Assembly: GCA_030427925.1 (NCBI GenBank)
Contig: JAUICJ010000005.1
Coordinates: 62,001-126,000 of the forward strand
Reading direction: 5' to 3'
Origin: Bacteroidia bacterium
GTDB taxonomy: Bacteria > Bacteroidota > Bacteroidia > Flavobacteriales_D > Sanyastnellaceae
DNA: 64,000 nt
Part shown: positions 1 through 64,000 of the stretch, in pieces
How the letters are laid out: every line of letters begins with the position of its first letter
Numbering within the stretch: position 1 is the first letter of the stretch
The notes under the pieces: generated by a model
The model's database searches: none
Told to the model about the DNA's origin: nothing
What the model saw: the letters and a program-made list of their open reading frames with translations, nothing else
Program-made: the position numbers and the translations under genes

Positions 1-491
1 GGCACAGGATTCGCTCCCAACATCTCCCGAATCATCTTGAGGACGTTGAAGAAGTCGGCACCTGAACGGTCCATTTTGTTCACGAAACCGATGCGCGGGA
101 CCTTGTACTTGTCCGCCAAGCCCCAGTTCGTTTCCGATTGCGGCTCAACGCCCGACACGGCACAAAACAACGCCACCGCGCCGTCGAGAACGCGCAGCGA
201 ACGCTCCACCTCCACCGTGAAGTCCACGTGACCGGGGGTGTCGATGATGTTGATGCGGTATTGGTTGTCGCGGAAGTTCCAGAAGCACGTCGTAGCAGCG
301 GACGTGATCGTGATGCCACGCTCCTGCTCTTGCTCCATCCAGTCCATCGTCGCTGCACCATCGTGCACCTCACCAATCTTGTGGGAGATGCCCGTGTAGT
401 ACAGGATGCGTTCTGTGGTGGTCGTCTTTCCCGCATCCACGTGGGCCATGATGCCGATGTTGCGGGTAAAATTGAGGTCTCTCTTTGCCAT
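1..491 (-). CDS. fusA: Elongation factor G, N-terminal part (cut by window edge)
   Basis: This is the translational GTPase that drives ribosome translocation. Reading leftward from the ATG at 491 gives about 163 residues before the window ends, so the C-terminal domains lie outside. The G-domain motifs are clear: AHVDAGKTT (P-loop, residues 16-24), the effector segment ending [16 protein letters not shown], and NKMD. It is the third gene of the str operon, 28 bases after rpsG. The left end is a window truncation, not a broken gene. Confidence 0.97.
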
Positions 492-519
492 GATCGAGGC
501 GATGTATCAGTTCAATGAA

Positions 520-987
520 TCAGAAACGGAAGTGAGAGAATGCTTTGTTCGCCTCGGCCATGCGGTGCGTGTCCTCCTTCTTCTTGTAGGTGGCACCCTC
601 TTCTTTTGAAGCCGCGATGATTTCGAAGGCCAAACGATCGGCCATCGTCTTCTCGTTCCGCTTGCGCGAGTACCCAATCATCCACTTCATCGCCAAGCTT
701 TGGCGACGCGCGTCACGAATGGGTTGCGGGATTTGGAAGGTCGCACCACCGACACGGCGGCTGCGCACCTCCACACCCGGAGTGACGTTTTCCAATGCCT
801 TCTTGAACACCTCGAGGCCATCCTCCCCGGTGCGCTCTTGGACACGGTCCATCGCCTTGTAGAAGATGTCGAATGCGACGCTTTTCTTGCCGTCCAACAT
901 CAGGTTGTTCACGAAGCTCGTTACCAAGGTGCTGCCAAAACGTGGGTCAGGCAGGATCAGGTGCTTCTTGGGTGTTCTCCTTCTCAT
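520..987 (-). CDS. rpsG: 30S ribosomal protein S7
   Basis: 155 residues, the normal length for S7, which nucleates assembly of the 30S head and contacts 16S rRNA and mRNA near the exit channel. It opens MRRRTPKKHLILPDPRFGS and contains the conserved GVEVRSRRVGGATFQIP stretch. It sits between rpsL and fusA in the universal str order, with only 6 bases separating it from the rpsL stop, so it is co-transcribed. tuf does not appear in the visible part. Confidence 0.98.
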   Translation of the reverse strand: MRRRTPKKHLILPDPRFGSTLVTSFVNNLMLDGKKSVAFDIFYKAMDRVQERTGEDGLEVFKKALENVTPGVEVRSRRVGGATFQIPQPIRDARRQSLAMKWMIGYSRKRNEKTMADRLAFEIIAASKEEGATYKKKEDTHRMAEANKAFSHFRF

Positions 988-993
988 AGCGGA

Positions 994-1374
994 TTACTTC
1001 TTTACTTTTGGACGCTTGGTTCCATACTTCGAACGACGCTGCGTGCGGCCTTCCACACCCGCGGTGTCCAATGCACCCCGAACGATGTGGTAACGCACAC
1101 CTGGGAGGTCCTTTACACGACCACCGCGCACCAAGACGATGCTGTGCTCTTGCAAGTTGTGACCTTCACCGCCGATGTAGGCGTTGACTTCGTTTCCGTT
1201 GGTGAGTCGCACACGAGCGACTTTCCGCATGGCGGAGTTCGGTTTCTTCGGCGTCGTCGTGTAAACACGGACGCACACTCCGCGACGCTGCGGACAAGAG
1301 TCCAAAGCGGCTGACTTGCTCGTCTGCGGCTTTGTAATGCGACCCTTACGGATGAGCTGCTGGATGGTAGGCAT
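994..1374 (-). CDS. rpsL: 30S ribosomal protein S12
   Basis: 126 residues with the S12 signatures [10 protein letters not shown] and [10 protein letters not shown], which line the decoding centre. The lysines at these two positions are the residues whose change gives streptomycin resistance in other bacteria; here they are the ordinary sensitive type. It is the first gene of the str operon and has a consensus Bacteroidota promoter about 60 bases upstream. Confidence 0.98.
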
Positions 1375-1434
1375 CGTCCTATTGAATCAAGTTTCGGTTG
1401 TGCATAAATTGTTCTCCCCCACAATAAGGGGCTG

Positions 1435-1464
1435 CAAAAGTAACAGAGAACGTGTGAAAAACAA
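1435..1464 (-). promoter_or_regulatory. str operon promoter
   Basis: On the minus strand a TTG (1464-1462) is followed after 19 bases by TACTTTTG (1442-1435). This matches the Bacteroidota primary-sigma consensus of a -33 TTTG/TTG and a -7 TAnnTTTG. The box ends about 60 bases before the rpsL ATG, leaving a real 5' leader, unlike many other genes in this window. The remainder of 1375-1563 shows no gene. Confidence 0.7.
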
Positions 1465-1563
1465 TAGCCTACCGCTCCTTTTTCCCCACTTTCTTTCTCA
1501 CGACCAAAAAGTTGGCACCAAGATGATGGAGAATCCTCCGAAGCCAAGCGTTAACTTCGTGTC

Positions 1564-3912
1564 GTGGAATTCTTGAACGAACTGAACGAGGCGCAGCGCG
1601 CAGCCGCCACCCACGTGGACGGTCCGATGATGGTCATCGCCGGTGCGGGATCTGGGAAAACGCGGGTGTTGACGTACCGGATTGCCTATTTGATTGGGCG
1701 CGGAGTGGATCCGTTTTCGATTTTGGCCTTGACGTTCACGAACAAAGCCGCGCGCGAAATGAAGGAGCGGATCGGGAAAGTCATCGGCGACGGCGAAGCG
1801 AAGAACATCTGGATGGGCACGTTTCACAGCGTGTTTGCCCGCATCCTCCGAACGGAGGCCGAGCGCATCAATTACACCCGGAACTTCACCATTTACGACA
1901 CCGCCGACAGCCGTTCGCTCATCAAGGACATCATCAAGGGCCTCAACCTCGACGATAAGGTCTACAAGCCGGCCAGCGTTCAATCGCGGATTTCTGGGGC
2001 GAAGAACAACCTCATCGACGCCGCAGGGTATGCCGAACATCCGGAAATCCAATCGGAAGACGCGCAGGCCGGCCGCCCCCACATCGCCACGGTTTACAAG
2101 CATTACGAATCGCGTTGCTTCCGCGCGCAAGCGATGGACTTCGATGACCTGCTGTTCAAGATGAACATCCTGCTGCGCGACTTCCCTGACCTATTATATA
2201 AGTACCAGACGAAGTTCCAGTACCTGATGGTGGACGAGTACCAGGACACGAATTTTGCCCAGTATTTGATCATCAAGCAGTTGGCAGCCCAAAGGGAAAA
2301 CATCTGCGTGGTCGGCGACGACGCCCAATCCATCTACGGCTTCCGCGGCGCGAACATTGAAAACATCCTCAACTTCAAGCACGACTACCCCGACTTCACG
2401 CTGTACAAGCTCGAGCAGAATTACCGCTCGACCCAGGCCATCGTGGAGGCGGCGAACTCGGTCATCGCCCACAACACGAACCAAATCCCGAAAGCGGTTT
2501 GGACCTCCAACGGCGAAGGGAAGCGCATCCAAATCAACCGGCACTACACGGACAACGAGGAGGGACGCCACGTGGCCACCCGCATCTTCGACATGCACCA
2601 CCAGCACCAAGTTCCGTTCAGTGATTTCGCCATTCTGTACCGAACAAATGCGCAATCGCGGGCCTTTGAAGAGAGCCTGCGCAAGTTGAACCTCCCCTAC
2701 CGCATTTACGGCGGCACGTCCTTCTATCAGCGCAAGGAAATCAAGGACCTCATTGCGTACTTCCGATTGGTGGCGAATCCCCGAGACGACGAGGCGTTCA
2801 AGCGCGTGGTGAATTACCCGGCGCGTGGCATCGGGAAGTCCACCCTGGACAAGCTCATCGTGGAGGCGGCGGAGCGCAACATCGCGCTTTGGGACGTGGT
2901 GATGGACGAGGCGATGCCACCGACGACGCTCGGTGGGGCGCCATTGCGCAAGCTGCGCGACTTTGCGGGGATGATCCGGCGGTTCATGGCGGAACTCGAC
3001 CGCAAGGCTGCGGACGAACTGGCTTTGGAGATTGCCAAGCATTCGGGCTTGGTCAGCGAGCTGTACCGGGATAAAACGCCGGAAGGGGTGGCGCGCTACG
3101 ACAACATCCAGGAATTGCTCAACGGGGTGCAAGCCTTCAGCGAGCAGGCGCGGGAAACCGATCCCGAAGCGCGGCCAACGCTATCGGATTTCCTCCTCGA
3201 CGTGGCGCTGCTCACCGACGCGGACCAAGACGACGACGACCTGAACAAGATCGCCATGATGACCATCCATGCCGCGAAAGGATTGGAATTCAAGCACGTG
3301 AACATTGTCGGCTTGGAAGAAAACCTCTTTCCCAGCCAGATGGCCATGCAGTCCCGGGCTGATCTCGAAGAGGAGCGGCGGCTCTTCTACGTCGCGCTGA
3401 CCCGCGCAGAAGAAACGTGCGCGCTGAGCTTTGCCCAAACCCGCTATCGGTTTGGCCAAGTCATCACCGCCGAGCCCAGCCGCTTCATCGACGAAATCGA
3501 CGAGCGCTACGTGGAATACAGCAATGCCAAGGCCGCTCGACCGACCCCATTTGCAGGCGGCCCCTCCTTCGATCAGGCGCGGAAGCAATGGAAACAAATG
3601 CCCAGCGCCGACGGAAACAACGCCTCCGCTTTCGGACGACTCGCCGAGAAAGCCGCTCCCAAGGCCGACCCGAAACCCTTCCGCCGCTCTTCGACAGGAG
3701 GCAAACTCAAGCGCGTCGAACCCACTTCAGGCGACGGAGCGGTCACGGAATTGGCCGAGGGCCACGTGGTTACCCATGAGCGCTTCGGCAAAGGCAAGAT
3801 CGTGAAGCTCGAAGGCACCGCACCGAACACGAAAGCCACGGTGTTCTTCCCCGAAGCAGGGACCAAGCAGCTCCTCCTGAAGTTCGCGAAACTCACCCGC
3901 ATCGACGAATGA
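1564..3912 (+). CDS. uvrD: ATP-dependent DNA helicase UvrD/PcrA (superfamily 1A)
   Basis: 782 residues, typical of UvrD/PcrA, a 3'-5' helicase of nucleotide excision repair and of clearing replication-transcription conflicts. Visible motifs: Walker A GAGSGKT near residue 25, motif Ia LTFTNKAA, Walker B DEYQDTN, GDDAQSIYGFRGA, motif IV QNYRST, and motif V MTIHAAKGLEF. The C-terminal 45 residues form the usual PcrA-type tail. The start is GTG at 1564: an in-frame TAA at 1552 leaves no room for an earlier start. The next gene overlaps its stop by four bases, so a short operon follows. Confidence 0.95.
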   Translation: MEFLNELNEAQRAAATHVDGPMMVIAGAGSGKTRVLTYRIAYLIGRGVDPFSILALTFTNKAAREMKERIGKVIGDGEAKNIWMGTFHSVFARILRTEAERINYTRNFTIYDTADSRSLIKDIIKGLNLDDKVYKPASVQSRISGAKNNLIDAAGYAEHPEIQSEDAQAGRPHIATVYKHYESRCFRAQAMDFDDLLFKMNILLRDFPDLLYKYQTKFQYLMVDEYQDTNFAQYLIIKQLAAQRENICVVGDDAQSIYGFRGANIENILNFKHDYPDFTLYKLEQNYRSTQAIVEAANSVIAHNTNQIPKAVWTSNGEGKRIQINRHYTDNEEGRHVATRIFDMHHQHQVPFSDFAILYRTNAQSRAFEESLRKLNLPYRIYGGTSFYQRKEIKDLIAYFRLVANPRDDEAFKRVVNYPARGIGKSTLDKLIVEAAERNIALWDVVMDEAMPPTTLGGAPLRKLRDFAGMIRRFMAELDRKAADELALEIAKHSGLVSELYRDKTPEGVARYDNIQELLNGVQAFSEQARETDPEARPTLSDFLLDVALLTDADQDDDDLNKIAMMTIHAAKGLEFKHVNIVGLEENLFPSQMAMQSRADLEEERRLFYVALTRAEETCALSFAQTRYRFGQVITAEPSRFIDEIDERYVEYSNAKAARPTPFAGGPSFDQARKQWKQMPSADGNNASAFGRLAEKAAPKADPKPFRRSSTGGKLKRVEPTSGDGAVTELAEGHVVTHERFGKGKIVKLEGTAPNTKATVFFPEAGTKQLLLKFAKLTRIDE

Positions 3913-4565
3913 ACCGACTCGCCTTGATCAGCCTCGCCTTGCTGGCAGTTCTAGGTTGCCGGAAACCGAGCACGGATTGCGTGCTGGCCCTTTCCGTTCG
4001 GGATGCCGGCGAAGACGTGGAACACCCCCCGGTGCCCGGAATCGACGCGGAGTTCAAGCAGCAGATTGTGTCGGGCGGCGTGTTGACGAGTGCGTTTGTC
4101 CCGGTGGATGAGCAGACGACGGATGCCGCGGGCGCGTGCGATTTGGTCTTCGCCAAGGAGAATGCGCTGGTTTATCGGTTGGATTTGAAGGCCGAAAATT
4201 GGTTTACACGCCAAATCGAATGGAACCCCGACGACTTCCTACCGGGCGACACCGTTCGGTTCTCCACCGACATGATGCCCCGCGCGACGCTGCGGGTTCA
4301 CCTCGAAGCGGGGTTGCTGACCGGAAACGACGACGTGCTGCAGTTTCGCACCCTGCACGTTCCGGGCGAGTACCCCACGTGCAGCAATGAGTGGCGTACC
4401 TTCAATGGCAGCACCGCAGCCGACACGGCGTGGGTGTGCGACATGGAAGGAGGGGCAACGGTCGCCTACACGTGGATGATCACGCGGGATGGGGAAACGA
4501 ATTGGTACTTGGATTCGCTGGTGGCGGAGCGGTTTGAGGAGACCACGTTGCATTTGGTTTGGTGA
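3909..4565 (+). CDS. Hypothetical lipoprotein
   Basis: 218 residues. A hydrophobic signal ends in a lipobox (LLAVLGC, Cys17), so it should be lipid-anchored, probably facing the periplasm or outer membrane. The mature part has several Trp and Cys residues and looks like a beta-rich carrier fold, but I recognise no family. Its ATG overlaps the uvrD stop (ATGA) and its own stop overlaps the next start, so the three genes are translationally coupled. Confidence 0.8.
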   Translation: MNRLALISLALLAVLGCRKPSTDCVLALSVRDAGEDVEHPPVPGIDAEFKQQIVSGGVLTSAFVPVDEQTTDAAGACDLVFAKENALVYRLDLKAENWFTRQIEWNPDDFLPGDTVRFSTDMMPRATLRVHLEAGLLTGNDDVLQFRTLHVPGEYPTCSNEWRTFNGSTAADTAWVCDMEGGATVAYTWMITRDGETNWYLDSLVAERFEETTLHLVW

Positions 4566-5212
4566 TGGAAACGCGATTGGAACAGCACGACTTGCGGGTC
4601 GAAAAAACAGCGAGGTACTTCGTGCTCGGCCCCGATCGTCCGGTCGGGAGGTTGTGGGCGCTGCACGGCTATGGCCAGCTCCCCCAGTACTTCTTGCGGC
4701 GGTTTGAAGCGGCGGCGGCGGCGGGTTGGCAGGTGGTCGCGCCGGAGGGGCTGCATCGCTTCTATGTGCAAGGCACTTCGGGCCGCGTGGGGGCTTCGTG
4801 GATGACGCGGGAGGAGCGGGAGACGGACATGGCGGATTACGTGCGGTATTTGGACCAAATCCATTCCCGCCTCACCCCCCACTCCGGCCCTGAATTGCTC
4901 CTCGGCTTCTCCCAAGGCGTGGCCACGGCGGCGCGGTGGGCATGCCGCGGGCAAGTGCACTTCGATGCCTTCGTCTTTTGGTCCGGTGTTTTCCCGCCGG
5001 ATTTGAAACTCGAATCCGAATGGCCAAGGAAGCCCGGCGTTCGCACCTACGTGGCCCTCGGCGATGACGACGCCTTCTTCGATGAAACGCTGCTTCAGCG
5101 CACCCGCTCAACCTTCGAATCCCACGGCATCGACCACGAAATCATCCGGTTTTCCGGTGGACACGTCGTGGATGCAGAGGCGTTACGCCTCGTGCTGGAC
5201 GCCTTCATCTGA
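4565..5212 (+). CDS. Alpha/beta hydrolase, phospholipase/carboxylesterase type
   Basis: About 215 residues from the ATG at 4565, which overlaps the preceding stop as TGATG; in-frame TTG 4559 and GTG 4562 are less likely starts. The fold is a small serine hydrolase: LWALHGYGQ near the start (oxyanion region), nucleophile elbow GFSQG, then a late Asp (GDDDAF) and His (GGHVV) completing the triad. No signal peptide, so it is cytoplasmic. The substrate is not predictable. The coding strand switches from G-rich to C-rich at 4849-4859 (see findings). Its last 30 bases overlap the convergent gene ending at 5183. Confidence 0.88.
   Translation: METRLEQHDLRVEKTARYFVLGPDRPVGRLWALHGYGQLPQYFLRRFEAAAAAGWQVVAPEGLHRFYVQGTSGRVGASWMTREERETDMADYVRYLDQIHSRLTPHSGPELLLGFSQGVATAARWACRGQVHFDAFVFWSGVFPPDLKLESEWPRKPGVRTYVALGDDDAFFDETLLQRTRSTFESHGIDHEIIRFSGGHVVDAEALRLVLDAFI
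4849..4859. repeat. TTTGGaCCAAA palindrome
   Basis: Exact TTTGG-A-CCAAA. By hand count, the 60 bases to the left hold 30 G and 10 C and the 60 to the right hold 10 G and 30 C. This is the sharpest composition switch in the window. It encodes Leu-Asp-Gln of the esterase. Confidence 0.75.
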
Positions 5213-8101
5213 CTCGAGGCAGCAGTTTTTCATGTCGCCGCTGAGCTCATACATCGCACGGCGACGATCCGAGGCATCCCGCGTGCGGTTGACCCAAGCA
5301 TGGCCGCGCGATTCCCTCGACCACGCATTCAAGTCATTGATGGCCCGATTCCTTCGCGACCGCCGGGTTTCGGGTGTATCAATGGCCCCAATTCCGAGCA
5401 AAGCATCCAATTCATCCGCATCGATTGCATCCCCCGCTCGCGGCCTCAACTGGTTCAACGTATGCGCTACCGAAGCTTCAATTTGCGGCTCCTCCTCCGA
5501 AATCACCGGAACGTTCCGCTTCCTCATCCGAATGGTGAAGAACCCAAAAGCCGAAGCGCATGCAAAGGCCGTCATGCCCCACAACCAAGGTTGACCGGAA
5601 CGAAAGGCCGCTTCGTAGGCCGATTCGCGGCTCGGCGGCTCGACCAGCCACCACTTGCCCCGTGCATCCATGAACTCCACGCCTCCCCGTCCGGGCCGCA
5701 CCGCGTGCGGCTCTTCGGGAACTGCGGCTGCCGTTTGGCGGTAAAAAGCCCCTGCTTCCACATCCAACCAGCCCATCAGCGAACGGTCGTCGTTCCAAAC
5801 CAAGGCCCATTGTCCCGTCGAAACCACGCGATTGAAACCCGCCCGCGACCGATTGAGCTGGGCGAATTCCGTCCAACCGAGCTCCGGCGATAAGCACCGC
5901 CAAACCTTCCCTCGGTTGCCGAACACCGCATAAGCCACACCGTCCTGCACCCACGGTGCGGCATGGGCCCACCCAAACGGCAGCGCCTTCGACTCCATCA
6001 ATTCCCACCCGGTGTCGGTCGGAACCAGCCACTCCCCGGAAGGCAGCATGCGCAGAACGCCCCCGCGGTAGGTCATCAAGTACCCGCCCCGGGAATCTTC
6101 CGCCTCCAGCAATTCAAACTCAGCGGGCGACTTGACCAAACCCAACAGCGGACGACCTGGCCTCAACGTGAAGTTCAGGTTGTGCATGCCATAGAACGAC
6201 GCCAAAGCCTGAGGCTCGTCCGATTCGCGGTTCAGCTTAAAGGTCACATCAAACACCACCGTCCTCTCTGGAATGTCCACAAACCCGTGGGCTCTTCCCG
6301 TGGCTCCGTCCATGCGCAGCACATTTCCTCGCCCCTTCCGGACCACTTCCGCTCCGGCATCAATGTTCAATACTTGCCCCCCATCCAAGGGCAACTCCGG
6401 ATGCTCGCCCTCAAAATCGAACCCCACCGCGCGCTCCAATCCTTCGGGCACCTTCCCGCTCCGCTGCCAATCCAGCAGGGCCTCGGGACTTGCAGCTCCC
6501 CGATGGATCGAAACATCATCCACCTCAATGGCTGAATACGAGCGCCAAGTCGTTCCGAAAAAAGCCCCCAAATGCAGCATGCGGTGGTCAAATCGCCTGC
6601 CTTCTGAACTGCCAACGAACCGCAACTCATCGTCAATGACCACGAACGTTCTTCCCAACTCATCGCGCGAATAAGTCAGCCGGTGCCATTCGCGGCTCAA
6701 GTCCATTTTCAGGCACCGATCGACCCGTTCCTCGAACACCAAATAACCCACCTCTACACACGTTTCCAACTCGCTCACCGCTCGGGATTCCGCTTCAGCG
6801 TGTTGCTGATGGCGCCAAACGTTGCGCATGGATACCGTCTCCCCTACCCCCCAAATTCCAGACGAGGCAACCGCCCATTGATCAATTGCAGGAGACCAAT
6901 CCACCTCGCGCCGCCACTGGTTCGAGGTGTTCAACTGACAGGTGAATTCCGAACCCAAGGTATCCACCAAGGTTTGCAGCACGTTGCGGGACCAACGCGG
7001 CTGGGCCGCCTCCGATGGCCCGACGTATGGCACCCACGTGAGCGTTCGGTTCCCCTCGTGCAGCGCAACCACATCGTCGTCGCCATCGCCGTCCCAATCG
7101 CTCAACCGGATGAGGGAATTGGGCTCCAACTCCGCAAGGGGTTCAGTACCAAAATCAACGCCGTCGCTTCGAAAAGGGAGGACAATCAGCGACGACGTAA
7201 TGCGATTGTGCATGAGCACCGTCCCGTCCATCTGGGTGCTGTGGTGGTTGATGATGGCCCCAAAAAGCCGGTGATCCAAGGGCGATGAAACGATGCCTTG
7301 GGCACCCACGGTCCAAAACGTAAGACGCGGAACCTCACCCGTTTGGACCGCGATGCCGACCACGCCGTTCACATCCACCGCCACATCCCAAGATTCAACT
7401 GCGGCCGTTTCAATGTCCTTCCAAGCACCCAGCCCTCCTGATGGCATCCCGAGAGCCACTTTCAACCGCTGCGACTGCTGAACGATGGCATCTTCGAAAC
7501 CGTCGCCATTGAGGTCAACGAAGTCCAAATCCTCCACATGCCCCGAAACACGGCCCAAATGCAGCATGGCCCCATTGCGTTCGAGCATCAACTGCCCATC
7601 CTCGCCCTCGCCGACAATCAAGCCGTTCCCGGTGCACCTGAAATGTCCTGCAATGGCCATCGACAAGTTTCTGAATGGAACCAATTCCCGCCCATCGAAC
7701 TTGTATGCACTGACCTCGAAACGCTTCGACCCCACGGCCCTTTTGACCCACAAAAGCGGCGGATAGGCTTCTTGACTGCGCTTGTGCTCGAAGGCGATTT
7801 GGTGGATGGCCGCGCGCTCGCCCAAAAGGTTGTACGCCTCCTCCAAGCCTTGCCCGGCGGAGCCCCAACAAACCCACAGCCCCCTCCGATCGACGAAAAT
7901 CAGGTCCACAGCACCGTCTCCATCAAAATCATCCGTTCGAAAATCCAACAATCCATCCCACGAAATCTGCAGCGACTGCGTGACGGGTTCGACAAACCGC
8001 GATCTCCAATCAGAACGTTGGATTCCCCCCTCGATCTGAGCCCAGCTCCCGAGCGCCCACAACGCTCCGACCACGCCCATCCAAAATTGTTTAGCGCTCA
8101 T
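5183..8101 (-). CDS. FG-GAP repeat protein with one membrane segment and a basic cytoplasmic tail
   Basis: 972 residues. Residues 1-21 are a signal peptide (ending GSWAQ). Acidic loops such as DFDGDGAVDL, DLNGDGFED and DWDGDGDDD mark FG-GAP/VCBS beta-propeller repeats in the first 400 residues. The middle (about 580-640) looks like a lectin-type sandwich. A hydrophobic segment at about 838-857 is followed by RMRKR, placing the last 115 residues in the cytoplasm. That tail contains DADELDALLGIGAID and a run of Arg (ETRRSRRNRAIN), which looks like a small helical, possibly DNA-binding, domain. I infer a surface or periplasmic sensor with a cytoplasmic output; no family name is certain. The 3' end overlaps the convergent esterase by 30 bases. 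Confidence 0.75.
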   Translation of the reverse strand: MSAKQFWMGVVGALWALGSWAQIEGGIQRSDWRSRFVEPVTQSLQISWDGLLDFRTDDFDGDGAVDLIFVDRRGLWVCWGSAGQGLEEAYNLLGERAAIHQIAFEHKRSQEAYPPLLWVKRAVGSKRFEVSAYKFDGRELVPFRNLSMAIAGHFRCTGNGLIVGEGEDGQLMLERNGAMLHLGRVSGHVEDLDFVDLNGDGFEDAIVQQSQRLKVALGMPSGGLGAWKDIETAAVESWDVAVDVNGVVGIAVQTGEVPRLTFWTVGAQGIVSSPLDHRLFGAIINHHSTQMDGTVLMHNRITSSLIVLPFRSDGVDFGTEPLAELEPNSLIRLSDWDGDGDDDVVALHEGNRTLTWVPYVGPSEAAQPRWSRNVLQTLVDTLGSEFTCQLNTSNQWRREVDWSPAIDQWAVASSGIWGVGETVSMRNVWRHQQHAEAESRAVSELETCVEVGYLVFEERVDRCLKMDLSREWHRLTYSRDELGRTFVVIDDELRFVGSSEGRRFDHRMLHLGAFFGTTWRSYSAIEVDDVSIHRGAASPEALLDWQRSGKVPEGLERAVGFDFEGEHPELPLDGGQVLNIDAGAEVVRKGRGNVLRMDGATGRAHGFVDIPERTVVFDVTFKLNRESDEPQALASFYGMHNLNFTLRPGRPLLGLVKSPAEFELLEAEDSRGGYLMTYRGGVLRMLPSGEWLVPTDTGWELMESKALPFGWAHAAPWVQDGVAYAVFGNRGKVWRCLSPELGWTEFAQLNRSRAGFNRVVSTGQWALVWNDDRSLMGWLDVEAGAFYRQTAAAVPEEPHAVRPGRGGVEFMDARGKWWLVEPPSRESAYEAAFRSGQPWLWGMTAFACASAFGFFTIRMRKRNVPVISEEEPQIEASVAHTLNQLRPRAGDAIDADELDALLGIGAIDTPETRRSRRNRAINDLNAWSRESRGHAWVNRTRDASDRRRAMYELSGDMKNCCLESDEGVQHEA

Positions 8102-8222
8102 CCAAAAAAATGTGCAAGAAACTGAAATTCAACATTTCCATGACAATGTACACTGAACCCAAATGCAGTCCTAATCCAAACGTGTTCATATAGAACGACC
8201 AAGGACCTGCTCGAATCGTTCG

Positions 8223-8230
8223 TAAATTGA
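8223..8230 (+). promoter_or_regulatory. -7 type box four bases before a start codon
   Basis: TAAATTGA (variant of TAnnTTTG) ends four bases before the ATG at 8235. The 133-base divergent gap 8102-8234 otherwise shows no gene. Confidence 0.45.
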
Positions 8231-8234
8231 CCAC

Positions 8235-10025
8235 ATGAAATGGGGATCGACCTTCGCCTTGCTCGTTGTCTGCACAGCTACAGCGCAAGCTCAATCGGCG
8301 GCTTGGCCGCATGAACTTTCCGAACTCGAACGGAATCATGTTGAGCGCATCGGATTTGAGCCGATTGCTGCCCGTGGCATCACCGACCCGCCGCCATTTA
8401 CCGAGTTGCGGACGGCTGCCGAGTGGGAAGAGATCGAGGCCTTGACCATTGCGTGGACGTCCTTTCCGTGCATCCAGAAGCAGATTGTTGCGGCGGCATC
8501 GCAGGAATGCACGGTCATCGTCTTCGCGGAGGATCCTGCGGCGTGCGAGAATTATTTGACGGGGTCCTCGTGCGGAGGGGCGCTTGATTTGGCATCTGTC
8601 CAAATCGTAAACGCCGAATACAACAGCATTTGGATTCGGGACTACGGCGCCACCACCGTTTACGGTTCCTTCAACGACGACCGCTTGTTGGTCGATTGGA
8701 TTTACAACCGCCCCCGGCCGCTCGATGATGCCATTCCGGATGTGCTGGGAAGCACCTTGAACGTTCCGGTCTACAGCACGACCGCCTCACCCACCGATTT
8801 GATGGGTACGGGCGGCAACTGGATGAGCGACGGGTTTGGGACGGCGTTTGCCTCGGAGCTCGTTTTGGAGGAGAACATGGGCGGTAGCACGTGGTGGACG
8901 AGCTTCCCAGACCACACCGAAACCGAGATTCGCGGCATCGTCGAGGCGTTTCACGGGGTGGATGAATACGTTCTCATGCCGACGCTTCCATACGACGGCA
9001 TCCACCACATCGACATGCACATGAAGCTGCTCGACGAGCACCGACTGCTCGTCGCGGAATACCCCGAAGGCACGGCGGATGGACCGCAGATCGAGGCGAA
9101 CTTGGAATACGTGTTGGCCAATTACACCACGCGATGGGGCACTCCGTTCGAAGTGGTGCGCATTCCGAGCCCGCCGGAAGGGGGATTTGGGGGAGGATAT
9201 CCGAATCAAGGTGGGGATTATTTGACCTACACGAACAGCGTGTTCATCAACAACACGATCCTGGTCCCCACATACTACCAGCAATACGATACCACGGCGA
9301 TTCGGATTTACGAAGAGCAGCTGCCCGGCTACAACGTAGTGGGAATCGATTGCGACAATGCGGGGGAAGACATCATCCAATTGAGCGGTGCCATTCACTG
9401 CATCACCCACAGCGTGGGCGTTGAGGATCCGTTGATTTTGAGCCACTTGCCCCTCCCGGACACCGAGGATACGGTGAACGATTATCCGGTGAGTGCGACC
9501 TGTTCGCACCGTTCCGGGATGGCGGTGGCGGAAATGCATTGGCGCGTCCAAGGCGAAACCGCTTGGAACGTGGTGACGCTATCGGATGCGGGGAACGATG
9601 AATTCACGGGGGCATTGCCTGCACAGCCCGAAGGGACCGTCGTGGAATACTACCTGCATGGAGAGGCGACGAGCGGAAAGGTGGGCAACCGACCGATGCC
9701 TGCACCGGAAGGATTTTGGTCGTTCCGTGTGGGAAGTTTGCCGCAAGGAATGGCCGTCATTGAAGGCGCGTTTTCCCAACCCGCGTTTCCGAATCCCGCT
9801 TCGGCCATTACCTGCATCCCGGTTTCGCTGCCGCGTTCAACCCGAGCAACCCTCGACGTCATCGACGCGACGGGGCGTTGCATTGAAACGGTCTACGAAG
9901 GCACCCTACCGGCTGGCACGAGCAAGCACTTCATCCAAGCAGCCGCCTGGCCGCGCGGCGCGTACCTCATCCGACTTCGCCTCGACGATGGACGGACAGG
10001 AACGCAGCGCCTGATGGTGAACTGA
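8235..10025 (+). CDS. Secreted peptidylarginine/agmatine deiminase-like enzyme with T9SS sorting domain
   Basis: 596 residues: signal peptide 1-20 (TATAQAQ), a PAD_porph/agmatine-deiminase catalytic domain to about residue 400, a linker domain, and a C-terminal T9SS type A sorting domain (starts near PNPAS, ends in a short beta-rich tail with GAYLIRL). Catalytic candidates by family alignment: Asp136 (WIRDYG), His258 and Asp260 (HHID), Cys389 (AIHCITH). Family chemistry is hydrolysis of a guanidinium group to a ureido group plus ammonia. Signal and sorting domain indicate export through the outer membrane. The layout is like Porphyromonas PPAD; whether it acts on protein arginine or free agmatine cannot be read from sequence. 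Confidence 0.9.
   Translation: MKWGSTFALLVVCTATAQAQSAAWPHELSELERNHVERIGFEPIAARGITDPPPFTELRTAAEWEEIEALTIAWTSFPCIQKQIVAAASQECTVIVFAEDPAACENYLTGSSCGGALDLASVQIVNAEYNSIWIRDYGATTVYGSFNDDRLLVDWIYNRPRPLDDAIPDVLGSTLNVPVYSTTASPTDLMGTGGNWMSDGFGTAFASELVLEENMGGSTWWTSFPDHTETEIRGIVEAFHGVDEYVLMPTLPYDGIHHIDMHMKLLDEHRLLVAEYPEGTADGPQIEANLEYVLANYTTRWGTPFEVVRIPSPPEGGFGGGYPNQGGDYLTYTNSVFINNTILVPTYYQQYDTTAIRIYEEQLPGYNVVGIDCDNAGEDIIQLSGAIHCITHSVGVEDPLILSHLPLPDTEDTVNDYPVSATCSHRSGMAVAEMHWRVQGETAWNVVTLSDAGNDEFTGALPAQPEGTVVEYYLHGEATSGKVGNRPMPAPEGFWSFRVGSLPQGMAVIEGAFSQPAFPNPASAITCIPVSLPRSTRATLDVIDATGRCIETVYEGTLPAGTSKHFIQAAAWPRGAYLIRLRLDDGRTGTQRLMVN
8588..8604. repeat. TTTGG-N7-CCAAA inverted repeat
   Basis: TTTGG and CCAAA arms separated by seven bases inside the deiminase gene. 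G-rich sequence lies to the left and C-richer sequence to the right. Confidence 0.5.
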
Positions 10026-10026
10026 C

Positions 10027-10752
10027 TCAATCCCGGCGGCCTCCGAACAAGCGGAGGAGGAACAGGAACAAGTTGACGAAATCCAAGTAAAGCGAGGTCG
10101 CGCCGAGGATGGCGAGCTTCGTCGCAGATGCCGTGCCGTATTCCACGCCTGCGCCGATGCGCTTCACTTTTTGGGTATCATAAGCGATCAAGCCCACGAA
10201 CACGAGCACGCCCACAATGCTGATGATGTAGTCCAGCCCGGCGGATCCCAAGAACCAGTTCACCACGCTGGCAATGATGATGCCGATGAGCGCCATGAAC
10301 AGCAATTGCCCGAACGAGGTCAGGTCCTGCTTCGTGGTGTACCCCACAATGGCCATGACCAAAAAGGTCAACGACGTGATTCCGAAAACTTGGAAAATCG
10401 TCGTCCCTGCGTACAAGATGAAAATCGAACTCAGCGAAACGCCCATGACCGCTGAAAAGGCCAAAAACAACGCCACCAATGCCCCCGCTGACCAGCGCTC
10501 AAATCCCATGTTCATCGCAAGAATGAACGCAAGGGGCGAGAGCATCGCCACCCAACCGAGAAGCGACATGCCGCCACTTCCACTGACCAACAAGCTCCAA
10601 GCACCGCTGGCCGCAACGTAGTAAGCCACCACGCCCGTCAGCAGCAGGCCCGCAACCATCCAAGAGAACACGTTCGAAACAAACCGGCTGACCGCAGCCT
10701 CGTCCTGGATGATGGCGCCGTCGAAAATCTGGGGGGATTCAAAATCGTTCAT
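10027..10752 (-). CDS. Bax inhibitor-1 / YccA family membrane protein
   Basis: 241 residues with seven hydrophobic segments, the size and layout of the BI-1 (TMBIM) family, which are inner-membrane proteins, some of them pH-gated calcium leaks. The family-typical aspartates near the end are visible (GLIAYDTQKVK). Its stop lies one base from the stop of the convergent deiminase gene. On the minus strand TTAATTTG lies five bases before the start codon. The physiological role in bacteria is unclear. Confidence 0.92.
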   Translation of the reverse strand: MNDFESPQIFDGAIIQDEAAVSRFVSNVFSWMVAGLLLTGVVAYYVAASGAWSLLVSGSGGMSLLGWVAMLSPLAFILAMNMGFERWSAGALVALFLAFSAVMGVSLSSIFILYAGTTIFQVFGITSLTFLVMAIVGYTTKQDLTSFGQLLFMALIGIIIASVVNWFLGSAGLDYIISIVGVLVFVGLIAYDTQKVKRIGAGVEYGTASATKLAILGATSLYLDFVNLFLFLLRLFGGRRD

Positions 10753-10817
10753 GCCGGCAAATTAACAACAGAATCTCAGCCGTTGCCTCCCTCCTTTCGC
10801 CAACGATTTCAAACAAA

Positions 10818-11432
10818 TCAGCGCTTGCTCAACGCGAGCTTCATGAACTCTTTTCGCGTCTTCGGATCGTCGAGGAAGACCCCGGTGAATGCACTCGTCG
10901 TGGTGACGGAGTTTTGTTTCTCGACACCGCGCATTTGCATGCAGAGGTGCTGGGCTTCGATGATCACGGCCACTCCGCGCGCTTGAAGCGTGTCTTGAAT
11001 GCAGTCTCGGATTTGTTCCGTCAACCGCTCTTGCACCTGCAGCCGGCGCGCAAACGCATCGACCACCCGCGGAATTTTGCTCAACCCCACGATGTGCTTG
11101 CTCGGGATGTAGGCCACGTGTGCCTTTCCGAAAAAAGGCAACATGTGGTGTTCGCACAACGAATACAGCTCGATGTCCCGAACGCACACCATTTCATCGC
11201 TGGCTTCTTCGAACAACGCACTGCGTAAAATGGCCTCTGGATCCGCGTACATGCCCGCGGTCAAAACGGCCATGGCCTTCGCCGCACGCTGCGGAGTTTT
11301 TACCAATCCTTCCCGTTCAACGTCCTCGCCGATTCGCTCCAGGACGTTGCGGTAATTGTCCGCCAATTCTCCTACGGCGTCTTCGTCGTAGCGCTCAATT
11401 CGTTCATACAACGCCCGTTTATTCTCCGCCAT
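10818..11432 (-). CDS. folE: GTP cyclohydrolase I
   Basis: 204 residues, usual length. It converts GTP to 7,8-dihydroneopterin triphosphate, the entry step to folate, tetrahydrobiopterin and queuosine-type pterins. Zinc ligands are visible in [10 protein letters not shown] and in [11 protein letters not shown], and the [10 protein letters not shown] segment is conserved. It lies directly downstream of the PTPS-family gene and overlaps it by 14 bases, so both are co-transcribed and act in consecutive steps. Confidence 0.97.
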
Positions 11433-11841
11433 AGTAGTCCGCGTAGTTGTTTTCCGTTTCGTAAAGACGCAAGTGCGTCAGGGTACAACCACGGGATTGG
11501 ATGTGGGGTTCAATTTGTTCCCAAATCGCGATGATCAGATTCTCCGTCGACGGCTGGATGCCTTTCATGAACGGGACGTCCAGGTTCAAGTTCTTGTGGT
11601 CGATGGGCTCTTCCACGTACTCCTTGATGATGTCCTTGAGTTCCTTGAGGTTGATGCAGTAGCCTGTCACCGGATCCGGCACGCCTTTCACGGTCACGTG
11701 CAACTCGAAGTTGTGGCCGTGCCAGTTCGGGTTGGCGCACTTGCCGAACACTTCGAGGTTCTTTTCCTCGCTCCATTCGTTGTGCCAAAGCTTGTGGGCC
11801 GCATTGAAGCGCGCGCGTCGGGTGATGTGGACTTGTTTCAT
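11419..11841 (-). CDS. 6-pyruvoyl-tetrahydropterin synthase / QueD family
   Basis: 140 residues from the ATG at 11841. An upstream in-frame ATG would give a longer but unsupported N-terminus running into the divergent gene. Zinc-binding histidines sit in FNAAHKLW and NWHGHNFEL, and the catalytic Cys in [12 protein letters not shown]. The family turns dihydroneopterin triphosphate into 6-pyruvoyl- or 6-carboxy-tetrahydropterin. Overlap with folE argues for a shared pathway; whether the product is preQ0 or tetrahydropterin cannot be told here, so no symbol is given. Confidence 0.93.
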
Positions 11842-11850
11842 CGGATGGGC

Positions 11851-11876
11851 CAAAGATACAGCCTGCCGTACCTTCG
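11851..11876. promoter_or_regulatory. Back-to-back divergent promoter boxes
   Basis: Minus-strand TATCTTTG (11858-11851) faces the PTPS gene and ends nine bases before its ATG. Plus-strand TACCTTCG (11869-11876) ends four bases before the hldD ATG. The two -7 boxes are only ten bases apart, so the -33 regions of each lie inside or beyond the other promoter. Confidence 0.5.
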
Positions 11877-11880
11877 CGCC

Positions 11881-12867
11881 ATGATTGTGATTACCGGAGC
11901 CGCGGGATTCATCGGCAGTGCCTTGGCCGCGCACCTGAACGCACTGCGCTTCAACGACCTCGTTTTGGTCGACGACTTTTCGAGGGAGGACAAAGCAGCG
12001 AACACGTCAGACTTGCGCTTCACCGCCAAGGTGGAACGGTCGGAGTTCTTCGATTGGCTCGAAGAGCACGAACGCCAAGTCCAGTTCATCTTTCACTTGG
12101 GCGCACGGACCGACACCACCGAACAAAACCGCGCCCTGTTCGACGAATTGAACCTGTCCTACAGCAAGACCATGTGGGAGCGTTGCGTGGCGTACGGACT
12201 CCCGCTCGTCTACGCCTCGTCCGCCGCAACGTATGGCGGTGGAGAACACGGGTACCGCGACGACCACGATTTGGTCGAACGGCTGCGGCCGCTGAACCCT
12301 TACGGCGACAGCAAAAATGACTTCGATCGGTGGGCCCTTGCGCAACCGCGCGCTCCCTATTTTTGGGCGGGCCTGAAATTCTTCAACGTATTCGGCCCCA
12401 ACGAATACCACAAAGGCCGGATGGCTTCCGTGGTGTTTCACACCTTCAACAAAGTCAACGCCACGGGAGAGATGAAGCTCTTCCGTTCGCACCGACCGGA
12501 CGTAGCCGATGGGCACCAAGCCCGCGATTTCGTTTACGTCAAAGACGTGGCCCGCGTGTGCACCTGGCTCATGCACCACCGCCAACCCGCCTCAAACGGA
12601 CTCTACAACCTGGGATCCGGCCGAGCCCGAACGTTTCTGGATTTGGCGCGCGCCACCTTCGCTGCCATGGGCGTCCCCGAAAACATCGGATTCGTCGACA
12701 CGCCAGCGGACATCCGCGACACGTACCAGTACTTCACGGAAGCGGACTTATCGAAGCTGAGGGGCATCGGCTATGACGCGCCGTTCCACTCCCTCGAGGA
12801 CGCGGTCACCGACTACGTCCAACACTACTTGCAGTCCGGCAAACGCTGGGGTCAGTCCTCCAACTGA
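11881..12867 (+). CDS. hldD: ADP-L-glycero-D-manno-heptose-6-epimerase
   Basis: 328 residues from the ATG at 11881, where the Rossmann motif GAAGFIGS begins at once; the reading frame stays open upstream but that part is the PTPS gene on the other strand. The SDR catalytic set is present (Ser in YASSAATYG, Tyr-x3-Lys in NPYGDSK), and FFNVFGPNEYHKGRMASV is typical of HldD. The enzyme supplies the heptose of the LPS inner core. Its last 16 bases overlap the convergent MerR gene. Confidence 0.93.
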   Translation: MIVITGAAGFIGSALAAHLNALRFNDLVLVDDFSREDKAANTSDLRFTAKVERSEFFDWLEEHERQVQFIFHLGARTDTTEQNRALFDELNLSYSKTMWERCVAYGLPLVYASSAATYGGGEHGYRDDHDLVERLRPLNPYGDSKNDFDRWALAQPRAPYFWAGLKFFNVFGPNEYHKGRMASVVFHTFNKVNATGEMKLFRSHRPDVADGHQARDFVYVKDVARVCTWLMHHRQPASNGLYNLGSGRARTFLDLARATFAAMGVPENIGFVDTPADIRDTYQYFTEADLSKLRGIGYDAPFHSLEDAVTDYVQHYLQSGKRWGQSSN

Positions 12868-13220
12868 ACCGATTCCAAGGCACCCACAAGTCGCGCTCGG
12901 AGCGCTTTAAGCCGCTCTAGAACCGCCTCCCGTTCACCTCCATGAACGGTCGGCACGGGCTCGACCGCTCCTTGCAACACCTTGCGCGCCCCCTCGATGG
13001 TGAACCCTTGCTGGCGCACCAACGCGTGAATGCGCGCGATCAATTCAATGTCTTTCCGCGAGTAAAACCGCTTTCCTCGGGCATTCGTACGCGGCGTGAG
13101 CTGCCGAAATTCCTTCTCCCAATACCGCAGCGTGCTCGCGTTCTCCCCCACCTCAGCAGCCACCTCAGTGATGGTGAAGAATCGCTTTTCCACGGGTTTA
13201 TTCAAAGGCGGCATTCGCAA
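12852..13220 (-). CDS. MerR-family transcriptional regulator
   Basis: 122 residues; MPPLNK at 13214 is an alternative start. An N-terminal winged helix-turn-helix is clear (FTITEVAAEVGENASTLRYW, then RFYSRKDIELIARI), followed by a short coiled region. No effector-binding domain or metal-binding cysteines follow. This short form is common in Bacteroidota and its targets are not predictable. It overlaps the end of hldD convergently. Confidence 0.88.
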   Translation of the reverse strand: MRMPPLNKPVEKRFFTITEVAAEVGENASTLRYWEKEFRQLTPRTNARGKRFYSRKDIELIARIHALVRQQGFTIEGARKVLQGAVEPVPTVHGGEREAVLERLKALRARLVGALESVQLED

Positions 13221-13268
13221 ACGGATTCAAAATCAGGGATGAAGATAGCGAAAGCTCCCGGACTTCGG

Positions 13269-14246
13269 TCAGTCGAAGCTTTGGTTCTCCTGCTCCGATT
13301 GCATCAACAGCTCCTCGTACTGCTCCGGCGTGAGGTCGTTGAAGTAGAAATGAGCGGGATTCAAGCGATCGCCGTCCTTGTGCACTTCGTAGTGCAGGTG
13401 CGGCGCGACGGAAGTCCCGGTGCTGCCCACCAGACCGATGAGATCGCCTCGTCGAACGCGATCGCCTGCCTTCACCAGAATTTCGCTCATGTGCGCGTAC
13501 AGGGTTTCGTAGCCGAAGCCGTGGCGGATGATGACGTGTCGACCGAAACCGTTGTAGCTGCGCTTCGCCAGGACGACCTCACCGTCCCCGGTGGCGAAAA
13601 TTTCCGTTCCCGTGGGCGCCGCAAAGTCCATTCCGTAGTGGAACTTGCGCACTTTGTAGATGGGATGGATGCGGTATCCGTAGCCGCTCGCCATGCGCTT
13701 GAGGTCCTCGTTTCGAACCGGCTGAATGGCCGGAATGCTCTTCAGCAATTCCGTGTTGTTGCGGGCCAAATCCAGCACTTCATCAAAGCTCCTGCTCTGA
13801 GCAACCAACTTCCGCTGCAGCTCCGCCACGCTCTCCGTGACCTCGATCAACTCCCCGGACCACGCGTGCCCTTGAAGGTGTTTCGTGCGATCCACCCCGC
13901 CAACTCCTGGGTTGCGCAAGTGCATGGGGTACGGGTCCGTTCCGAAGATGGAGCGGTAAATGGCATCGTCACGTTGCGAAATGTCTGCCAAAACTGCATC
14001 CATTTGGCCCAAATCCTCGTTCAATGAAGCGAGTTGCTCCTGCAAAAACGCCAACTCCCGATCCCGGGCCAGATCCGCAGGACTCTCGAACCACGTATCG
14101 AACACATAAATCGACCCGCCCACCATGGCAGCCATCAGCACCGCGCGCTTGAGGAACAGAAAGACGTAATCCTTCAGTTCGAACGGCACCTGCTCCAACT
14201 CGAGCGTCCGTTCATTGAACTGAATCTTATGGAATCGCTTCTGCAT
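13269..14246 (-). CDS. M23 family metallopeptidase, membrane anchored
   Basis: 325 residues: a cytoplasmic N-terminus, one membrane segment at about residues 30-50, a coiled-coil stretch (about 60-110), and a C-terminal LytM/M23 domain. Zinc and catalytic motifs are visible: HYGMDFAAPTGT (HxxxD), LYAHMSE, and HLHYEVH (HxH). Such enzymes cut peptidoglycan cross-bridges, so a role in wall remodelling or division is likely. A CACCTTTG box ends four bases before the start. It is divergent from alaS with a 78-base gap. Confidence 0.92.
   Translation of the reverse strand: MQKRFHKIQFNERTLELEQVPFELKDYVFLFLKRAVLMAAMVGGSIYVFDTWFESPADLARDRELAFLQEQLASLNEDLGQMDAVLADISQRDDAIYRSIFGTDPYPMHLRNPGVGGVDRTKHLQGHAWSGELIEVTESVAELQRKLVAQSRSFDEVLDLARNNTELLKSIPAIQPVRNEDLKRMASGYGYRIHPIYKVRKFHYGMDFAAPTGTEIFATGDGEVVLAKRSYNGFGRHVIIRHGFGYETLYAHMSEILVKAGDRVRRGDLIGLVGSTGTSVAPHLHYEVHKDGDRLNPAHFYFNDLTPEQYEELLMQSEQENQSFD
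14003..14013. repeat. TTTGGcCCAAA palindrome
   Basis: Exact copy inside the M23 gene, coding Leu-Gly-Gln on the minus strand. The right flank is C-rich; the left flank is nearly balanced. Confidence 0.65.
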
Positions 14247-14250
14247 TTCG

Positions 14251-14258
14251 CAAAGGTG
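14251..14258 (-). promoter_or_regulatory. -7 type box for the M23 gene
   Basis: Minus-strand CACCTTTG ends four bases before the ATG at 14246, fitting the recurring box-N4-ATG pattern. Confidence 0.4.
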
Positions 14259-14324
14259 CGATGTATTTTCACGCCCTCAAAGCCTACCTCGGGTCGGTTT
14301 TTCACACTTTAACGCTCATCCCAC

Positions 14325-16931
14325 ATGGAATCCCGCGCAATCCGCCAAACCTTCTTGGATTTTTTCGCCTCGAAAGGCCATGAAATCGTGCCTTCGGCGC
14401 CGATGGTCATCAAGGATGACCCCACGCTGATGTTCAACAACGCAGGGATGAATCCGTTCAAAGATTTGTTCTTGGGCAACAGCCCGGTGGTGCACCCGCG
14501 CATTGCAGATACCCAGAAGTGCCTGCGCGTGAGCGGCAAGCACAACGACCTTGAGGAAGTGGGGGTGGACACGTACCACCACACGATGTTTGAGATGTTG
14601 GGGAATTGGAGCTTCGGGGACTACTTCAAAAAGGATGCGATTGCGTGGGCGTGGGAGTTGCTCGTCGATCGGTATGGGTTGGACCCGGATCGGCTTTATG
14701 TGACGGTGTTTGCCGGAGACGACGGGGATGGGTTGCCGGAGGATACCGAGGCGAAGGAATTTTGGAAGCAGTGGATTGCCGAGGAACGGATTTTGCCTGC
14801 GGGGAAGAAGGACAACTTCTGGGAGATGGGCGAAACGGGGCCATGTGGGCCGTGTTCGGAGATCCACGTGGACTTGCGGGGTGAGGCGGAGCGGGCGGCG
14901 ACGCCGGGAGCGGATTTGGTGAACGCAGACCACCCCCAAGTGGTGGAAATTTGGAACCTTGTGTTCATGCAATTCAATCGCATGGCGAACGGTTCGCTGC
15001 AGCCCCTGCCTGCGCAGCACATCGACACCGGCATGGGCCTGGAACGCCTCGCGATGGCTCTGCAAGGGAAGCAATCGAATTACGACACGGACGTGTTCCG
15101 CCCGATGATTGCGAAAACGGAATCGCTATGCGGTGCCCGATACGACGCCACCGACAGCAAAGCCGACGTGGCCTTCCGGGTGATTGCCGACCACATCCGC
15201 GCGGTGTCCTTCAGCATCGCCGACGGACAGCTGCCCTCGAACACGGGGGCCGGCTACGTCATTCGCCGGATCCTGCGCCGCGCCATCCGTTACGGGTATT
15301 CCTTCCTCAACCTGCAGGATCCGTTCATGCACCAACTCGTGCCGGTGCTCGCCGACCACATGGGCGAGGCCTTTCCAGAGCTCCTTGCCCAGGGCGAGCT
15401 CATCGAACGGGTCATTTTGGAGGAGGAGGAGGCGTTCTTGCGCACGCTGTCGAAGGGCATCGAATTGCTGCAAGTGCGACTCGATGCGCTGCCGAAGGGG
15501 GGCACGCTCGGCGGATCGGACGTGTTCGAATTGTACGACACCTTCGGTTTCCCGGTCGATTTGACTGCGCTGATGGCTGGCGAATCGGGGTTCAAATTGG
15601 ATGAGGCGGGGTTCGAGGCGGCCTTGGCCCAGGCCAAAGAGCGCAGCCGCGCTGCTGGCAAAATCACCGCCGATGACTGGGTGGAACTCGCTCCAGGCAG
15701 CAGCACCTTCATCGGCTACGATCACCTCACCGCCGACACGCGCATCCTGAAGTACCGCGAAGTGGAAGCGAAGAAACGCCGCTTCTACCAAATCGTGCTC
15801 GAAACCACCCCCTGCTACCCCGAAGGCGGTGGCCAAATCGGCGACCAAGCGCACCTGACCTCAGGCGGCGACTGCATCTCCATTTTCGACACGAAACGCG
15901 AAAACAACCTCATCGTCCACTCCACGTCCGCCCTGCCGAAAGACCCTTCTGCGCCGGTCACGATCGAAGTGGACGTTGCCCGCCGTGAGGACGCTGCGCG
16001 CAACCACACCGCCACGCACCTGCTGCACGAAGCCCTGCGCGAGTTGCTCGGTGACCACGTGGAACAAAAGGGCTCACTCGTCAAGCCCGACGCCCTGCGC
16101 TTCGACTTTTCGCACTTCGCTCGCTTGACCGAAGACGAAATCGCAGCCATCGAACAGCGCGTCAACGAGCGCATCCTCGCGAATTTCACCCTGCAAGAGC
16201 ACCGCTCCATTCCCATCGCTGAAGCGCAAGCTGCTGGGGCGCTGATGCTGTTCGGCGAAAAGTATGGCGACGAGGTCCGGATGATTGAATTTGGGAACTC
16301 GAAAGAACTGTGCGGGGGCACGCACGCCCCGGCCACCGGCAGTTTGGGCACCTTCCGCATCCTTTCGGAATCGGCGGTGGCAGCCGGCATCCGGCGCATC
16401 GAAGCCACCACCGGCGCACACGCACTGGAACGCAGCGTCGAAGAACGGTCCACCCTCCATGCCCTGAACCAACTGCTCAAATCGAAGACCCCTGTGAAGG
16501 CGGTGGAAGACCTGCTCGAAAAGGTCAACGCACTCACGAAGGAGGTCGAAAGCTTCCAAAAGCAAGCCGCTGCGGGGGCGAAATCGGATTTGGTGGCGAA
16601 CATGGAATCCGTCAACGGCGTGAACGTGCTCATCGCCGCAATCGACTTGCCCGCAGGGGACATCAAGGACCTGGCGTTCCAACTCAAAGCCGAGCACGCG
16701 CCCTTCTTCGGCGTTTTTGGCGCTCAGGCCGATGGGAAGGCGACCCTTTCGGTCGCCATCAGCGATGACCTCGTAAAGGAGCGCGCTCTGCATGCAGGCC
16801 AAATCGTAAAGCAGCTTGCCACCGCCATCCAAGGAGGCGGGGGCGGCCAACCGTTTTTTGCCACAGCGGGTGGCAAACACCCCGATGGCCTGCCCGAAGC
16901 CTTGCAAGCCGCTCGGGAGCTCATTTCCTGA
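14325..16931 (+). CDS. alaS: Alanyl-tRNA synthetase
   Basis: 868 residues, normal length. The N-terminal class II aminoacylation domain opens with QTFLDFFASKGHEIVPSAPM. The editing domain has the zinc/catalytic set NHTATHLLHEAL and CGGTHAPATG, and the C-terminal DHHA1-type domain ends in the Gly-rich GGGGGQPFFATAGG. It charges tRNA-Ala and hydrolyses mischarged Ser and Gly. It stands alone and is followed by a strong terminator. Confidence 0.98.
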   Translation: MESRAIRQTFLDFFASKGHEIVPSAPMVIKDDPTLMFNNAGMNPFKDLFLGNSPVVHPRIADTQKCLRVSGKHNDLEEVGVDTYHHTMFEMLGNWSFGDYFKKDAIAWAWELLVDRYGLDPDRLYVTVFAGDDGDGLPEDTEAKEFWKQWIAEERILPAGKKDNFWEMGETGPCGPCSEIHVDLRGEAERAATPGADLVNADHPQVVEIWNLVFMQFNRMANGSLQPLPAQHIDTGMGLERLAMALQGKQSNYDTDVFRPMIAKTESLCGARYDATDSKADVAFRVIADHIRAVSFSIADGQLPSNTGAGYVIRRILRRAIRYGYSFLNLQDPFMHQLVPVLADHMGEAFPELLAQGELIERVILEEEEAFLRTLSKGIELLQVRLDALPKGGTLGGSDVFELYDTFGFPVDLTALMAGESGFKLDEAGFEAALAQAKERSRAAGKITADDWVELAPGSSTFIGYDHLTADTRILKYREVEAKKRRFYQIVLETTPCYPEGGGQIGDQAHLTSGGDCISIFDTKRENNLIVHSTSALPKDPSAPVTIEVDVARREDAARNHTATHLLHEALRELLGDHVEQKGSLVKPDALRFDFSHFARLTEDEIAAIEQRVNERILANFTLQEHRSIPIAEAQAAGALMLFGEKYGDEVRMIEFGNSKELCGGTHAPATGSLGTFRILSESAVAAGIRRIEATTGAHALERSVEERSTLHALNQLLKSKTPVKAVEDLLEKVNALTKEVESFQKQAAAGAKSDLVANMESVNGVNVLIAAIDLPAGDIKDLAFQLKAEHAPFFGVFGAQADGKATLSVAISDDLVKERALHAGQIVKQLATAIQGGGGGQPFFATAGGKHPDGLPEALQAARELIS

Positions 16932-16943
16932 ACGTTCCCAATT

Positions 16944-16972
16944 AAAAAAGCCCGGACTTCCGGGCTTTTTTC
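16944..16972 (+). terminator. Rho-independent terminator after alaS
   Basis: Stem GCCCGG/CCGGGC with a short loop, flanked by A-run on the left and T-run on the right, 13 bases after the alaS stop. The A-run means it could also stop the convergent gene ending at 16990. Confidence 0.85.
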
Positions 16973-16989
16973 GTGAAACGGGCCATTGC

Positions 16990-17403
16990 TCAGGCGGCTG
17001 CCCACCCGTTGGCCGGCTCCTTTTGGGTACCATAAACGGGACCTTTGTACTCCTCCTCATACGCCAACCCCAAGTTCAACACGTAAAACACGTTGAACAC
17101 CGAAATGAGCAGGTAGTCCACCCACGAACGCTTTCCGAACGATTGCGCCAACTCAATGAGGGTGCGGAAGAACAAGTACACGTTGAACCCCGGAACGAGG
17201 AACAGGGCAGCATGCCAAGCAGGACGTCCAATGATGGTCATCGCGGTGGCGACATTCACCCCTGGAACGAACACCTTCCACGCAGGCTGGCCCGCCTTGA
17301 GGAACAACTTGAGGTTGCCCGCCGCAATGATGGGCAACAGAAAGCACAACGTGAACACGAGGTTACCGGGAATTTCCCGACCGAAGATTACGAGGTCATT
17401 CAT
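16990..17403 (-). CDS. Small integral membrane protein (DUF5684-like)
   Basis: 137 residues with about four hydrophobic segments. The arrangement KAGQPAWKVFVPGVNV, IIGRPAW and LVPGFNVYLFF resembles the membrane segment that precedes some Bacteroidota signal peptidases and the stand-alone DUF5684 family. No peptidase residues are present, so it is not itself a signal peptidase. Function unknown. Confidence 0.75.
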   Translation of the reverse strand: MNDLVIFGREIPGNLVFTLCFLLPIIAAGNLKLFLKAGQPAWKVFVPGVNVATAMTIIGRPAWHAALFLVPGFNVYLFFRTLIELAQSFGKRSWVDYLLISVFNVFYVLNLGLAYEEEYKGPVYGTQKEPANGWAAA

Positions 17404-17469
17404 GGGATTTGAGCTTTGCGTTCAATCAATTGACGAAGCCCTGCGCACGGGGTTGCCTATCCCAATGTG

Positions 17470-18648
17470 TTAACGTTCAGAAAGTCCCGCGTTTTGGCGA
17501 ATCGCATCCGCCGTGATGTCCGCTCCCCTCGGAGTCAAAATCACCAGCCGCTCCACCACGTTGCGCAATTCGCGGATGTTGCCCCGCCAATTCGCATCCT
17601 GCAACAAGCGCATGGCCTCCGACTCGACCATGGGCACCGGCAGGTTGTAATTGCCGCAGATCCGACCCAAGAAGTGGTTCACCAAGAGCGGCACGTCCTC
17701 GCGGCGATCATTCAGCGGCGGCACTTCCACCAAAATCACCGCCAGCCGATGGTACAAATCTTCCCGAAAATGCCCCGCGTCGATTTCCGCCAACAAATTC
17801 CGGTTCGTCGCCGCCACAATCCGCACATCAACCGCGATGTCCTCATCCCCCCCTACCCGCGTGATCCGGTTCTCTTGCAACGCCCGAAGCACCTTCGCTT
17901 GTGCCGACGGGCTCATGTCGCCGATTTCATCCAAAAACAGGGTGCCCCCATGAGCCAACTCGAACTTGCCCTTTCGCTGTTTCACTGCGCTCGTGAACGC
18001 GCCCTTCTCGTGACCAAACAATTCGCTTTCGATCAGTTCCGACGGAATGGCGGCGCAATTGACTTCAATGAACGGCGCATCCGCCCGGGCACTGAGCGCA
18101 TGCAATTGACGCGCCACCAATTCCTTCCCCGACCCGTTGGGCCCCGTCACCAAAACCCGTGCCTCCGTCGGAGCCACCGTGGCAATGCGATCCGAGATGT
18201 TCCGAATGGCTTGGGATGCGCCCACGATCGTGCTCGCCTTCTCCTCGTTCAAGGCCCGTTCCAGCTCCATGGCTTTTTCTCGCAACGCCTTGCGTTCGGT
18301 CGCGTGGCGCAACGTCACAATGAGCCGGTTCAAATCCAACGGCTTCTCGATGAAATCAAAGGCGCCTTCCTTGATGGCCCGCACCGCCACGTCGACGGTT
18401 CCATGACCGCTGATCATGACCACGGGCGTAGCGACTCCCTTTTCCTTGAGCATCGCGAGCACTTCCATGCCGTCCATCCGGGGCATTTTGATGTCGCAAA
18501 AAATGAGGTCGAAAGCGAATTTCACGGCTTGGGAAAGGCCCTTGGCGCCGTCTTCCGCGACTTCCACACGGCAGCCCTCTTCTTCGAGGAGTTCCCGCAA
18601 GCTGTTGCGGATGGGCGCTTCGTCGTCGATGATGAGGACTTTCGTCAT
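17470..18648 (-). CDS. NtrC-type response regulator without a DNA-binding domain
   Basis: 392 residues from the ATG at 18648, which overlaps the ppx stop as ATGA; an in-frame ATG at 18666 lies within ppx. Receiver domain: DD near residue 9, phospho-Asp in FCDIKMPRMDG, and the conserved Lys in FIEKPLD. AAA+ domain: Walker A-like GPNGSGKE, the sigma-54 loop as GAFTSA rather than GAFTGA, Walker B GTLFLDEIGD, and the R-finger region. The protein ends at NAGLSER right after the AAA+ C-subdomain; no Fis-type helix-turn-helix follows, and only 66 bases separate it from the next gene. It may act from solution on sigma-54 RNA polymerase. Confidence 0.9.
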   Translation of the reverse strand: MTKVLIIDDEAPIRNSLRELLEEEGCRVEVAEDGAKGLSQAVKFAFDLIFCDIKMPRMDGMEVLAMLKEKGVATPVVMISGHGTVDVAVRAIKEGAFDFIEKPLDLNRLIVTLRHATERKALREKAMELERALNEEKASTIVGASQAIRNISDRIATVAPTEARVLVTGPNGSGKELVARQLHALSARADAPFIEVNCAAIPSELIESELFGHEKGAFTSAVKQRKGKFELAHGGTLFLDEIGDMSPSAQAKVLRALQENRITRVGGDEDIAVDVRIVAATNRNLLAEIDAGHFREDLYHRLAVILVEVPPLNDRREDVPLLVNHFLGRICGNYNLPVPMVESEAMRLLQDANWRGNIRELRNVVERLVILTPRGADITADAIRQNAGLSER

Positions 18649-19640
18649 GGGTTGAGGTTTGGCCAAACAGATTCCAAAGATGGTGCCAAATCAGCCTCCA
18701 CCGCCAACTCCACCAGCCCTTCCCGAAGGGCATAGGGTGACCGCGCAACCCGCACTGGAACGGGCGAGGCCGCGTCGAGGTGCTGCAACACGTTTTGGAC
18801 AAGAACGGATGCCAAGGGCAAATACGGCGCCCGCGAAGACGGCATCCCCTTCCACGCCAACCGCTCCGTCAACGAAGACGCCAATGCCTCGCGGTGCAGG
18901 GCGTCCAAGGCCCTGCGATCCAGCCGCTCCGCCTCGGCGTGCGGCCCGCCCTGATCCGGCAGGGGCTGGCCACGACGCAGCAGCGACGCCAAGGCATCGA
19001 AGGAACCACTTGAACCGACCAAGACGTTGGGTTGCCACTGAGCGATGGCGGCGTGAACGGGCTCAAGCACCTCGTCAATGAACGGCTTCAACCGGTCGGC
19101 GCCTCGTTCTTGAAGGGGGTCGCTGGGTTTGGCATAATCCTTCATGCGCACCACGCCCGCATCCACGCTTTTCAGCCAGTTCCAATCCCCTCCATTGGAC
19201 CAAATCCCAAACTCCACGCTTCCGCCACCAATGTCCATCATCAAGCCCACTTCCTGCCCTTCCAACGGCGCAGTCATCGCCACGCCCTTCCAAATCGCAA
19301 ACGCCTCCTGCGCCCCCGAGATCACCTCCACGTGCATGCCCATTCGATCCGCCACCGCCTGCACAAACTCACCGGCATTGCGCGCGTCCCGGAGCGCGCT
19401 CGTGCCCGTCACGTAAACCGCATCCACTCCATAATTTCGCAGCGTCTCGCGAAACACACCCAGCGCATCCATCCCTCGGGCAAATCGCTCCGCGCGAATC
19501 GTGGCATTCCGAAACCCCCCTGCGCCCAACCCCACGGGCAAGGTGTTCGCAAATTCACGCACCCAACGCCCCGCTTCCACCCGCGCAATGACAAGGGTGA
19601 AGGAGTTCGAACCGCAATCGATGACGCCTATTTGGTTCAT
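18645..19640 (-). CDS. Ppx/GppA family phosphatase
   Basis: 331 residues of the actin-like ATPase fold: VIDCGSNSFTLVIA at the start and MDIGGGSVEFGIW for phosphate binding. It lacks the extra C-terminal HD domain of long Ppx proteins, as is common in Bacteroidota. Likely activity is exopolyphosphatase or pppGpp phosphohydrolase; sequence does not decide which. It overlaps both neighbours by four bases. Confidence 0.9.
   Translation of the reverse strand: MNQIGVIDCGSNSFTLVIARVEAGRWVREFANTLPVGLGAGGFRNATIRAERFARGMDALGVFRETLRNYGVDAVYVTGTSALRDARNAGEFVQAVADRMGMHVEVISGAQEAFAIWKGVAMTAPLEGQEVGLMMDIGGGSVEFGIWSNGGDWNWLKSVDAGVVRMKDYAKPSDPLQERGADRLKPFIDEVLEPVHAAIAQWQPNVLVGSSGSFDALASLLRRGQPLPDQGGPHAEAERLDRRALDALHREALASSLTERLAWKGMPSSRAPYLPLASVLVQNVLQHLDAASPVPVRVARSPYALREGLVELAVEADLAPSLESVWPNLNP
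18658..18667. repeat. TTTGGCCAAA palindrome (no spacer)
   Basis: Perfect 10-base palindrome at the end of the Ppx gene. Hand counts of the 60-base flanks: left 23 G and 11 C, right 9 G and 25 C. The reading frame here (Trp-Pro-Asn) differs from the other copies. Confidence 0.7.
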
Positions 19641-20962
19641 GAGCGGTGGCGCATCCAGCGAAACAATTCCATGAACGTCGGTCGCTTACCGTGCATCAAC
19701 AACCCCACGCGGTACACGCGGCCCGCGAAGATCACCACGAGGACCGCCGTCAGCGACACGCCCAACAAGCTCAGCAAAACCTCCCAAAGCGGCACCCCCA
19801 GTGGAATGCGGATGAGCATCATGACGGGCGCCGAAAACGGAACGAAGGACCCCACGACCGCCATCGTGCCTTCCGGATCCTGCATCGCCGTGGAAGCCAT
19901 GACGTAGGAAGCAATCAAGGGCAACATCACGGGCAACATCAAATACTGCGCATCCGATTCCTCGCTCACCGCCGCCCCAACCGCCGCGAACAAGCTCGCA
20001 TACAACGTGTAGCCCGTGACAAAAAACGCAGCCGTTGCCAACGCCATCACCCCCCAATTGACATCCAATAAAAAGCTCAATTCATCCTGACTCGCAAGCC
20101 ACGACTTCCAGTCCAGTCCCGCTCCCTGCAACGCCGTGTCTCCTCCGATCAGGCCGGACTGTTCGAACAAGAAGCCCCCCAGGGCGGTCATCGCCCATCC
20201 GATGACGATGAACGCCACGAACTGCGTCAGCCCCACGAGCCCCACTCCGATGATCTTACCCGCCATCAACACCCGCGGCTTCACGGCACTGATGATGACT
20301 TCCACGATGCGGTTTGCCTTTTCCTCGATGACGCCGCGCATGATCTGAGCGCCGTAGATGCTGATGAGCATGAACAACGTCAGGGAGAATACAAAGCCGA
20401 TGACGGCTCGACCCGTGGCGCCTCGGTCCTTGGTGACGATGTCTTGCCCTACGAGGGACACCTTCATTTTGAGCCGTTTATACGTCTCGTAATCCAAGGC
20501 CAACTCCGATTTCACCCGAAAGCGTTCAATGGCCTGGCTCAAGTCCGATTGGATCTTTCCTTGCACGACCACCCCGGGACTGCGCTCGTAATACAGCATG
20601 GCCTTTCCATGTTGAACAATGGCATCATCGAAGTCCACCATGGCATCGAAGTCGCTGTTCATGAAGGTGCTGTCCGCAAGCGGCTCTTCGGCGAAGCGGT
20701 AGGTCAAATCCGCTCGCTCCGGAAAACAATCGGGATGGGTAGGCACCCACGCGTTGTAGCCGTCATCCCATCGGGTGATGAGGCCGGAACGGTCGATGAC
20801 GAGCACTTTCGTTTCGCCTTCCGTTTGGCTCGCCATGAAGCCCACGAATCCGATGACCAGTGCGCTCAAGACGGGCATCAGCAACGTCCCGATGAGGAAC
20901 GCCCTGCGCCGAACCCGAGTGAGGTATTCCCGGGCAATGATGAGTCCAAGGATGCTGCTCAT
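19637..20962 (-). CDS. ABC-2 type transporter permease (NatB-like)
   Basis: 441 residues. One membrane segment near the N-terminus after the REYLTRVRRRAF amphipathic stretch, a large extracytoplasmic loop (about 50-200), then five or so membrane segments: the NatB/DUF3526-type ABC-2 permease plan. Partner of the ATPase gene immediately upstream, with a four-base overlap. The substrate is unknown; NatAB homologues export sodium or are linked to stress. Confidence 0.9.
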   Translation of the reverse strand: MSSILGLIIAREYLTRVRRRAFLIGTLLMPVLSALVIGFVGFMASQTEGETKVLVIDRSGLITRWDDGYNAWVPTHPDCFPERADLTYRFAEEPLADSTFMNSDFDAMVDFDDAIVQHGKAMLYYERSPGVVVQGKIQSDLSQAIERFRVKSELALDYETYKRLKMKVSLVGQDIVTKDRGATGRAVIGFVFSLTLFMLISIYGAQIMRGVIEEKANRIVEVIISAVKPRVLMAGKIIGVGLVGLTQFVAFIVIGWAMTALGGFLFEQSGLIGGDTALQGAGLDWKSWLASQDELSFLLDVNWGVMALATAAFFVTGYTLYASLFAAVGAAVSEESDAQYLMLPVMLPLIASYVMASTAMQDPEGTMAVVGSFVPFSAPVMMLIRIPLGVPLWEVLLSLLGVSLTAVLVVIFAGRVYRVGLLMHGKRPTFMELFRWMRHRS

Positions 20963-21906
20963 GTCGCAGGAAGGGGTTCTGCGGACTTGGCTTCAACCGC
21001 TTGAATGAAAATCTCACGCATCGAAGTGGCATACGGCTCGCATGCGATGAGCCTAACCTCGCTCGCCAACCACTTCACCCATTCCGGCCAATCGGCGGAT
21101 TCAGGCAATCGCAAAATGGCCTCGTGATGCCTCGGATGCTCCATCGAACGCAAGCTGATCAATTCAGCCGCGGCCCCGAGGGCGGCGGTGAAGCCGATGG
21201 CCTCGCCTTCAAACACGACGCGCACCCGACCTTGCCGCGCTTGTTCGCGCAATTTCGAAACGCCCCCTGCGAGCAGCACCTCGCCTTGGTGAACGAGCGT
21301 GACGGTGCTGCACATTTCCTCCACGCTCGGCATGTCATGCGTAGAAAGCAGAATCGTCGTGCCCTGCTCGCTCAATGCTCGAACGACTTCACGAATGCGC
21401 TGCGCATTGATGGGGTCAAAGCCGCTGAGGGGTTCGTCCAAAATCAACAAATCCGGCTCGTGAAGCACCGTAGTGATGAACTGGATTTTTTGGGCCATGC
21501 CCTTGCTCAAATCCGAAACCGGGCGATTCCACCAGCCGTCCACCTCAAGCCGTTCGAACCACACCTTGAGGCGGCGAATCGCCTCGGCTCGGCTCAGGCC
21601 TCGCAATTGGCCCAGGTAAATGCCTTGCTCGCCCACCTTCATGGTTTTGTACAAGCCCCGCTCTTCCGGCAAATAACCGACGCGCATCTGGTGATGGCGT
21701 TCGAGGGGCTCCCCGAAAAAGGCGATGCGGCCCTCGTCCGGGGCGGTGATGCCCGCCAGCATCCGAATGAGGGTGGTCTTGCCAGCACCGTTGGGGCCCA
21801 AGAGGCCGAAAACCCCGCCTTGCGGAATCTCCAGCGACACGCCCTTCAACGCTCGGTGACCTCGATAGGTCTTGGAAACGCCCTCAACTTGGATGACCGA
21901 GCTCAT
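20959..21906 (-). CDS. ABC transporter ATP-binding protein (NatA-like)
   Basis: 315 residues: Walker [10 protein letters not shown], signature LSKGMAQK, Walker [14 protein letters not shown]-loop STHD, and a C-terminal extension of about 90 residues as in NatA-type exporters. It overlaps the dnaJ stop and the permease start by four bases each, so it is expressed with the DnaJ/GrpE chaperones. Confidence 0.94.
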
Positions 21907-23021
21907 TGAAACAAATCGCGGACTTTATCGAAGAAGCCGCGCTCGTTGTGCTCAGCTGCAGGCTCGAAATTGGCGGACTTGCGCAGGGTTTCAAGCGCTT
22001 TGCGTTCTTCGTCGGAGAGTTTTTGGGGGGTCCAAACGTTGATGTTCACCAGCAAATCGCCCTTGCCGTAGCTGTCCACTGCCGGCAGTCCTTTGCCACG
22101 CAAGCGAACAAGCTTTCCGCTCTGGGTTCCAGGCTCGATCTTGATTTTTGCACGGCCGGAGATGAGCGGAACTTCGGCATCCGCCCCGAGGGCCACGTCA
22201 GCGAAATTCACGTACAGGTCGTAATGCAAATTCTTTCCGTTGCGCTTGAGGTGTTCGTGCGGAATTTCTTCGATGACCACGAGCAAATCGCCCGGAACGC
22301 CGCCCATTGGTGCGCCGTTGCCTTCACCTCGAACGGAAAGCTGCATGCCGTCCTCGACGCCTCCTGGGATGTTGATTTCCACCACGGACTCTTCGCGAAC
22401 CATGCCCCATTCGTCGGAACCCGAGGGCCGCTTCGTGATGCGCTGACCGCTGCCTTGGCAGGCGTTGCAGGTGGTGGCGGTTTGCATTTGGCCCAAAATC
22501 GTGTTGGTCACCCGGCGCACCTGGCCGGTGCCGTGGCAAGTGGAACACTCCGCATATTCTGCCCCCTTCGCTTCGACCTGCTTGAAGACCTTGACCTTCT
22601 TCTTCGCGCCATTCGCGATTTCTTCGAGGGTCAACTTGACCTTGATGCGCAAGTTCGAGCCTTTCATTCGCCGACGGCGACCGCCGCCACCTCCACCGCC
22701 ACCTCCACCAAATCCGCCGCCGAAAATGTCGCCGAACTGGCTGAAGATGTCGTCCATGTTCATGCCGCCGAATCCGCCGGGGCCGCCGGGGCCGCCACGC
22801 ATTCCTTCGTGACCAAACCGGTCGTACTGGGCACGCTTCTGGGAATTGCTCAGCACCTCGTAGGCCTCAGCCGCCTCCTTGAACCGCTCCTCGGCATCCT
22901 TGTCGTCGGGGTTCTTATCGGGGTGGTACTTGAGGGCCAACTTCCGATACGCCTTCTTGATTTCCGCGTCGCTCGCTTTGCGATCGACACCGAGTACTTC
23001 GTAAAAATCGCGCTTCGCCAT
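21903..23021 (-). CDS. dnaJ: Chaperone protein DnaJ
   Basis: 372 residues. J domain with HPD ([10 protein letters not shown]), a Gly-rich linker encoding about ten consecutive glycines (near 22690-22720), a zinc-binding region and two beta-sandwich domains. Only two CxxCxGxG repeats are present (CSTCHGTG and CNACQGSG) where classical DnaJ has four, so a single zinc site is expected; from memory this short form is usual in Flavobacteria. It works with DnaK and with GrpE, whose gene ends three bases upstream. Confidence 0.97.
22487..22497. repeat. TTTGGcCCAAA palindrome
   Basis: Exact copy inside dnaJ, coding Leu-Gly-Gln on the minus strand. The left flank is clearly G-rich, the right flank mixed. 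Confidence 0.65.
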
Positions 23022-23024
23022 GCC

Positions 23025-23594
23025 TTACGCGCCGACGACGACTTTTGCGAAACGCACAACGCGCCCCTTGAGTTCGTAACCTTTTTCAATCACGTCGACC
23101 ACCTTGCCCTTCAGTTCCGGGTGGGGGATGTTGGTCACGGCCTCGCACCGATCGGTGTCGAAATCGTCGCCGACTTGGACTTCAAGGGCTTTGAGGCCCT
23201 GGTGCTGCAGGATTTGGGTCAGCTTCGTGTAGACCAATTGTTGGCCCTCGCGGATCACCTCGATGTCGTCCGTTTCCACGTTCAATCCCCGCTCGAAATC
23301 GTCAACCACCGGCAACAGGCTCTCGAGCACGTTTTGGCCTGCACTCTCAATCATTGCCAAGCGCTCGCGGTTCGTGCGCTTGCGGTAGTTGTCAAACTCG
23401 GCATACAACCGCAAGTACCGGTCTTCCCAATCGGTTGCAGGAACCTCCTGAGGTTCCGACTCGCTGGAATCCCCTTCGTTCACCCCGTGATCTTCCGCCG
23501 CGGATTCCGCTGTCGCTTCTGATTCGGCTGCTTGCTGCGCTTGGGGCTCCGTTTCTGGAAGCTCAACCTCGGGGTTCGTGTTCGTCTCGTTCAT
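23025..23594 (-). CDS. grpE: Nucleotide exchange factor GrpE
   Basis: 189 residues from the ATG at 23594 (MNETNTNPEVELPE). A longer in-frame reading to 23663 has no support. An acidic, Glu/Ala-rich disordered N-terminus is followed by a long helix (YAEFDNYRKRTNRER) and the C-terminal beta domain (KGYELKGRVVRFAKVVV). It releases ADP from DnaK. It is the first gene of the six-gene run ending at 17470. Confidence 0.96.
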   Translation of the reverse strand: MNETNTNPEVELPETEPQAQQAAESEATAESAAEDHGVNEGDSSESEPQEVPATDWEDRYLRLYAEFDNYRKRTNRERLAMIESAGQNVLESLLPVVDDFERGLNVETDDIEVIREGQQLVYTKLTQILQHQGLKALEVQVGDDFDTDRCEAVTNIPHPELKGKVVDVIEKGYELKGRVVRFAKVVVGA

Positions 23595-23665
23595 GTCAAA
23601 TGGTTTGTGCGCGAAATGGCAAAAGGCTTGCCACATGCGATTGAAAACGAAAGAGACCGACATCC

Positions 23666-23678
23666 TGTCAGGTGTCAG
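23666..23678 (-). promoter_or_regulatory. Direct repeat TGTCAG-G-TGTCAG upstream of grpE
   Basis: Two TGTCAG hexamers separated by one base, about 70 bases upstream of the grpE start. On the transcribed strand they read CTGACAcCTGACA. The position fits an operator or promoter of the chaperone operon. I know no confirmed regulator for it. Confidence 0.3.
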
Positions 23679-23708
23679 TCCCGTTCTGCAACTGAATGCG
23701 TCAAGGCG

Positions 23709-24305
23709 TCAGAAGCTCTTGACGTGGAGATCGATCTGGCGATGCAGCTCCATTCCCCTCAAGTTCTTTGCGATGATGACGCCTTCTTCATCGATCAAGA
23801 AACTCATCGGAATGGATGAAACGCCGTACAGTGCAGCGGCCTCGCTGTTCCAACGGTTCAAGTCAGACACGTGGTACTCCCAATCCAGCCCGTCTTGATC
23901 GATGGCCGCCTCCCATCGCGCGGGATCGCTGTCCAAGCTGACGCTGAACACCTCGAATCCCTTCGCGGTGCGGAACTTCGCCTTGTCGTACTTTTCGTAG
24001 GCCGCCACCACGTTCGGGTTTTCGCGCCGGCAGGGTCCGCACCAGGAAGCCCAAAAGTCGACCAGCACCAACTTGCCCTTCAAGTCACTGAGCTTCATTT
24101 CCTTGCCCTTCGGATTGGGCATGGCAATCTCCGGAGCCAAGTCCCCGATGTTCGTGCCGACTCGTCCTGACCGGGTGACTTTTTGGGCTTCGGCCACCAC
24201 CGTGCGGGAATTCAGCGGACCGCCTGCCTCCGATTCGACCTCCAAGCCCCACCAAGCGGCGCCCGCAACGGCCGCCCCAACGGCCCAAATTTTCCAATTC
24301 ATCAT
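23709..24305 (-). CDS. Membrane-anchored thioredoxin-like protein (TlpA/ResA family)
   Basis: 198 residues: one N-terminal membrane segment (about 4-21), then a thioredoxin fold facing the periplasm with the redox motif WASWCGPC and the cis-Pro segment SSIPMSFLI. TlpA/ResA proteins reduce disulfides in cytochrome c maturation or in exported proteins. It is probably monocistronic; a TAAATTAG box ends four bases before the start. Confidence 0.92.
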   Translation of the reverse strand: MMNWKIWAVGAAVAGAAWWGLEVESEAGGPLNSRTVVAEAQKVTRSGRVGTNIGDLAPEIAMPNPKGKEMKLSDLKGKLVLVDFWASWCGPCRRENPNVVAAYEKYDKAKFRTAKGFEVFSVSLDSDPARWEAAIDQDGLDWEYHVSDLNRWNSEAAALYGVSSIPMSFLIDEEGVIIAKNLRGMELHRQIDLHVKSF

Positions 24306-24309
24306 GCTC

Positions 24310-24317
24310 CTAATTTA
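24310..24317 (-). promoter_or_regulatory. -7 type box for the thioredoxin-like gene
   Basis: Minus-strand TAAATTAG ends four bases before the ATG at 24305. Confidence 0.4.
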
Positions 24318-24331
24318 AGGCGAAATGCGCC

Positions 24332-25642
24332 TCAATCCACACGCTCGATGTGCGCCCCCAAGGCCTTCAATCGCTGTTCGATGTGCTGGTAGCCGCGGTC
24401 GATTTGGCCGATGTTGTGGATGACGCTTTGGCCTTCTGCCGATAGGGCAGCGATGAGCAAGGAAACGCCCGCACGGATGTCGGGACTCGTCATGGTCACA
24501 CCGCGGAGTGGGCTCTTGCGATCAAGGCCGATGACGGTGGCGCGGTGCGGATCGCACAGGATGATTTGGGCGCCCATGTCGATGAGCTTGTCCACGAAAA
24601 AGAGTCGGCTTTCGAACATTTTTTGGTGCACCAAAACACTGCCCCGCGCCTGCGTCGCCGTCACCAAAATAATGGACAACAAATCCGGCGTAAAGCCCGG
24701 CCAAGGCGCGTCACTCACCGTCAAAATCGACCCGTCGATGAACGTGTCGATTTCATAAATCTCCTGAGCCGGAACGAAGAGGTCGTCGCCCCGTCGCTCC
24801 AAGGCAATGCCCATGCGCTCAAAAACGCGGGGAATCACACCGAGGTGCTCGTACCCCACGTCCTTGATGGTCACCTCGCCTTGGGTCATCGCCGCCATGC
24901 CGATGAACGAACCGATTTCGATCATGTCCGGCAAGCACCGGTGGTCGGTGCCTCCGAGGCGCTCTACGCCGTGGATGGTGAGCAAGTTGGACCCCACGCC
25001 TTCGATGTTCCCGCCCATGCGGTTGATCATGGAGCAGAGCTGTTGGAGGTAGGGCTCGCACGCCGCATTGTAAATGGTGGTGGTGCCTTCGGCCAAGGCA
25101 GCGGCCATGACCAAATTCGCCGTTCCCGTCACCGACGCCTCGTCCAAGAGCATGGTCGTTCCTTTCAACCCATCGGCCGCAGAAGCCGCAAAGAACCCGC
25201 TCTTCGCCTCGTACGTGAAGGTGGCCCCGAGGGCCTCGAACCCGATGAAATGCGTATCGAGGCGGCGCCGACCGATTTTATCTCCACCCGGACGGGGGAT
25301 GGCACCGACCCCAAATCGGCCGAGCATGGGCCCGAGGATCATGATGGAACCGCGGAGGGATCCGCCTTTGGCCCGAAAATCTTCGGTATTGAAGTACTCC
25401 AAGTTCACATCGTCCGCTTGGAACACCCAAGTGCCGGCCCCCTTGCGCTGCGTCTTGACCCCCATCGAAGCCAGCAGGTCGATGAGTTTGTTCACGTCCA
25501 CGATGTCGGGCAAGTTGCTGATGGTCACCGGTTCATCGGTCAGCAACACGGCGCAAAGGATTTGGAGCGCCTCGTTCTTCGCGCCTTGTGGGGTGATCTC
25601 GCCACGCAGCGCATGGCCTCCTTGAATGATGAAACTCGACAT
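24332..25642 (-). CDS. murA: UDP-N-acetylglucosamine 1-carboxyvinyltransferase
   Basis: 436 residues, normal length. It transfers enolpyruvate from PEP to UDP-GlcNAc, the first committed step of peptidoglycan. The family start (IIQGGHALRGEITPQGAKNEAL) is clear. The active-site loop reads RPGGDKIGRRRLDTHF: Asp121 stands where the fosfomycin-reactive Cys (Cys115 in E. coli) is usually found, which in other bacteria gives natural fosfomycin resistance. It lies downstream of the DUF4290 gene, a pairing typical of Bacteroidota. Confidence 0.97.
   Translation of the reverse strand: MSSFIIQGGHALRGEITPQGAKNEALQILCAVLLTDEPVTISNLPDIVDVNKLIDLLASMGVKTQRKGAGTWVFQADDVNLEYFNTEDFRAKGGSLRGSIMILGPMLGRFGVGAIPRPGGDKIGRRRLDTHFIGFEALGATFTYEAKSGFFAASAADGLKGTTMLLDEASVTGTANLVMAAALAEGTTTIYNAACEPYLQQLCSMINRMGGNIEGVGSNLLTIHGVERLGGTDHRCLPDMIEIGSFIGMAAMTQGEVTIKDVGYEHLGVIPRVFERMGIALERRGDDLFVPAQEIYEIDTFIDGSILTVSDAPWPGFTPDLLSIILVTATQARGSVLVHQKMFESRLFFVDKLIDMGAQIILCDPHRATVIGLDRKSPLRGVTMTSPDIRAGVSLLIAALSAEGQSVIHNIGQIDRGYQHIEQRLKALGAHIERVD
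24621..24636. repeat. TTTTGGTGCACCAAAA, 16-base perfect palindrome
   Basis: Perfect palindrome inside murA, related to the TTTGG/CCAAA family with a four-base centre. C-rich top strand begins directly to its right. Confidence 0.6.
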
Positions 25643-25717
25643 GAATGGGGGTTTAGGAAGGGTGATTCACAGAGGCGAGGCCATTGAACGCCCCCGCAAA
25701 TCATCGCCAAGAAAACG

Positions 25718-25748
25718 CAGAAAAGCAGCTCGGTGGGCTGCTTTTCTG
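25718..25748 (-). terminator. Hairpin between the DUF4290 gene and murA
   Basis: Perfect 12-base stem CAGAAAAGCAGC/GCTGCTTTTCTG with a seven-base loop, 29 bases after the DUF4290 stop. In the minus direction the stem is followed by CGTTTTC, so termination or attenuation before murA is plausible. The rest of the 134-base gap shows nothing else. Confidence 0.6.
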
Positions 25749-25776
25749 AAACTTATGCACATTGTGGTGCGGAAGG

Positions 25777-26397
25777 TCAACGCTTTTTCTTCCCGCGGTA
25801 CCGGTCAACGGCATCGCTGGTTTTGCGCTTGTTTTTAAGGACCTCGGCCGAACTGACCAATTGCGTGTCCTCGGGCAAAATGAGCGCGCCTTCCGACAGT
25901 TCCTTCAATTGAGCGGCAATGAACGCGTTCTCCACGGTGCTGCGGTTCCACGTCAGGAAATGCCGCTTCATGGTGTTCGCTATGGTCACGATGAGCGCCT
26001 GCTTTTCCTCCCCTTCTTCATAGCCCTTTGCCCGATCGATGAGCTGGCGCACCAACCCACCATAATGTCCGAGGCGCGAGGTCGCGCTGGGGTAATTCAG
26101 CCGGCCTGGGGCTGCACTCCGGTCAGCCGGATCGGGCAGTTCGAATGGCACATCCACGTCGAGCTGATGGTTCGCCATGACCATCAATTGAGCCCACAGT
26201 TTCTTCTCCTTGTCTTCGCCACCGGCCGTTTCGGGCGGCACCACGGACGCCATCACGCTGACAATGGCCTTGGCGCATTGGGTGCGTTCATCCCGGTCTG
26301 CAATCGACTGGGCGTGAGCTACCATTTGGTGGATGGCCCGGCCGTATTCTGGGATGACCAAGTCTTCCCGCACGCTGTTGTAGGTCAATTCCGACAT
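25777..26397 (-). CDS. DUF4290 domain protein
   Basis: 206 residues from the ATG at 26397. The sequence ELTYNSVREDLVIPEYGRAIHQMV is the DUF4290 signature, a family restricted to Bacteroidota and usually found just upstream of murA, as here. No signal or membrane segments; Lys/Arg-rich C-terminus (DRYRGKKKR). Function unknown. Its promoter box ends four bases before the start codon. Confidence 0.9.
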   Translation of the reverse strand: MSELTYNSVREDLVIPEYGRAIHQMVAHAQSIADRDERTQCAKAIVSVMASVVPPETAGGEDKEKKLWAQLMVMANHQLDVDVPFELPDPADRSAAPGRLNYPSATSRLGHYGGLVRQLIDRAKGYEEGEEKQALIVTIANTMKRHFLTWNRSTVENAFIAAQLKELSEGALILPEDTQLVSSAEVLKNKRKTSDAVDRYRGKKKR

Positions 26398-26401
26398 GGG
26401 C

Positions 26402-26409
26402 CAAAGGTA
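26402..26409 (-). promoter_or_regulatory. -7 box of the DUF4290 gene
   Basis: Minus-strand TACCTTTG, an exact TAnnTTTG, separated from the ATG by GCCC only. Confidence 0.55.
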
Positions 26410-26439
26410 CGCACGCACCGGGAACCCGAGGCCACAAAT

Positions 26440-27057
26440 TCACAAGCGGGGCACGCGAGCCCACGAACGTCCTGCTAACGGCTCGACGTGCCCGTGCACG
26501 TCGTGCCACATGGACGCGAACTGCGCCAGCAACTCGCGCTCAAGTCCCGGATCGTCCAAAACGTCCAAGGTCGCCCCCAAATCCGAAGCCCACGGAATCC
26601 TCCGATCCATCGCATGGCACACGCCCCGCATGACCACCGGGTCCGCGTAGCCCGTGAGCCAACGATTCGTCCGGAGCGCTTCAAAAAACCGGGCACTCCG
26701 TACAGGCATGGCGGCGATTTGGTCCGCCAAAACCTCCTCCACCCTCCCTGCAAACGCCTCCAATCCCCCCGGAAACGCCGCAAACTCATCGAACGCGCGG
26801 GCCAAAAAATGGTCGTGCAGCAAATCCAATCCCACCCCCGCCATCTTGCCCAACTTCGGCCGGAGCAGCGCCCGCGAAGCCACCGAAGCCGCGTGGTCGT
26901 CCGCAAACGAATCGATGGCGCGGTGCAACCGAATGCCCGCCGCCACCTCCGGACTCCACGCACCCAAATCCCTCCCCTTCACCGCATCCGCAATGAAATT
27001 CCCCAAGGCCACTTCCGGCTCCACCCCACCCAACACCGCATGCGCCAAATAATTCAT
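26440..27057 (-). CDS. Acyl carrier protein phosphodiesterase family (AcpH/DUF479)
   Basis: 205 residues from the ATG at 27057, where the family start MNYLAHAVLGG begins. The conserved segments are LGNFIADAVKG and GIRLHRAIDSFADDH, whose Asp and His residues bind the metal. AcpH removes the 4'-phosphopantetheine arm from acyl carrier protein. An upstream in-frame extension to 27207 would run into the tRNA-Gly region and is rejected. + strand composition here is strikingly C-rich. Confidence 0.9.
   Translation of the reverse strand: MNYLAHAVLGGVEPEVALGNFIADAVKGRDLGAWSPEVAAGIRLHRAIDSFADDHAASVASRALLRPKLGKMAGVGLDLLHDHFLARAFDEFAAFPGGLEAFAGRVEEVLADQIAAMPVRSARFFEALRTNRWLTGYADPVVMRGVCHAMDRRIPWASDLGATLDVLDDPGLERELLAQFASMWHDVHGHVEPLAGRSWARVPRL
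26718..26731. repeat. TTTGG-N4-CCAAA inverted repeat
   Basis: Arms separated by TCCG, inside the AcpH-like gene. The 60 bases to the right contain about 31 C and 6 G on the + strand; the left flank is balanced. Confidence 0.55.
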
Positions 27058-27120
27058 GGCGCAAATTTCATGAAAATCAGCCGCTTGGTTCAGCGCTAGA
27101 AAAATTTTCACCCCGAGGCC

Positions 27121-27150
27121 TTGCGCAACAGAATCTTCGCCGTAAATTTG
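27121..27150 (+). promoter_or_regulatory. tRNA-Gly promoter
   Basis: TTG (27121-27123), 19-base spacer, TAAATTTG (27143-27150), ending 30 bases before the tRNA. This is a full match to the Bacteroidota consensus. Confidence 0.75.
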
Positions 27151-27180
27151 CTCCCGCTCAGCAAACGCGCTGAACGCCAT

Positions 27181-27253
27181 GCGAGAATAGCTCAGTTGGT
27201 AGAGCACAACCTTGCCAAGGTTGGGGTCGCGAGTTCGAGTCTCGTTTCTCGCT
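27181..27253 (+). tRNA. tRNA-Gly (anticodon GCC)
   Basis: 73 bases forming a full cloverleaf. Acceptor arms GCGAGAA/TTCTCGC pair perfectly; the anticodon stem CAACC/GGTTG encloses TTGCCAA with anticodon GCC at 27214-27216; the T loop contains TTCGAGT. The CCA end is not encoded. Its antisense strand produces the familiar spurious protein fragments found in many databases. Confidence 0.97.
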
Positions 27254-27257
27254 CTTT

Positions 27258-27290
27258 GAAAAGCCCTCCGGAATTCCGGAGGGCTTTTTC
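27258..27290 (+). terminator. Terminator after tRNA-Gly
   Basis: Near-perfect stem AAGCCCTCCGG/CCGGAGGGCTT followed by a T-run, starting five bases after the tRNA. Confidence 0.9.
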
Positions 27291-27291
27291 G

Positions 27292-27319
27292 TTGTACGCC
27301 GTCTGTGGATGTAATTTCG
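27292..27319 (+). promoter_or_regulatory. Promoter of the cyclophilin gene, nearly leaderless
   Basis: TTG, 17-base spacer, TAATTTCG (27312-27319), then four bases to the ATG at 27324. Confidence 0.55.
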
Positions 27320-27323
27320 CGGC

Positions 27324-27752
27324 ATGCAAGGCAAAATCATCACCGACCACGGCACCATGACCGTGGAATTCTTCGAGCAAGATGCTCCCAACACCGTCGC
27401 GAACTTCGTGAAGCTCGCGAAAGACGGATTTTACGAGGGGCTGAAGTTTCACCGCGTCATTCCGGGATTTGTGGCCCAAGGCGGCTGCCCCAACGGCATC
27501 GGAAACGGCGGTCCCGGTTACCAAATCGACTGCGAATTGACCGGCGGCAACCAGTACCACGACAAAGGCGTGTTGAGCATGGCTCATGCTGGTCGCAACA
27601 CCGGTGGCAGCCAGTTCTTCATTGTTCACAGCCGGGAATCCACCGCGCATTTGGACGGCAACCACACGTGCTTCGGCAAGGTCGTGGACGGTTTGGACCA
27701 AATCGATCAAATCAAGCAAGGCGACACCTTCCGGGTGGAAATCGTCGACTGA
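27324..27752 (+). CDS. Peptidyl-prolyl cis-trans isomerase, cyclophilin type
   Basis: 142 residues, a compact cytoplasmic cyclophilin of the PpiB kind with no signal peptide. The active-site segments are present: [14 protein letters not shown] (catalytic Arg) and [17 protein letters not shown]. It speeds proline isomerisation during folding. It begins directly after its promoter box and is followed by a GC-rich hairpin. Confidence 0.95.
27692..27702. repeat. TTTGGaCCAAA palindrome
   Basis: Exact copy in the cyclophilin gene (Leu-Asp-Gln). The left flank is balanced (20 G, 19 C in 60 bases), so there is no clear strand switch here. Confidence 0.6.
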
Positions 27753-27761
27753 CCCCAATGC

Positions 27762-27786
27762 GCCCCCGGCGGCTGGCGTCGGGGGC
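27762..27786 (+). terminator. GC-rich hairpin after the cyclophilin gene
   Basis: Stem GCCCCCG/CGGGGGC with an 11-base loop, 9 bases after the stop. The T-run that follows is weak, so termination may be partial. It also argues that the next gene starts at 27800, not 27758. Confidence 0.4.
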
Positions 27787-27799
27787 CTTCCATCTTGAC

Positions 27800-28339
27800 A
27801 TGCACCACCGACCCCTCACCGCCGCAGATGGCGAAGCCGCCATCGAGCTCGTTCGAACCACCTTCCATCAGTCCGAAGGCGAAGCAGAGGCGCGCGCGGT
27901 AAGTGGGCTCGTTGCGCGCTATTTCGAGCGCTTCCCGCGGACGGATTTGCGGGGGTTTGGCGCGTTCGATGGGGACGCGTTCATCGGCTGCCTGTTCTTC
28001 TCCCGGCTGCATTTCACGGAGTCGGAAGCGCAGGTTTTCCTGCTGTCCCCGATGGCGGTTCACCCTGATTTTCAAGGGAAAGGAATCGGCCAAAACCTGA
28101 TTCACTTCGCCCACCACGACCTCCGCCAACGCGGCGCTCAGCTCGCCGTCACCTACGGCGACCCGGCATTCTACTCCAAGACCGGCTACCGCGCCATCAC
28201 CGTTTCGGACCTCGCGGCCCCGCATCCCCTTTCCATGCCCCAAGGCTGGATCGCCCAATCCCTCGACGGCACCACGCCACTTCACGTGCCCGGCCCATCA
28301 ACTTGCGTGCCCGAACTGGACTCCGCGGACCTGTGGTGA
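27800..28339 (+). CDS. GNAT family N-acetyltransferase
   Basis: 179 residues from the ATG at 27800; 27758 is an alternative start but lies in the hairpin. The fold is clear: HRPLTAADGEAAIELV at the start, acetyl-CoA loop VHPDFQGKGIGQNL, and the late segment GDPAFYSKTGYRA typical of the YhbS-like subgroup. The acceptor is unknown. Confidence 0.9.
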   Translation: MHHRPLTAADGEAAIELVRTTFHQSEGEAEARAVSGLVARYFERFPRTDLRGFGAFDGDAFIGCLFFSRLHFTESEAQVFLLSPMAVHPDFQGKGIGQNLIHFAHHDLRQRGAQLAVTYGDPAFYSKTGYRAITVSDLAAPHPLSMPQGWIAQSLDGTTPLHVPGPSTCVPELDSADLW

Positions 28340-28568
28340 TTCCTTTTGTCTGAGGTTCTTCGCTTGATGTTGGACGTGTCCAATCGTCCGGCATGACCCA
28401 GGCTGCATTCCCGAATGCATGCTCGTTTCACGTCGTGGCCCCATGCAACCAGCGACGGGAATCCCTCTGCGTTGTTGTCGCTCATGCAGTCGCCACTCGC
28501 CGCGAACACTGAGCGAACACGAAAACACCTTTGCCGAACCCACGGCCAACGCCGGACGAGCAAACGGG
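28340..28568. other. Intergenic stretch without a supportable gene
   Basis: Several reading frames are open on both strands but none shows a recognisable protein, start context or consistent codon use. No repeat or RNA structure seen. Confidence 0.5.
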
Positions 28569-28643
28569 TCATTTTTTCTTCAGTGCCCTTCGAATAATCC
28601 AAAAAGGAAGGAGCAAGAATACCAGGGTAATCAGCGGATACAT
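28569..28643 (-). CDS. Possible 24-residue hydrophobic peptide
   Basis: A short frame downstream of tRNA-Leu on the same strand. It begins Met-Tyr-Pro, has a membrane-spanning stretch (LITLVFLLLPFWII) and ends in a basic tail (RRALKKK). This layout matches many small single-pass membrane proteins. No conserved family or ribosome site can be seen, so the call rests only on composition and placement. Confidence 0.3.
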   Translation of the reverse strand: MYPLITLVFLLLPFWIIRRALKKK

Positions 28644-28692
28644 CCATCCCGAATAAAAAAAGGAGAGTCCTTTACAGAACCCTCCCTTCCAG

Positions 28693-28777
28693 TACCCGGA
28701 GCGGGACTTGAACCCGCACGGCCCTTCGGGCCAACAGATTTTAAGTCTGTCGTGTCTACCAATTCCACCATCCAGGC
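28693..28777 (-). tRNA. tRNA-Leu (anticodon TAA)
   Basis: 85 bases with a class II long variable arm (GGCCCGAAGGGCC). Acceptor GCCTGGA pairs with TCCGGGT, including two G-U pairs. The anticodon loop CTTAAAA sits in the stem CAGA/TCTG, so the anticodon is TAA, reading UUA/UUG. No encoded CCA. TTG is a common Leu codon in this window. Confidence 0.96.
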
Positions 28778-28798
28778 AGGTCGAAACCGGCCGGCAAT

Positions 28799-30109
28799 TT
28801 AGAACTTTTCGGTTGAACCCCCGCCCTCCAAGGCGGCCGCGATTCGACGGGCGGCGCCGCGGCCGGATTCGGCGTAAGCGCGCGCTGCGGCAGCGGCCCT
28901 GCGCCGAGCCGGTGCGTCAGCCAGCCACGCGTTGAGGGCCGGACCGAGCTCGCGGGGAGTTTCCAGGCGTTGCAGGGCGCCGGCGGCTTCGAGGGCCTGG
29001 GCTTCGCGGAAGCGATGGGTTTGGGGGCCGACGAGGATGGGGACACCGTGGGCCGCGGGTTCGAGGACGTTGTGGATGCCCTTGCCAAACCCGCCTCCGA
29101 CCACGGCAATGTCCGCCACGGCGTACAGCCGACTGAGCCAACCGATGCCGTCGACGAGGAGCACCTCGCCCGCAATGGGACCGGGCTCGGAGAAGCGGTG
29201 AACCCGGGCCGTGAAGGAGCGGGAGACCGCGTCGAGGTGTTCGGGATGCACTTCGTGCGGTGCGACGATGAGCGCCACTTCCGGGCCGGGCAACCAATCG
29301 GAAAGGGCGGCTTCCTCGCTGGGCCAGGTGCTGCCAGCCACCACGCATGGGCGGCCGGCAATCCAGCTCCGGATGGCCGCGAGGTCCGGGACCAAATCGG
29401 CGATGGCGAGGACGCGGTCGAAGCGGGGGTCGCCGAGGACTTCGGCGCGAAGACCGATTTGGCCCAAGCGCTCGACCGACGCCTCGTCCTGGACGCGGAT
29501 GCTTGTAAGCGACTTCCAAGCAGCACGGGGCGTTCGCGCCCACCACTTCAACGGCAAGGCGCCTTCCACCACATGCGCTGCGAAGAGGTGCGCGGGCACC
29601 TGGGCCTGGGACAACTGCGACAACAGTTCCGGCCACACCTCATACTTCACCAAGGCGCACCACGCCACACGGGGCCGACCCTGCGCATCCGACAACGCCG
29701 CCAGGAAGCGCCGAACGTCCCGCGGGCGATCCGGCGGAAGCGCCACCACCCGATCCATCGGACCGCACCAATCCGGCCGCTGCTTCAACAGCGACTCCCC
29801 CAATGACGGACTGAAAAACGTCAACAAAATCGGCACGCGCGCATCGGCGGCCTTGAGGGCGTCAATGACCGGTCGGGCTTGCTCGTACTCGCCCACCGAA
29901 GCGCAGTGCACCCAACGCCAAGCCGCCCCTAACTCCAGGTGCTCCGTGGTTTGGGCAAGCTCCTTCAGGTCCTCCGGTCGGCGCATGGTCCACCAGCGCT
30001 GAGCGCGTTCGTGTCCCCACCGCGCAGCCGCTCGAAAACCGGCAAAGGCGCACGCTGCCAACACCCGATAGCCCCATCCCGGCCGAAAGCCTCGTTTCGT
30101 CAATTCCAA
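28799..30109 (-). CDS. waaA: 3-deoxy-D-manno-octulosonic acid transferase
   Basis: 436 residues with an N-terminal membrane-associated segment and two Rossmann halves (GT-B). Conserved stretches: WVHCASVGEYEQARPV (catalytic Glu region), VKYEVWPELL, AGSTWPSEE, APHEVHPEHL and VGGGFGKGIHNVLEPAAHG. It adds Kdo from CMP-Kdo to lipid A at the inner face of the inner membrane. It overlaps the end of the upstream gene by ten bases. Confidence 0.95.
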   Translation of the reverse strand: MELTKRGFRPGWGYRVLAACAFAGFRAAARWGHERAQRWWTMRRPEDLKELAQTTEHLELGAAWRWVHCASVGEYEQARPVIDALKAADARVPILLTFFSPSLGESLLKQRPDWCGPMDRVVALPPDRPRDVRRFLAALSDAQGRPRVAWCALVKYEVWPELLSQLSQAQVPAHLFAAHVVEGALPLKWWARTPRAAWKSLTSIRVQDEASVERLGQIGLRAEVLGDPRFDRVLAIADLVPDLAAIRSWIAGRPCVVAGSTWPSEEAALSDWLPGPEVALIVAPHEVHPEHLDAVSRSFTARVHRFSEPGPIAGEVLLVDGIGWLSRLYAVADIAVVGGGFGKGIHNVLEPAAHGVPILVGPQTHRFREAQALEAAGALQRLETPRELGPALNAWLADAPARRRAAAAARAYAESGRGAARRIAAALEGGGSTEKF

Positions 30110-30885
30110 AACGTCACCGGTTCCCGCTCGTACATGTGCAACACCCAGCCCGCCGTCAGCCCCACGCTCGCATCGAACCGCGGCCCCACCTCCACGCTGC
30201 CGTCATCGAAATTCATCGGCCGCTGCGGCCACGTTCGCGCGCCCCAAGCAGAGACCCCCGCAAACCAATTCACCCGCTTCAGCGTCGACATGTGCCAGTA
30301 GCCGAAAAAGGGCTCCACGCACCAGCCCCAAGCGAGCCGATCATACCCCGCGAGGTAAGGCGACTCCAATTGCGCGATGGTATTTTCCGTGTTTTCAAAA
30401 TGAATCCGGTGGTGGTAACTGCCCAAACCCACCTTCACCAACCACCCCGAGTTCGCATTCGCATGGCGTCCCCGAGCGGGAAACAAGTACCCCACATCGC
30501 CCGTAAATCGGCCGCTGCGCCCCGTGATGGTCACCAGCGCGACTTGGCCTTCGTTGTCGATGAGTTCCCCCGCGGGAGAGAGCAAATTGGCAAGCAAAGT
30601 CGGCTCGGTTACGGAGGCCCCAAATCCAAAGCGGGCAGAAGTGCCCCAGTAAAATCCCGAACGGGCCTTGACGTGAAAGGAAACGCCGACTTCCCCCCCA
30701 GCACCGAACCGCTGGGCCAAGTCGCCCTCGGGGGAGTAACCGCCGAATGAGACGGCGATGTGGGGGGCGGTCAAGGCGCTGTCGGCCACGTTGCGTGCGC
30801 TTTGGCCTGACACGTGCAACGCCGACAACGTCCACAACGCGGCTCCAACCGCACGCCACCACTTGAATCCATCGTTCCCTTTCAT
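30100..30885 (-). CDS. Probable outer-membrane beta-barrel protein, unknown
   Basis: 261 residues with a signal region ending VSGQ and alternating hydrophobic/aromatic strands (for example SGFYWGTSARFGFG, GWCVEPFFGYWHM). It looks like a porin-family barrel with no named domain. It overlaps waaA by ten bases, so the two are co-transcribed; a role in the envelope is likely. Confidence 0.7.
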   Translation of the reverse strand: MKGNDGFKWWRAVGAALWTLSALHVSGQSARNVADSALTAPHIAVSFGGYSPEGDLAQRFGAGGEVGVSFHVKARSGFYWGTSARFGFGASVTEPTLLANLLSPAGELIDNEGQVALVTITGRSGRFTGDVGYLFPARGRHANANSGWLVKVGLGSYHHRIHFENTENTIAQLESPYLAGYDRLAWGWCVEPFFGYWHMSTLKRVNWFAGVSAWGARTWPQRPMNFDDGSVEVGPRFDASVGLTAGWVLHMYEREPVTFWN

Positions 30886-30955
30886 CTGCGGCGCAAGTTA
30901 CATCGGGGGGTGGAAAAGCCGTTCCATCGGCACGCACGCCCAACATTTGCGCACC

Positions 30956-30963
30956 TATCTTTG
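30956..30963 (+). promoter_or_regulatory. -7 box of the sugar operon
   Basis: TATCTTTG, an exact TAnnTTTG, ending 14 bases before the first ATG of the operon at 30978. A TTG at the right spacing is not obvious. Confidence 0.45.
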
Positions 30964-30977
30964 CAAACAACATCCGC

Positions 30978-32135
30978 ATGAATCAGCCACCTCGCATCCA
31001 CATGGTCGATTTGATCGGCCAGCACGCCCACATTCGTTCTGAACTCGATGCTGCCCTCCAACAAGTCGTCGAATCGGGCGCCTACATCAAGGGGCCGGAC
31101 GTGGACGCGTTCGCTGAAGAATTGGGCGCGTACTGCGGTGTGAAGCACGTCATTCCCTGCGGCAACGGCACGGATGCCCTGCAGATCGCCTTGATGGCAG
31201 CGGGCGTTGGACCCGGGGACGAAGTCATCACCACGGGCTTCACCTTCATCGCCACCGTGGAAGTGGTCGCGCTCTTGGGGGCCGCGCCGGTGCTGGTCGA
31301 TGTCCACGCGGACACGTTCAACATCGACGCCGCCGCCATCGAACGGGCCATCACGCCGCGCACGAAGGCCATCGTGCCCGTGCATTTGTTCGGTCAGCCC
31401 GCGGACATGGACGCGGTCTTGCGCATCGCGGACGCCCACGATTTGGTGGTCGTGGAGGACAATGCCCAAGCCATCGGAGCGCATTGGTGTGGCGAGCGGG
31501 CCTCGGGCCAAACCGGATCCCTCGGACACCTCGGCACCACGAGCTTTTTCCCTTCGAAAAACCTGGGCTGCATGGGCGACGGCGGAGCGGTGTTCACCAA
31601 CGACGATGCGCTGGCTGCCCTCGCGCGGAGCATCGCGAACCACGGCATGGAGCAGCGCTACCACCACGATCGGGTGGGCATCAATTCGCGGTTGGACACG
31701 CTGCAAGCGGCGGTGCTCCGGGTCAAGTTGCGCCACCTGAACGCGTACATCGCTGCGCGACAGGCTGCGGCGAAGCGATACGACGCGCTGCTCGCTGACG
31801 CTCCTGGCATCACCGTCCCCTTCCGGGATGAACGCGCCACGCACGTGTTTCACCAGTACACCCTCGTCCTCGAAGGCACCGACCGCGATGCGGTGGTGAA
31901 GTTGTTGGCAGCGGACGGCATTCCCACCGGGGTGTATTACCCGGTGCCCGGACATGCACAGGCGGCGTTCACGGGGTTCAATTATGACGCCACCGCGTTT
32001 CCTGTTAGCGATTTTTTGGCCCAAAACGTGCTCTCCCTGCCGATGCACACCGAACTTACAGAACTTGAACAGCAGCACATCGTCGAGCGCCTTAAAGTCG
32101 CCTGCGTCGCTGCCCAAACCACCTCATTCGCATGA
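30978..32135 (+). CDS. DegT/DnrJ/EryC1 sugar aminotransferase (WbpE-like)
   Basis: 385 residues, PLP-dependent. The Schiff-base lysine is Lys194 in SFFPSKNLGCMGDGGA, and the cofactor segments CGNGTDAL and VEDNAQAIGA are clear. Similar enzymes (WbpE/WlbC) aminate UDP-3-keto-GlcNAcA. The neighbouring 6-dehydrogenase and hexapeptide acetyltransferase fit that pathway. It overlaps the next gene by four bases and is the first gene of the operon. Confidence 0.9.
   Translation: MNQPPRIHMVDLIGQHAHIRSELDAALQQVVESGAYIKGPDVDAFAEELGAYCGVKHVIPCGNGTDALQIALMAAGVGPGDEVITTGFTFIATVEVVALLGAAPVLVDVHADTFNIDAAAIERAITPRTKAIVPVHLFGQPADMDAVLRIADAHDLVVVEDNAQAIGAHWCGERASGQTGSLGHLGTTSFFPSKNLGCMGDGGAVFTNDDALAALARSIANHGMEQRYHHDRVGINSRLDTLQAAVLRVKLRHLNAYIAARQAAAKRYDALLADAPGITVPFRDERATHVFHQYTLVLEGTDRDAVVKLLAADGIPTGVYYPVPGHAQAAFTGFNYDATAFPVSDFLAQNVLSLPMHTELTELEQQHIVERLKVACVAAQTTSFA
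32015..32025. repeat. TTTGGcCCAAA palindrome
   Basis: Exact copy near the end of the aminotransferase gene (Leu-Ala-Gln). Right flank 21 C to 12 G; left flank balanced. Confidence 0.65.
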
Positions 32136-33451
32136 ACATAGCAGTCATCGGAACCGGATACGTAGGCCTGGTCACGGGTACGTGTTTCGCCGAAACCGGC
32201 AACGACGTCATCTGCGTCGACATCGACCGACGGAAAGTCGACGCCCTGCGCGCAGGAACCGTACCGATTTACGAACCGCACTTGGACGTCCTGTTCGAGC
32301 GCAACGTGAAAGCAGGTCGGTTGACCTTCACGACCGAGCTCGCCGAAGCCGTTGAATCCGCCCAGATCATTTTCCTCGCCCTGCCCACGCCCCCCGGTGA
32401 AGACGGATCGGCCGATTTGAGCTACGTGCTCGGGGTGGCCGATCAGCTGGGACGCATCATCCGGGACTACAAGGTCATCGTGGACAAGAGCACCGTGCCG
32501 GTGGGCACGGCGGACCGGGTGCGCGAGGCCGTGGCGGCGCACGCCAGCGTGGATTTCGACATCGTTTCGAATCCCGAATTCCTGCGCGAAGGATTTGCGG
32601 TGGATGACTTCATGAAGCCGGACCGGGTGGTCATCGGCTGCAGCAGCTCGCGGGCTGAGAAGGTCATGGGCGACTTGTACAAGCCGTTTGTGCGGCAGGG
32701 GAACCCGATTTTGTTCATGGACGAGCGGAGCGCTGAATTGACCAAATACGCGGCGAATTCCTTCCTTGCCACGAAGATCACCTTCATGAACGAAATCGCG
32801 AACTTCTGCGAGCTCGTGGGGGCGGACGTGGATTTGGTTCGCCGGGGTATGGGCACCGACACGCGCATCGGAAGCCGCTTCCTGTTCCCGGGCATCGGGT
32901 ACGGGGGGAGCTGCTTCCCGAAAGACGTGCAAGCGTTGCACCGGTCGGGCCGCGAGAGCGGGTTCTCATTCCGCGTGCTCGAAAGCGTGATGGACGTGAA
33001 CGAAGCGCAAAAGACGGTCCTGTTCCCGGCCATGCTCGACTACTTCAATCAAAACTTGGATGGGGTGAAGGTGGCGTTGTGGGGGTTGGCCTTCAAACCG
33101 GAAACCGATGACATCCGGGAAGCCCCTGCGCTCTACATGATCGAAAAACTGCTCGAGGCGGGCGCCACCGTTGTGGCTTTTGACCCCGAAGCGATGGACA
33201 ACGTGCGGAGCCGATTGGGGGACCGCATCGCGTATGCTGAGGGCCACATGGAGGCTTTGGACGGTGCGGATGCGCTGCTCATTTGTACCGAGTGGCAAGT
33301 GTTCCGCAATCCGAACTTCAAGGACATGGCCGAACGCATGAACAACTCCGTCATCTTCGACGGGCGGAACATTTACGATTTGGACGCGATGAAGGAAGGC
33401 GGCTGGTACTACAAGAGCATCGGTCGGACCACCATTGAAGGAGGGAACTGA
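32132..33451 (+). CDS. ugd: UDP-glucose 6-dehydrogenase
   Basis: 439 residues. NAD-binding start [16 protein letters not shown], catalytic Cys261 in [14 protein letters not shown], and the usual central helix and C-terminal UDP-binding domain ([18 protein letters not shown]). It oxidises UDP-glucose to UDP-glucuronate, the substrate of the next enzyme. Stop and next start share one base. Confidence 0.94.
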
Positions 33452-34434
33452 TGGAGCGGGTTCTGATTACGGGGGCCGCGGGATTCTTGGGTTCGCATTT
33501 GTGCGATCGGTTCCACGCCGAGGGGTTTGACGTCATCGGTTTGGACAACCTCATCACGGGGGACATGAAGAACCTCGAGCACCTCATCGGGCAAGATCGG
33601 TTCACCTTCATGAAGCACGACGTGAGCAATTACGTTCACGTTTCGGGCGAACTGCACCACATCCTGCACTTTGCATCGCCCGCGAGCCCGATCGATTACC
33701 TGAAGATTCCAATCCAAACGTTGAAGGTGGGGTCGTTGGGCGTGCACAATTGCTTGGGATTGGCCCGGGCGAAGGGGGCGCGCATGACGATTGCCTCCAC
33801 GAGCGAGGTGTACGGTGATCCCGAGGTGCACCCGCAGCACGAGGAGTACTTCGGCAACGTGAACACAATCGGTCCGCGCGGGGTGTACGACGAGGCGAAA
33901 CGCTTTCAAGAATCGATGACGATGGCCTACCACCGGTACCACGGATTGGAAACGCGCATCGTCCGCATTTTCAACACGTACGGACCGCGAATGCGGCTGA
34001 ACGATGGGCGGGTGTTGCCGGCCTTCATCGGACAGGCGCTGCGCGGGGAGGATTTGACGGTGTTCGGGGACGGCTCGCAGACGCGGAGTTTTTGTTACGT
34101 GGACGATTTGGTCGAAGGCATTTTCCGCCTGCATTTCTCGAATGAAACGCGTCCGGTGAACATCGGCAATCCCGATGAAATCACCATTCGCGAGTTCGCC
34201 GATGAAATCATCGCGCTGACCGGCACGGACCAAAAAGTCGTCTACCGCGAACTGCCCGAAAACGACCCGAAGCAGCGGCAACCGGACATCGCCCGAGCGC
34301 GCGAAGTGCTCGGATGGGAACCCCGCGTGGATCGGGCGGAAGGGTTGCGCCGCACGTACGCCTACTTCAAAAGCCTCACGCCGGAAGAGCTGAACAAATC
34401 CGAGCACAAAGCATTCGAAGCCTACAAGCGATGA
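33451..34434 (+). CDS. UDP-glucuronate decarboxylase (UDP-xylose synthase)
   Basis: 327 residues, extended [22 protein letters not shown], and the YDEAKR form of Tyr-x3-Lys, which together with [15 protein letters not shown] is characteristic of UXS. It turns UDP-GlcA into UDP-xylose. Its position right after ugd gives a complete two-step route from UDP-glucose. Confidence 0.93.
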
Positions 34435-35027
34435 GCGAGCCTGCATACTTTGCCCACGAAACGGCGGTCATCGATGCGGGTTGCACCATCGGAGCAGGCA
34501 CGAAGATTTGGCATTTCACGCACGTGATGGCGGGAGCGACGTTGGGAGCGGGCTGCAATTTGGGCCAAAACGTGGTGGTCTCCCCTGGCGTGACCCTCGG
34601 GCGCAACGTCAAGGTCCAAAACAACGTGAGCATCTACGAAGGCGTGACGTGTGACGACGACGTGTTCCTCGGTCCCAGCTGCGTCTTCACGAACGTGACG
34701 AATCCGCGGAGCGCCGTAAACCGCCGCGGACAGTACGCGCGCACGCACGTCGGTCGTGGCGCCACCATCGGAGCGAACGCCACCATCGTCTGCGGTCACG
34801 ACCTGGGCGAATTCTGTTTCATCGGAGCGGGTGCCGTCGTGACCCATGCCGTGAAACCCTACGCGTTGGTCGTGGGCAACCCGGCTCGGCAAATCGGCTG
34901 GATGTCCACCCACGGACACCGCCTCGAATTCGATGCACAGGGCCGCGCCCAATGCCCCGAATCCGGGAGCACCTATGAACTCATCGGCAACGAAGTGCGC
35001 TGCACCCTTGCCCCAAACAACGATTGA
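34431..35027 (+). CDS. Hexapeptide-repeat N-acetyltransferase (WbpD-like)
   Basis: 198 residues from the ATG at 34431, overlapping the previous stop by four bases. Left-handed beta-helix repeats (for example [21 protein letters not shown]) and late [12 protein letters not shown]. WbpD-type enzymes acetylate the 3-amino group of UDP-GlcNAc3NA, following the aminotransferase that opens the operon. Usual family length. Confidence 0.9.
34559..34569. repeat. TTTGGgCCAAA palindrome
   Basis: Exact copy in the acetyltransferase gene (Leu-Gly-Gln). Left flank 23 G to 13 C; right flank balanced. Confidence 0.65.
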
Positions 35028-35030
35028 ACC

Positions 35031-36332
35031 ATGGACCTTCACGACCAACTGCTGAAGAAAGAAGCAACCCTGTCGCTCGTGGGGTTGGGCTATGTTGGAC
35101 TGCCCATCGCTTTGGCCTTCGCCAAGCACATCAAAGTCATCGGTTTCGACATCAATCCAGAGCGAGTCGCGCTGATGCAACAAGGCATCGACCCGTCAAA
35201 TGAATTGGAGGCCGAGGCGTTCGAAGGGTGCGACATCACCTTCACCTCCGACCCGGAGGATTTACGGGCGGCGCACTTTCACATCGTAGCCGTTCCCACG
35301 CCCATCAACCCGACGAACCAACCCGACCTCGGGCCGTTGGTGTCGGCATCGACCACGGTCGGGCGCATCCTGAAACCCGGCGACTACGTGGTGTACGAAA
35401 GCACGGTGTACCCGGGGTGTACGGAGGAAGATTGCGTGCCCGTTTTGGAGCGCGAAAGCGGCCTGAAAATGGGCGACGACTTCAAGGTCGGTTACAGCCC
35501 GGAGCGCATCAACCCCGGTGACAAAGTGAACACCGTCGAAACCATCGTCAAGGTGGTCAGCGGCTGCGATGCAGAAAGCCTCGATGTCATTGCGCGCACC
35601 TACGAACTGGTGGTCAAAGCCGGAACCCACCGCGCTTCGAGCATCAAAGTGGCGGAAGCGTCGAAGATCATCGAGAACACGCAGCGCGACGTGAACATCG
35701 CGCTCATCAACGAGCTCAGCATCATCTTCAACCGCGTGGGCATCAACACGTACGAGGTGCTCGAGGCGGCAGGGACGAAGTGGAACTTCCTGCCCTTCAA
35801 GCCCGGGCTGGTCGGTGGGCACTGCATCGGCATTGACCCGTATTATTTGACCTGGAAGGCGAACAAACTCGGGTACCACGCGAAAGTCATCAACTCGGGG
35901 CGCTATGTGAACGACAGCATGGGCCTTTACGTTGGCAAGCAAACCGTCAAGCGGATGCTCGAACACGGGAAGAACCCGCTGGAAAGCCGCGTGCTCGTGA
36001 TGGGACTGACCTTCAAAGAGGACGTTTCCGACATCCGGAATACGAAGGTCGTCGACGTCATCCGCGAGTTGGAGTCCTTCAACGTGACCGTGGACGTGAT
36101 CGACCCGCACGCAGTGCCGGAGGAGGTGCACCACGAATACGGGATCGACCTGACGCCGGAGCCCGCGGTCGGCGCGTACGACGCGGTCATCGTGGCGGTG
36201 AACCACGCGCCGTACCGAGCGATGAAGGAGGCGGATTTCCGCGCGCTGATGCGGGACGAACAGGGGGTGCTCGTGGATTTGAAAGGCATTTTTGCGAACC
36301 AAATCCAGTCCATGACGTATTGGAGTTTGTGA
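35031..36332 (+). CDS. UDP-N-acetylglucosamine/galactosamine 6-dehydrogenase (WbpA/TviB-like)
   Basis: 433 residues: LVGLGYVGLPIALAFAK, then KWNFLPFKPGLVGGHCIGIDPYYL with the catalytic Cys in GGHCIG, and VMGLTFKEDVSDIRNTKV. The GGHCIGxDPYYL motif separates this group from UDP-glucose dehydrogenases. It produces the UDP-HexNAcA needed by the WbpE/WbpD-like pair. The intermediate 3-oxidase (WbpB) is not in the window. Confidence 0.92.
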   Translation: MDLHDQLLKKEATLSLVGLGYVGLPIALAFAKHIKVIGFDINPERVALMQQGIDPSNELEAEAFEGCDITFTSDPEDLRAAHFHIVAVPTPINPTNQPDLGPLVSASTTVGRILKPGDYVVYESTVYPGCTEEDCVPVLERESGLKMGDDFKVGYSPERINPGDKVNTVETIVKVVSGCDAESLDVIARTYELVVKAGTHRASSIKVAEASKIIENTQRDVNIALINELSIIFNRVGINTYEVLEAAGTKWNFLPFKPGLVGGHCIGIDPYYLTWKANKLGYHAKVINSGRYVNDSMGLYVGKQTVKRMLEHGKNPLESRVLVMGLTFKEDVSDIRNTKVVDVIRELESFNVTVDVIDPHAVPEEVHHEYGIDLTPEPAVGAYDAVIVAVNHAPYRAMKEADFRALMRDEQGVLVDLKGIFANQIQSMTYWSL

Positions 36333-36334
36333 AC

Positions 36335-37390
36335 ATGCAATACCATTCCCTCCTCATCACCGGGGGAGCCGGCTTCATCGGTTCCCACGTCATTCGCCAC
36401 CTCCTTCAGGCGCATCCCGAAGTTCGCATCGTGAACTTCGATGCGTTGACGTATGCTGGCAATTTGGAAAACCTGCGCGATGTGGAAGGCGATGCGCGCT
36501 ATACGTTTGTGAAAGGCGACATCCGCGACCGCGCTTTGGTGGAACGGACGTTGCGGGAACACGGGGTGGATGCGGTGGTGCATTTGGCGGCCGAGAGTCA
36601 CGTGGACCGGAGCATCGCAAATCCGATGGAGTTCTTGGAGACGAACATCATGGGGACGGCTTCGATGCTGCATGCGGCGCGGGAGGTTTGGGGGGATCGG
36701 AAGGACGTGCGGTTTTACCACGTCAGCACCGACGAGGTCTACGGATCGTTGGGGGAAGACGGGTTGTTCACCGAAGAGACGGCGTACGATCCGCGGAGCC
36801 CGTACAGCGCATCGAAGGCTTCGAGCGACCACCTCGTGCGGGCTTGGCATCACACGTACGGGCTGCCTGTGGTGATTTCGAATTGTTCCAACAACTACGG
36901 TTCGCATCAATTTCCCGAAAAGCTCATTCCGCTGATGATCCGCAATGTGCGCGACGAGCGACCCTTGCCGGTGTATGGCGAAGGGCTGAACGTGCGGGAC
37001 TGGCTGTGGGTCGTGGACCATGCGGCGGCCATTGATCGCATTTTGACGGCGGGGGAAAATGGGCGAACCTACAACATCGGTGGGCTGAACGAGTGGCGCA
37101 ACATCGACTTGGTGCACTTGCTCATTCGGCTGGTGGACGAACGGCTGGGACGGCTAGCGGGGCATTCGGAGCGGCTCATCACGTACGTGAAGGACCGGGC
37201 GGGCCACGATTTGCGGTACGCCATTGACGCCACGCGACTGGCCACGGAATTGGGGTGGACGCCTTCCATCACGTTCGAGGAGGGGCTGGGGGCTACGGTG
37301 GATTGGTACTTGGCCAATTCGGAGTGGCTGGATTCAGTGACCTCGGGGTCGTACCGGTCGTACTACGAACAACAATACGGGGCGCGCTGA
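36335..37390 (+). CDS. rfbB: dTDP-glucose 4,6-dehydratase
   Basis: 351 residues from the ATG at 36335; in-frame TTG 36320 and GTG 36329 overlap the previous gene and are less likely. Motifs: TGGAGFIGSH, STDEVYGSLG (catalytic Asp-Glu), and PYSASKASSDH (Tyr-x3-Lys). It makes dTDP-4-keto-6-deoxyglucose. No RmlA, C or D accompanies it, so the product feeds pathways encoded elsewhere. Confidence 0.95.
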   Translation: MQYHSLLITGGAGFIGSHVIRHLLQAHPEVRIVNFDALTYAGNLENLRDVEGDARYTFVKGDIRDRALVERTLREHGVDAVVHLAAESHVDRSIANPMEFLETNIMGTASMLHAAREVWGDRKDVRFYHVSTDEVYGSLGEDGLFTEETAYDPRSPYSASKASSDHLVRAWHHTYGLPVVISNCSNNYGSHQFPEKLIPLMIRNVRDERPLPVYGEGLNVRDWLWVVDHAAAIDRILTAGENGRTYNIGGLNEWRNIDLVHLLIRLVDERLGRLAGHSERLITYVKDRAGHDLRYAIDATRLATELGWTPSITFEEGLGATVDWYLANSEWLDSVTSGSYRSYYEQQYGAR

Positions 37391-38151
37391 TGTGGTGGGG
37401 GCGGCGCAAGAACCAGCCCCAACGCGTGGAACCGTTTTCCATCGGGAAGCGGCTGGAGTTCGACGTGCACAGCCATTTGGTTCCGGGCGTGGACGATGGG
37501 GCGTCGAACCTTTCGGAGTCGTTGGCCTTGGTGGACCAGCTCGTTGCGCTCGGATACCGGGGTGCCGTCCTGACCCCTCACATTTACACGGGATTGTACC
37601 CCAATTCGAAATCCACGTTGAGCGCACCGTTTGCCGCACTGCAAGCGGCCGTGAAGGAGCGGCACCCGATGTTCACCCTGCACCTGGCTGCCGAGTATTT
37701 CACCGACGAACACTTCATGCAGTGCATCCAACGCGACGACCTGCTCTCCTTTCCCGTCGGCGACGCGCGAGCGGTGCTGTTCGAAATGGGGTTTCAAGAA
37801 GCCGCTCCGAACCTGGACGAAGCCGTTTTCGAGCTGCAACTGAACGGTTACCAACCCGTGTTGGCGCACGTGGAGCGTTACCCTTACTTGGTGGCGGATG
37901 CGCGTGCTTTGGGCCGACTTGAAGACCGCGGGGTGTGGCTGACCGTCAATGCCGCTTCCCTCGCAGGCGCTTACGGCCCGGAAATCCGGACGTTTGCTGC
38001 GGAATTGTTGGCGTCAGGCCGGGCGCGGATGCTGTGCAGCGACGCCCATGGAGACCGGCACCTTCAGGCCTTGGAGGCGTTGCAGACCGATGCGGCCGTC
38101 CATCGGGCGCTGGAAGCCGGTCATTTGGACTTGCAACGCCAAATCCCCTGA
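37390..38151 (+). CDS. CpsB/YwqE-type tyrosine-protein phosphatase (PHP fold)
   Basis: 253 residues from the ATG at 37390, sharing one base with the rfbB stop. Metal-binding motifs of the PHP superfamily: FDVHSHLVPGVDDGA, LTPHIY, and LCSDAHGDRH. CpsB-type enzymes dephosphorylate bacterial tyrosine kinases that control capsule polymerisation. Its place at the end of the sugar operon supports this. No kinase or Wzx/Wzy is present in the window. Confidence 0.9.
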   Translation: MWWGRRKNQPQRVEPFSIGKRLEFDVHSHLVPGVDDGASNLSESLALVDQLVALGYRGAVLTPHIYTGLYPNSKSTLSAPFAALQAAVKERHPMFTLHLAAEYFTDEHFMQCIQRDDLLSFPVGDARAVLFEMGFQEAAPNLDEAVFELQLNGYQPVLAHVERYPYLVADARALGRLEDRGVWLTVNAASLAGAYGPEIRTFAAELLASGRARMLCSDAHGDRHLQALEALQTDAAVHRALEAGHLDLQRQIP

Positions 38152-38153
38152 CC

Positions 38154-38477
38154 TCAACCGACCGGCGCGAGCCGCACCACCAAGCCATCCAAGGCTTCGC
38201 TCAAATGCAGCTGGCAGCCCAAGCGGCTGTTGTCCTCCACGAAAAACGCTTCGTCGAGCATGTCCTCCTCATCGCCCGACTTCTCCGGCAAATCCGTTTC
38301 GCTCTCCACGTACATGTGGCAGCTCGCGCACATGGCCATGCCGCCGCACGTGCCTTCCACCGGCAACTCCGCGCTTTTGCACAGCTCCATCATGTTCATG
38401 CCCATGTCCGTCGGACCATCGAGCTCGTGCGCCACTCCTTCGCGGTCGATGACCGTCACTTTGATCATTCCGTCCAT
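38154..38477 (-). CDS. 2Fe-2S ferredoxin, adrenodoxin/plant type
   Basis: 107 residues from 38477 (or 104 from the ATG at 38468). Cluster ligands follow the spacing GTCGGMAMCASCH and a late LGCQL. It carries single electrons and, one base after the reductase gene, is surely its partner. The window offers no hint of the final acceptor. Confidence 0.92.
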   Translation of the reverse strand: MDGMIKVTVIDREGVAHELDGPTDMGMNMMELCKSAELPVEGTCGGMAMCASCHMYVESETDLPEKSGDEEDMLDEAFFVEDNSRLGCQLHLSEALDGLVVRLAPVG

Positions 38478-38478
38478 A

Positions 38479-39486
38479 TCAGAAACCGTTGACACCGTTG
38501 ACGGTGGTGTATTTGAGGACCAAATTCTTCTCCGGGTAAATCCGCTTGAACGCGCTCTGCACCATCAGCGTCGCCTCGTGGAAGCCGCACAAGATGAGCT
38601 TCAACTTGCCCGGATATGTGTTGATGTCGCCGATGGCGTATATGCCGGGCACATTCGTGCTGTAGTCGAAGGTGTCGACTTCGATGGCGTTCTTCTCGAT
38701 GTTCAGGTTCCAGTCGGCGATGGGCCCCAGCTTCGGGCTCAAGCCAAACAACGGAACCCAGTGATCCGTCGCCAACTCCACCATCCCCTCGTCCTTCGAC
38801 TTGCACACCAGTCCGGTGAGGTGGTCCTCCCCGCGCACCTCCACGACTTCGGCGTTCGTCATCAACCGCAATTTGCCTTTCGCCGCGAGGTCCATGACCT
38901 TCTGTACGCTGTCAAGGTGCCCGCGGAACTCCGTTCGCCTGTGGATCAAGGTCACCTCCTTCGCCACGCCATCGGACAAGAAAATCGCCCAATCCAAGGC
39001 CGAATCCCCGCCGCCGCTGATGACGACCTTCTTGCCCGCGTAAAACTGGGGGTCCTTGATGATGTATTCCACTCCGCGATCCTCGAAGTGCGCAAGGTTC
39101 GGAACCGGGGGCTTGCGGGGCTCAAAGCTTCCGAGTCCGCCTGCGATGGCAATGATGGGAGCGCGGTGTCTCGTGCCCTTGTTCGTCGTGACGATGAACT
39201 GGCCCTCATCATCCTTCTCAACCGCATCAGCGCGTTCGCCCAAGGTGAACCCGGGATCGAAGGGCGCAGCTTGCTCCATCAACCGGTCGACGAGTTCGCC
39301 AGCGAGGATGCTCGGATAGGCGGGGATGTCGTAAATCGGCTTCTTCGGATAAATTTCCGCACATTGCCCGCCCGCTTGTGGCAGCGCGTCAATGAGGTGG
39401 CAACGCAACTTGAGGAGGCCGGCTTCGAAGACGGCAAAGAGCCCGGTGGGGCCTGCTCCGATGATGAGGATGTCGGTTTGAATCAT
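38479..39486 (-). CDS. Ferredoxin-NADP reductase, thioredoxin-reductase-like
   Basis: 335 residues from the ATG at 39486. Two Rossmann motifs: IIGAGPTGLFA for FAD and ISGGGDSALDWA for NADP, and GIYAIGDINTYPG near the end. The CxxC of thioredoxin reductase is absent, which marks the FNR subgroup. The ferredoxin gene follows directly. Confidence 0.93.
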   Translation of the reverse strand: MIQTDILIIGAGPTGLFAVFEAGLLKLRCHLIDALPQAGGQCAEIYPKKPIYDIPAYPSILAGELVDRLMEQAAPFDPGFTLGERADAVEKDDEGQFIVTTNKGTRHRAPIIAIAGGLGSFEPRKPPVPNLAHFEDRGVEYIIKDPQFYAGKKVVISGGGDSALDWAIFLSDGVAKEVTLIHRRTEFRGHLDSVQKVMDLAAKGKLRLMTNAEVVEVRGEDHLTGLVCKSKDEGMVELATDHWVPLFGLSPKLGPIADWNLNIEKNAIEVDTFDYSTNVPGIYAIGDINTYPGKLKLILCGFHEATLMVQSAFKRIYPEKNLVLKYTTVNGVNGF

Positions 39487-39613
39487 GTGCGGTCGGTGAT
39501 CGGCCCCGTTGAGCGGTGTCGATTTGCAGGGACAAAAGTACAACGCGCTCGAGCAGGTCCCTTGCGCGCGGTCAACTTTGAACAGTTGAAGGCGCTCACG
39601 GGTTCATTCCGCC

Positions 39614-39874
39614 CTATCCGTGCCAATTCACGGCCTCTACGCCTTTGACTTCGGGTGCAGCGGCACGCACCGCTTGCTCCACCCCACCTTTCATGGTCAT
39701 GTGGATCATCGAACAGTCCACGCACGACCCGTGCAACTTGACCTTCACCGTCAACTCGTCCGTCACCTCCACCAATTCGATGTTGCCCCCATCCGCTTCG
39801 AGGTAGGGACGCAAACTGGCCAAGGCGCGCTCCACCCGACCCGTCAATTCCTTCATGTCCGCTGCAGGTGTCAT
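39614..39874 (-). CDS. NifU C-terminal domain Fe-S scaffold/carrier
   Basis: 86 residues: RPYLEADGGNIELVEV and the CxxC motif GSCVDCSM that holds a transient Fe-S cluster. It follows mrp, so together they probably deliver clusters to target proteins such as the ferredoxin encoded downstream. The 127-base gap before the reductase gene shows no other feature. Confidence 0.93.
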   Translation of the reverse strand: MTPAADMKELTGRVERALASLRPYLEADGGNIELVEVTDELTVKVKLHGSCVDCSMIHMTMKGGVEQAVRAAAPEVKGVEAVNWHG

Positions 39875-39893
39875 GTCTTCGGTCCTCTGGTAC

Positions 39894-40967
39894 TCAATCG
39901 ATGGATTTCCCCAATTCCTTCAGCAAGTTAGCCAAGATGGGACGAATCGCGGAGGCGGCCGGTGAATTCGTTTGGAGGGCTGCTGGACGGCCCGCATCCC
40001 CTGCCTCCCGAACGCTTTGAATGAGGGGCAATTCCCCAAGGAACGGCACCTGCAAGCTGTCGGCAAGCCGCTTCGCGCCGTCTTGCCCGAAAATGTAGTA
40101 CTGCTTTTCTGGCGCATCCGGCGGCGTGAAATAGGCCATGTTCTCCACGATGCCCAAAACCTTCACGTTGATGGAATCGAGGCGGAACAGCCCCACCCCT
40201 TTCCGAGCATCCGCTAGCGCCACCTCTTGGGGCGTGCTCACCACCACGGCCCCCGTGAGCGGCACCTCTTGGACCAGCGAAAGGTGGATGTCCCCGGTTC
40301 CCGGAGGCAAGTCCACGATCATGAAGTCCAATTCGCCCCAGTGCGCGTCGGTGAACAACTGCGTCAACGCACGGCTTGCCATCGCACCCCGCCAGGCAAT
40401 GGCTTGGTCCGGGTCGGCAAAGAACCCAATGCTCAACACCTTGACGCCGTACTGCTCGATGGGCTCGATGACTTGCTTGCCATTGAGCTCGATGGCCCGC
40501 GGCTTTTCGTGCACCACATCGAACATCGTCGGCACGCTGGGTCCGTGGATGTCGGCATCGCACAGCCCCACTTTGTAACCGAGTTGCGCCAGCCCCACGG
40601 CAAGGTTCGCAGCCACGGTGCTCTTGCCCACGCCTCCCTTGCCGGAAGCCACCGCGATGACGTGCTCCACGCCCGGCAACACCTTGCGCGTTTCCGTCGT
40701 CCGCTCTTCCTGCTTCAGCGCCACCACCACCACCTCCGCCTTGATGCCTTTGCCGAAGGCGCGCTCGAACGCGAACAAAACCGCCTCCTTCATGCGGCTC
40801 CGCGCGTGCATCGCCGGGTTCGACGACTTGACCACCACGTGGATGTCCTGTTCCCCGCCGAGCGCGATTTCCTCCACGAAGTTGAGGGCCACCACGTCCT
40901 TGCCCAAATCCGGTTCCATCACCTTCGAAAGCGCCTCGAGCACTTGCTCCCTGCTGATTGTTGCCAT
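39894..40967 (-). CDS. Mrp/NBP35-type Fe-S carrier P-loop ATPase
   Basis: 357 residues from the ATG at 40967. N-terminal MIP18/DUF59 domain, then the deviant Walker A SGKGGVGKSTVA and DADIHGPSVP. The C-terminal CxxC that bridges a cluster in E. coli ApbC and eukaryotic NBP35 is missing: the segment reads ENMAYFTPPDAPEKQYYIFG. It sits beside a NifU-C gene, which may supply the cysteines. Confidence 0.92.
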   Translation of the reverse strand: MATISREQVLEALSKVMEPDLGKDVVALNFVEEIALGGEQDIHVVVKSSNPAMHARSRMKEAVLFAFERAFGKGIKAEVVVVALKQEERTTETRKVLPGVEHVIAVASGKGGVGKSTVAANLAVGLAQLGYKVGLCDADIHGPSVPTMFDVVHEKPRAIELNGKQVIEPIEQYGVKVLSIGFFADPDQAIAWRGAMASRALTQLFTDAHWGELDFMIVDLPPGTGDIHLSLVQEVPLTGAVVVSTPQEVALADARKGVGLFRLDSINVKVLGIVENMAYFTPPDAPEKQYYIFGQDGAKRLADSLQVPFLGELPLIQSVREAGDAGRPAALQTNSPAASAIRPILANLLKELGKSID

Positions 40968-40972
40968 GTCGA

Positions 40973-41299
40973 TTACAGTTCTTGATTGGGGTCCCAAAAC
41001 ACCCGTTCGAATTCAACCACGGCCCCTGCCGCGATGTTCACGCCTTCCGCCTTCAATTGTTCGTCCATGGGCCGGTCTGCCGGAAAGTGCACCGCTCCCG
41101 TGAGCAGCCCCTGCCGGTTCACCACCCGGTGGGCGGGCACGCTCGGCACGCACTTGAAGCTGTTGTTCAACACCCAGCCCACTTGGCGCGCGCCCATCGG
41201 CTTGCCCAACGCCTTCGCCACCGCTCCGTACGTCGTCACGCGACCAGCCGGCACTTGGCGCACCAACGCGTACACGTCCCGCTCGAACCCATCCGCCAT
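40973..41299 (-). CDS. Alkyltransferase-like protein (MGMT family, no reactive Cys)
   Basis: 108 residues from the ATG at 41299, sharing one base with the trmB stop. The MGMT DNA-binding domain is clear (ALVRQVPAGRVTTYGAVA, ARQVGWVLNN). The acceptor motif PCHRV reads PAHRVVN, so Ala replaces the methyl-accepting Cys. This defines the ATL group, which binds O6-alkylguanine and recruits nucleotide excision repair. Confidence 0.92.
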   Translation of the reverse strand: MADGFERDVYALVRQVPAGRVTTYGAVAKALGKPMGARQVGWVLNNSFKCVPSVPAHRVVNRQGLLTGAVHFPADRPMDEQLKAEGVNIAAGAVVEFERVFWDPNQEL

Positions 41300-41985
41300 C
41301 AGACCCGGAGTTGCATGTAGTGGATTTTCCGGCCTTCCTCCAGCCACATTTGCTCGTAAAACGTCCGGATTTCGAGCAACTCCCGCAGCTCGGGATCCAC
41401 GCGGTGCACGAGTTCACCGTAGACGTCTTGGCTGTCGACGAGGATGTCGTAGCCCGCTTCGAGGTAGCTCTCCTTCGACAGTTCGTAGAGCAGCGGGCTG
41501 TCGCTTTTGATGTGGACGAGGCTGCCCGGCTTCAGGAATTTCTTGTACCGCTCGATGAAAATGCTGGAGGTGATGCGCTTCGTTCCTTTCTCGTCCTTCG
41601 GTTGGGGATCGCTGAAGGTGATCCAAACCTCGTCCACCTCCCCGGGCGCAAAGAACCGATCGATGAATTCGATCCGCGTCCGCAAGAAAGCCACGTTCTT
41701 GAGTTCCTCCTGGTTCGCAGTTTTCGCTCCACGCCAAAACCGGTGTCCCTTGATGTCCACGCCCACGAAGTTCTTATCGGGGTACTTCCGCGCCTGACCG
41801 ACCGTGTACTCCCCTTTTCCGCAGCCGAGCTCGAGCACAATGGGGTGGTCGTTGCCGAACACGTCCTCGCGCCATTTGCCCTTGTGAACAAACTCCACCC
41901 CCTCCACCGCCGCTTGCAACGGGGGCTCAAAGACCCGCTCAAACGTGCGGTTCTCAAGCCACTTGACCAATTTTCCCTTTCCCAT
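41299..41985 (-). CDS. trmB: tRNA (guanine-N7-)-methyltransferase
   Basis: 228 residues. SAM motif VLELGCGKGEYTVGQA, then NFVGVDIKGHRFW and the TrmB signature ITFSDPQPKDEKGTKRI. It methylates G46 of tRNA. First gene of a minus-strand run (trmB, atl, mrp, nifU-C, fnr, fdx). A TAATTTTG box ends seven bases before its ATG. Confidence 0.95.
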   Translation of the reverse strand: MGKGKLVKWLENRTFERVFEPPLQAAVEGVEFVHKGKWREDVFGNDHPIVLELGCGKGEYTVGQARKYPDKNFVGVDIKGHRFWRGAKTANQEELKNVAFLRTRIEFIDRFFAPGEVDEVWITFSDPQPKDEKGTKRITSSIFIERYKKFLKPGSLVHIKSDSPLLYELSKESYLEAGYDILVDSQDVYGELVHRVDPELRELLEIRTFYEQMWLEEGRKIHYMQLRV

Positions 41986-41992
41986 TTGTCGG

Positions 41993-42010
41993 CAAAATTA
42001 CGGAACTTCA
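41993..42010. promoter_or_regulatory. Divergent promoter boxes between trmB and the glycosyltransferase
   Basis: Minus-strand TAATTTTG (42000-41993) faces trmB. Plus-strand GAACTTCA (42003-42010), a weaker variant, ends four bases before the ATG at 42015. Confidence 0.35.
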
Positions 42011-42014
42011 GGGC

Positions 42015-43091
42015 ATGGAAACGACGAAGCGCACGGTGCTCTTTGCGGCGCTGGATTGGGGGCTCGGGCACGCGACGCGGTCGGCGTCGTTGATCCGCGC
42101 GGCGATAGAGGACGGGCATCGGGTGCACGTGGCGTCGAGCGGGCCGGCGCTGGCGTGGCTGCGGGCGCGGTTTGCCGACGATGGGGTGACGTTTCATGAG
42201 AAGCCCGGGCGGGCCATCCGGTATGCGCGGGTGGGCACGGGGGTTCGGATTGCGCTGCAAATGCCGGGATTTTTGAGGAGCATCGGGGAGGAACGGCGGT
42301 GGACCGAGGGCTGTGTGCGCCGCCATGGGGTGGACCGGGTGTTCAGCGACAACTGCTATGGGGTGGCGGCGGAGGGGGTGCCGAGTGTGTTGATGACGCA
42401 CCAGGTGCATTTGCCGGTGCCGGGGGTGCTGCGGGCGGGGGCGCGGGCGTTTGTGCGGGGGCAGGCGGCGCGGTTTGGGGAGGTGTGGGTGCCGGATGGG
42501 GAGGGGGAGCGCGGCGAGGGGCGGTTGAGTGGCCGGTTGGGCGGGCCGGCGTTGCATCCGCGGACGCGGTTCATCGGGGGGCTGAGTCATTTGCCCGCGG
42601 ACGGGGGGACGCGTTCGGAGTGGGCGATCGTGGGGGTGGTGAGCGGGCCGGAGCCGCTGCGGTCGGCGTTGGAGGCGGCGTACCGGGAGCGGTTTGCGGG
42701 GGCGTTGCGGGCGGGTGAGCGGGCGCTGATTGTGGCGGGGCGGCCAGGCGGCGGGGTGCGGGAGGATGGGGCCGTGACGACGTGGTATTCGCCGGATTCG
42801 GCGGCGTTGGCGGGCGCGTTGAAGGGGGCCGGTCGGGTGGTGTGCCGGAGCGGGTATTCGACGTTGTTGGATTTGGCCCAAATCCGCGTGCGCGCCCACC
42901 TCATCCCCACCCCTGGCCAGCCCGAACAGGAACTCCTCGCGGCCCATTTCGCCCGCGCCTTCGGCTGGTCCACCTCTTCCCAACGCGCCTTCGCCGCCGG
43001 CGCGCCCTTCCCGACCACCGGCCAACCGCTGCACCTGCCCGCCAACACCGAAGCCCTCGCCGCCCTGCGCGCTTGGCTCGCCAAAGAATGA
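42015..43091 (+). CDS. Glycosyltransferase, GT28/MurG-like
   Basis: 358 residues, GT-B plan: ALDWGLGHATRSASLI at the start and a nucleotide-binding C-terminal part with CRSGYSTLLDLAQI and PTPGQPEQELLA. It resembles UDP-glycosyltransferases of the MurG/YjiC group; donor and acceptor are unknown. The first 850 bases use almost only G-ending codons and the rest C-ending codons, with the break at 42872. Overlaps tadA by four bases. Confidence 0.87.
   Translation: METTKRTVLFAALDWGLGHATRSASLIRAAIEDGHRVHVASSGPALAWLRARFADDGVTFHEKPGRAIRYARVGTGVRIALQMPGFLRSIGEERRWTEGCVRRHGVDRVFSDNCYGVAAEGVPSVLMTHQVHLPVPGVLRAGARAFVRGQAARFGEVWVPDGEGERGEGRLSGRLGGPALHPRTRFIGGLSHLPADGGTRSEWAIVGVVSGPEPLRSALEAAYRERFAGALRAGERALIVAGRPGGGVREDGAVTTWYSPDSAALAGALKGAGRVVCRSGYSTLLDLAQIRVRAHLIPTPGQPEQELLAAHFARAFGWSTSSQRAFAAGAPFPTTGQPLHLPANTEALAALRAWLAKE
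42869..42885. repeat. GGATTTGGcCCAAATCC, extended palindrome
   Basis: Fullest form of the motif, eight-base arms around a single base. Hand counts of 60-base flanks around the core: left 31 G and 10 C, right 14 G and 30 C. Confidence 0.78.
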
Positions 43092-43564
43092 ACGACCTTC
43101 GCACCATGGACACCTCCTCCGACGAGCGGTACATGCGGCTCGCCCTTCAAGAAGCCGAACAGGCCGCTGCCCGCGACGAAGTCCCGGTCGGCGCCCTCAT
43201 CGTCGCCCGCGACCGCATCGTCGGCCGCGGCCACAACCTCTGCGAGCAGCTGCACGACTTCACGGCCCACGCGGAAATGCAGGCCTTCACGGCCGCGTCG
43301 GAAACGCTCGGCGGAAAGCACCTCGACCAGTGCACCTTGTACGTGACGCTGGAGCCCTGCCCGATGTGTGCGGGGGCCGCTTTTTGGACCCGCATCGGCC
43401 GCATCGTCTACGGCGCGTCCGACGCGAAGCGCGGCTTCTCGCGCTGGAACGCCGCTTCCCCCATCCTGCACCCCAAGACTGAAATCGTTTCCGGCGTCCT
43501 TGAAGCCGAATGCAGCGCCCTCGTGAAAGAATTTTTCGCCCAGAAGCGGCGTCGGAAGGGCTGA
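43088..43564 (+). CDS. tadA: tRNA-specific adenosine deaminase
   Basis: 158 residues from the ATG at 43088; ATG 43106 is possible. Zinc-deaminase motifs: TAHAEMQAF (ligand His and proton-shuttling Glu) and LEPCPMCAGA (two Cys ligands). It makes inosine at the wobble position of tRNA-Arg(ACG). Confidence 0.93.
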   Translation: MNDLRTMDTSSDERYMRLALQEAEQAAARDEVPVGALIVARDRIVGRGHNLCEQLHDFTAHAEMQAFTAASETLGGKHLDQCTLYVTLEPCPMCAGAAFWTRIGRIVYGASDAKRGFSRWNAASPILHPKTEIVSGVLEAECSALVKEFFAQKRRRKG

Positions 43565-43582
43565 CGCGTCGGTTCGGCTGAC

Positions 43583-43590
43583 TACCTTTG
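43583..43590 (+). promoter_or_regulatory. -7 box of mgtE
   Basis: TACCTTTG, an exact TAnnTTTG, ending 16 bases before the mgtE ATG; the following GCCC extends it into a half copy of the TTTGG/CCAAA motif. Confidence 0.5.
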
Positions 43591-43606
43591 GCCCGGAACA
43601 CGCGCC

Positions 43607-44965
43607 ATGCTCAACATCGACAAAGCCCTGCTCAAAGCCATCCGCGACCAGATTGAATCCGGCGCGGACCGCGAGTTGCTGGTGCTGTTGTCCGAATTGC
43701 ATGCGGCCGACCTCGCTGAAGTGCTCGACCACGTGAAGCGGGAAGAGGCGCATTATTTGTTCCGACTGATTCCGAAGGAGCTGAAGAGCGACGTGCTCAT
43801 TGAGTTGGAGGAGGACGTTCGGTTGGAATTGCTGACCAGCATGACCTCCGCGGAAATTGCGGGCGACGTGCTCGAAGGGTTGGACTCGGACGACGCGGCC
43901 GATGTGATGGCCGATTTGCCCGAGGCGAAGGTGGAAGAGGTCATCGAATTGCTCGAAAGCGATGAACAAGCCAGCGACATCCGCGACCTGCTTTCTTACC
44001 CGGAAGGCACCGCTGGTGCGCTCATGGCGAAGGAGCTCGTTCAAGTCCAATCCACGTGGACCGTGGCACGAGCCATTCGGGAGATCCGGCGCCAAGCCGA
44101 TGAGCTCGAACACGTGTACACGATATACGTGACCGATGGCGAAAACCGCCTTACCGGTCGCCTCAGCCTGAAGCACTTGCTGCTCAGCGCGGCCACCACC
44201 CGAACGCTTGTCAGCGAATTGCAGCAGGACAAGGAACTCATCAGCATCGGAGCGAACGAACCCGCTGAGCGGGTGACCAAGTTGATGGAGCGGTATGACC
44301 TCGTGGCCTTGCCCGTGCTCGATGACGAAGGACGGCTTGTCGGCCGCATCACCATCGACGATGCGGTGGACGTCATCATCGAAGACGCCGAACGGGATTA
44401 CCAGTTGGCGAGTGGGATTTCGGAAGACGTGGAGTCGCGGGACGACGTGTGGACCCTCACGAGGGCGCGGCTGCCTTGGCTCCTCATCGGGCTGGCAGGC
44501 GGGATTGGGGGAGCCTATGTCATTGGGGCATTTGAAATTGAAAAGAACCCCGGAATGGCGTTGTTCATTCCGTTGATTGCGGCCATGGGCGGCAACGTGG
44601 GGGTGCAGTCCGCTGCCATTGTGGTTCAAGGCTTGGCGTCGAGCAGCATCGACACCGGAGACATCTTCAGCAGGCTGTCGAAAGAACTCGGGGTCGGCCT
44701 CATCAACGGCCTCATCTGCGCGGTCCTCATCCTCGGCGCCAGCGCGGCCTTGGGCTTCGGCACGTCGCTCAGCATCACCGTCAGCCTTGCCTTGTTGTGC
44801 GTCATCATCTTTGCCGCGCTCTTTGGCACCTTCGTACCGCTGATGCTGGACCGGTATAAAATCGACCCCGCCTTGGCGACGGGGCCGTTCATCACCACCG
44901 CCAACGACATCATCGGACTGATGATTTATTTCGCTGTGGGTTCGGCGATTGCGGATTTGTTCTGA
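43607..44965 (+). CDS. mgtE: Magnesium transporter MgtE
   Basis: 452 residues: MgtE N-domain of helical repeats (about 1-130), paired CBS domains (about 135-260) that sense Mg, a plug helix, and five membrane segments with the channel signature AAMGGNVGVQSA and the late GPFITTANDIIG. It imports Mg and closes when cytoplasmic Mg is high. It is followed at once by the dehydrogenase gene. Confidence 0.95.
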   Translation: MLNIDKALLKAIRDQIESGADRELLVLLSELHAADLAEVLDHVKREEAHYLFRLIPKELKSDVLIELEEDVRLELLTSMTSAEIAGDVLEGLDSDDAADVMADLPEAKVEEVIELLESDEQASDIRDLLSYPEGTAGALMAKELVQVQSTWTVARAIREIRRQADELEHVYTIYVTDGENRLTGRLSLKHLLLSAATTRTLVSELQQDKELISIGANEPAERVTKLMERYDLVALPVLDDEGRLVGRITIDDAVDVIIEDAERDYQLASGISEDVESRDDVWTLTRARLPWLLIGLAGGIGGAYVIGAFEIEKNPGMALFIPLIAAMGGNVGVQSAAIVVQGLASSSIDTGDIFSRLSKELGVGLINGLICAVLILGASAALGFGTSLSITVSLALLCVIIFAALFGTFVPLMLDRYKIDPALATGPFITTANDIIGLMIYFAVGSAIADLF

Positions 44966-45913
44966 ATGACGATTTACTTCCTCGAAACGGTTCACGAGCG
45001 GCTTGCAGAGCGCTTGACTGCGGCGGGGCACACGTGCATTGAGGCATTCAGCGTGCAGCGTGCGGACGTGCTCGCAGGCCAAATCTCCGACGCGCACGGC
45101 CTCGTCGTCCGCTCCCGCTTCCTCGTCGATGCGCCCCTGCTCGCGGCCCTTCCCGAACTGCGCTTCATCGCCCGCAGCGGCTCCGGCCTCGAAAACATCG
45201 ATCTGCCCACCGCGGCTTCCCGCAACGTGGCGGTATTCAATTCGCCCGAAGGCAACCGGGTCGCCGTTGGCGAACACGCCCTCGGCATGCTCCTCGCGTT
45301 GCTGCACAAACTGCACGTCGCAGACCGCAGCGTCCGCGCGGGAGCGTGGCTGCGCGAGGCCCATCGCGGCCTGGAGCTGAGCGGACGCACCGTGGGCATC
45401 ATCGGCTTCGGCCAAATGGGCTCCGCCTTCGCTCAACGCCTCCAAGGTTTCGAATGCCGAATCCTCGCATACGACAAGTACCGCACCGATTGGCCGGCAC
45501 AGCCCGGACTGCAAGCCGTGGACGAAGCCACCCTGCTCGCTGAATCCGATGTCATCAGCCTCCACCTTCCCTTGACCGACGAAACCCACCACCTCGTCTC
45601 CTCCCACTGGCTGCAGCGCTTGGGCAAATCCCCCATTCTCATCAACACCTCCCGAGGTCCCATCGCTTCCACCGGTGCCCTGGCCGAAGGCCTGCAACGG
45701 GGTTGGATTTCAGGCGCCGCCCTCGACGTGCTCGAAGAAGAAGGCCGTGACCTCCTCAACTTGACCACCCGTTCCGAAGCCCTCGAAGCCTTGGCTGCGG
45801 ACCCGCGCGTCATCTTCAGCCCGCACGTCGCCGGCTGGACGCAAGAGAGCTACTTCAAACTCAGTGACGTGCTCGCCGACAAGGTCCTGAGGGCCTTTCC
45901 ACAACCCCACTGA
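44966..45913 (+). CDS. D-isomer-specific 2-hydroxyacid dehydrogenase
   Basis: 315 residues in the SerA/hydroxypyruvate reductase superfamily. NAD motif GIIGFGQMGSAFAQ, substrate/catalytic Arg in INTSRGP, and active-site His in SPHVAGWTQES. There is no C-terminal ACT domain, so it may be a 3-phosphoglycerate dehydrogenase of the short kind or another family member. It starts one base after mgtE ends. Confidence 0.88.
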   Translation: MTIYFLETVHERLAERLTAAGHTCIEAFSVQRADVLAGQISDAHGLVVRSRFLVDAPLLAALPELRFIARSGSGLENIDLPTAASRNVAVFNSPEGNRVAVGEHALGMLLALLHKLHVADRSVRAGAWLREAHRGLELSGRTVGIIGFGQMGSAFAQRLQGFECRILAYDKYRTDWPAQPGLQAVDEATLLAESDVISLHLPLTDETHHLVSSHWLQRLGKSPILINTSRGPIASTGALAEGLQRGWISGAALDVLEEEGRDLLNLTTRSEALEALAADPRVIFSPHVAGWTQESYFKLSDVLADKVLRAFPQPH

Positions 45914-45916
45914 ATG

Positions 45917-45950
45917 AAAAAAGGCATCCGGTTTCCCGGATGCCTTTTTT
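45917..45950 (+). terminator. Terminator after the dehydrogenase
   Basis: Stem GGCATCCGG/CCGGATGCC with flanking A- and T-runs, so it can serve both this operon and the convergent ExbD operon. Confidence 0.9.
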
Positions 45951-45968
45951 CAATGTGTTCGTTCGGAA

Positions 45969-46442
45969 TCAGTTCTCTGAACCCGTGCGCTCGCGGCTCG
46001 AAGCCGAGTAGAGCACCTTCAACGCCGAAGCCTTTCGAAGCTCCTGTTTGACGCCGGTGACGATGCCCATCTTCGTATCCTTATCGACCTTCAGCGAAAC
46101 CCACATCTTCGATTGTTCCGCCTCTGCAAGCGTCAAGCGCTCCTTCGCAACCCAATCTTGGATGGCGGCGACGCCGCTGAACGCATCGTTCAACTGAATC
46201 ACCGGCTCGGTTCCATATCGGTTGTCCATCGGCGGACCGATGTTCACGTAACGAATGAGGTGCTTCTTCTCGATTTTATACAGCTCCGATGCCTCGGGGC
46301 GAATGACCCGGACTTTCTCCTCCTCGGTCCGCAACACCGTTGCAACCATGAAGAAGAAGAGCAACATGAAGACGATGTCCGGCAATGAGGCCGTTGAAAT
46401 CGCCCCCATTCCCCGTTTGGTACCTTTCTTAAACTTCCCCAT
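45969..46442 (-). CDS. exbD: ExbD/TolR biopolymer transport protein (second copy)
   Basis: 157 residues: short cytoplasmic N-terminus, one membrane helix (DIVFMLLFFFMVAT, with the proton-channel Asp), and a periplasmic domain. It works with the ExbB/TolQ protein at the head of the operon to energise outer-membrane processes. Three bases after the first ExbD gene. Confidence 0.92.
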   Translation of the reverse strand: MGKFKKGTKRGMGAISTASLPDIVFMLLFFFMVATVLRTEEEKVRVIRPEASELYKIEKKHLIRYVNIGPPMDNRYGTEPVIQLNDAFSGVAAIQDWVAKERLTLAEAEQSKMWVSLKVDKDTKMGIVTGVKQELRKASALKVLYSASSRERTGSEN

Positions 46443-46445
46443 GGC

Positions 46446-47270
46446 TCAGTAGTATGCGGATCCTTCGCGCGGCTCAGCTTCGGAAATCCGCTGGGGATAG
46501 ACCAAACGCACGGCAGCGATTTTACTCAACAACTCCATGTTCTCCGAGTCGCGGTCGTACGCATCCTCGAGTTCGCGGTAGGTTTTGCCAAACTTCGCAA
46601 GCGACAACTCATCCCGCAATTCGTTCACCGCCGATTGCAGTTCGTTCTGCACTTGGAGGTAAATGTCGTACGACGTGTTGTTGTCGTTCTGCATGGAAAT
46701 GAGAGCGGAACCCGGCAACTCCTTATAGTCTCCACCGAACAACTCAATGGCCGTCAATTTTTCGTTGAGGTGCTCAATGAGTTTCTGGTAGTTCCGCTTT
46801 TGCACCTCCGATGCGCCCGCCATCATGCCCTCGTATTGGGCAATCTGTGCGGTCAACTCCGCTCGACGCACCCAAACCCGCTCCGGGAAAGCTGCATTCG
46901 TCTTGCCGTTGGCTCCCGTAATGAACTCAACCTCGCGGCTTTTGCCCACGGTATTCCGACCAACGGGATGCGCCATGACGCCGTCACCCGTGGCGACCAG
47001 GAAGTTCTTCGCTTGGTCCTTGAGTTGCCCGATGTCGAGCATCTCCCCTTCGACTAGCAATTGATCGAGGAAGTTGACCTTGACGTTGAACACGTTTTGT
47101 TCCTTCACCGGCGGAACGTCCACCAAATCCTCTGGAACAGGGGGCGGCAACTGGCGCTTGATCCCTTCATCCGAATCGATGGTGGTGGTCACCAGCCAAA
47201 AGATGAGGAGCAGGAACGCAATGTCCGCCATGGAACCCGCGTTGATTTCAGCTAATTCTCGACGCGCCAT
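46446..47270 (-). CDS. exbD: ExbD/TolR biopolymer transport protein (first, long copy)
   Basis: 274 residues, longer than ordinary ExbD (about 140). Membrane helix with channel Asp in SMADIAFLLLIFWLV, then a periplasmic part extended by a coiled region. Two unlike ExbD copies behind one ExbB are common in Bacteroidota. The partner TonB is not in the window. Confidence 0.9.
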   Translation of the reverse strand: MARRELAEINAGSMADIAFLLLIFWLVTTTIDSDEGIKRQLPPPVPEDLVDVPPVKEQNVFNVKVNFLDQLLVEGEMLDIGQLKDQAKNFLVATGDGVMAHPVGRNTVGKSREVEFITGANGKTNAAFPERVWVRRAELTAQIAQYEGMMAGASEVQKRNYQKLIEHLNEKLTAIELFGGDYKELPGSALISMQNDNNTSYDIYLQVQNELQSAVNELRDELSLAKFGKTYRELEDAYDRDSENMELLSKIAAVRLVYPQRISEAEPREGSAYY

Positions 47271-47279
47271 GCTCCTGGA

Positions 47280-47747
47280 TTATTTGAAGATGCGGCTCAC
47301 CTCGGCCCAAACAATGGACGCGATGGAGATCAGCCCCAACAAGTAAACGTACCACAGACCGCCTCCGGCAAACCAACTCTCGCCTTCCGTCACCGTGATT
47401 CCGCTGGCTTCATAAGCCCGGAGTACGGTCGAATCAGAAAGCTGGTAAAAGCTCACGATTCCCACGAGCGCGAAAACGATGACCCCGATGAGGGTGCCGA
47501 TTTTCTCGCGGAAGCGCATGAGGAAAAACGCCAAGCCGAAGAGCACGGCAGCCGCTCCCGCGACAATGCCCACTGCGTAAATGATGTAGAAGAGCTGGTC
47601 GAGGTACTGTCCGTAGCTCTCATTGCCTTCTTGCCAAGTCTCTTCCGAAACGCTGTTCGACAGGATGATCCATGTCAAGGCAGCGCCTGCGACGATGATC
47701 GCAATCCGGAGGATGGACAGGCCGATGCGAAGTCCTTTATCTCCCAT
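47280..47747 (-). CDS. Membrane protein of the ExbB/ExbD operon, unknown
   Basis: 155 residues with four hydrophobic segments. I know no domain name, though proteins of this type recur between ExbB and ExbD in Bacteroidota. Probably an accessory to the proton channel. Confidence 0.75.
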   Translation of the reverse strand: MGDKGLRIGLSILRIAIIVAGAALTWIILSNSVSEETWQEGNESYGQYLDQLFYIIYAVGIVAGAAAVLFGLAFFLMRFREKIGTLIGVIVFALVGIVSFYQLSDSTVLRAYEASGITVTEGESWFAGGGLWYVYLLGLISIASIVWAEVSRIFK

Positions 47748-47758
47748 GATTGCGATGA

Positions 47759-48604
47759 TTATCCTTTGAGGTTACGCTTGTACAACAAATCGACGAAGTC
47801 CATGGAGGCTTCCTCCATGTCCAACACGATGCTGTCGATCTTCGACAGGATGTAGTTGTAGAAGATTTGGAGGATGATGGCCACGATCAAACCCGAGACC
47901 GTCGTGATCAACGCCACCTTAATGCCGCCTGCAACGATGGATGCGTTGATGGTGTTCGCCTCCGCAATCTTATCGAAGGCCGAGATCATCCCGATGACCG
48001 TACCCATGAAACCCAACATCGGGGCCAGGGCGATGAAGAGGGAGATCCAGCTCAAGCCACGCTCCAACTTCGACATTTCCACAGAACCGTAATCCTCGAT
48101 GGCCTTCGCCACTTCCTCGTAGCTGCCGCTGCTGCGGTCGAGGCCTTGGTAGAAGATGGAAGCGACCGGACCGCTCGTGTTGCGGCACACCTCCTTTGCA
48201 GCGTTCTCGCCGCCCTTGCCCAACGCATCCTCGATCTTCTTCAAGAGCTTCGAGTTGTTCGTCGTAGCCATGTTCAAGTAGATGATGCGCTCGATGCTCA
48301 AGGCAAGGCCCAAGATCAAGCAGATCAACACGAATGCCATGAACGTCGCACCACCTTCAATGAAGTAACGCTTCACCGTTTGGTGGAAACTCAACACCTC
48401 CTTCGTTTCCTCTGCAGGCGCAGCGGCTTCGGGTGCAGGAGCAGCAGGAGCGGCCATGGCCGTCGTGTCCTCTGCAGCAGCGGTGGTGGTGTCAACGGCA
48501 GCTTGTTCCGTCGTTTCGGTCGTGGCATCTTGTGCAAATGCGGCGGCCGGAGTTCCGGTCCAAATCAGCCCTGCAATGGCAAAGAGGGCGAACAACTTCT
48601 TCAT
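47759..48604 (-). CDS. exbB: MotA/TolQ/ExbB proton channel family protein
   Basis: 281 residues from the ATG at 48604. A cleavable signal (ending AFAQ) and an Ala/Thr/Glu/Pro-rich linker of about 60 residues precede the classic three-helix core (GLALSIERIIYL, then SWISLFIALAPMLGFMGTVIGMI). This preprotein form is usual in Bacteroidota. First gene of the operon. Confidence 0.93.
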   Translation of the reverse strand: MKKLFALFAIAGLIWTGTPAAAFAQDATTETTEQAAVDTTTAAAEDTTAMAAPAAPAPEAAAPAEETKEVLSFHQTVKRYFIEGGATFMAFVLICLILGLALSIERIIYLNMATTNNSKLLKKIEDALGKGGENAAKEVCRNTSGPVASIFYQGLDRSSGSYEEVAKAIEDYGSVEMSKLERGLSWISLFIALAPMLGFMGTVIGMISAFDKIAEANTINASIVAGGIKVALITTVSGLIVAIILQIFYNYILSKIDSIVLDMEEASMDFVDLLYKRNLKG

Positions 48605-48741
48605 GAGAATCAGGTTGATGGTGTGTTTCGTTCCTTGTAATGTGCGCTGAGCGGATTCAGTCCAAATCCGATTCAACGGGTGCAAATGTAGGACGGGCAA
48701 TCGTTTCTACAAACTTTCACAGGTTAAACCTCTGTCGGCGG

Positions 48742-50754
48742 TTATGAACGCTCCGTCAACAACGAAGCGATGTGCCGTTGAGCGGCTTCAACGGAGTCGA
48801 TGGGCAGGGCGCAGGCACCGGCAACGCAGGGGTAGATGCGCAGGTTCGCGTGGTACCGGTGGGCCGTAAGGGGCACGTCGTCCGCGGGGCGAGGGAGCGG
48901 AACGACGATGCCGGAGGTCCCAACGGCACGGCGCAACGCGGGGAGTGCGGCGGTGATTTCGGCATCCGGGCCGGTGACGACCAATTCGATGAACGGGTGT
49001 TGGATTTGGCCCGCTACCTCCGCCCATTTGCACGCGGACGGCAGCTCGTCAAAGCCCGCGGCCGCCGAGGCCACGAGCGCTTCCGCACGCTCCATCCAAG
49101 ACGGCTCGCCGAAGATCGCGCCCAACGTGTGCAAGTTGCCCGCCATCACCGCATTCGCACTGGGCAACACGTCGTCCAGCCGGTCGAATCGCTCGGCAAA
49201 GGCCGTGTCGGACGGCAGGGCGAACCGGAACAGGGGGGTTCGTGGGGCGCTGAATTCGGCCAGGACGTACCGGGTCCACCGCGCGGCGAGGTGCGCCCAA
49301 GTGGGGTCGCCCGTGGCGGCGTAAGCCTCGAGGGACGCGGCGATGGCGGCCGCGAGGTCTTCCAGGGTGCCGTCGATGCGGCATTGGCCCGCTTGCCAAA
49401 TCCGGAACAGGCCTTCGCCGCGGGCCATTTGGTCGGTGAGGAACGCGCAGGCTTCGAGGCCGCGAGCCGTCCAGTCCGCGCGGTCCCAAGCCGCCCCAGC
49501 TTTGAGGAGGCCCCATGCCATCCACGCGGTGTGGGCGGCCACGACCTTTTCGTCACGGGCTGGAGGGCGGCGGGTTGCAACGCGCGCGGCGTGCACCGCG
49601 TCGAGCATGGCCGGTGTGCCCGCTGCCACGCCCGACGCGCCGACGGGCCGCATCGGGATGAACGCGCCCGCACCGAACTCATCGACGCGTGCCCGCTCCG
49701 TCCAATCGAAGTGCTGCATCGCGGCATCGAATTCCGCACCTGAGAGCGCGGCCGCACACTCCGCGGCTGTCCACCAATAATACCGTCCCTCAAGCCCTTC
49801 GCTGTCGGCGTCCCAAGCCGAATAGAATCCGCCCCCGGGCGCGTCGAAATCGCGGCACACCCCTCCAACGAGCCGCGAAGCCGCCAGCGTGATCTCGTCG
49901 CGCTCGCTGGACGTCAGGCCCGGAACACCCAAGGACGCAGCCAGCCAGGCCAGCATCGGCCCTTGGTCGCTCAGCATCTTCTCGAAGTGCGGAATGCGCC
50001 AGGCCTCGTCGACCGCGTACCGCTCGAAGCCACCGCCTGCGTGGTCGTGCAGGCCGCCACGGACGACAGCCAGCACCGAACGGCGGGCATGCGCTGCGCA
50101 GGCCGCGTCGTGCCGCCCTTGTGCAGCGAGCCAGTGCCCTTGAACCGGCATCGGGAATTTCGGCGCACCCGCGTTCCCGCCGTGTCGGAGGTCCCAATGA
50201 GGTTTCCAAGCGGCGAGGCCCGCGGCGATGGCCGATGACCAGTTGGCCCGCCCCTCCCCGGCCTCAGCAGGCGACTCCACCGCGCGCACCCCCGCAGCCA
50301 AACGCTCCGCATAAGCCACCACCGCCGCTCGATCCGTCCGCCACAACCGAACCAGCTCCATCAAACTCGCCTCCCACTGCTCCCGCGGCACATACGTCGC
50401 CCCCCAAACCGGCCGCCCATCCGGCAAGCACACCACATTCAACGGCCACCCCCCACTCCGCGTCATCAGCTGCACCGCGGTCATGTAAATGCCGTCCACC
50501 TCCGGATGCTCCTCCCGATCCACCTTCACGCTCACGAAATGCGCGTTCATCACGTCCGCCGCCCCTTCATCCTCGAACACCTCACGCTCCATCACGTGGC
50601 ACCAATGGCACGCGCTGTACCCCACGCTCACCACCACCAACCGCTGCTGTTCCCGGGCCGCCTGCCATGCCGTTTCTCCCCAAGGCCGCCAGTGCACGGG
50701 GTTCTCCGCGTGCTGCAGCAAGTAAGGACTCGATTCGTTCCGCAAAAGATTCAT
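48742..50754 (-). CDS. DUF255 thioredoxin-domain protein (YyaL/spermatogenesis-associated 20 family)
   Basis: 670 residues from the ATG at 50754. N-terminal thioredoxin-like domain with [12 protein letters not shown] (Cys49, Cys52), then an alpha/alpha-barrel of N-acylglucosamine-epimerase type. Function in bacteria is not established; a redox or carbohydrate-epimerase role has been suggested for the family. Coding-strand composition is G-rich for the first 510 bases and C-rich beyond, with the change at 50242. Confidence 0.9.
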
Positions 50755-50784
50755 TCCTGCGAAAGTACGGGCGAACTTTGCCGC

Positions 50785-51003
50785 ATGACTCCTCGCCCTC
50801 CCCGTTGGAAATTCGCCGTCGTTGTTTGGCTGGCCATCTACCCGTTGGTCACGCTGTTCTTCGGCGTGTTTGGCGGCCAAATCATGGCCATCCATCCGCT
50901 CCCCTTGCGCACCCTCGTCATCACCCTCGTGCTGGTGCCGTTGATGGTGTTCGGCCTCATTCCGTTGCTCCAAAAACTGCTTCGGAATTGGCTATCCAAA
51001 TGA
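50785..51003 (+). CDS. Small two-helix membrane protein
   Basis: 72 residues with two hydrophobic helices ([37 protein letters not shown]). GAACTTTG ends four bases before its ATG, and the DUF255 gene is divergent 30 bases away. Unknown function. Confidence 0.65.
50869..50881. repeat. TTTGGC-G-GCCAAA palindrome
   Basis: Six-base perfect arms around one base, in the small membrane protein gene; the frame (Phe-Gly-Gly-Gln) differs from other copies. Right flank 27 C to 12 G, left flank balanced. Confidence 0.6.
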
Positions 51004-51006
51004 CCC

Positions 51007-51885
51007 TCAACCGATGGCCATCGGCACCTCCATCAACAAAATTTCCGCTCCTTCCGATCGCGCCTTGAGGTCGAGCGCATTCACCGACCACACCCCCATG
51101 CCATCGCGCGGCCCAAGTTCCGCCCCGTTCATCGTCCACTCCCCGGAAATGACGAAGGCATAAACGCCGTGCGTCGCTGGACGGTGCAACGGATGCTGGA
51201 CTTCCACCCCGGCATCGAAGCGACCGAGGTGCCACCAAGCGTCCTGGTGCACCCAAACGCCCTCATCGTCGGGACTGGGCGATAAAATCTGTTGCAGCCG
51301 GTTGTGCCGGGCCGCCGGGTCCAATGCTTGTTGATCGTAGCGCGGCTCGACATCTTTCGCGTTGGGGAACATCCAGATTTGGAGGAACTTCACGGGCGCG
51401 TCCGCGTTCTTGTTGAACTCGCTGTGCGTGATGCCACGGCCCGCGCTCATGACCTGCACTTCGCCGTGCCGGATGACCGCCACATTGCCCATGCTGTCGC
51501 GGTGTTCCAGGTCCCCTTCCAACGGAATGCTCACGATCTCCATGTTGTCGTGGGGGTGGGTGCCAAATCCTCGCCCCGGCTCCACGTGGTCGTCATTCAA
51601 GACCCGCAACGCCCCGAAATGCATGCGCTCCGGGTGGTAGTAATTCGCAAAGCTGAAGGTGTGGCGGCTGTCCAGCCAACCGTGGTTTGCCCGACCCCGC
51701 GTTGCGGCTCGGTGGATGACGGCGTTGTCCATGTTCCAGGAATCGTGTGCAATGGGGAGGTGATTGAACCCCATGGGTTCGAGCGCATGCAATTCATCGA
51801 TGCGGTTTTCCGCCGCTCCAGAAGTGCCGACCACGAAGGCGCCCGTTCCGAGCAGTCCCTTCCGAATGAAGTCCTTGCGTTTCAT
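51007..51885 (-). CDS. Pirin family protein with N-terminal export-type segment
   Basis: 292 residues from the ATG at 51885. Bicupin fold with pirin signatures: RGRANHGWLDSRHTFSF, FGTHPHDNMEIVS (metal His) and GITHSEFNK. The first 30 residues (KRKDFIRKGLLGTGAFVVG) look like a Tat-type or lipid-free signal with Arg-Lys rather than twin Arg, so it may be exported, which is unusual for pirins. Possible quercetinase. Confidence 0.88.
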   Translation of the reverse strand: MKRKDFIRKGLLGTGAFVVGTSGAAENRIDELHALEPMGFNHLPIAHDSWNMDNAVIHRAATRGRANHGWLDSRHTFSFANYYHPERMHFGALRVLNDDHVEPGRGFGTHPHDNMEIVSIPLEGDLEHRDSMGNVAVIRHGEVQVMSAGRGITHSEFNKNADAPVKFLQIWMFPNAKDVEPRYDQQALDPAARHNRLQQILSPSPDDEGVWVHQDAWWHLGRFDAGVEVQHPLHRPATHGVYAFVISGEWTMNGAELGPRDGMGVWSVNALDLKARSEGAEILLMEVPMAIG

Positions 51886-51889
51886 GCTT

Positions 51890-51897
51890 GGAAGGTA
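51890..51897 (-). promoter_or_regulatory. -7 type box of the pirin gene
   Basis: Minus-strand TACCTTCC, four bases before the ATG at 51885. Confidence 0.35.
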
Positions 51898-51937
51898 CGA
51901 CAGCAATGGGTTTCAAGCCAAATACTTGTATCAACAA

Positions 51938-52867
51938 CTACTGAATGAATCCCTGTTTTGCGCGCTCCACTTCCGCCTTGAACTGCGCGTCGCCCAACAC
52001 GTCCATGCCGCCACCGTTCAGAAACGGCAACACGAACCGCACAGCCGGGCGGTAATCGGCCACCACAACCTTCAACGCCACGCGCCCGGTCGCCTCGTCC
52101 TGCTTGAGGTGCGGAGTGGCGAGGGGCGCCTCCGACTTGAGAAACAGCGCCACCTGCATCGACATCGACAACTCGATGCGCTTGTGGGCGGTCGCCAGGT
52201 CGAGCGCAAACCCGAAAATGTCCGGCGCGTGGACCCGGTGCTGGGCAGTCAGCGAAATGGGAACGGGAAGCACCTCCACCTCGGCAATGCGATCGAGTCG
52301 GTAGTACTTGTTCGTTCGGGTGGCCACCTCGAACGCCGCGAGGAACCGATGGCCGCCGACGAATTCCATCGGCTCGACGATGCGGTTGGAGACCGTGCCG
52401 CTGTTCGCCGATTGATAGCCCTTGAGCAGGACGCGGTGCTGGGATCCGATTCCTTCGCTGATTTGGCCCAAAATCCGCGCCACCCCCGCGTCCGCAATCC
52501 ATCGCGCCAACTCATTGCTCGGCTCAAACACGTTCAACTTCGCAGCAATCGAAGCCACCTCATCCCGAGTTGGAAACGCAATGCGCAGCGCCTGCAAAAT
52601 GAGCTCCGCTTCTTGCGACGTGAACACATGATCCAAGTCCTCGGACTTGATGTAAAAGCCACCGTCCGCGTCCTTCTCCACGCCAAACCCCACATCCTCA
52701 ATGAGTCGGAGGTAACGGTACACCGACCGCTGCCCCGTCTCCAACCGCTTAGCAAGGGACCCAATGCTGTGACGCTGACCAGAACGCAATACGCGAATCA
52801 ACAACAGCAACCGATGCAATCGATTCTGATTGAAGTCACCACCTGTCGGACGACCACCTTGTGCCAT
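51938..52867 (-). CDS. WYL-domain transcriptional regulator
   Basis: 309 residues: N-terminal winged helix (SIGSLAKRLETGQRSVYRYLRLI), then a WYL domain (about 145-230, with KYYRLDRIAEVEVLP) and a C-terminal extension. WYL proteins sense small ligands or single-stranded nucleic acid and often control stress or defence genes; no defence genes are adjacent here. Targets unknown. Confidence 0.9.
   Translation of the reverse strand: MAQGGRPTGGDFNQNRLHRLLLLIRVLRSGQRHSIGSLAKRLETGQRSVYRYLRLIEDVGFGVEKDADGGFYIKSEDLDHVFTSQEAELILQALRIAFPTRDEVASIAAKLNVFEPSNELARWIADAGVARILGQISEGIGSQHRVLLKGYQSANSGTVSNRIVEPMEFVGGHRFLAAFEVATRTNKYYRLDRIAEVEVLPVPISLTAQHRVHAPDIFGFALDLATAHKRIELSMSMQVALFLKSEAPLATPHLKQDEATGRVALKVVVADYRPAVRFVLPFLNGGGMDVLGDAQFKAEVERAKQGFIQ
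52462..52472. repeat. TTTGGcCCAAA palindrome
   Basis: Exact copy inside the WYL gene (Leu-Gly-Gln on the minus strand). Right flank 28 C to 11 G; left slightly G-rich. Confidence 0.65.
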
Positions 52868-52973
52868 ATAAGTTTATATAAAACGTTGTGTGTACGCAAG
52901 AAACAAAAAAAGCATCTTGTGTTGTTGATTTGTACTGCTAATTGACTCAACAATCCACAAGCACCCTTCCTCC

Positions 52974-53804
52974 ATGGGCAAATGCATTCACTGCGGACAA
53001 CCCGCTGGCTGGTTCCGTTCCCGCCACGCTGCGTGCGAAACAGAGCACCGAAACACCGTTCAGGAACTCCCCCAATTCATTGCACGTTCCATCGCGGACG
53101 GGCGAGAAATCGATGTGGTGGAACCGGAACTGCAGCGCATGAGCGAATTGGGATTCCTGAAGCCTGCAGTGCGTGAGCAGCTCATCCAATCGGGCATCGC
53201 ATTGGCCGTGGACCAAGCGCTGGACGACGAAGAACTTACGGAGGAGGAGGAGAACCGCATCTCCACATGGGTCAATGAACTCGCAGCGAATCACCCCGCA
53301 TTGAAATCCTCTGAGGCCGTGGTGCGGCTGGTTCGAGCGGCGATCGTGCGCAATTTGCGCGAAGGAAAACCCGTCACCGGGCGAATGAGTTCGGAAGGCC
53401 TGCCCTTCTTATTTCAAAAGTCCGAGGACCTGATTTGGGCTTTCAACCACGTTGACTTTTACCAAAACACCACCCGTACCGAATACGTCGGCGGCAGCCA
53501 GGGCGTGAGCGTACGCCTGACGAAAGGCGTGTACTACCGAACCGGTTCCTTCCGCGGCCGGCCCGTGAAAGTGGACGAGCTGAAGCACCAAGGCACGGGG
53601 ATGCTCGCCATCACCACGAAGCACCTGTACTTTTGGTCCCCCAACAAGGCGTTCAAGGTGCCTTTTGCGAAACTCATCTCGATGGAAACGTTCGAGGACG
53701 GCATCCGCATTCAACGGGATGGCACCACCACGAAGCCGCAGATTTTCAAAGGAATTGATGGCTGGTTTGCGGCCAACCTCATCTCGAACCTTCATCAACA
53801 ATGA
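52974..53804 (+). CDS. Zinc-ribbon protein with PH-like C-terminal domain, unknown
   Basis: 276 residues. A likely zinc site is formed by Cys4, Cys7, His18 and Cys21 (CIHCGQ ... HAAC). A helical middle (about 30-130) is followed by a beta-rich domain (KGVYYRTGSFRGRPV, MLAITTKHLYFWSP) like bacterial PH domains. No membrane segment. Its last 26 bases overlap the convergent membrane-protein gene. Confidence 0.72.
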   Translation: MGKCIHCGQPAGWFRSRHAACETEHRNTVQELPQFIARSIADGREIDVVEPELQRMSELGFLKPAVREQLIQSGIALAVDQALDDEELTEEEENRISTWVNELAANHPALKSSEAVVRLVRAAIVRNLREGKPVTGRMSSEGLPFLFQKSEDLIWAFNHVDFYQNTTRTEYVGGSQGVSVRLTKGVYYRTGSFRGRPVKVDELKHQGTGMLAITTKHLYFWSPNKAFKVPFAKLISMETFEDGIRIQRDGTTTKPQIFKGIDGWFAANLISNLHQQ

Positions 53805-55140
53805 CGGATTCCTCTGCTTCGAACGCGGGGACCTCGTCCAAGGCGAAGGCTTCGAGGTCTGCCGCACGCACCCGCAAGCCGTAAACCAGCGGAAACACCA
53901 CGGTCACCACTGCCGACCACACCACGAACACCGCCAACGCCCGGTTCAGCACGTTGCGCGTTCGCTCGAATGGCGACGCGGCGCTGGGCCTGAACCACTG
54001 GCGAAGCAGGGCCACCAAGGTCCCGAGGAAGATCAGGTTGCCGATGAGCACGGTGAGTCGATTTGGCGTAACGCCCCACTCCCCCAATCGGCTGGCAATG
54101 GCCGCAATGCCGACCAAATCCGCGAGGACCCCCAACACCACCAGCGCGACCATCAGGCCATGCAACCAGCGCGGAGCCCCTTCGTCGAACGCCGAATGCA
54201 GGAGCACCAATCCAATGACCGCCGCGAGCAAGACATTGAACACGAACAACTGCTCGCGATCCGAACTCAATGCCGCGAAGCCGTCAGTGAGGTGCGCCAC
54301 CAAAAATCCCGCCTCGACCAACACGAAGAGCGGGATGAAAATGCGCGCCAACGTGGGCAGGATGCGCTCCAAGGCCTGGGGGTGCCGCAGCCAAACGGCG
54401 TGACCGAACACCAGCGCACCGCTCAGGCCCCAAACAGCGAGGTGAATGTTGATTTGTTCCACCAACCACGACCCGACGTTTGCGCTCTCCATCAAGAGGT
54501 TGGTCAACCCCAGCAGCACCCCGCCAGCCGCCAAGACCAACCCGGTGAGGATGGCCACTTGAACGGCATGCCGCACGAAATCCACCCGCTGCTCATCGCG
54601 ACGCGCCCGAACGAACGCCCATCCGGTCAAGCCCGCCAGCAACAACGGCCAATGGATCATCATCAAATCGCGCGCTTGCACCGCCAAGTTCACCCGCTCG
54701 CCCGCTGCCTCCAATCCACTGTCCACCTCCACGGCATGCTGCACGCGCCATTGCGAAGGCCACGCCTCCCAACCCCACCACGCCAGCGCCACGGCCACCG
54801 CTGCCACCCCAGCTCCGATCAGGAGCCGCACGTCCCTTCGGCCATGATACGCTAAGAGCGGACCGAACGCCAAGGTGGCCATCAACGGCACCGCCCATTC
54901 CGGGTCAAGGTCGCCACTGCCCCAATACGGCGCCAAGAAAACCGCCGCGATGCCCAATGAAACCGCGATGGCAAAGGGAAAGCCGTTGGAACGATCGGGC
55001 AGCGCATCGGCCGCAAGTCGAGCGGCCCACGTGCGGGCCACAGGTGCCTCCTTCGGGGCGGATTCAAAGGCCGTACGGAAGCCAGAAGCGTCTTTGCGGT
55101 ACCAGCTTTCCAGGTCTTCGGGGGTGCGATTCCACATCAT
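53779..55140 (-). CDS. Polytopic membrane protein (DUF4153/4173-like)
   Basis: 453 residues with about a dozen hydrophobic segments after a 50-residue cytoplasmic N-terminus. The segment GVTPNRLTVLIGNLIFLG resembles the DUF4153/DUF4173 families, but the match is by eye and weak. Not recognised as a transporter. ATG 55137 is an equal start. Confidence 0.7.
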   Translation of the reverse strand: MMWNRTPEDLESWYRKDASGFRTAFESAPKEAPVARTWAARLAADALPDRSNGFPFAIAVSLGIAAVFLAPYWGSGDLDPEWAVPLMATLAFGPLLAYHGRRDVRLLIGAGVAAVAVALAWWGWEAWPSQWRVQHAVEVDSGLEAAGERVNLAVQARDLMMIHWPLLLAGLTGWAFVRARRDEQRVDFVRHAVQVAILTGLVLAAGGVLLGLTNLLMESANVGSWLVEQINIHLAVWGLSGALVFGHAVWLRHPQALERILPTLARIFIPLFVLVEAGFLVAHLTDGFAALSSDREQLFVFNVLLAAVIGLVLLHSAFDEGAPRWLHGLMVALVVLGVLADLVGIAAIASRLGEWGVTPNRLTVLIGNLIFLGTLVALLRQWFRPSAASPFERTRNVLNRALAVFVVWSAVVTVVFPLVYGLRVRAADLEAFALDEVPAFEAEESVIVDEGSR

Positions 55141-55207
55141 GGTCTTGCAAACGATGAGGGGCCGCCGCTATTGTGCGCCGGGTCACCCTGATTTGTGGCA
55201 AAGGTGA

Positions 55208-55215
55208 TAATTTCG
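55208..55215 (+). promoter_or_regulatory. -7 type box at the head of the copper module
   Basis: TAATTTCG, four bases before the ATG at 55220. Confidence 0.45.
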
Positions 55216-55219
55216 CACC

Positions 55220-55606
55220 ATGCGCGCTTTCGTGACGGTATTCATGGTGGGGGTGTTGCTGGGCCAAAGCGGATACAATTTGGCCCGCGTCCTCCATTAC
55301 GCCGCGGAATACGACCACTACGTGAACGTGCTGTGCGAAAATCGCGACCGCCCGGAACTCCACTGCAATGGCGCTTGCCACCTGAAAAAGGAGCTCGCGG
55401 AGTCGCCGGAACCCGCCGCCCCTTCCCTGCCCGAAATCGAATCGACTGCCCTGTGGATGCTGATGGCGCCCGCGGTTGAATTCCAGCTGTTGGGGGCACA
55501 CGATGGAGTTCGCAGCACCCGCCCGATGACTTCGGCCGGTGCGGTGTGCGCGGGGTGGTTGCGTCGGATTGAGCACCCGCCCGGAATGGGACTTCACCTC
55601 TGCTGA
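55220..55606 (+). CDS. Small exported CNGxCH protein, probable metal-linked
   Basis: 128 residues: an N-terminal hydrophobic segment, then VLCENRDRPELHCNGACHLKK, with Cys39, Cys49 and Cys53 suited to bind a metal. Related short proteins with CxGKCHLKK occur beside metal genes in Bacteroidota, from memory. First gene of the MbnP/MbnH cluster. Confidence 0.72.
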   Translation: MRAFVTVFMVGVLLGQSGYNLARVLHYAAEYDHYVNVLCENRDRPELHCNGACHLKKELAESPEPAAPSLPEIESTALWMLMAPAVEFQLLGAHDGVRSTRPMTSAGAVCAGWLRRIEHPPGMGLHLC

Positions 55607-55636
55607 AGTCGTTAACTCAATAAAAAAACATTCCGA

Positions 55637-56407
55637 ATGAATCGCTCATTTTATTCGGTCATGGCCGTGTTGGCTGTGGCCGCTACCGTTGCTGCATGCA
55701 ACAAACCCGAAGACGAACCCACCCCGACAGCGGCGTTGGGATCGTTCGAAATTGAAATGGAATACACGTGGGGAATGGACGGGAGTCCGTTTGTCCTGAG
55801 TGCGCCGTTGCACCACCCGATGAGTGGGGACACCCTGACGTTCGAGACGTTCAAGCACTACGTTGGCAATGTGGCGCTTGAAAGCGTGGACGGGGAGACC
55901 TTTGCGAACGCGGATGCGTACGCCCTGTTCGATGCGTCGGAGCCGAGCTCGCTGGTGTTGCGCGTGTCGGACGTTCCCGAAGGCGACTACGCCTCGATGA
56001 CCTTGACCCTGGGCGTCGACAGCGCGCGCAATGTTTCGGGCGCCCAGTCCGGAGCGCTCGACCCGACGTTGGGCATGTTCTGGAGCTGGAACACCGGGTA
56101 CATCATGATCAAGGCGGAAGGCACTTCACCGCAAAGTTCCACCGGGTCGTTCGCGTACCACCTCGGCGGATTCAGTGGGGAGAACGCTGTGCAGGCTGAG
56201 CGAACGTTCGATTTGGCCAGCAAGGGATTGCTGACTGTCCGGACGGATGCTGTGCCCACCGTTCATTTCATGGCGAATCCGGCGCGGCTCTTCCACACGT
56301 ATGGAAGCGTGGCAAATGGGCCCAACGTGCACATGCCGGGACCGGCCGCTGGCACGATGGGGCAGGATTTCCACAGCTGGATCTACCTCGACCACATCCA
56401 CCCGTGA
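55637..56407 (+). CDS. MbnP-like copper-binding lipoprotein
   Basis: 256 residues with a lipobox ending VAAC (Cys21). Beta-rich domain with the family hallmark LGMFWSWNTGYIMIKAEG; Trp149 or Trp151 is the candidate for oxidation to kynurenine, as shown for MbnP of methanotrophs. Conserved His (HFMANPARLFH, HMPG) can bind copper. Overlaps the di-haem peroxidase gene by four bases, its expected partner. Confidence 0.85.
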   Translation: MNRSFYSVMAVLAVAATVAACNKPEDEPTPTAALGSFEIEMEYTWGMDGSPFVLSAPLHHPMSGDTLTFETFKHYVGNVALESVDGETFANADAYALFDASEPSSLVLRVSDVPEGDYASMTLTLGVDSARNVSGAQSGALDPTLGMFWSWNTGYIMIKAEGTSPQSSTGSFAYHLGGFSGENAVQAERTFDLASKGLLTVRTDAVPTVHFMANPARLFHTYGSVANGPNVHMPGPAAGTMGQDFHSWIYLDHIHP

Positions 56408-57426
56408 ACCCGCGAATTTCGGTGGTGGCGCTCGGGTTGAGCGCTGCCATCGGATTCGCTGGTTGCCAAAAAGTTCAGGAATTGGAGCCGGAACCGCTGA
56501 AATTGGCGGTTCCGGACCATTTCCCGGACCCGATTTTCGGCACCGGCGAAACCGCACCGACCGCCGCGGGGTTCGAGCTCGGACGGCGGCTGTTCTACGA
56601 CCCGGGCTTGTCGGTTGACGGAACCATTTCTTGCGGCTCCTGCCACGCCCAAGTCCATGCCTTTGCGGACCACAACGTCGCGCTGAGCACAGGGGTTGGC
56701 GGGGCGTTGGGCACGCGCAATTCTCCGGCGTTGAGCAATTTGGCCTGGTATCCCACCTTCATGGCGGATGGGGGCATCACGCACTTGGAGGTCATGCCGT
56801 TGGCCCCGTTGATGAGTCCCGTTGAAATGGCGGCTGACAGCGAGCACCTCATGAGCTACTTGAAGTCCCATCCGGTCTATCCCCGGCTGTTTCAGAACGC
56901 CTTCGGCGGGGAGCCGACGGGCCAGCGGTTGTTGAAAGCCCTTGCCCAGTTTCAGGCGATGCTCGTGAGCGCGAATGCCCGCTACGACCAGTGGGCCTTG
57001 GGCCAAATCGACTTCACCGACACCGAACAGCGCGGCTACGACCTGTTCGTCGCACACTGCTCCACGTGCCATACCGAGCCGCTGTTCACGGACTTCAGTT
57101 ACGCGAACACCGGCCTCGACTCCGTATCCGCGGATGCGGGGCGCTACCGCGTCACCCTGGACCCGCTCGATCACGGCGCCTTCAAGGTGCCCAACCTGCG
57201 CAACGTTGCGCTGACGCGCCCCTACATGCACGATGGGCGGCTCTTCACCTTGCGTTCGGTGGTGGACCATTACGCGGACGGGGTCATCGTGCACCCGGGA
57301 TTGGACGAGCGCTTGCCGGGCCCTTTGGGCTTGGATGAACAACAACGGGAGGACCTCGTGGCCTTCCTTGAAACCTTGACGGACTATGAATATTTGGCCA
57401 ATTCGCAGATTTCAGAACCGCGCTAG
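56404..57426 (+). CDS. Di-haem cytochrome c peroxidase family (MbnH-like)
   Basis: 340 residues; lipobox GFAGC (Cys21). Two haem c sites: CGSCH (Cys77, Cys80, His81) and CSTCH (Cys219, Cys222, His223). MbnH forms a bis-Fe(IV) state that turns a Trp of MbnP into kynurenine; the adjacent MbnP-like gene supports that role here over simple peroxide removal. Overlaps neighbours at both ends. Confidence 0.92.
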   Translation: MNPRISVVALGLSAAIGFAGCQKVQELEPEPLKLAVPDHFPDPIFGTGETAPTAAGFELGRRLFYDPGLSVDGTISCGSCHAQVHAFADHNVALSTGVGGALGTRNSPALSNLAWYPTFMADGGITHLEVMPLAPLMSPVEMAADSEHLMSYLKSHPVYPRLFQNAFGGEPTGQRLLKALAQFQAMLVSANARYDQWALGQIDFTDTEQRGYDLFVAHCSTCHTEPLFTDFSYANTGLDSVSADAGRYRVTLDPLDHGAFKVPNLRNVALTRPYMHDGRLFTLRSVVDHYADGVIVHPGLDERLPGPLGLDEQQREDLVAFLETLTDYEYLANSQISEPR

Positions 57427-58339
57427 CGGAATCGCCTTCGGGTTGCTGTTCCTTGTGCAACACGCGGCGGCCTGCGACGCCTGCGGTGGGGGTGGGGTGT
57501 ACAACGGATTCGGCTTCATGCCGTTGGCTGACCGTCCCATCGTGGGCCTGAACTACCGCCAATTGACGTTCACCCACCCCGCGGGCAACTGGAACGGCGA
57601 GAGCGCCGTGCTCACGGACCGGTTTTTGAGCGGCACGGCCACCGTGCTTTGGATGCCGATTCCGCGGTTGCGGATGGTCGGTTCGGTGCCGTTTCGCCAC
57701 CACACCCGAACGGAGTCGTTGCAAAGCACGGTCCTTTCGGGCGTGGGGGACTTGCGCTTGGACGCGGACTGGAACGCATGGGAATCCGGGGCCGGTTTCT
57801 GGGTTCGCCTCGGGGGCGGCGTGAGCGCTCCCACGGGCACGTACATGGCGCGCGACGCGTCGTTCAAGCAGCTCCCTCCCTCCTTTCAGCTCGGCCGTGG
57901 AGCCTGGGGAGGCAGCGCGCGGATTGCGGTGGCCGTGGCCCCCGACGCGTGGACGTTCATCGCGACCGGGGAAACGTCGGTTTGGGGAAGCAACGAACAA
58001 GGATACCGCGCGGGCCTGCTGAATCGGCTGGGCGCGCAGGCCTTTCGGCGCATGGCCGGGAAGCAACGCACCTGGCTCCCTCAGGCGGGATTCCACTGGG
58101 AAAGCTGGCAAGCCGACCGCGAGCGGGGCAGCCTTCTGTTGGCCACCGCCGGCAGCCGATTCGTGGGACGTGCTGGCGTGACGCTGCAACGCGCAAGCCA
58201 ACTGATTCACGTCGCCGCGGAATGGCCGCTTGCGCAAGACGTGGCGAGCGATGCGCCCTCATTGGGCGGAACGTTGGAAATCGGATGGGCTTGGCAGTGG
58301 AGCGGGGACCTGCCGAAATCGCGGGTCAGGTTCCTTTGA
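57386..58339 (+). CDS. Outer-membrane beta-barrel protein with CDACG motif
   Basis: 317 residues: signal ending HAAA, then CDACGGGGVYNGFGFMPLAD at the mature N-terminus and alternating strands typical of a transporter-like barrel. The CxxC could bind copper. Starts 41 bases inside the peroxidase gene, so it belongs to the module. Convergent overlap of 14 bases with the next gene. Confidence 0.78.
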   Translation: MNIWPIRRFQNRASGIAFGLLFLVQHAAACDACGGGGVYNGFGFMPLADRPIVGLNYRQLTFTHPAGNWNGESAVLTDRFLSGTATVLWMPIPRLRMVGSVPFRHHTRTESLQSTVLSGVGDLRLDADWNAWESGAGFWVRLGGGVSAPTGTYMARDASFKQLPPSFQLGRGAWGGSARIAVAVAPDAWTFIATGETSVWGSNEQGYRAGLLNRLGAQAFRRMAGKQRTWLPQAGFHWESWQADRERGSLLLATAGSRFVGRAGVTLQRASQLIHVAAEWPLAQDVASDAPSLGGTLEIGWAWQWSGDLPKSRVRFL

Positions 58340-58970
58340 GGGCTCGGTGCGAGCCGTCGCACGCCGGCATCCGCTTGGACAGCCCGCAAATGCAATCGTG
58401 GAGCCCCTTCCCATCGAAGATGCGGGGCAGGGCTTGATCGATGCGGCGATCTTGGGTGGCGGGCTGCTTGGCGGCGGCGACGTGTTGGAAGTAGGCCTTT
58501 CGCCGGCCGGGAGTGAGGGCATAGAAGGCCGCCTTCAGGTCCGGATCGTTGGCAAACCGCCGTTCGAAGGCCTCGGGAACGGACGTTGCTTCGGGCGGGG
58601 TCGTGGGGACGGTCAGGCCGTCGCGCTCGATTTGGATGGCTTGGCGAATGAAGTCGAGGACGTCGGGGGCATGCCGATTGATTTGGTCGAGGCTCGTGAA
58701 TTGAAAGGAGCGGGAGGATTCGGTGTTGGGGCCTTGTTTGGCCAGCAAACGATGCGGATCCACCAGCAGTGCGCCTTTGAAAAAGCCCAAAACACAATGC
58801 GCCTTGAACCCGCCGATCATCGCCACATTCCGCCCCTCCCACAGGTAACACGGCCCGCGCCACTTGAACGCCTCGTCCAGCCCGGCCTCCAAGGCCAACG
58901 ACCTCAACCGCGCCAACTCCGGGCGCCACAACTTCGCGTTCGCGTAAAACGCTTCAATTCGCTCATCCAT
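58326..58970 (-). CDS. DUF1801/YdeI-type protein fused to a CDGSH iron-sulfur domain
   Basis: 214 residues. The first 110 match the DUF1801 fold (FKWRGPCYLWEGRNVAMIGG), then a YdeI-type segment (LTPGRRKAYFQHVAAAK), and the tail has CICGLSKRMPACDGSH: Cys193, Cys195, Cys204 and His208 in the exact CDGSH spacing that binds a 2Fe-2S cluster. Cytoplasmic. Function unknown; YdeI relatives are linked to stress tolerance. Confidence 0.85.
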   Translation of the reverse strand: MDERIEAFYANAKLWRPELARLRSLALEAGLDEAFKWRGPCYLWEGRNVAMIGGFKAHCVLGFFKGALLVDPHRLLAKQGPNTESSRSFQFTSLDQINRHAPDVLDFIRQAIQIERDGLTVPTTPPEATSVPEAFERRFANDPDLKAAFYALTPGRRKAYFQHVAAAKQPATQDRRIDQALPRIFDGKGLHDCICGLSKRMPACDGSHRALKGT

Positions 58971-61642
<2,672 letters not shown>

Positions 61643-61665
61643 GCGGTTGCGAGAAATTGAAACCG

Positions 61666-61702
61666 GCGCCGCATCCCTTTCCGGGGTGCGGCGCTTTTTT
61701 TT
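61666..61702 (+). terminator. Terminator after katG
   Basis: Stem GCGCCGCATCCC/GGGGTGCGGCGC followed by nine or more T. Confidence 0.93.
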
Positions 61703-61811
61703 TCGCCCGCATAGACGCCGTCGATGATGCATCGAAACCATTGATTGACGCGGGATAGCGTATGTGAGAGGGGTCACGAATGGCGGCGGATTGCGGTCGG
61801 AGATTTGGGGC

Positions 61812-62468
61812 ATGGAAAACAACAACCTCACCCCCGCGCCGAGCATGCCCCGCATCGGGGACGTGGCGCCCGACTTCACGTCGATGACCACCTTCGGCGA
61901 GCTGAACTTTCACGAGTACATTGGCGACAGCTGGACCGTGCTCTTCTCGCACCCCGCCGATTTCACGCCCGTTTGCACGACGGAAATGAGCGGCTTTGCT
62001 TTGGACAAGGATTGGTTCACCGAGCGCAACACGAAGCTCATGGGCCTCTCCATCGACTCCATCCACGCGCACATCGCTTGGGTGAACAACGTGAAGAAGA
62101 ACACGGGCGTGCTCTTCGACTTCCCCATCATTGCGGACATCGACATGAGCGTGTCGAAGTTGTACGGCATGTTGCAGCCCGGTGAAAGCGAAACCGCTGC
62201 CGTGCGCGCCGTCTTCTTCATCGACCCGTCGAAGAAGATCCGCCTCATCATGTACTACCCGCTCAATGTGGGCCGGAGCATGCCGGAAATCAAGCGCGTG
62301 TTGGAAGCGCTGCAAACCTCGGACACCCACAAAGTGGCGATGCCGCTGAACTGGACGCCGGGTGAGCAAGTCATCGTTCCGCCGCCCAAGACTGTGGAGG
62401 GAATGCTCGAGCGGGAGGCATCCGACTACGACATGGTCGACTTCTACCTCGCAAAAAAGTCGCTGTAA
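61812..62468 (+). CDS. 1-Cys peroxiredoxin (Prx6 group)
   Basis: 218 residues from the ATG at 61812. Peroxidatic Cys55 in HPADFTPVCTTE; no other Cys, so it is a 1-Cys enzyme needing an outside reductant. The C-terminal arm (PLNWTPGEQVIVPPP) is typical of Prx6. Cytoplasmic, complementing the exported KatG. GAGATTTG lies four bases before the start. Confidence 0.95.
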   Translation: MENNNLTPAPSMPRIGDVAPDFTSMTTFGELNFHEYIGDSWTVLFSHPADFTPVCTTEMSGFALDKDWFTERNTKLMGLSIDSIHAHIAWVNNVKKNTGVLFDFPIIADIDMSVSKLYGMLQPGESETAAVRAVFFIDPSKKIRLIMYYPLNVGRSMPEIKRVLEALQTSDTHKVAMPLNWTPGEQVIVPPPKTVEGMLEREASDYDMVDFYLAKKSL

Positions 62469-62474
62469 CGTGCG

Positions 62475-62507
62475 AACCGGGGGGCTGCGGCTCCCCGGTT
62501 TTTTTGT
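62475..62507 (+). terminator. Terminator after the peroxiredoxin
   Basis: Stem AACCGGGG/CCCCGGTT followed by T-run. Confidence 0.9.
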
Positions 62508-62556
62508 GCCCCGCTGGATTTGGTGTAACTTTCACACTAAGCCAAATCCCATCCCG

Positions 62557-64000
62557 ATGCGCGCCTTGCTTTCCCTGCTCTTTTCGACCTGTGCCTGGGT
62601 CGCTTCAGGCCAAATCATCCAAGACCCACCCGCCGGTACCGTCGACGGCGTGAACATCCTCTCCCCGACCAGCGCCGTGTTCAGGCTCCGCGCGCCGGGC
62701 AAGGACCACGTCCACCTGCGGGGCGACTTCAACGACTGGGTCATCGGCGAGGACAACCTGATGAAGCGGTCGGTGGACGGGAACACGCATTGGCTGGCCG
62801 TGACGGGGTTGGAGCCGGGGACGTGGTACCGGTACCATTACCTCGTGGAGGAAGTGCTGGAAATCGGCGATCCCTTTGCCGAACTGGTGGTGGACCCGTG
62901 GAATGACCCGTACGTGCCGGCGGATCATTGGCCGGGGATGCCGAGCTATCCGACGGGGCAAGCGAATTGGCAGAATGCGGTGTTCCGGACGGACGAGGTG
63001 CCGTTCACGTGGACGGATGGGGCGTATGTGCGGCCGGCGCAGGACCGGTTGACCATTTATGAGGTGCTGATTCGGGATTTTGATGGAGGCCAAACGTACC
63101 AGGACGTCATCGACCGTTTGGACTACCTCCAGTGGCTCGGCATCACGGCCATCGAGCTCATGCCGGTCAGCGAATTCGAAGGGAACCTCAGCTGGGGTTA
63201 CAACCCGAATTTCCGCTTCGCGCCCGACAAATTCTACGGCACCGCGGAGCACTTGAAGGAACTCGTGAACGCGTGTCACGCTCGCGGCATGGCGGTCATC
63301 CTGGACATCGTGCCCAACCACGGCTTCGGAACCGACCCGCTGGCGCGGCTGTACCTCGATGGCGACGGGTCAATCGCCGAGAACAACCCGTGGTTCAACG
63401 AGGTGGCGATGCATCCGTTCTCGCCCGGGTACGACTACAACCACGGGGACCCGTGGACGCGGGAGTTTTGGAAGCGCGTGTTCGATTACTGGCTCGACGA
63501 GTACCACATCGACGGGTACCGGATCGACCTGTCGAAGGGGCTGACCCAGCAGTTCAGCGGGAGCGACGTGGGGGCTTGGAACCAGTACGACCAATGGCGG
63601 GTGGATGTGCTGTTCGAGTATGCGAATCACATTTGGTCCGGGCACCCGGGCGCCTTCCTCATCCTCGAGCACCTCGGCAGCAATGCGGAAGAAACGGTGC
63701 TGGCGAACGGCGGCTTCATGCTCTGGGGCAAAATGACGAACGAATACAAGCAAGCCACCCTCGGTTACGGCGCGGACCTCAGCTGGGGCTTGCACACGGC
63801 GCGCGGGTGGACGTACCCCAACCTCGTGACGTATTTCGAAAGCCACGACGAGGAGCGGCTGGCCCACGAACTGCTGTCTTTCGGGGCTTCTTCGGGCGGC
63901 TACAGTGCCGCGGAGTTCGGGAACGCGATGGAGCGGCTGGCTTTGGCGCACGCGTTCTTGTTCGCGCTACCGGGGCCGAAAATGATGTGGCAATGGGGCG
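62557..64000 (+). CDS. Secreted GH13 alpha-amylase family enzyme (cut by window edge)
   Basis: 481 residues visible, no stop before the right edge. Signal peptide 1-19 (ASGQ), an N-terminal CBM48/E-set domain (VHLRGDFNDW), then the GH13 barrel: DIVPNHG, nucleophile Asp324 in GYRIDLSKG, acid/base Glu371 in LILEHLG, and Asp431 in FESHDEERL. It is probably a starch- or glycogen-branching or debranching type enzyme. A T9SS tail, if any, would lie beyond the window. Confidence 0.92.
   Translation, partial: MRALLSLLFSTCAWVASGQIIQDPPAGTVDGVNILSPTSAVFRLRAPGKDHVHLRGDFNDWVIGEDNLMKRSVDGNTHWLAVTGLEPGTWYRYHYLVEEVLEIGDPFAELVVDPWNDPYVPADHWPGMPSYPTGQANWQNAVFRTDEVPFTWTDGAYVRPAQDRLTIYEVLIRDFDGGQTYQDVIDRLDYLQWLGITAIELMPVSEFEGNLSWGYNPNFRFAPDKFYGTAEHLKELVNACHARGMAVILDIVPNHGFGTDPLARLYLDGDGSIAENNPWFNEVAMHPFSPGYDYNHGDPWTREFWKRVFDYWLDEYHIDGYRIDLSKGLTQQFSGSDVGAWNQYDQWRVDVLFEYANHIWSGHPGAFLILEHLGSNAEETVLANGGFMLWGKMTNEYKQATLGYGADLSWGLHTARGWTYPNLVTYFESHDEERLAHELLSFGASSGGYSAAEFGNAMERLALAHAFLFALPGPKMMWQWG

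Follow-up and report, generated by a model that had tools for sequence, protein, structure and literature searches.

The closest described systems are the uptake sequences of Pasteurellaceae (USS, with the core AAGTGCGGT and AT tracts) and of Neisseriaceae (DUS). As presented in PMC7811141 and PMC2346458, both have a short asymmetric core, with a directional flank in the USS, and both occur in high copy number on the two strands, in genes and between them, with dialects that differ between clades. A bias of uptake sequences towards gene ends is reported in PMC2346458 for Pasteurellaceae and given there as not significant in Neisseria. Neisseria and Haemophilus, known users of uptake sequences, are described in PMC7965970 as importing DNA through type IV pili. 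Another kind of importer has been described in Flavobacteriales. According to PMC8459023, transformation of Riemerella anatipestifer depends on an outer-membrane protein that has a CarboxypepD_reg domain, on a DUF5689 protein next to it and on ComEC, DprA, ComF and RecA, among others, and uses genes described there as having no known counterpart elsewhere. Transformation of R. columbina was competed by its own DNA and not by equal amounts of DNA from R. anatipestifer or E. coli, and the passages on candidate uptake motifs give only A/T-rich k-mers (PMC7965970). Among the literature matches listed, all open-licence PMC papers, none established an uptake sequence for Bacteroidota, which does not imply absence in print, and nothing beyond the Riemerella papers was relevant to the phylum.

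The sequence described here shares with USS and DUS the short asymmetric core, the high copy number on both strands, inside genes and outside them, and the clade dialects, and with the USS the directional flank. It differs from them in that it is unrelated in sequence, belongs to the phylum Bacteroidota, has a 40-bp C-rich tail in place of the AT tracts, favours overlapping back-to-back doubles, and occurs where no pilus ATPase was detected; its role in uptake is one that we infer. It was noticed in a stretch of 64 kb (the window; contig C18:62001-126000, with positions below counted from its first letter) of a genome of 2.95 Mb in 51 contigs (G000; 99.5% complete). An earlier note had singled out the palindrome TTTGGNCCAAA, for which we found no match in open-licence PMC papers. 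All eight of its coordinates in the window are exact, and five related inverted repeats are present at 8588, 18658, 24621, 26718 and 50869, with gaps of 7, 0, 4, 4 and 3. The expectation of about 0.03 copies was too low, dinucleotide shuffles of the window giving a mean of 0.14 and a maximum of 2 (100 shuffles); the conclusion of over-representation drawn from it holds. Counted over the whole genome, as had been proposed, the palindrome occurs 140 times and the reversed pattern once, a density of one palindrome per 21 kb on average.

Codon choice fails to explain this excess. The codon shuffle that had been named as a refutation test leaves it standing in the approximately 27% of the genome covered. 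A 439-kb sample has 27 coding palindromes, against 0.9 (global) or 1.4 (within-gene) after synonymous-codon shuffling and 2.1-2.7 when the shuffles also keep the bases at codon junctions. The larger sample of 662 kb of called coding sequence has 38, against 2.2 +/- 1.3 and a maximum of 5 in 60 synonymous shuffles. The sole other genome of the window's genus returned by our searches (G001; 87% complete) has 24 against 0.7 in 323 kb of coding sequence. Several designs of synonymous shuffling thus rule out a plain codon or amino-acid explanation, and the over-representation claimed for the window turns out to exceed codon choice, to be genome-wide and to be limited to a clade. TTG and CAA are the preferred Leu and Gln codons of G000. 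The statement that all eight palindromes encode Leu-(Gly/Ala/Asp)-Gln in the frame TTG-GNC-CAA stands for the window, where seven of the eight sites lie in called genes in this frame and the eighth (34559) fits an open reading frame at 34314-35027 in the same frame. The frame is not universal elsewhere: in the 439-kb sample it applies to 23 of the 27 coding sites, and the other four are in other frames.

Other patterns were also surveyed. A maximal-order Markov scan of the k-mers of G000 gave weak pointers (GCCAAA, z 4.5; ATTTGG, z 3.8), because such a model absorbs most of the signal. Other gapped palindromes, such as TCGA-N5-TCGA (73 against 21 by simple product), were discarded because synonymous shuffling does not place them with the strongest excesses. 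An unrelated k-mer family, CGATG/CATCG, is over-represented in the 439-kb sample (2519, against 1675 in synonymous shuffles and 2107 with codon context kept) and does not appear in the list of the 5-mers with the strongest one-sided skew in G000. GATC-N5-GATC and GATC-N2-GATC are depleted in G000 coding sequence (3 against 18 and 5 against 19 in synonymous shuffles).

The palindrome is not the unit of the signal. It consists of two back-to-back copies of a one-directional tag, with a core of approximately AGNCCAAAYC of which CCAAA-Y-C is the strictest part. The earlier note missed that the half-site on its own is enriched and has a direction. In 382 kb of G000 coding sequence there are 1613 single CCAAA, against 864 in synonymous shuffles, and comparison with synonymous shuffles also gives 1145 against 358 for CCAAAYC and 98 against 8.4 for AGGCCAAAYC in this genome (544 against 164 and 74 against 4.0, respectively, in the congener). 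The strongest 7- to 10-mers of G000 are asymmetric, as exemplified by AGGCCAAA (123 against 20 in synonymous shuffles) and AGGCCAAATC (42 against 3). Genome-wide, AGNCCAAAYC outnumbers its reversed pattern by 776 to 83 in G000 and by 666 to 44 in G001. Doubling adds to this: in a 795-kb sample of G000, the double form with a gap of 1 occurs 49 times, against 3.6 expected from the half-site counts, and facing half-sites with an equal gap occur once. Among back-to-back TTTGG/CCAAA pairs in this sample, gaps of 1, 4, 7, 10 and 13, which correspond to one codon frame, are commoner (49, 15, 9, 10 and 14) than most; the count at gap 0 is also high (13).

The tags are evenly shared between the strands. 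The 795-kb sample has 1,351 CCAAAYC, 685 on the forward and 666 on the reverse strand, and the four largest contigs sampled show no strand bias (182/175, 110/121, 107/100 and 143/138). A replication-strand reading (Chi or KOPS) was rejected on the absence of orientation bias. In G000, facing tags are depleted to 0.27-0.40x for separations of 25-100 bp, and tags that lie back to back no more than 12 bp apart show a 4.7-fold enrichment. Uptake sequences are expected to be spaced more evenly than random. Of four patterns compared in this respect, only CCAAAYCC is clearly more even at 10-20 kb, with a variance-to-mean ratio of 0.48 at 10 kb and 0.49 at 20 kb; the other three, related to it, stay close to random (0.96-1.04) at 10 kb, and all four give 0.77-0.86 at 2 kb. 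The coding sites of G000 show no clear bias towards gene ends, being distributed roughly flat across gene quintiles.

Each tag is followed by a tail on one side only. At 721 CCAAAYC sites of G000, the excess of C over G on the 3' side, as a fraction of all bases, is 0.13 at +10..20 and 0.11 up to +40, then fades to approximately 0.02 by 400 bp, and the 5' side is near zero. At the coding sites (n=1083) the difference is +0.118 at +10..40 and -0.004 upstream, against 0.03-0.05 downstream and 0.00-0.03 upstream in five synonymous shuffles. CCAAA has the largest one-sided skew of the 942 5-mers (471 complementary pairs) of G000, with a z of 16.8 (the z values have a spread of 1.95), and also the largest among the 5-mers of G001 (z 11.4). 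The effect is concentrated at third codon positions. Around +20..26 of sense CCAAAYC, C gains up to 0.21 there and G loses up to 0.19; the corresponding figures for sense GGCCAAAYC are 0.31 and 0.27. At antisense sites the third-position change is about half that of sense sites, and first and second positions change little (up to 0.04). The tail thus arises mainly through synonymous G-to-C swaps. It has an equal sign in 11 of 11 contigs sampled and is also seen at 78 sites outside called genes. Two accounts of the tail were dismissed. A Rho-type RNA signal, considered for its C-over-G composition, is at odds with the equal numbers of sense (60) and antisense (63) AGGCCAAA. Mutational strand asymmetry is at odds with the pattern of change, in which C gains from G and T and A barely moves, unlike cytosine deamination.

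Palindromes of G000 have one tag on each side with the tails pointing outward, so that on average the skew changes at them from G-rich on the left to C-rich on the right. The double sites of the window, to which we assign no strand, show how much individual sites vary in their 40-bp flanks. The flip is seen at 4849..4859 (TTTGGACCAAA; gene of an FSH1-like hydrolase), with 20 G and 6 C on the left and 5 G and 21 C on the right, at 42872..42882 (TTTGGCCCAAA; G19/C6 and G8/C23), and at 52462..52472 (TTTGGCCCAAA; WYL/HTH regulator gene on the reverse strand; G14/C10 and G7/C21). Only the right tail is seen at 32015..32025 (TTTGGCCCAAA; DegT/DnrJ aminotransferase gene; G7/C15), and only the left one at 34559..34569 (TTTGGGCCAAA; G19/C9). 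The skew is weak at 22487..22497 (TTTGGCCCAAA; dnaJ-like gene on the reverse strand; G17/C10 on the left, G15/C14 on the right) and at 27692..27702 (TTTGGACCAAA; G15/C11 and G10/C10). Several palindromes of the window are without a G-to-C flip by these 40-bp counts, such as the one at 14003..14013 (TTTGGCCCAAA; M23 peptidase gene on the reverse strand), which has G8/C12 on both sides. Single directional sites AGGCCAAATC lie on the forward strand at 16796..16805, 45076..45085 and 62607..62616, and GGCCAAATC, at 50875..50883 on the same strand, is the right half of the gap-3 repeat at 50869. In total, with this last site included, the window has 16 GGCCAAAYC and 99 CCAAAYC (52 forward, 47 reverse).

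The tag is shared with relatives to different degrees: tag and tail are found again in the congener and, with less strength, in two further genera. The palindrome occurs 145 times in the congener, and among the 114 genomes of the family that were searched it occurs 18-45 times per genome in genus g3, 8-41 times in g14 and 0-19 times outside g1, g3 and g14. Enrichment of the tag is clear in these three genera, roughly 2-4-fold in g13, g5, g7 and g4, and near background in g18 and g20. Genus g14 prefers CCAAACC, and two of its genomes (G032 and G132, with 40-44% GC) have a similar tail at CCAAAYC (+0.14 to +0.15 at +10..20); in G132, CCAAA is second among distinct 5-mers (z 2.8) and the C excess at CCAAAYC is also found upstream, up to 0.05. 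Within g3, CCAAA is the top one-sided 5-mer (z 5.6) and AGGCCAAA the top 8-mer (39 against 7) of G107, and in G003 the enrichment is weak and the tail at CCAAAYC is not clearly seen. The stretches sampled from genera of the family (f1) span 40% to 61% GC (G032 and G001, respectively) and yet retain the CCAAA tag. In 79 named loci of Bacteroidota (1.5 Mb), CCAAA is absent among the eight 5-mers listed, the best of which is GGTCC with a difference of 0.03, and across 250 kb of E. coli the z of a 5-mer never rises above 3.1.

Positions of the sites are kept between the two genomes of the genus. In a codon alignment of 108 kb, where four-fold sites are 46.5% identical, 5 of the 8 aligned palindromes are kept in place in G001, a small sample, against a baseline of 7-15% identical 11-bp windows depending on phase (12% for main-frame windows whose amino acids are identical). 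CCAAATC is kept at 61 of 122 sites, joint second among its 46 anagrams (mean 0.29). The conservation of bare CCAAA (0.38) is unremarkable among anagrams, and equals that of AACCA and ACAAC. In a tree of alanyl-tRNA synthetases with 31 rows (the window and 30 of 80 named loci), the organism of the window groups with a MAG labelled Flavobacteriales (95/95), and its deeper placement is weak (53/14). Among the loci compared, the synthetase closest to the window's is that of PBNL01000047.1, titled 'Euryarchaeota archaeon SP189', which falls inside Bacteroidota; it is probably a mislabelled or mixed MAG.

Among the roles put forward for the palindrome in the earlier note, that of an uptake site is the one that the evidence favours most. 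The resemblance to uptake sequences comes from the asymmetric core, the one-sided flank, the many copies on both strands and in and out of genes, the lack of replication bias, and the clade dialects. The family of the type IV pilus ATPase (PF00437, T2SSE family) had no match over the cut-off in G000 or in G001 (87% complete). Uptake through type IV pili was therefore set aside, the tag is not classed with pilus-based uptake sequences, and the importer that we propose is of the other kind described in Flavobacteriales. ComEC is present in 38 of 40 relatives as well as in G000. Contig C48 of G000 encodes, adjacent and on one strand (L181:7690-13881), a lamin-tail-domain protein, a TonB-dependent receptor (CarboxypepD_reg and Plug) and a DUF5689 protein that is fused to both a PLD-like domain and a type-9 secretion tail; on contig C77 of G001 (L167:10927-16177) the genes for a TonB-dependent receptor and for such a DUF5689-PLD protein, secretion tail included, likewise adjoin on one strand. 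This neighbourhood is a candidate surface DNA-processing complex. With ComEC, it recalls the Riemerella system in its CarboxypepD_reg outer-membrane protein adjoining a DUF5689 protein, a likeness at the level of domains, and it differs from that system in the PLD-like domain and type-9 secretion tail of the DUF5689 protein. We infer that the complex may take up DNA in these bacteria or read the tag. DUF5689 genes are also present in tag-free relatives, such as G018 and G020, so the machinery is no predictor of the tag and cannot alone explain how the tag is distributed.

Other readings of the same sites have to be weighed against this one. An iterated palindrome comparable to HIP1 of cyanobacteria, which is tied to methyltransferases in PMC4390886, would owe its origin or upkeep to a DNA methyltransferase, or to repair linked to one, acting on GGNCC. 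Like HIP1, the palindrome is over-represented in many unrelated genes; it is centred on GGNCC and limited to a clade. This reading, which the earlier note had also offered, has become very improbable: the unit is a directional half-site with a one-sided tail and not a palindrome, the palindromes lie one per 21 kb, GGNCC itself is not enriched (1971 against 2305 in synonymous shuffles), and PF00145 (cytosine-5 methyltransferase), the one family searched, has no match in G000, G001, G003 or G014. We give hardly any credence to the idea that the sites have no function and result from codon-pair or nearest-neighbour bias. Shuffling with two bases of codon context preserved does lift the expectation (1224 of the 1613 CCAAA), but it still leaves 27 palindromes against 2.7, the signal is found at sense and antisense coding sites alike, in more than one frame and also outside called genes, and shuffling fails to reproduce the one-sided tail.

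Two further readings are, in our view, unlikely. A Chi-like site would stop AddAB at the complement GRTTTGGNCT and leave the G-rich strand on its 5' side as the single strand to be coated by RecA. RecA favours G/T-rich strands, the motif is G/T-rich on the GRTTTGG strand, and the geometry fits, with the G-rich strand 5' of GRTTTGG. The AddAB-type nuclease domain (PF12705) is found in G000 and in 36 of 36 relatives, and its two matches in G000 belong to open reading frames of 939 and 1131 aa, lengths that suit AddB and AddA. A TGA flagged inside the AddA-like match (9170-9619) is the gene's own stop, since the 1131-aa frame ends at 9604. However, the domain is equally present in motif-free relatives, where another Chi is possible. 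The tag shares with Chi (RecBCD/AddAB) its over-representation, its directionality and its G/T-richness on one strand, but it lacks strand bias in all the large contigs, whereas Chi of E. coli is strongly one-sided in 3 of five 50-kb segments (2/10, 1/8 and 11/4) and has no one-sided flank (67 sites). Nothing relevant to Chi in Bacteroidetes was among the literature matches listed. The other of these readings supposes that a chromosome-organising protein (a nucleoid protein, condensin or translocase) reads the core and 40 bp on one side, with the palindromes as strong dimer sites. The positions kept in the congener, the preference for a fixed one-base gap (49 against 3.6 expected) and the spread of sites over genes and DNA outside called genes are in line with it. 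Translocase guides are usually strand-biased, unlike the tag.

We nevertheless retain, tentatively and with doubt slightly outweighing belief, the reading that this directional chromosomal tag, doubled in the palindrome, acts like an uptake signal sequence, with import by a TonB-receptor/DUF5689 route. In this view, a receptor for DNA on the cell surface would recognise the core together with the 40 bp next to it, tagged DNA would be imported preferentially, and recombination of the imported DNA of kin would build up the tag on both strands; a double site could be gripped from either side. The importer would consist of a TonB-dependent receptor with a secreted DUF5689 protein (a PLD-like fusion) as its neighbour, followed by ComEC. 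The weak part of the tail, out to 400 bp, is longer than the footprint expected of a receptor and counts against the uptake reading. So do the undetected pilus ATPase, the lack of a gene-end bias like that of Pasteurellaceae, the clear evenness of spacing in just one of four patterns, the tail not seen at CCAAAYC of G003, the lower rank of CCAAA and the upstream C excess in G132, and those palindromes of the window that have no flip. A fuller version of this proposal, possible and rather more doubtful, is that of a self-DNA code without type IV pili: a surface complex of TonB receptor and DUF5689-PLD protein would read CCAAAYC and the 40-bp C-rich strand next to it, and biased uptake would have endowed the genomes of at least three genera with hundreds to thousands of tags each, for the most part through silent changes of codon.

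With a concrete motif and a measured flank, sequence-specific uptake in Bacteroidota becomes directly testable. The imposition by a short core of a one-sided, 40-bp and mainly synonymous bias has no counterpart around the Chi control sites of E. coli, and it means that a signal at the level of DNA has a share in setting the codon choice of these genomes.

Follow-up and report, generated by a model that had tools for sequence, protein, structure and literature searches.

A candidate copper-sensing leader peptide heading an MbnP/MbnH operon with a predicted outer-membrane barrel in Bacteroidota

The window, i.e., the whole stretch of 64,000 nucleotides from a Bacteroidia bacterium that was analyzed (GCA_030427925.1, JAUICJ010000005.1:62001-126000), holds at positions 55220-58339 four open reading frames, all on the plus strand, encoding a small protein (P1), an MbnP-family lipoprotein, a di-heme lipoprotein of the MbnH type and a predicted outer-membrane barrel (P4) (Table 1). 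A 30-nt gap separates P1 from the MbnP gene, the MbnP and MbnH genes overlap by 4 nt, and the MbnH and barrel genes by 41 nt, the start codons of the downstream genes being predicted. Because the upstream neighbor (53779-55140, minus strand) is divergent, P1 is the first gene. Chance cannot explain this arrangement, since PF20243 and CCP_MauG were matched with E-values of 3.6e-46 and 1.5e-47, respectively, and in many genomes the four families are again found together. A preliminary description of the locus had likewise reported four overlapping or close genes, including an MbnP-like lipoprotein with a WSW motif and a di-heme MbnH-like lipoprotein, and all of this was confirmed.

Table 1. Features of the P1-MbnP-MbnH-barrel operon, numbered from the first nucleotide of the window.
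Feature	Position	Strand	Remark
P1 (128 aa), candidate arrest leader for copper sensing, opening the operon	55220..55606	+	
P1 Cys block, C39-E-N-R-D-R-P...C49-N-G-A-C53-H	55334..55381	+	C49, G51 and C53 invariant in 36 members
Predicted stall site of P1, codons of Pro120-Pro121 (IEHPP), 7 codons from the stop	55577..55582	+	60/61, 64/64, 30/30 and 31/31 P1s
RNA stem, 5' arm CGGAATG, which a ribosome stalled at Pro-Pro would cover	55582..55588	+	expected pairs 5.5 vs 0.2 in synonymous recodings
RNA stem, 3' arm CATTCCG, one base before the MbnP ATG (55637)	55629..55635	+	
Inner hairpin GACTTCA / TGAAGTC across the P1 stop codon	55590..55610	+	
MbnP-family lipoprotein (PF20243), 256 aa	55637..56407	+	M147, W149, W151, Y155 and H175 conserved
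MbnP W149-S-W151, W149 being the expected kynurenine	56081..56089	+	aligned with WNW of 7l6g
MbnH-type di-heme enzyme (bCcP/MauG superfamily), lipoprotein, 340 aa, GTG start	56404..57426	+	
P4, predicted outer-membrane beta-barrel, 317 aa, about 12 strands	57386..58339	+	CDACG (C30-G34) at the likely mature N-terminus

The MbnP protein reached 157.9 bits against PF20243 (Pfam cut-off, 27), carries the lipobox VAAC21 and has Tyr at position 43, which is His in most relatives. Against the NCBIfam model TIGR04052 it obtained 29.8 bits, below the curated cut-off of 140, and the four-Cys motif of that family was not found in it, the lipobox Cys21 being its sole cysteine. A single-sequence search of the PDB with this protein found nothing. 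A profile of 21 of its relatives matched 7l6g (“metallo-mystery pair system four-Cys motif protein”; E = 0.0017), which we take to be the MbnP of OB3b, over a region spanning WxW and the conserved His, with GMFWSWNTG aligned on GMAWNWQAG and the His of YHLG on that of VHVG. The di-heme protein displays heme sites at C77GSCH and C219STCH, a PYMHDG motif and the lipobox FAGC21. It scored 211.8 bits against MbnH TIGR04039, below the cut-off of 362.85, yet this is its best NCBIfam match, MauG TIGR03791 giving 187.5 bits for a cut-off of 443.85. It combines two CxxCH motifs with adjacency to an mbnP gene, as MbnH does within the bCcP/MauG family, and its closest solved relative is 6e1c (“Di-heme enzyme”), presumably the MbnH of M. 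trichosporium. The locus shares with the methanobactin operons (M. trichosporium OB3b; 7l6g, 6e1c) the gene pair, the WxW motif, the conserved His and a MauG-type di-heme enzyme with PYMHDG, but its pair falls below the NCBIfam cut-offs, has no four-Cys motif or methanobactin genes, and consists of Bacteroidota lipoproteins accompanied by a leader peptide and a barrel. The absence of a methanobactin gene, already noted from the window, extends to the genome, in which MbnB (PF05114) has no homologue. The preliminary description had also stressed the occurrence of an MbnP/MbnH module outside methanotrophs; the pair is real, but this aspect is not new, as pairs beyond methanobactin producers have been known since 2013 (PMC3621798) and NCBIfam already names both families. 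A second MbnP/MbnH pair lies on another contig of this genome, and a PF20243 protein was found in 38 of 40 genomes of this order, nearly always beside a di-heme gene.

The first Trp of WxW is reportedly the kynurenine site, as Manesis is said to have found in 2021. Among 138 MbnPs, all 106 that adjoin an MbnH gene keep both WxW and H175, whereas the 32 without an adjacent MbnH are divided into 16 that lost WxW and 16 that kept it; these counts are not a random sample because the patterns used to collect half of the proteins favor an intact WxW. Some genomes with a WxW-keeping MbnP and no neighboring MbnH carry a close MbnH elsewhere, and one (G254) has none. At least 7 changes of WxW are needed on the tree, and 11 independent pairs gave on average 4.5 concordant and 0 discordant cases, with a borderline median p of 0.06. 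H175 is also present in the 16/16 MbnPs that kept WxW without an adjacent MbnH, and in 5/16 of those that lost it, while M147 falls from 95/106 in MbnPs with an adjacent MbnH to 4/16 in the latter group. The view that loss of WxW equals loss of the kynurenine Trp was wrong, since W149 is kept in 12 of these 16 proteins and the loss falls on W151. The preliminary description had named Trp149 and Trp151 together as candidate residues; where MbnH is absent, W151 and H175 are lost more than W149. We infer from this pattern that M147, W149 (as kynurenine) and H175 would form the copper site, and that W151 would take part in the reaction of MbnH, perhaps by relaying electrons. The kynurenine-forming potential initially attributed to the window MbnP is plausible, in view of the constancy of WxW next to MbnH. 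Besides, second MbnP copies without WxW, with Lys replacing His175, were observed beside the barrel at L226 960-1739, L231 1206-1982, L232 520-1302, L240 3643-4449 and L245 3766-4554, each of these loci having in addition an MbnP with WxW and an MbnH. A YHYH-domain protein (PF14240) with a type IX sorting tail adjoins MbnP/MbnH at L037 4144-5529 and L038 7699-9063, and may be another partner of the copper pair.

The two remaining genes had been presented as extra parts with open roles; both are real, and roles can now be proposed for them, that of an outer-membrane barrel for the CDACG protein and that of a regulatory leader for the CNGxCH protein. P4 carries CDACGGGG from C30, the CDxCG motif being nearly invariant among its relatives. 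It has no Pfam match, and a few relatives weakly match Phenol_MetA_deg or OMP_b-brl. In an AlphaFold2 model computed with 35 relatives, 12-13 long strands were obtained, most blocks having a pLDDT above 90 (mean, 86), behind a disordered N-terminus bearing CDACG. With long amphipathic strands following a signal peptide, as expected of outer-membrane beta-barrels, the model indicates that P4 is most likely an outer-membrane barrel, and its N-terminal Cys pair may bind copper.

P1 consists of an N-terminal hydrophobic segment, judged by eye to be an export signal, followed by C39, CNGACH at 49-54 and, near its end, Pro120-Pro121. Across 36 members, C49, G51, C53, P120 and P121 are the sole invariant positions; the mean majority frequency reaches 0.64 for the Cys block and 0.67 for IFHPP, compared with 0.24 for the linker between them, of which the sequence is near background and the length nearly fixed (Cys-to-PP spacing, 62-83; median, 68-69). 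A Pro-Pro lies in the last 14 residues of 60 of 61 P1s, for 2.4 expected from shuffles (maximum of 9 in 500 rounds), and of every member of three further sets, of which the set of 64 partly overlaps the genomes of the 61 and the set of 31 holds about one genome per genus. By contrast, none was found in the last 14 residues of 57 MbnPs, 58 MbnHs and 65 barrels from the neighboring families. The P1s of L157 and L330 have no PP in the open reading frame as called. A second P1-like gene of this genome (L249; C2, about 180 kb) keeps the Cys block, has no C-terminal Pro-Pro and precedes a glycosyltransferase-like gene. Neither the window P1 nor its family members matched any Pfam family, and DUF2946 (PF11162), the family of CruR and CutF, was absent from the matches of the 36 members at E up to 1. 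P1 thus unites an export signal, a Cys motif, a Pro-Pro near the stop and first position in a copper-related operon, the features of a copper-sensing arrest leader, and is best read as a regulatory leader rather than a structural copper protein.

In the wider phylum, the P1 family was found in 120 of 296 Bacteroidota genomes. P1 adjoins the barrel in 60 of 64 barrel loci, MbnP being also present in 39. A survey of the gene order, as suggested in the preliminary description, gave two recurrent arrangements: that of the window, P1-MbnP-MbnH-barrel, and one with the barrel gene in second place, P1-barrel-MbnP-MbnH. When named genomes were scanned, P1 was located ahead of MbnP in most of 80 loci with an MbnP of the window type, including those of Schleiferia, Thermaurantimonas, Phaeocystidibacter, Crocinitomix, Taishania, Taibaiella and many MAGs. 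A Flavobacteriales-type P1-MbnP-MbnH also occurs in a record titled Glaciecola amylolytica chromosome (L193, CP034120.1), by transfer or through mislabeling. Across the wider phylum, P1 is also the leading gene of operons that encode a YtkA-like lipoprotein together with a TonB receptor, the best NCBIfam match of the receptor often being TIGR01778 (“TonB-dependent copper receptor”), with up to 228 bits for a cut-off of 472, and it heads other TonB-receptor-like genes as well. A copper TonB receptor was sought in the genome under study, with weak partial matches only. P1-type leaders were also seen before a His/Met-rich protein of about 340 aa (RPDGHAPISVMGDHxHxKGExMFSYRYMxM; L285, L299, L300, L302, L303, L309, L317, L322), possibly another copper outer-membrane protein, and small lipoproteins follow P1 or P1-barrel genes at L260 5374-5754 (DUF4625), L254 4325-4711 and L264 4495-4881.

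The mRNA around the end of P1 was then considered. In the window, the 5' arm begins with the third base of the Pro121 codon and pairs with the 3' arm around the inner hairpin, the number of pairs in Table 1 being that expected between the footprint of a stalled ribosome and the MbnP initiation region. Fold energy alone is unexceptional (z = -1.43), and Rfam gave no match. Over 75 distinct P1 junctions, expected pairs averaged 5.7 vs 3.7 in synonymous recodings (Wilcoxon p = 1.5e-8), 25 of them ranking at 0.05 or less, whereas 49 control junctions of the same operons gave 2.58 vs 2.56, with 1/49 significant. The excess gave p = 6e-4 with 39 representatives at 75% identity and p = 0.055 with the 8 left by clustering at 65%, and it was repeated in two further sets (p = 0.019 and 0.009), relatedness of the sequences not being fully removed from any of these p-values. 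The profile was the same in these sets: the paired stretch runs from about +6 to near +18 from the first Pro nucleotide and pairs mostly with positions -17 to -7 relative to the next start. A switch at the ribosome-binding site is not universal because in one genus with MbnP/MbnH the conserved stems enclose PP and leave the start codon free (a covariation test there met almost no informative changes); therefore, other lineages may use another step, e.g., transcription attenuation.

Alternatively, P1 could be an exported copper-binding peptide or chaperone acting with the barrel and MbnP, HPP serving for binding or sorting and the RNA pairing being incidental. Such a role would suit the Cys block, the strongest P1 motif, the nearly constant company of P1 and barrel, and the ability of a Cys-rich exported peptide to carry Cu(I). 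A folded chaperone should nevertheless conserve more than 5 of 128 residues, and the P1 linker is unconserved though constrained in length; moreover, P1 precedes first genes as varied as MbnP, the barrel, the TonB receptor and the YtkA-like lipoprotein, and pairing exceeds that of synonymous recodings at P1 junctions and not at others. We hence regard this explanation as conceivable but rather unlikely.

The leader reading is in line with what is described for CruR (DUF2946), the product of a Bordetella pertussis copper uORF, which is like P1 an exported Cys-motif sensor with a near-fixed spacer and a Pro-Pro arrest motif near the stop. CruR is made of a signal, CXXC, a spacer and RAPP three residues before the end, is encoded by the first gene before a copper TonB receptor, and has relatives that head MbnPH and TonB-receptor operons (PMC9426467), contexts that are thus common to CruR-type leaders and P1. 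Its arrest has been demonstrated in vitro, in a study whose survey of copper-related RAPP/RGPP leaders found them missing from Bacteroidota (PMC12992588). The two differ in that CXXC is 45 residues from RAPP in CruR and CxGxC about 68 from HPP in P1, in having no Pfam similarity, and in that CruR works via Rho whereas pairing at the next ribosome-binding site is indicated for P1. With about 35 residues in the ribosome tunnel and about 30 across SecYEG, a spacer of 68 would bring CxGxC to the periplasmic face, whereas, by the same geometry, the 45 residues of CruR would leave CXXC near the ribosome exit. CutF of Rhodobacter capsulatus is also a nascent exported copper sensor with a Cys pair and a Pro-rich C-terminus, and a stem-loop masks the SD of the downstream cutO (PMC9973294); unlike P1, it is DUF2946-like and has other targets. 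The Bacteroidota candidate arrest peptides NAP-stop and NSP-stop are, like P1, leader ORFs with conserved C-terminal Pro, but they lie upstream of secDF or secA, with no copper link reported (PMC10987492).

Taken together, these data make it probable, as far as sequence analysis can tell, that the operon serves copper handling and is regulated through its own leading gene, with P1 as an arrest leader, MbnH forming kynurenine on MbnP and the barrel being their outer-membrane partner. During translation of P1, its N-terminus would go to the Sec channel and the ribosome would slow or halt at the C-terminal I-x-H-P-P. In free mRNA, the codons after Pro-Pro would be base-paired with the region where MbnP synthesis is initiated; a ribosome halted on Pro-Pro would block this pairing and allow translation of MbnP, MbnH and the barrel. 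Copper bound to the exported CxGxC block would end the stall and turn the operon off, in the way proposed for CruR, a sign that is suggested by CruR itself and by the TonB-receptor context. MbnH, with H2O2, would oxidize W149 of MbnP to kynurenine, giving a copper site with H175 and probably M147, and the barrel with its CDACG N-terminus would act at the outer membrane. The role of the operon is probably acquisition under low copper. More broadly, the chances are slightly better than even that P1 represents a family of copper sensors, not described before and found in about 40% of Bacteroidota genomes, that work as nascent chains: translocated CxGxC would read periplasmic copper and arrest at HPP would open the ribosome-binding region of the next gene, so that operons for copper import and for MbnP/MbnH with the barrel would be under their control.

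Another reading is a defense against copper and peroxide, in which MbnH would be an H2O2 peroxidase, MbnP a periplasmic copper sponge and the barrel an exit route, with copper raising expression. Copper does raise production downstream of CutF (PMC9973294), opposite to the sign proposed for P1, and near the operon lie KatG, a catalase-peroxidase (59369-61642) apparently exported because it carries a lipoprotein-type signal (FASCGSS), and a 1-Cys-type peroxiredoxin (61764-62468). These two genes were rejected as module members, as they do not recur beside it in relatives read gene by gene, and the same leader heads operons of TonB-copper-receptor-like genes. In addition, the CorA/CorB and MopE/SACCP systems of methanotrophs, which likewise place a kynurenine copper protein (two-histidine Cu site) beside a di-heme peroxidase-like gene, are copper-repressed, as observed for corA/corB and mopE (PMC3912023); the CorA and MopE sequences are not markedly similar to MbnP (PMC3621798). 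A defense role therefore appears improbable. That this is simply an MbnP/MbnH pair on which two unrelated genes hitchhike, as might be suspected from the many genomes in which P1 or the barrel is not alongside MbnP/MbnH, is hardly credible, because P1 and the barrel go together in dozens of genera and under two gene orders.

The new part of this system looks like the P1 leader, the MbnP/MbnH pair being already known. Copper sensing and uptake are poorly known in Bacteroidota, and a family of leaders that is widespread and has a different arrest motif would fill this gap while pointing to the copper genes behind the leader in many genomes. For ribosome biology, the HPP of P1 would provide a new candidate arrest sequence. 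Outside methanotrophs, copper sites with kynurenine would also become associated with a regulatory leader, and a natural test of the kynurenine chemistry is offered by the loss of WxW, H175 and MbnH together.
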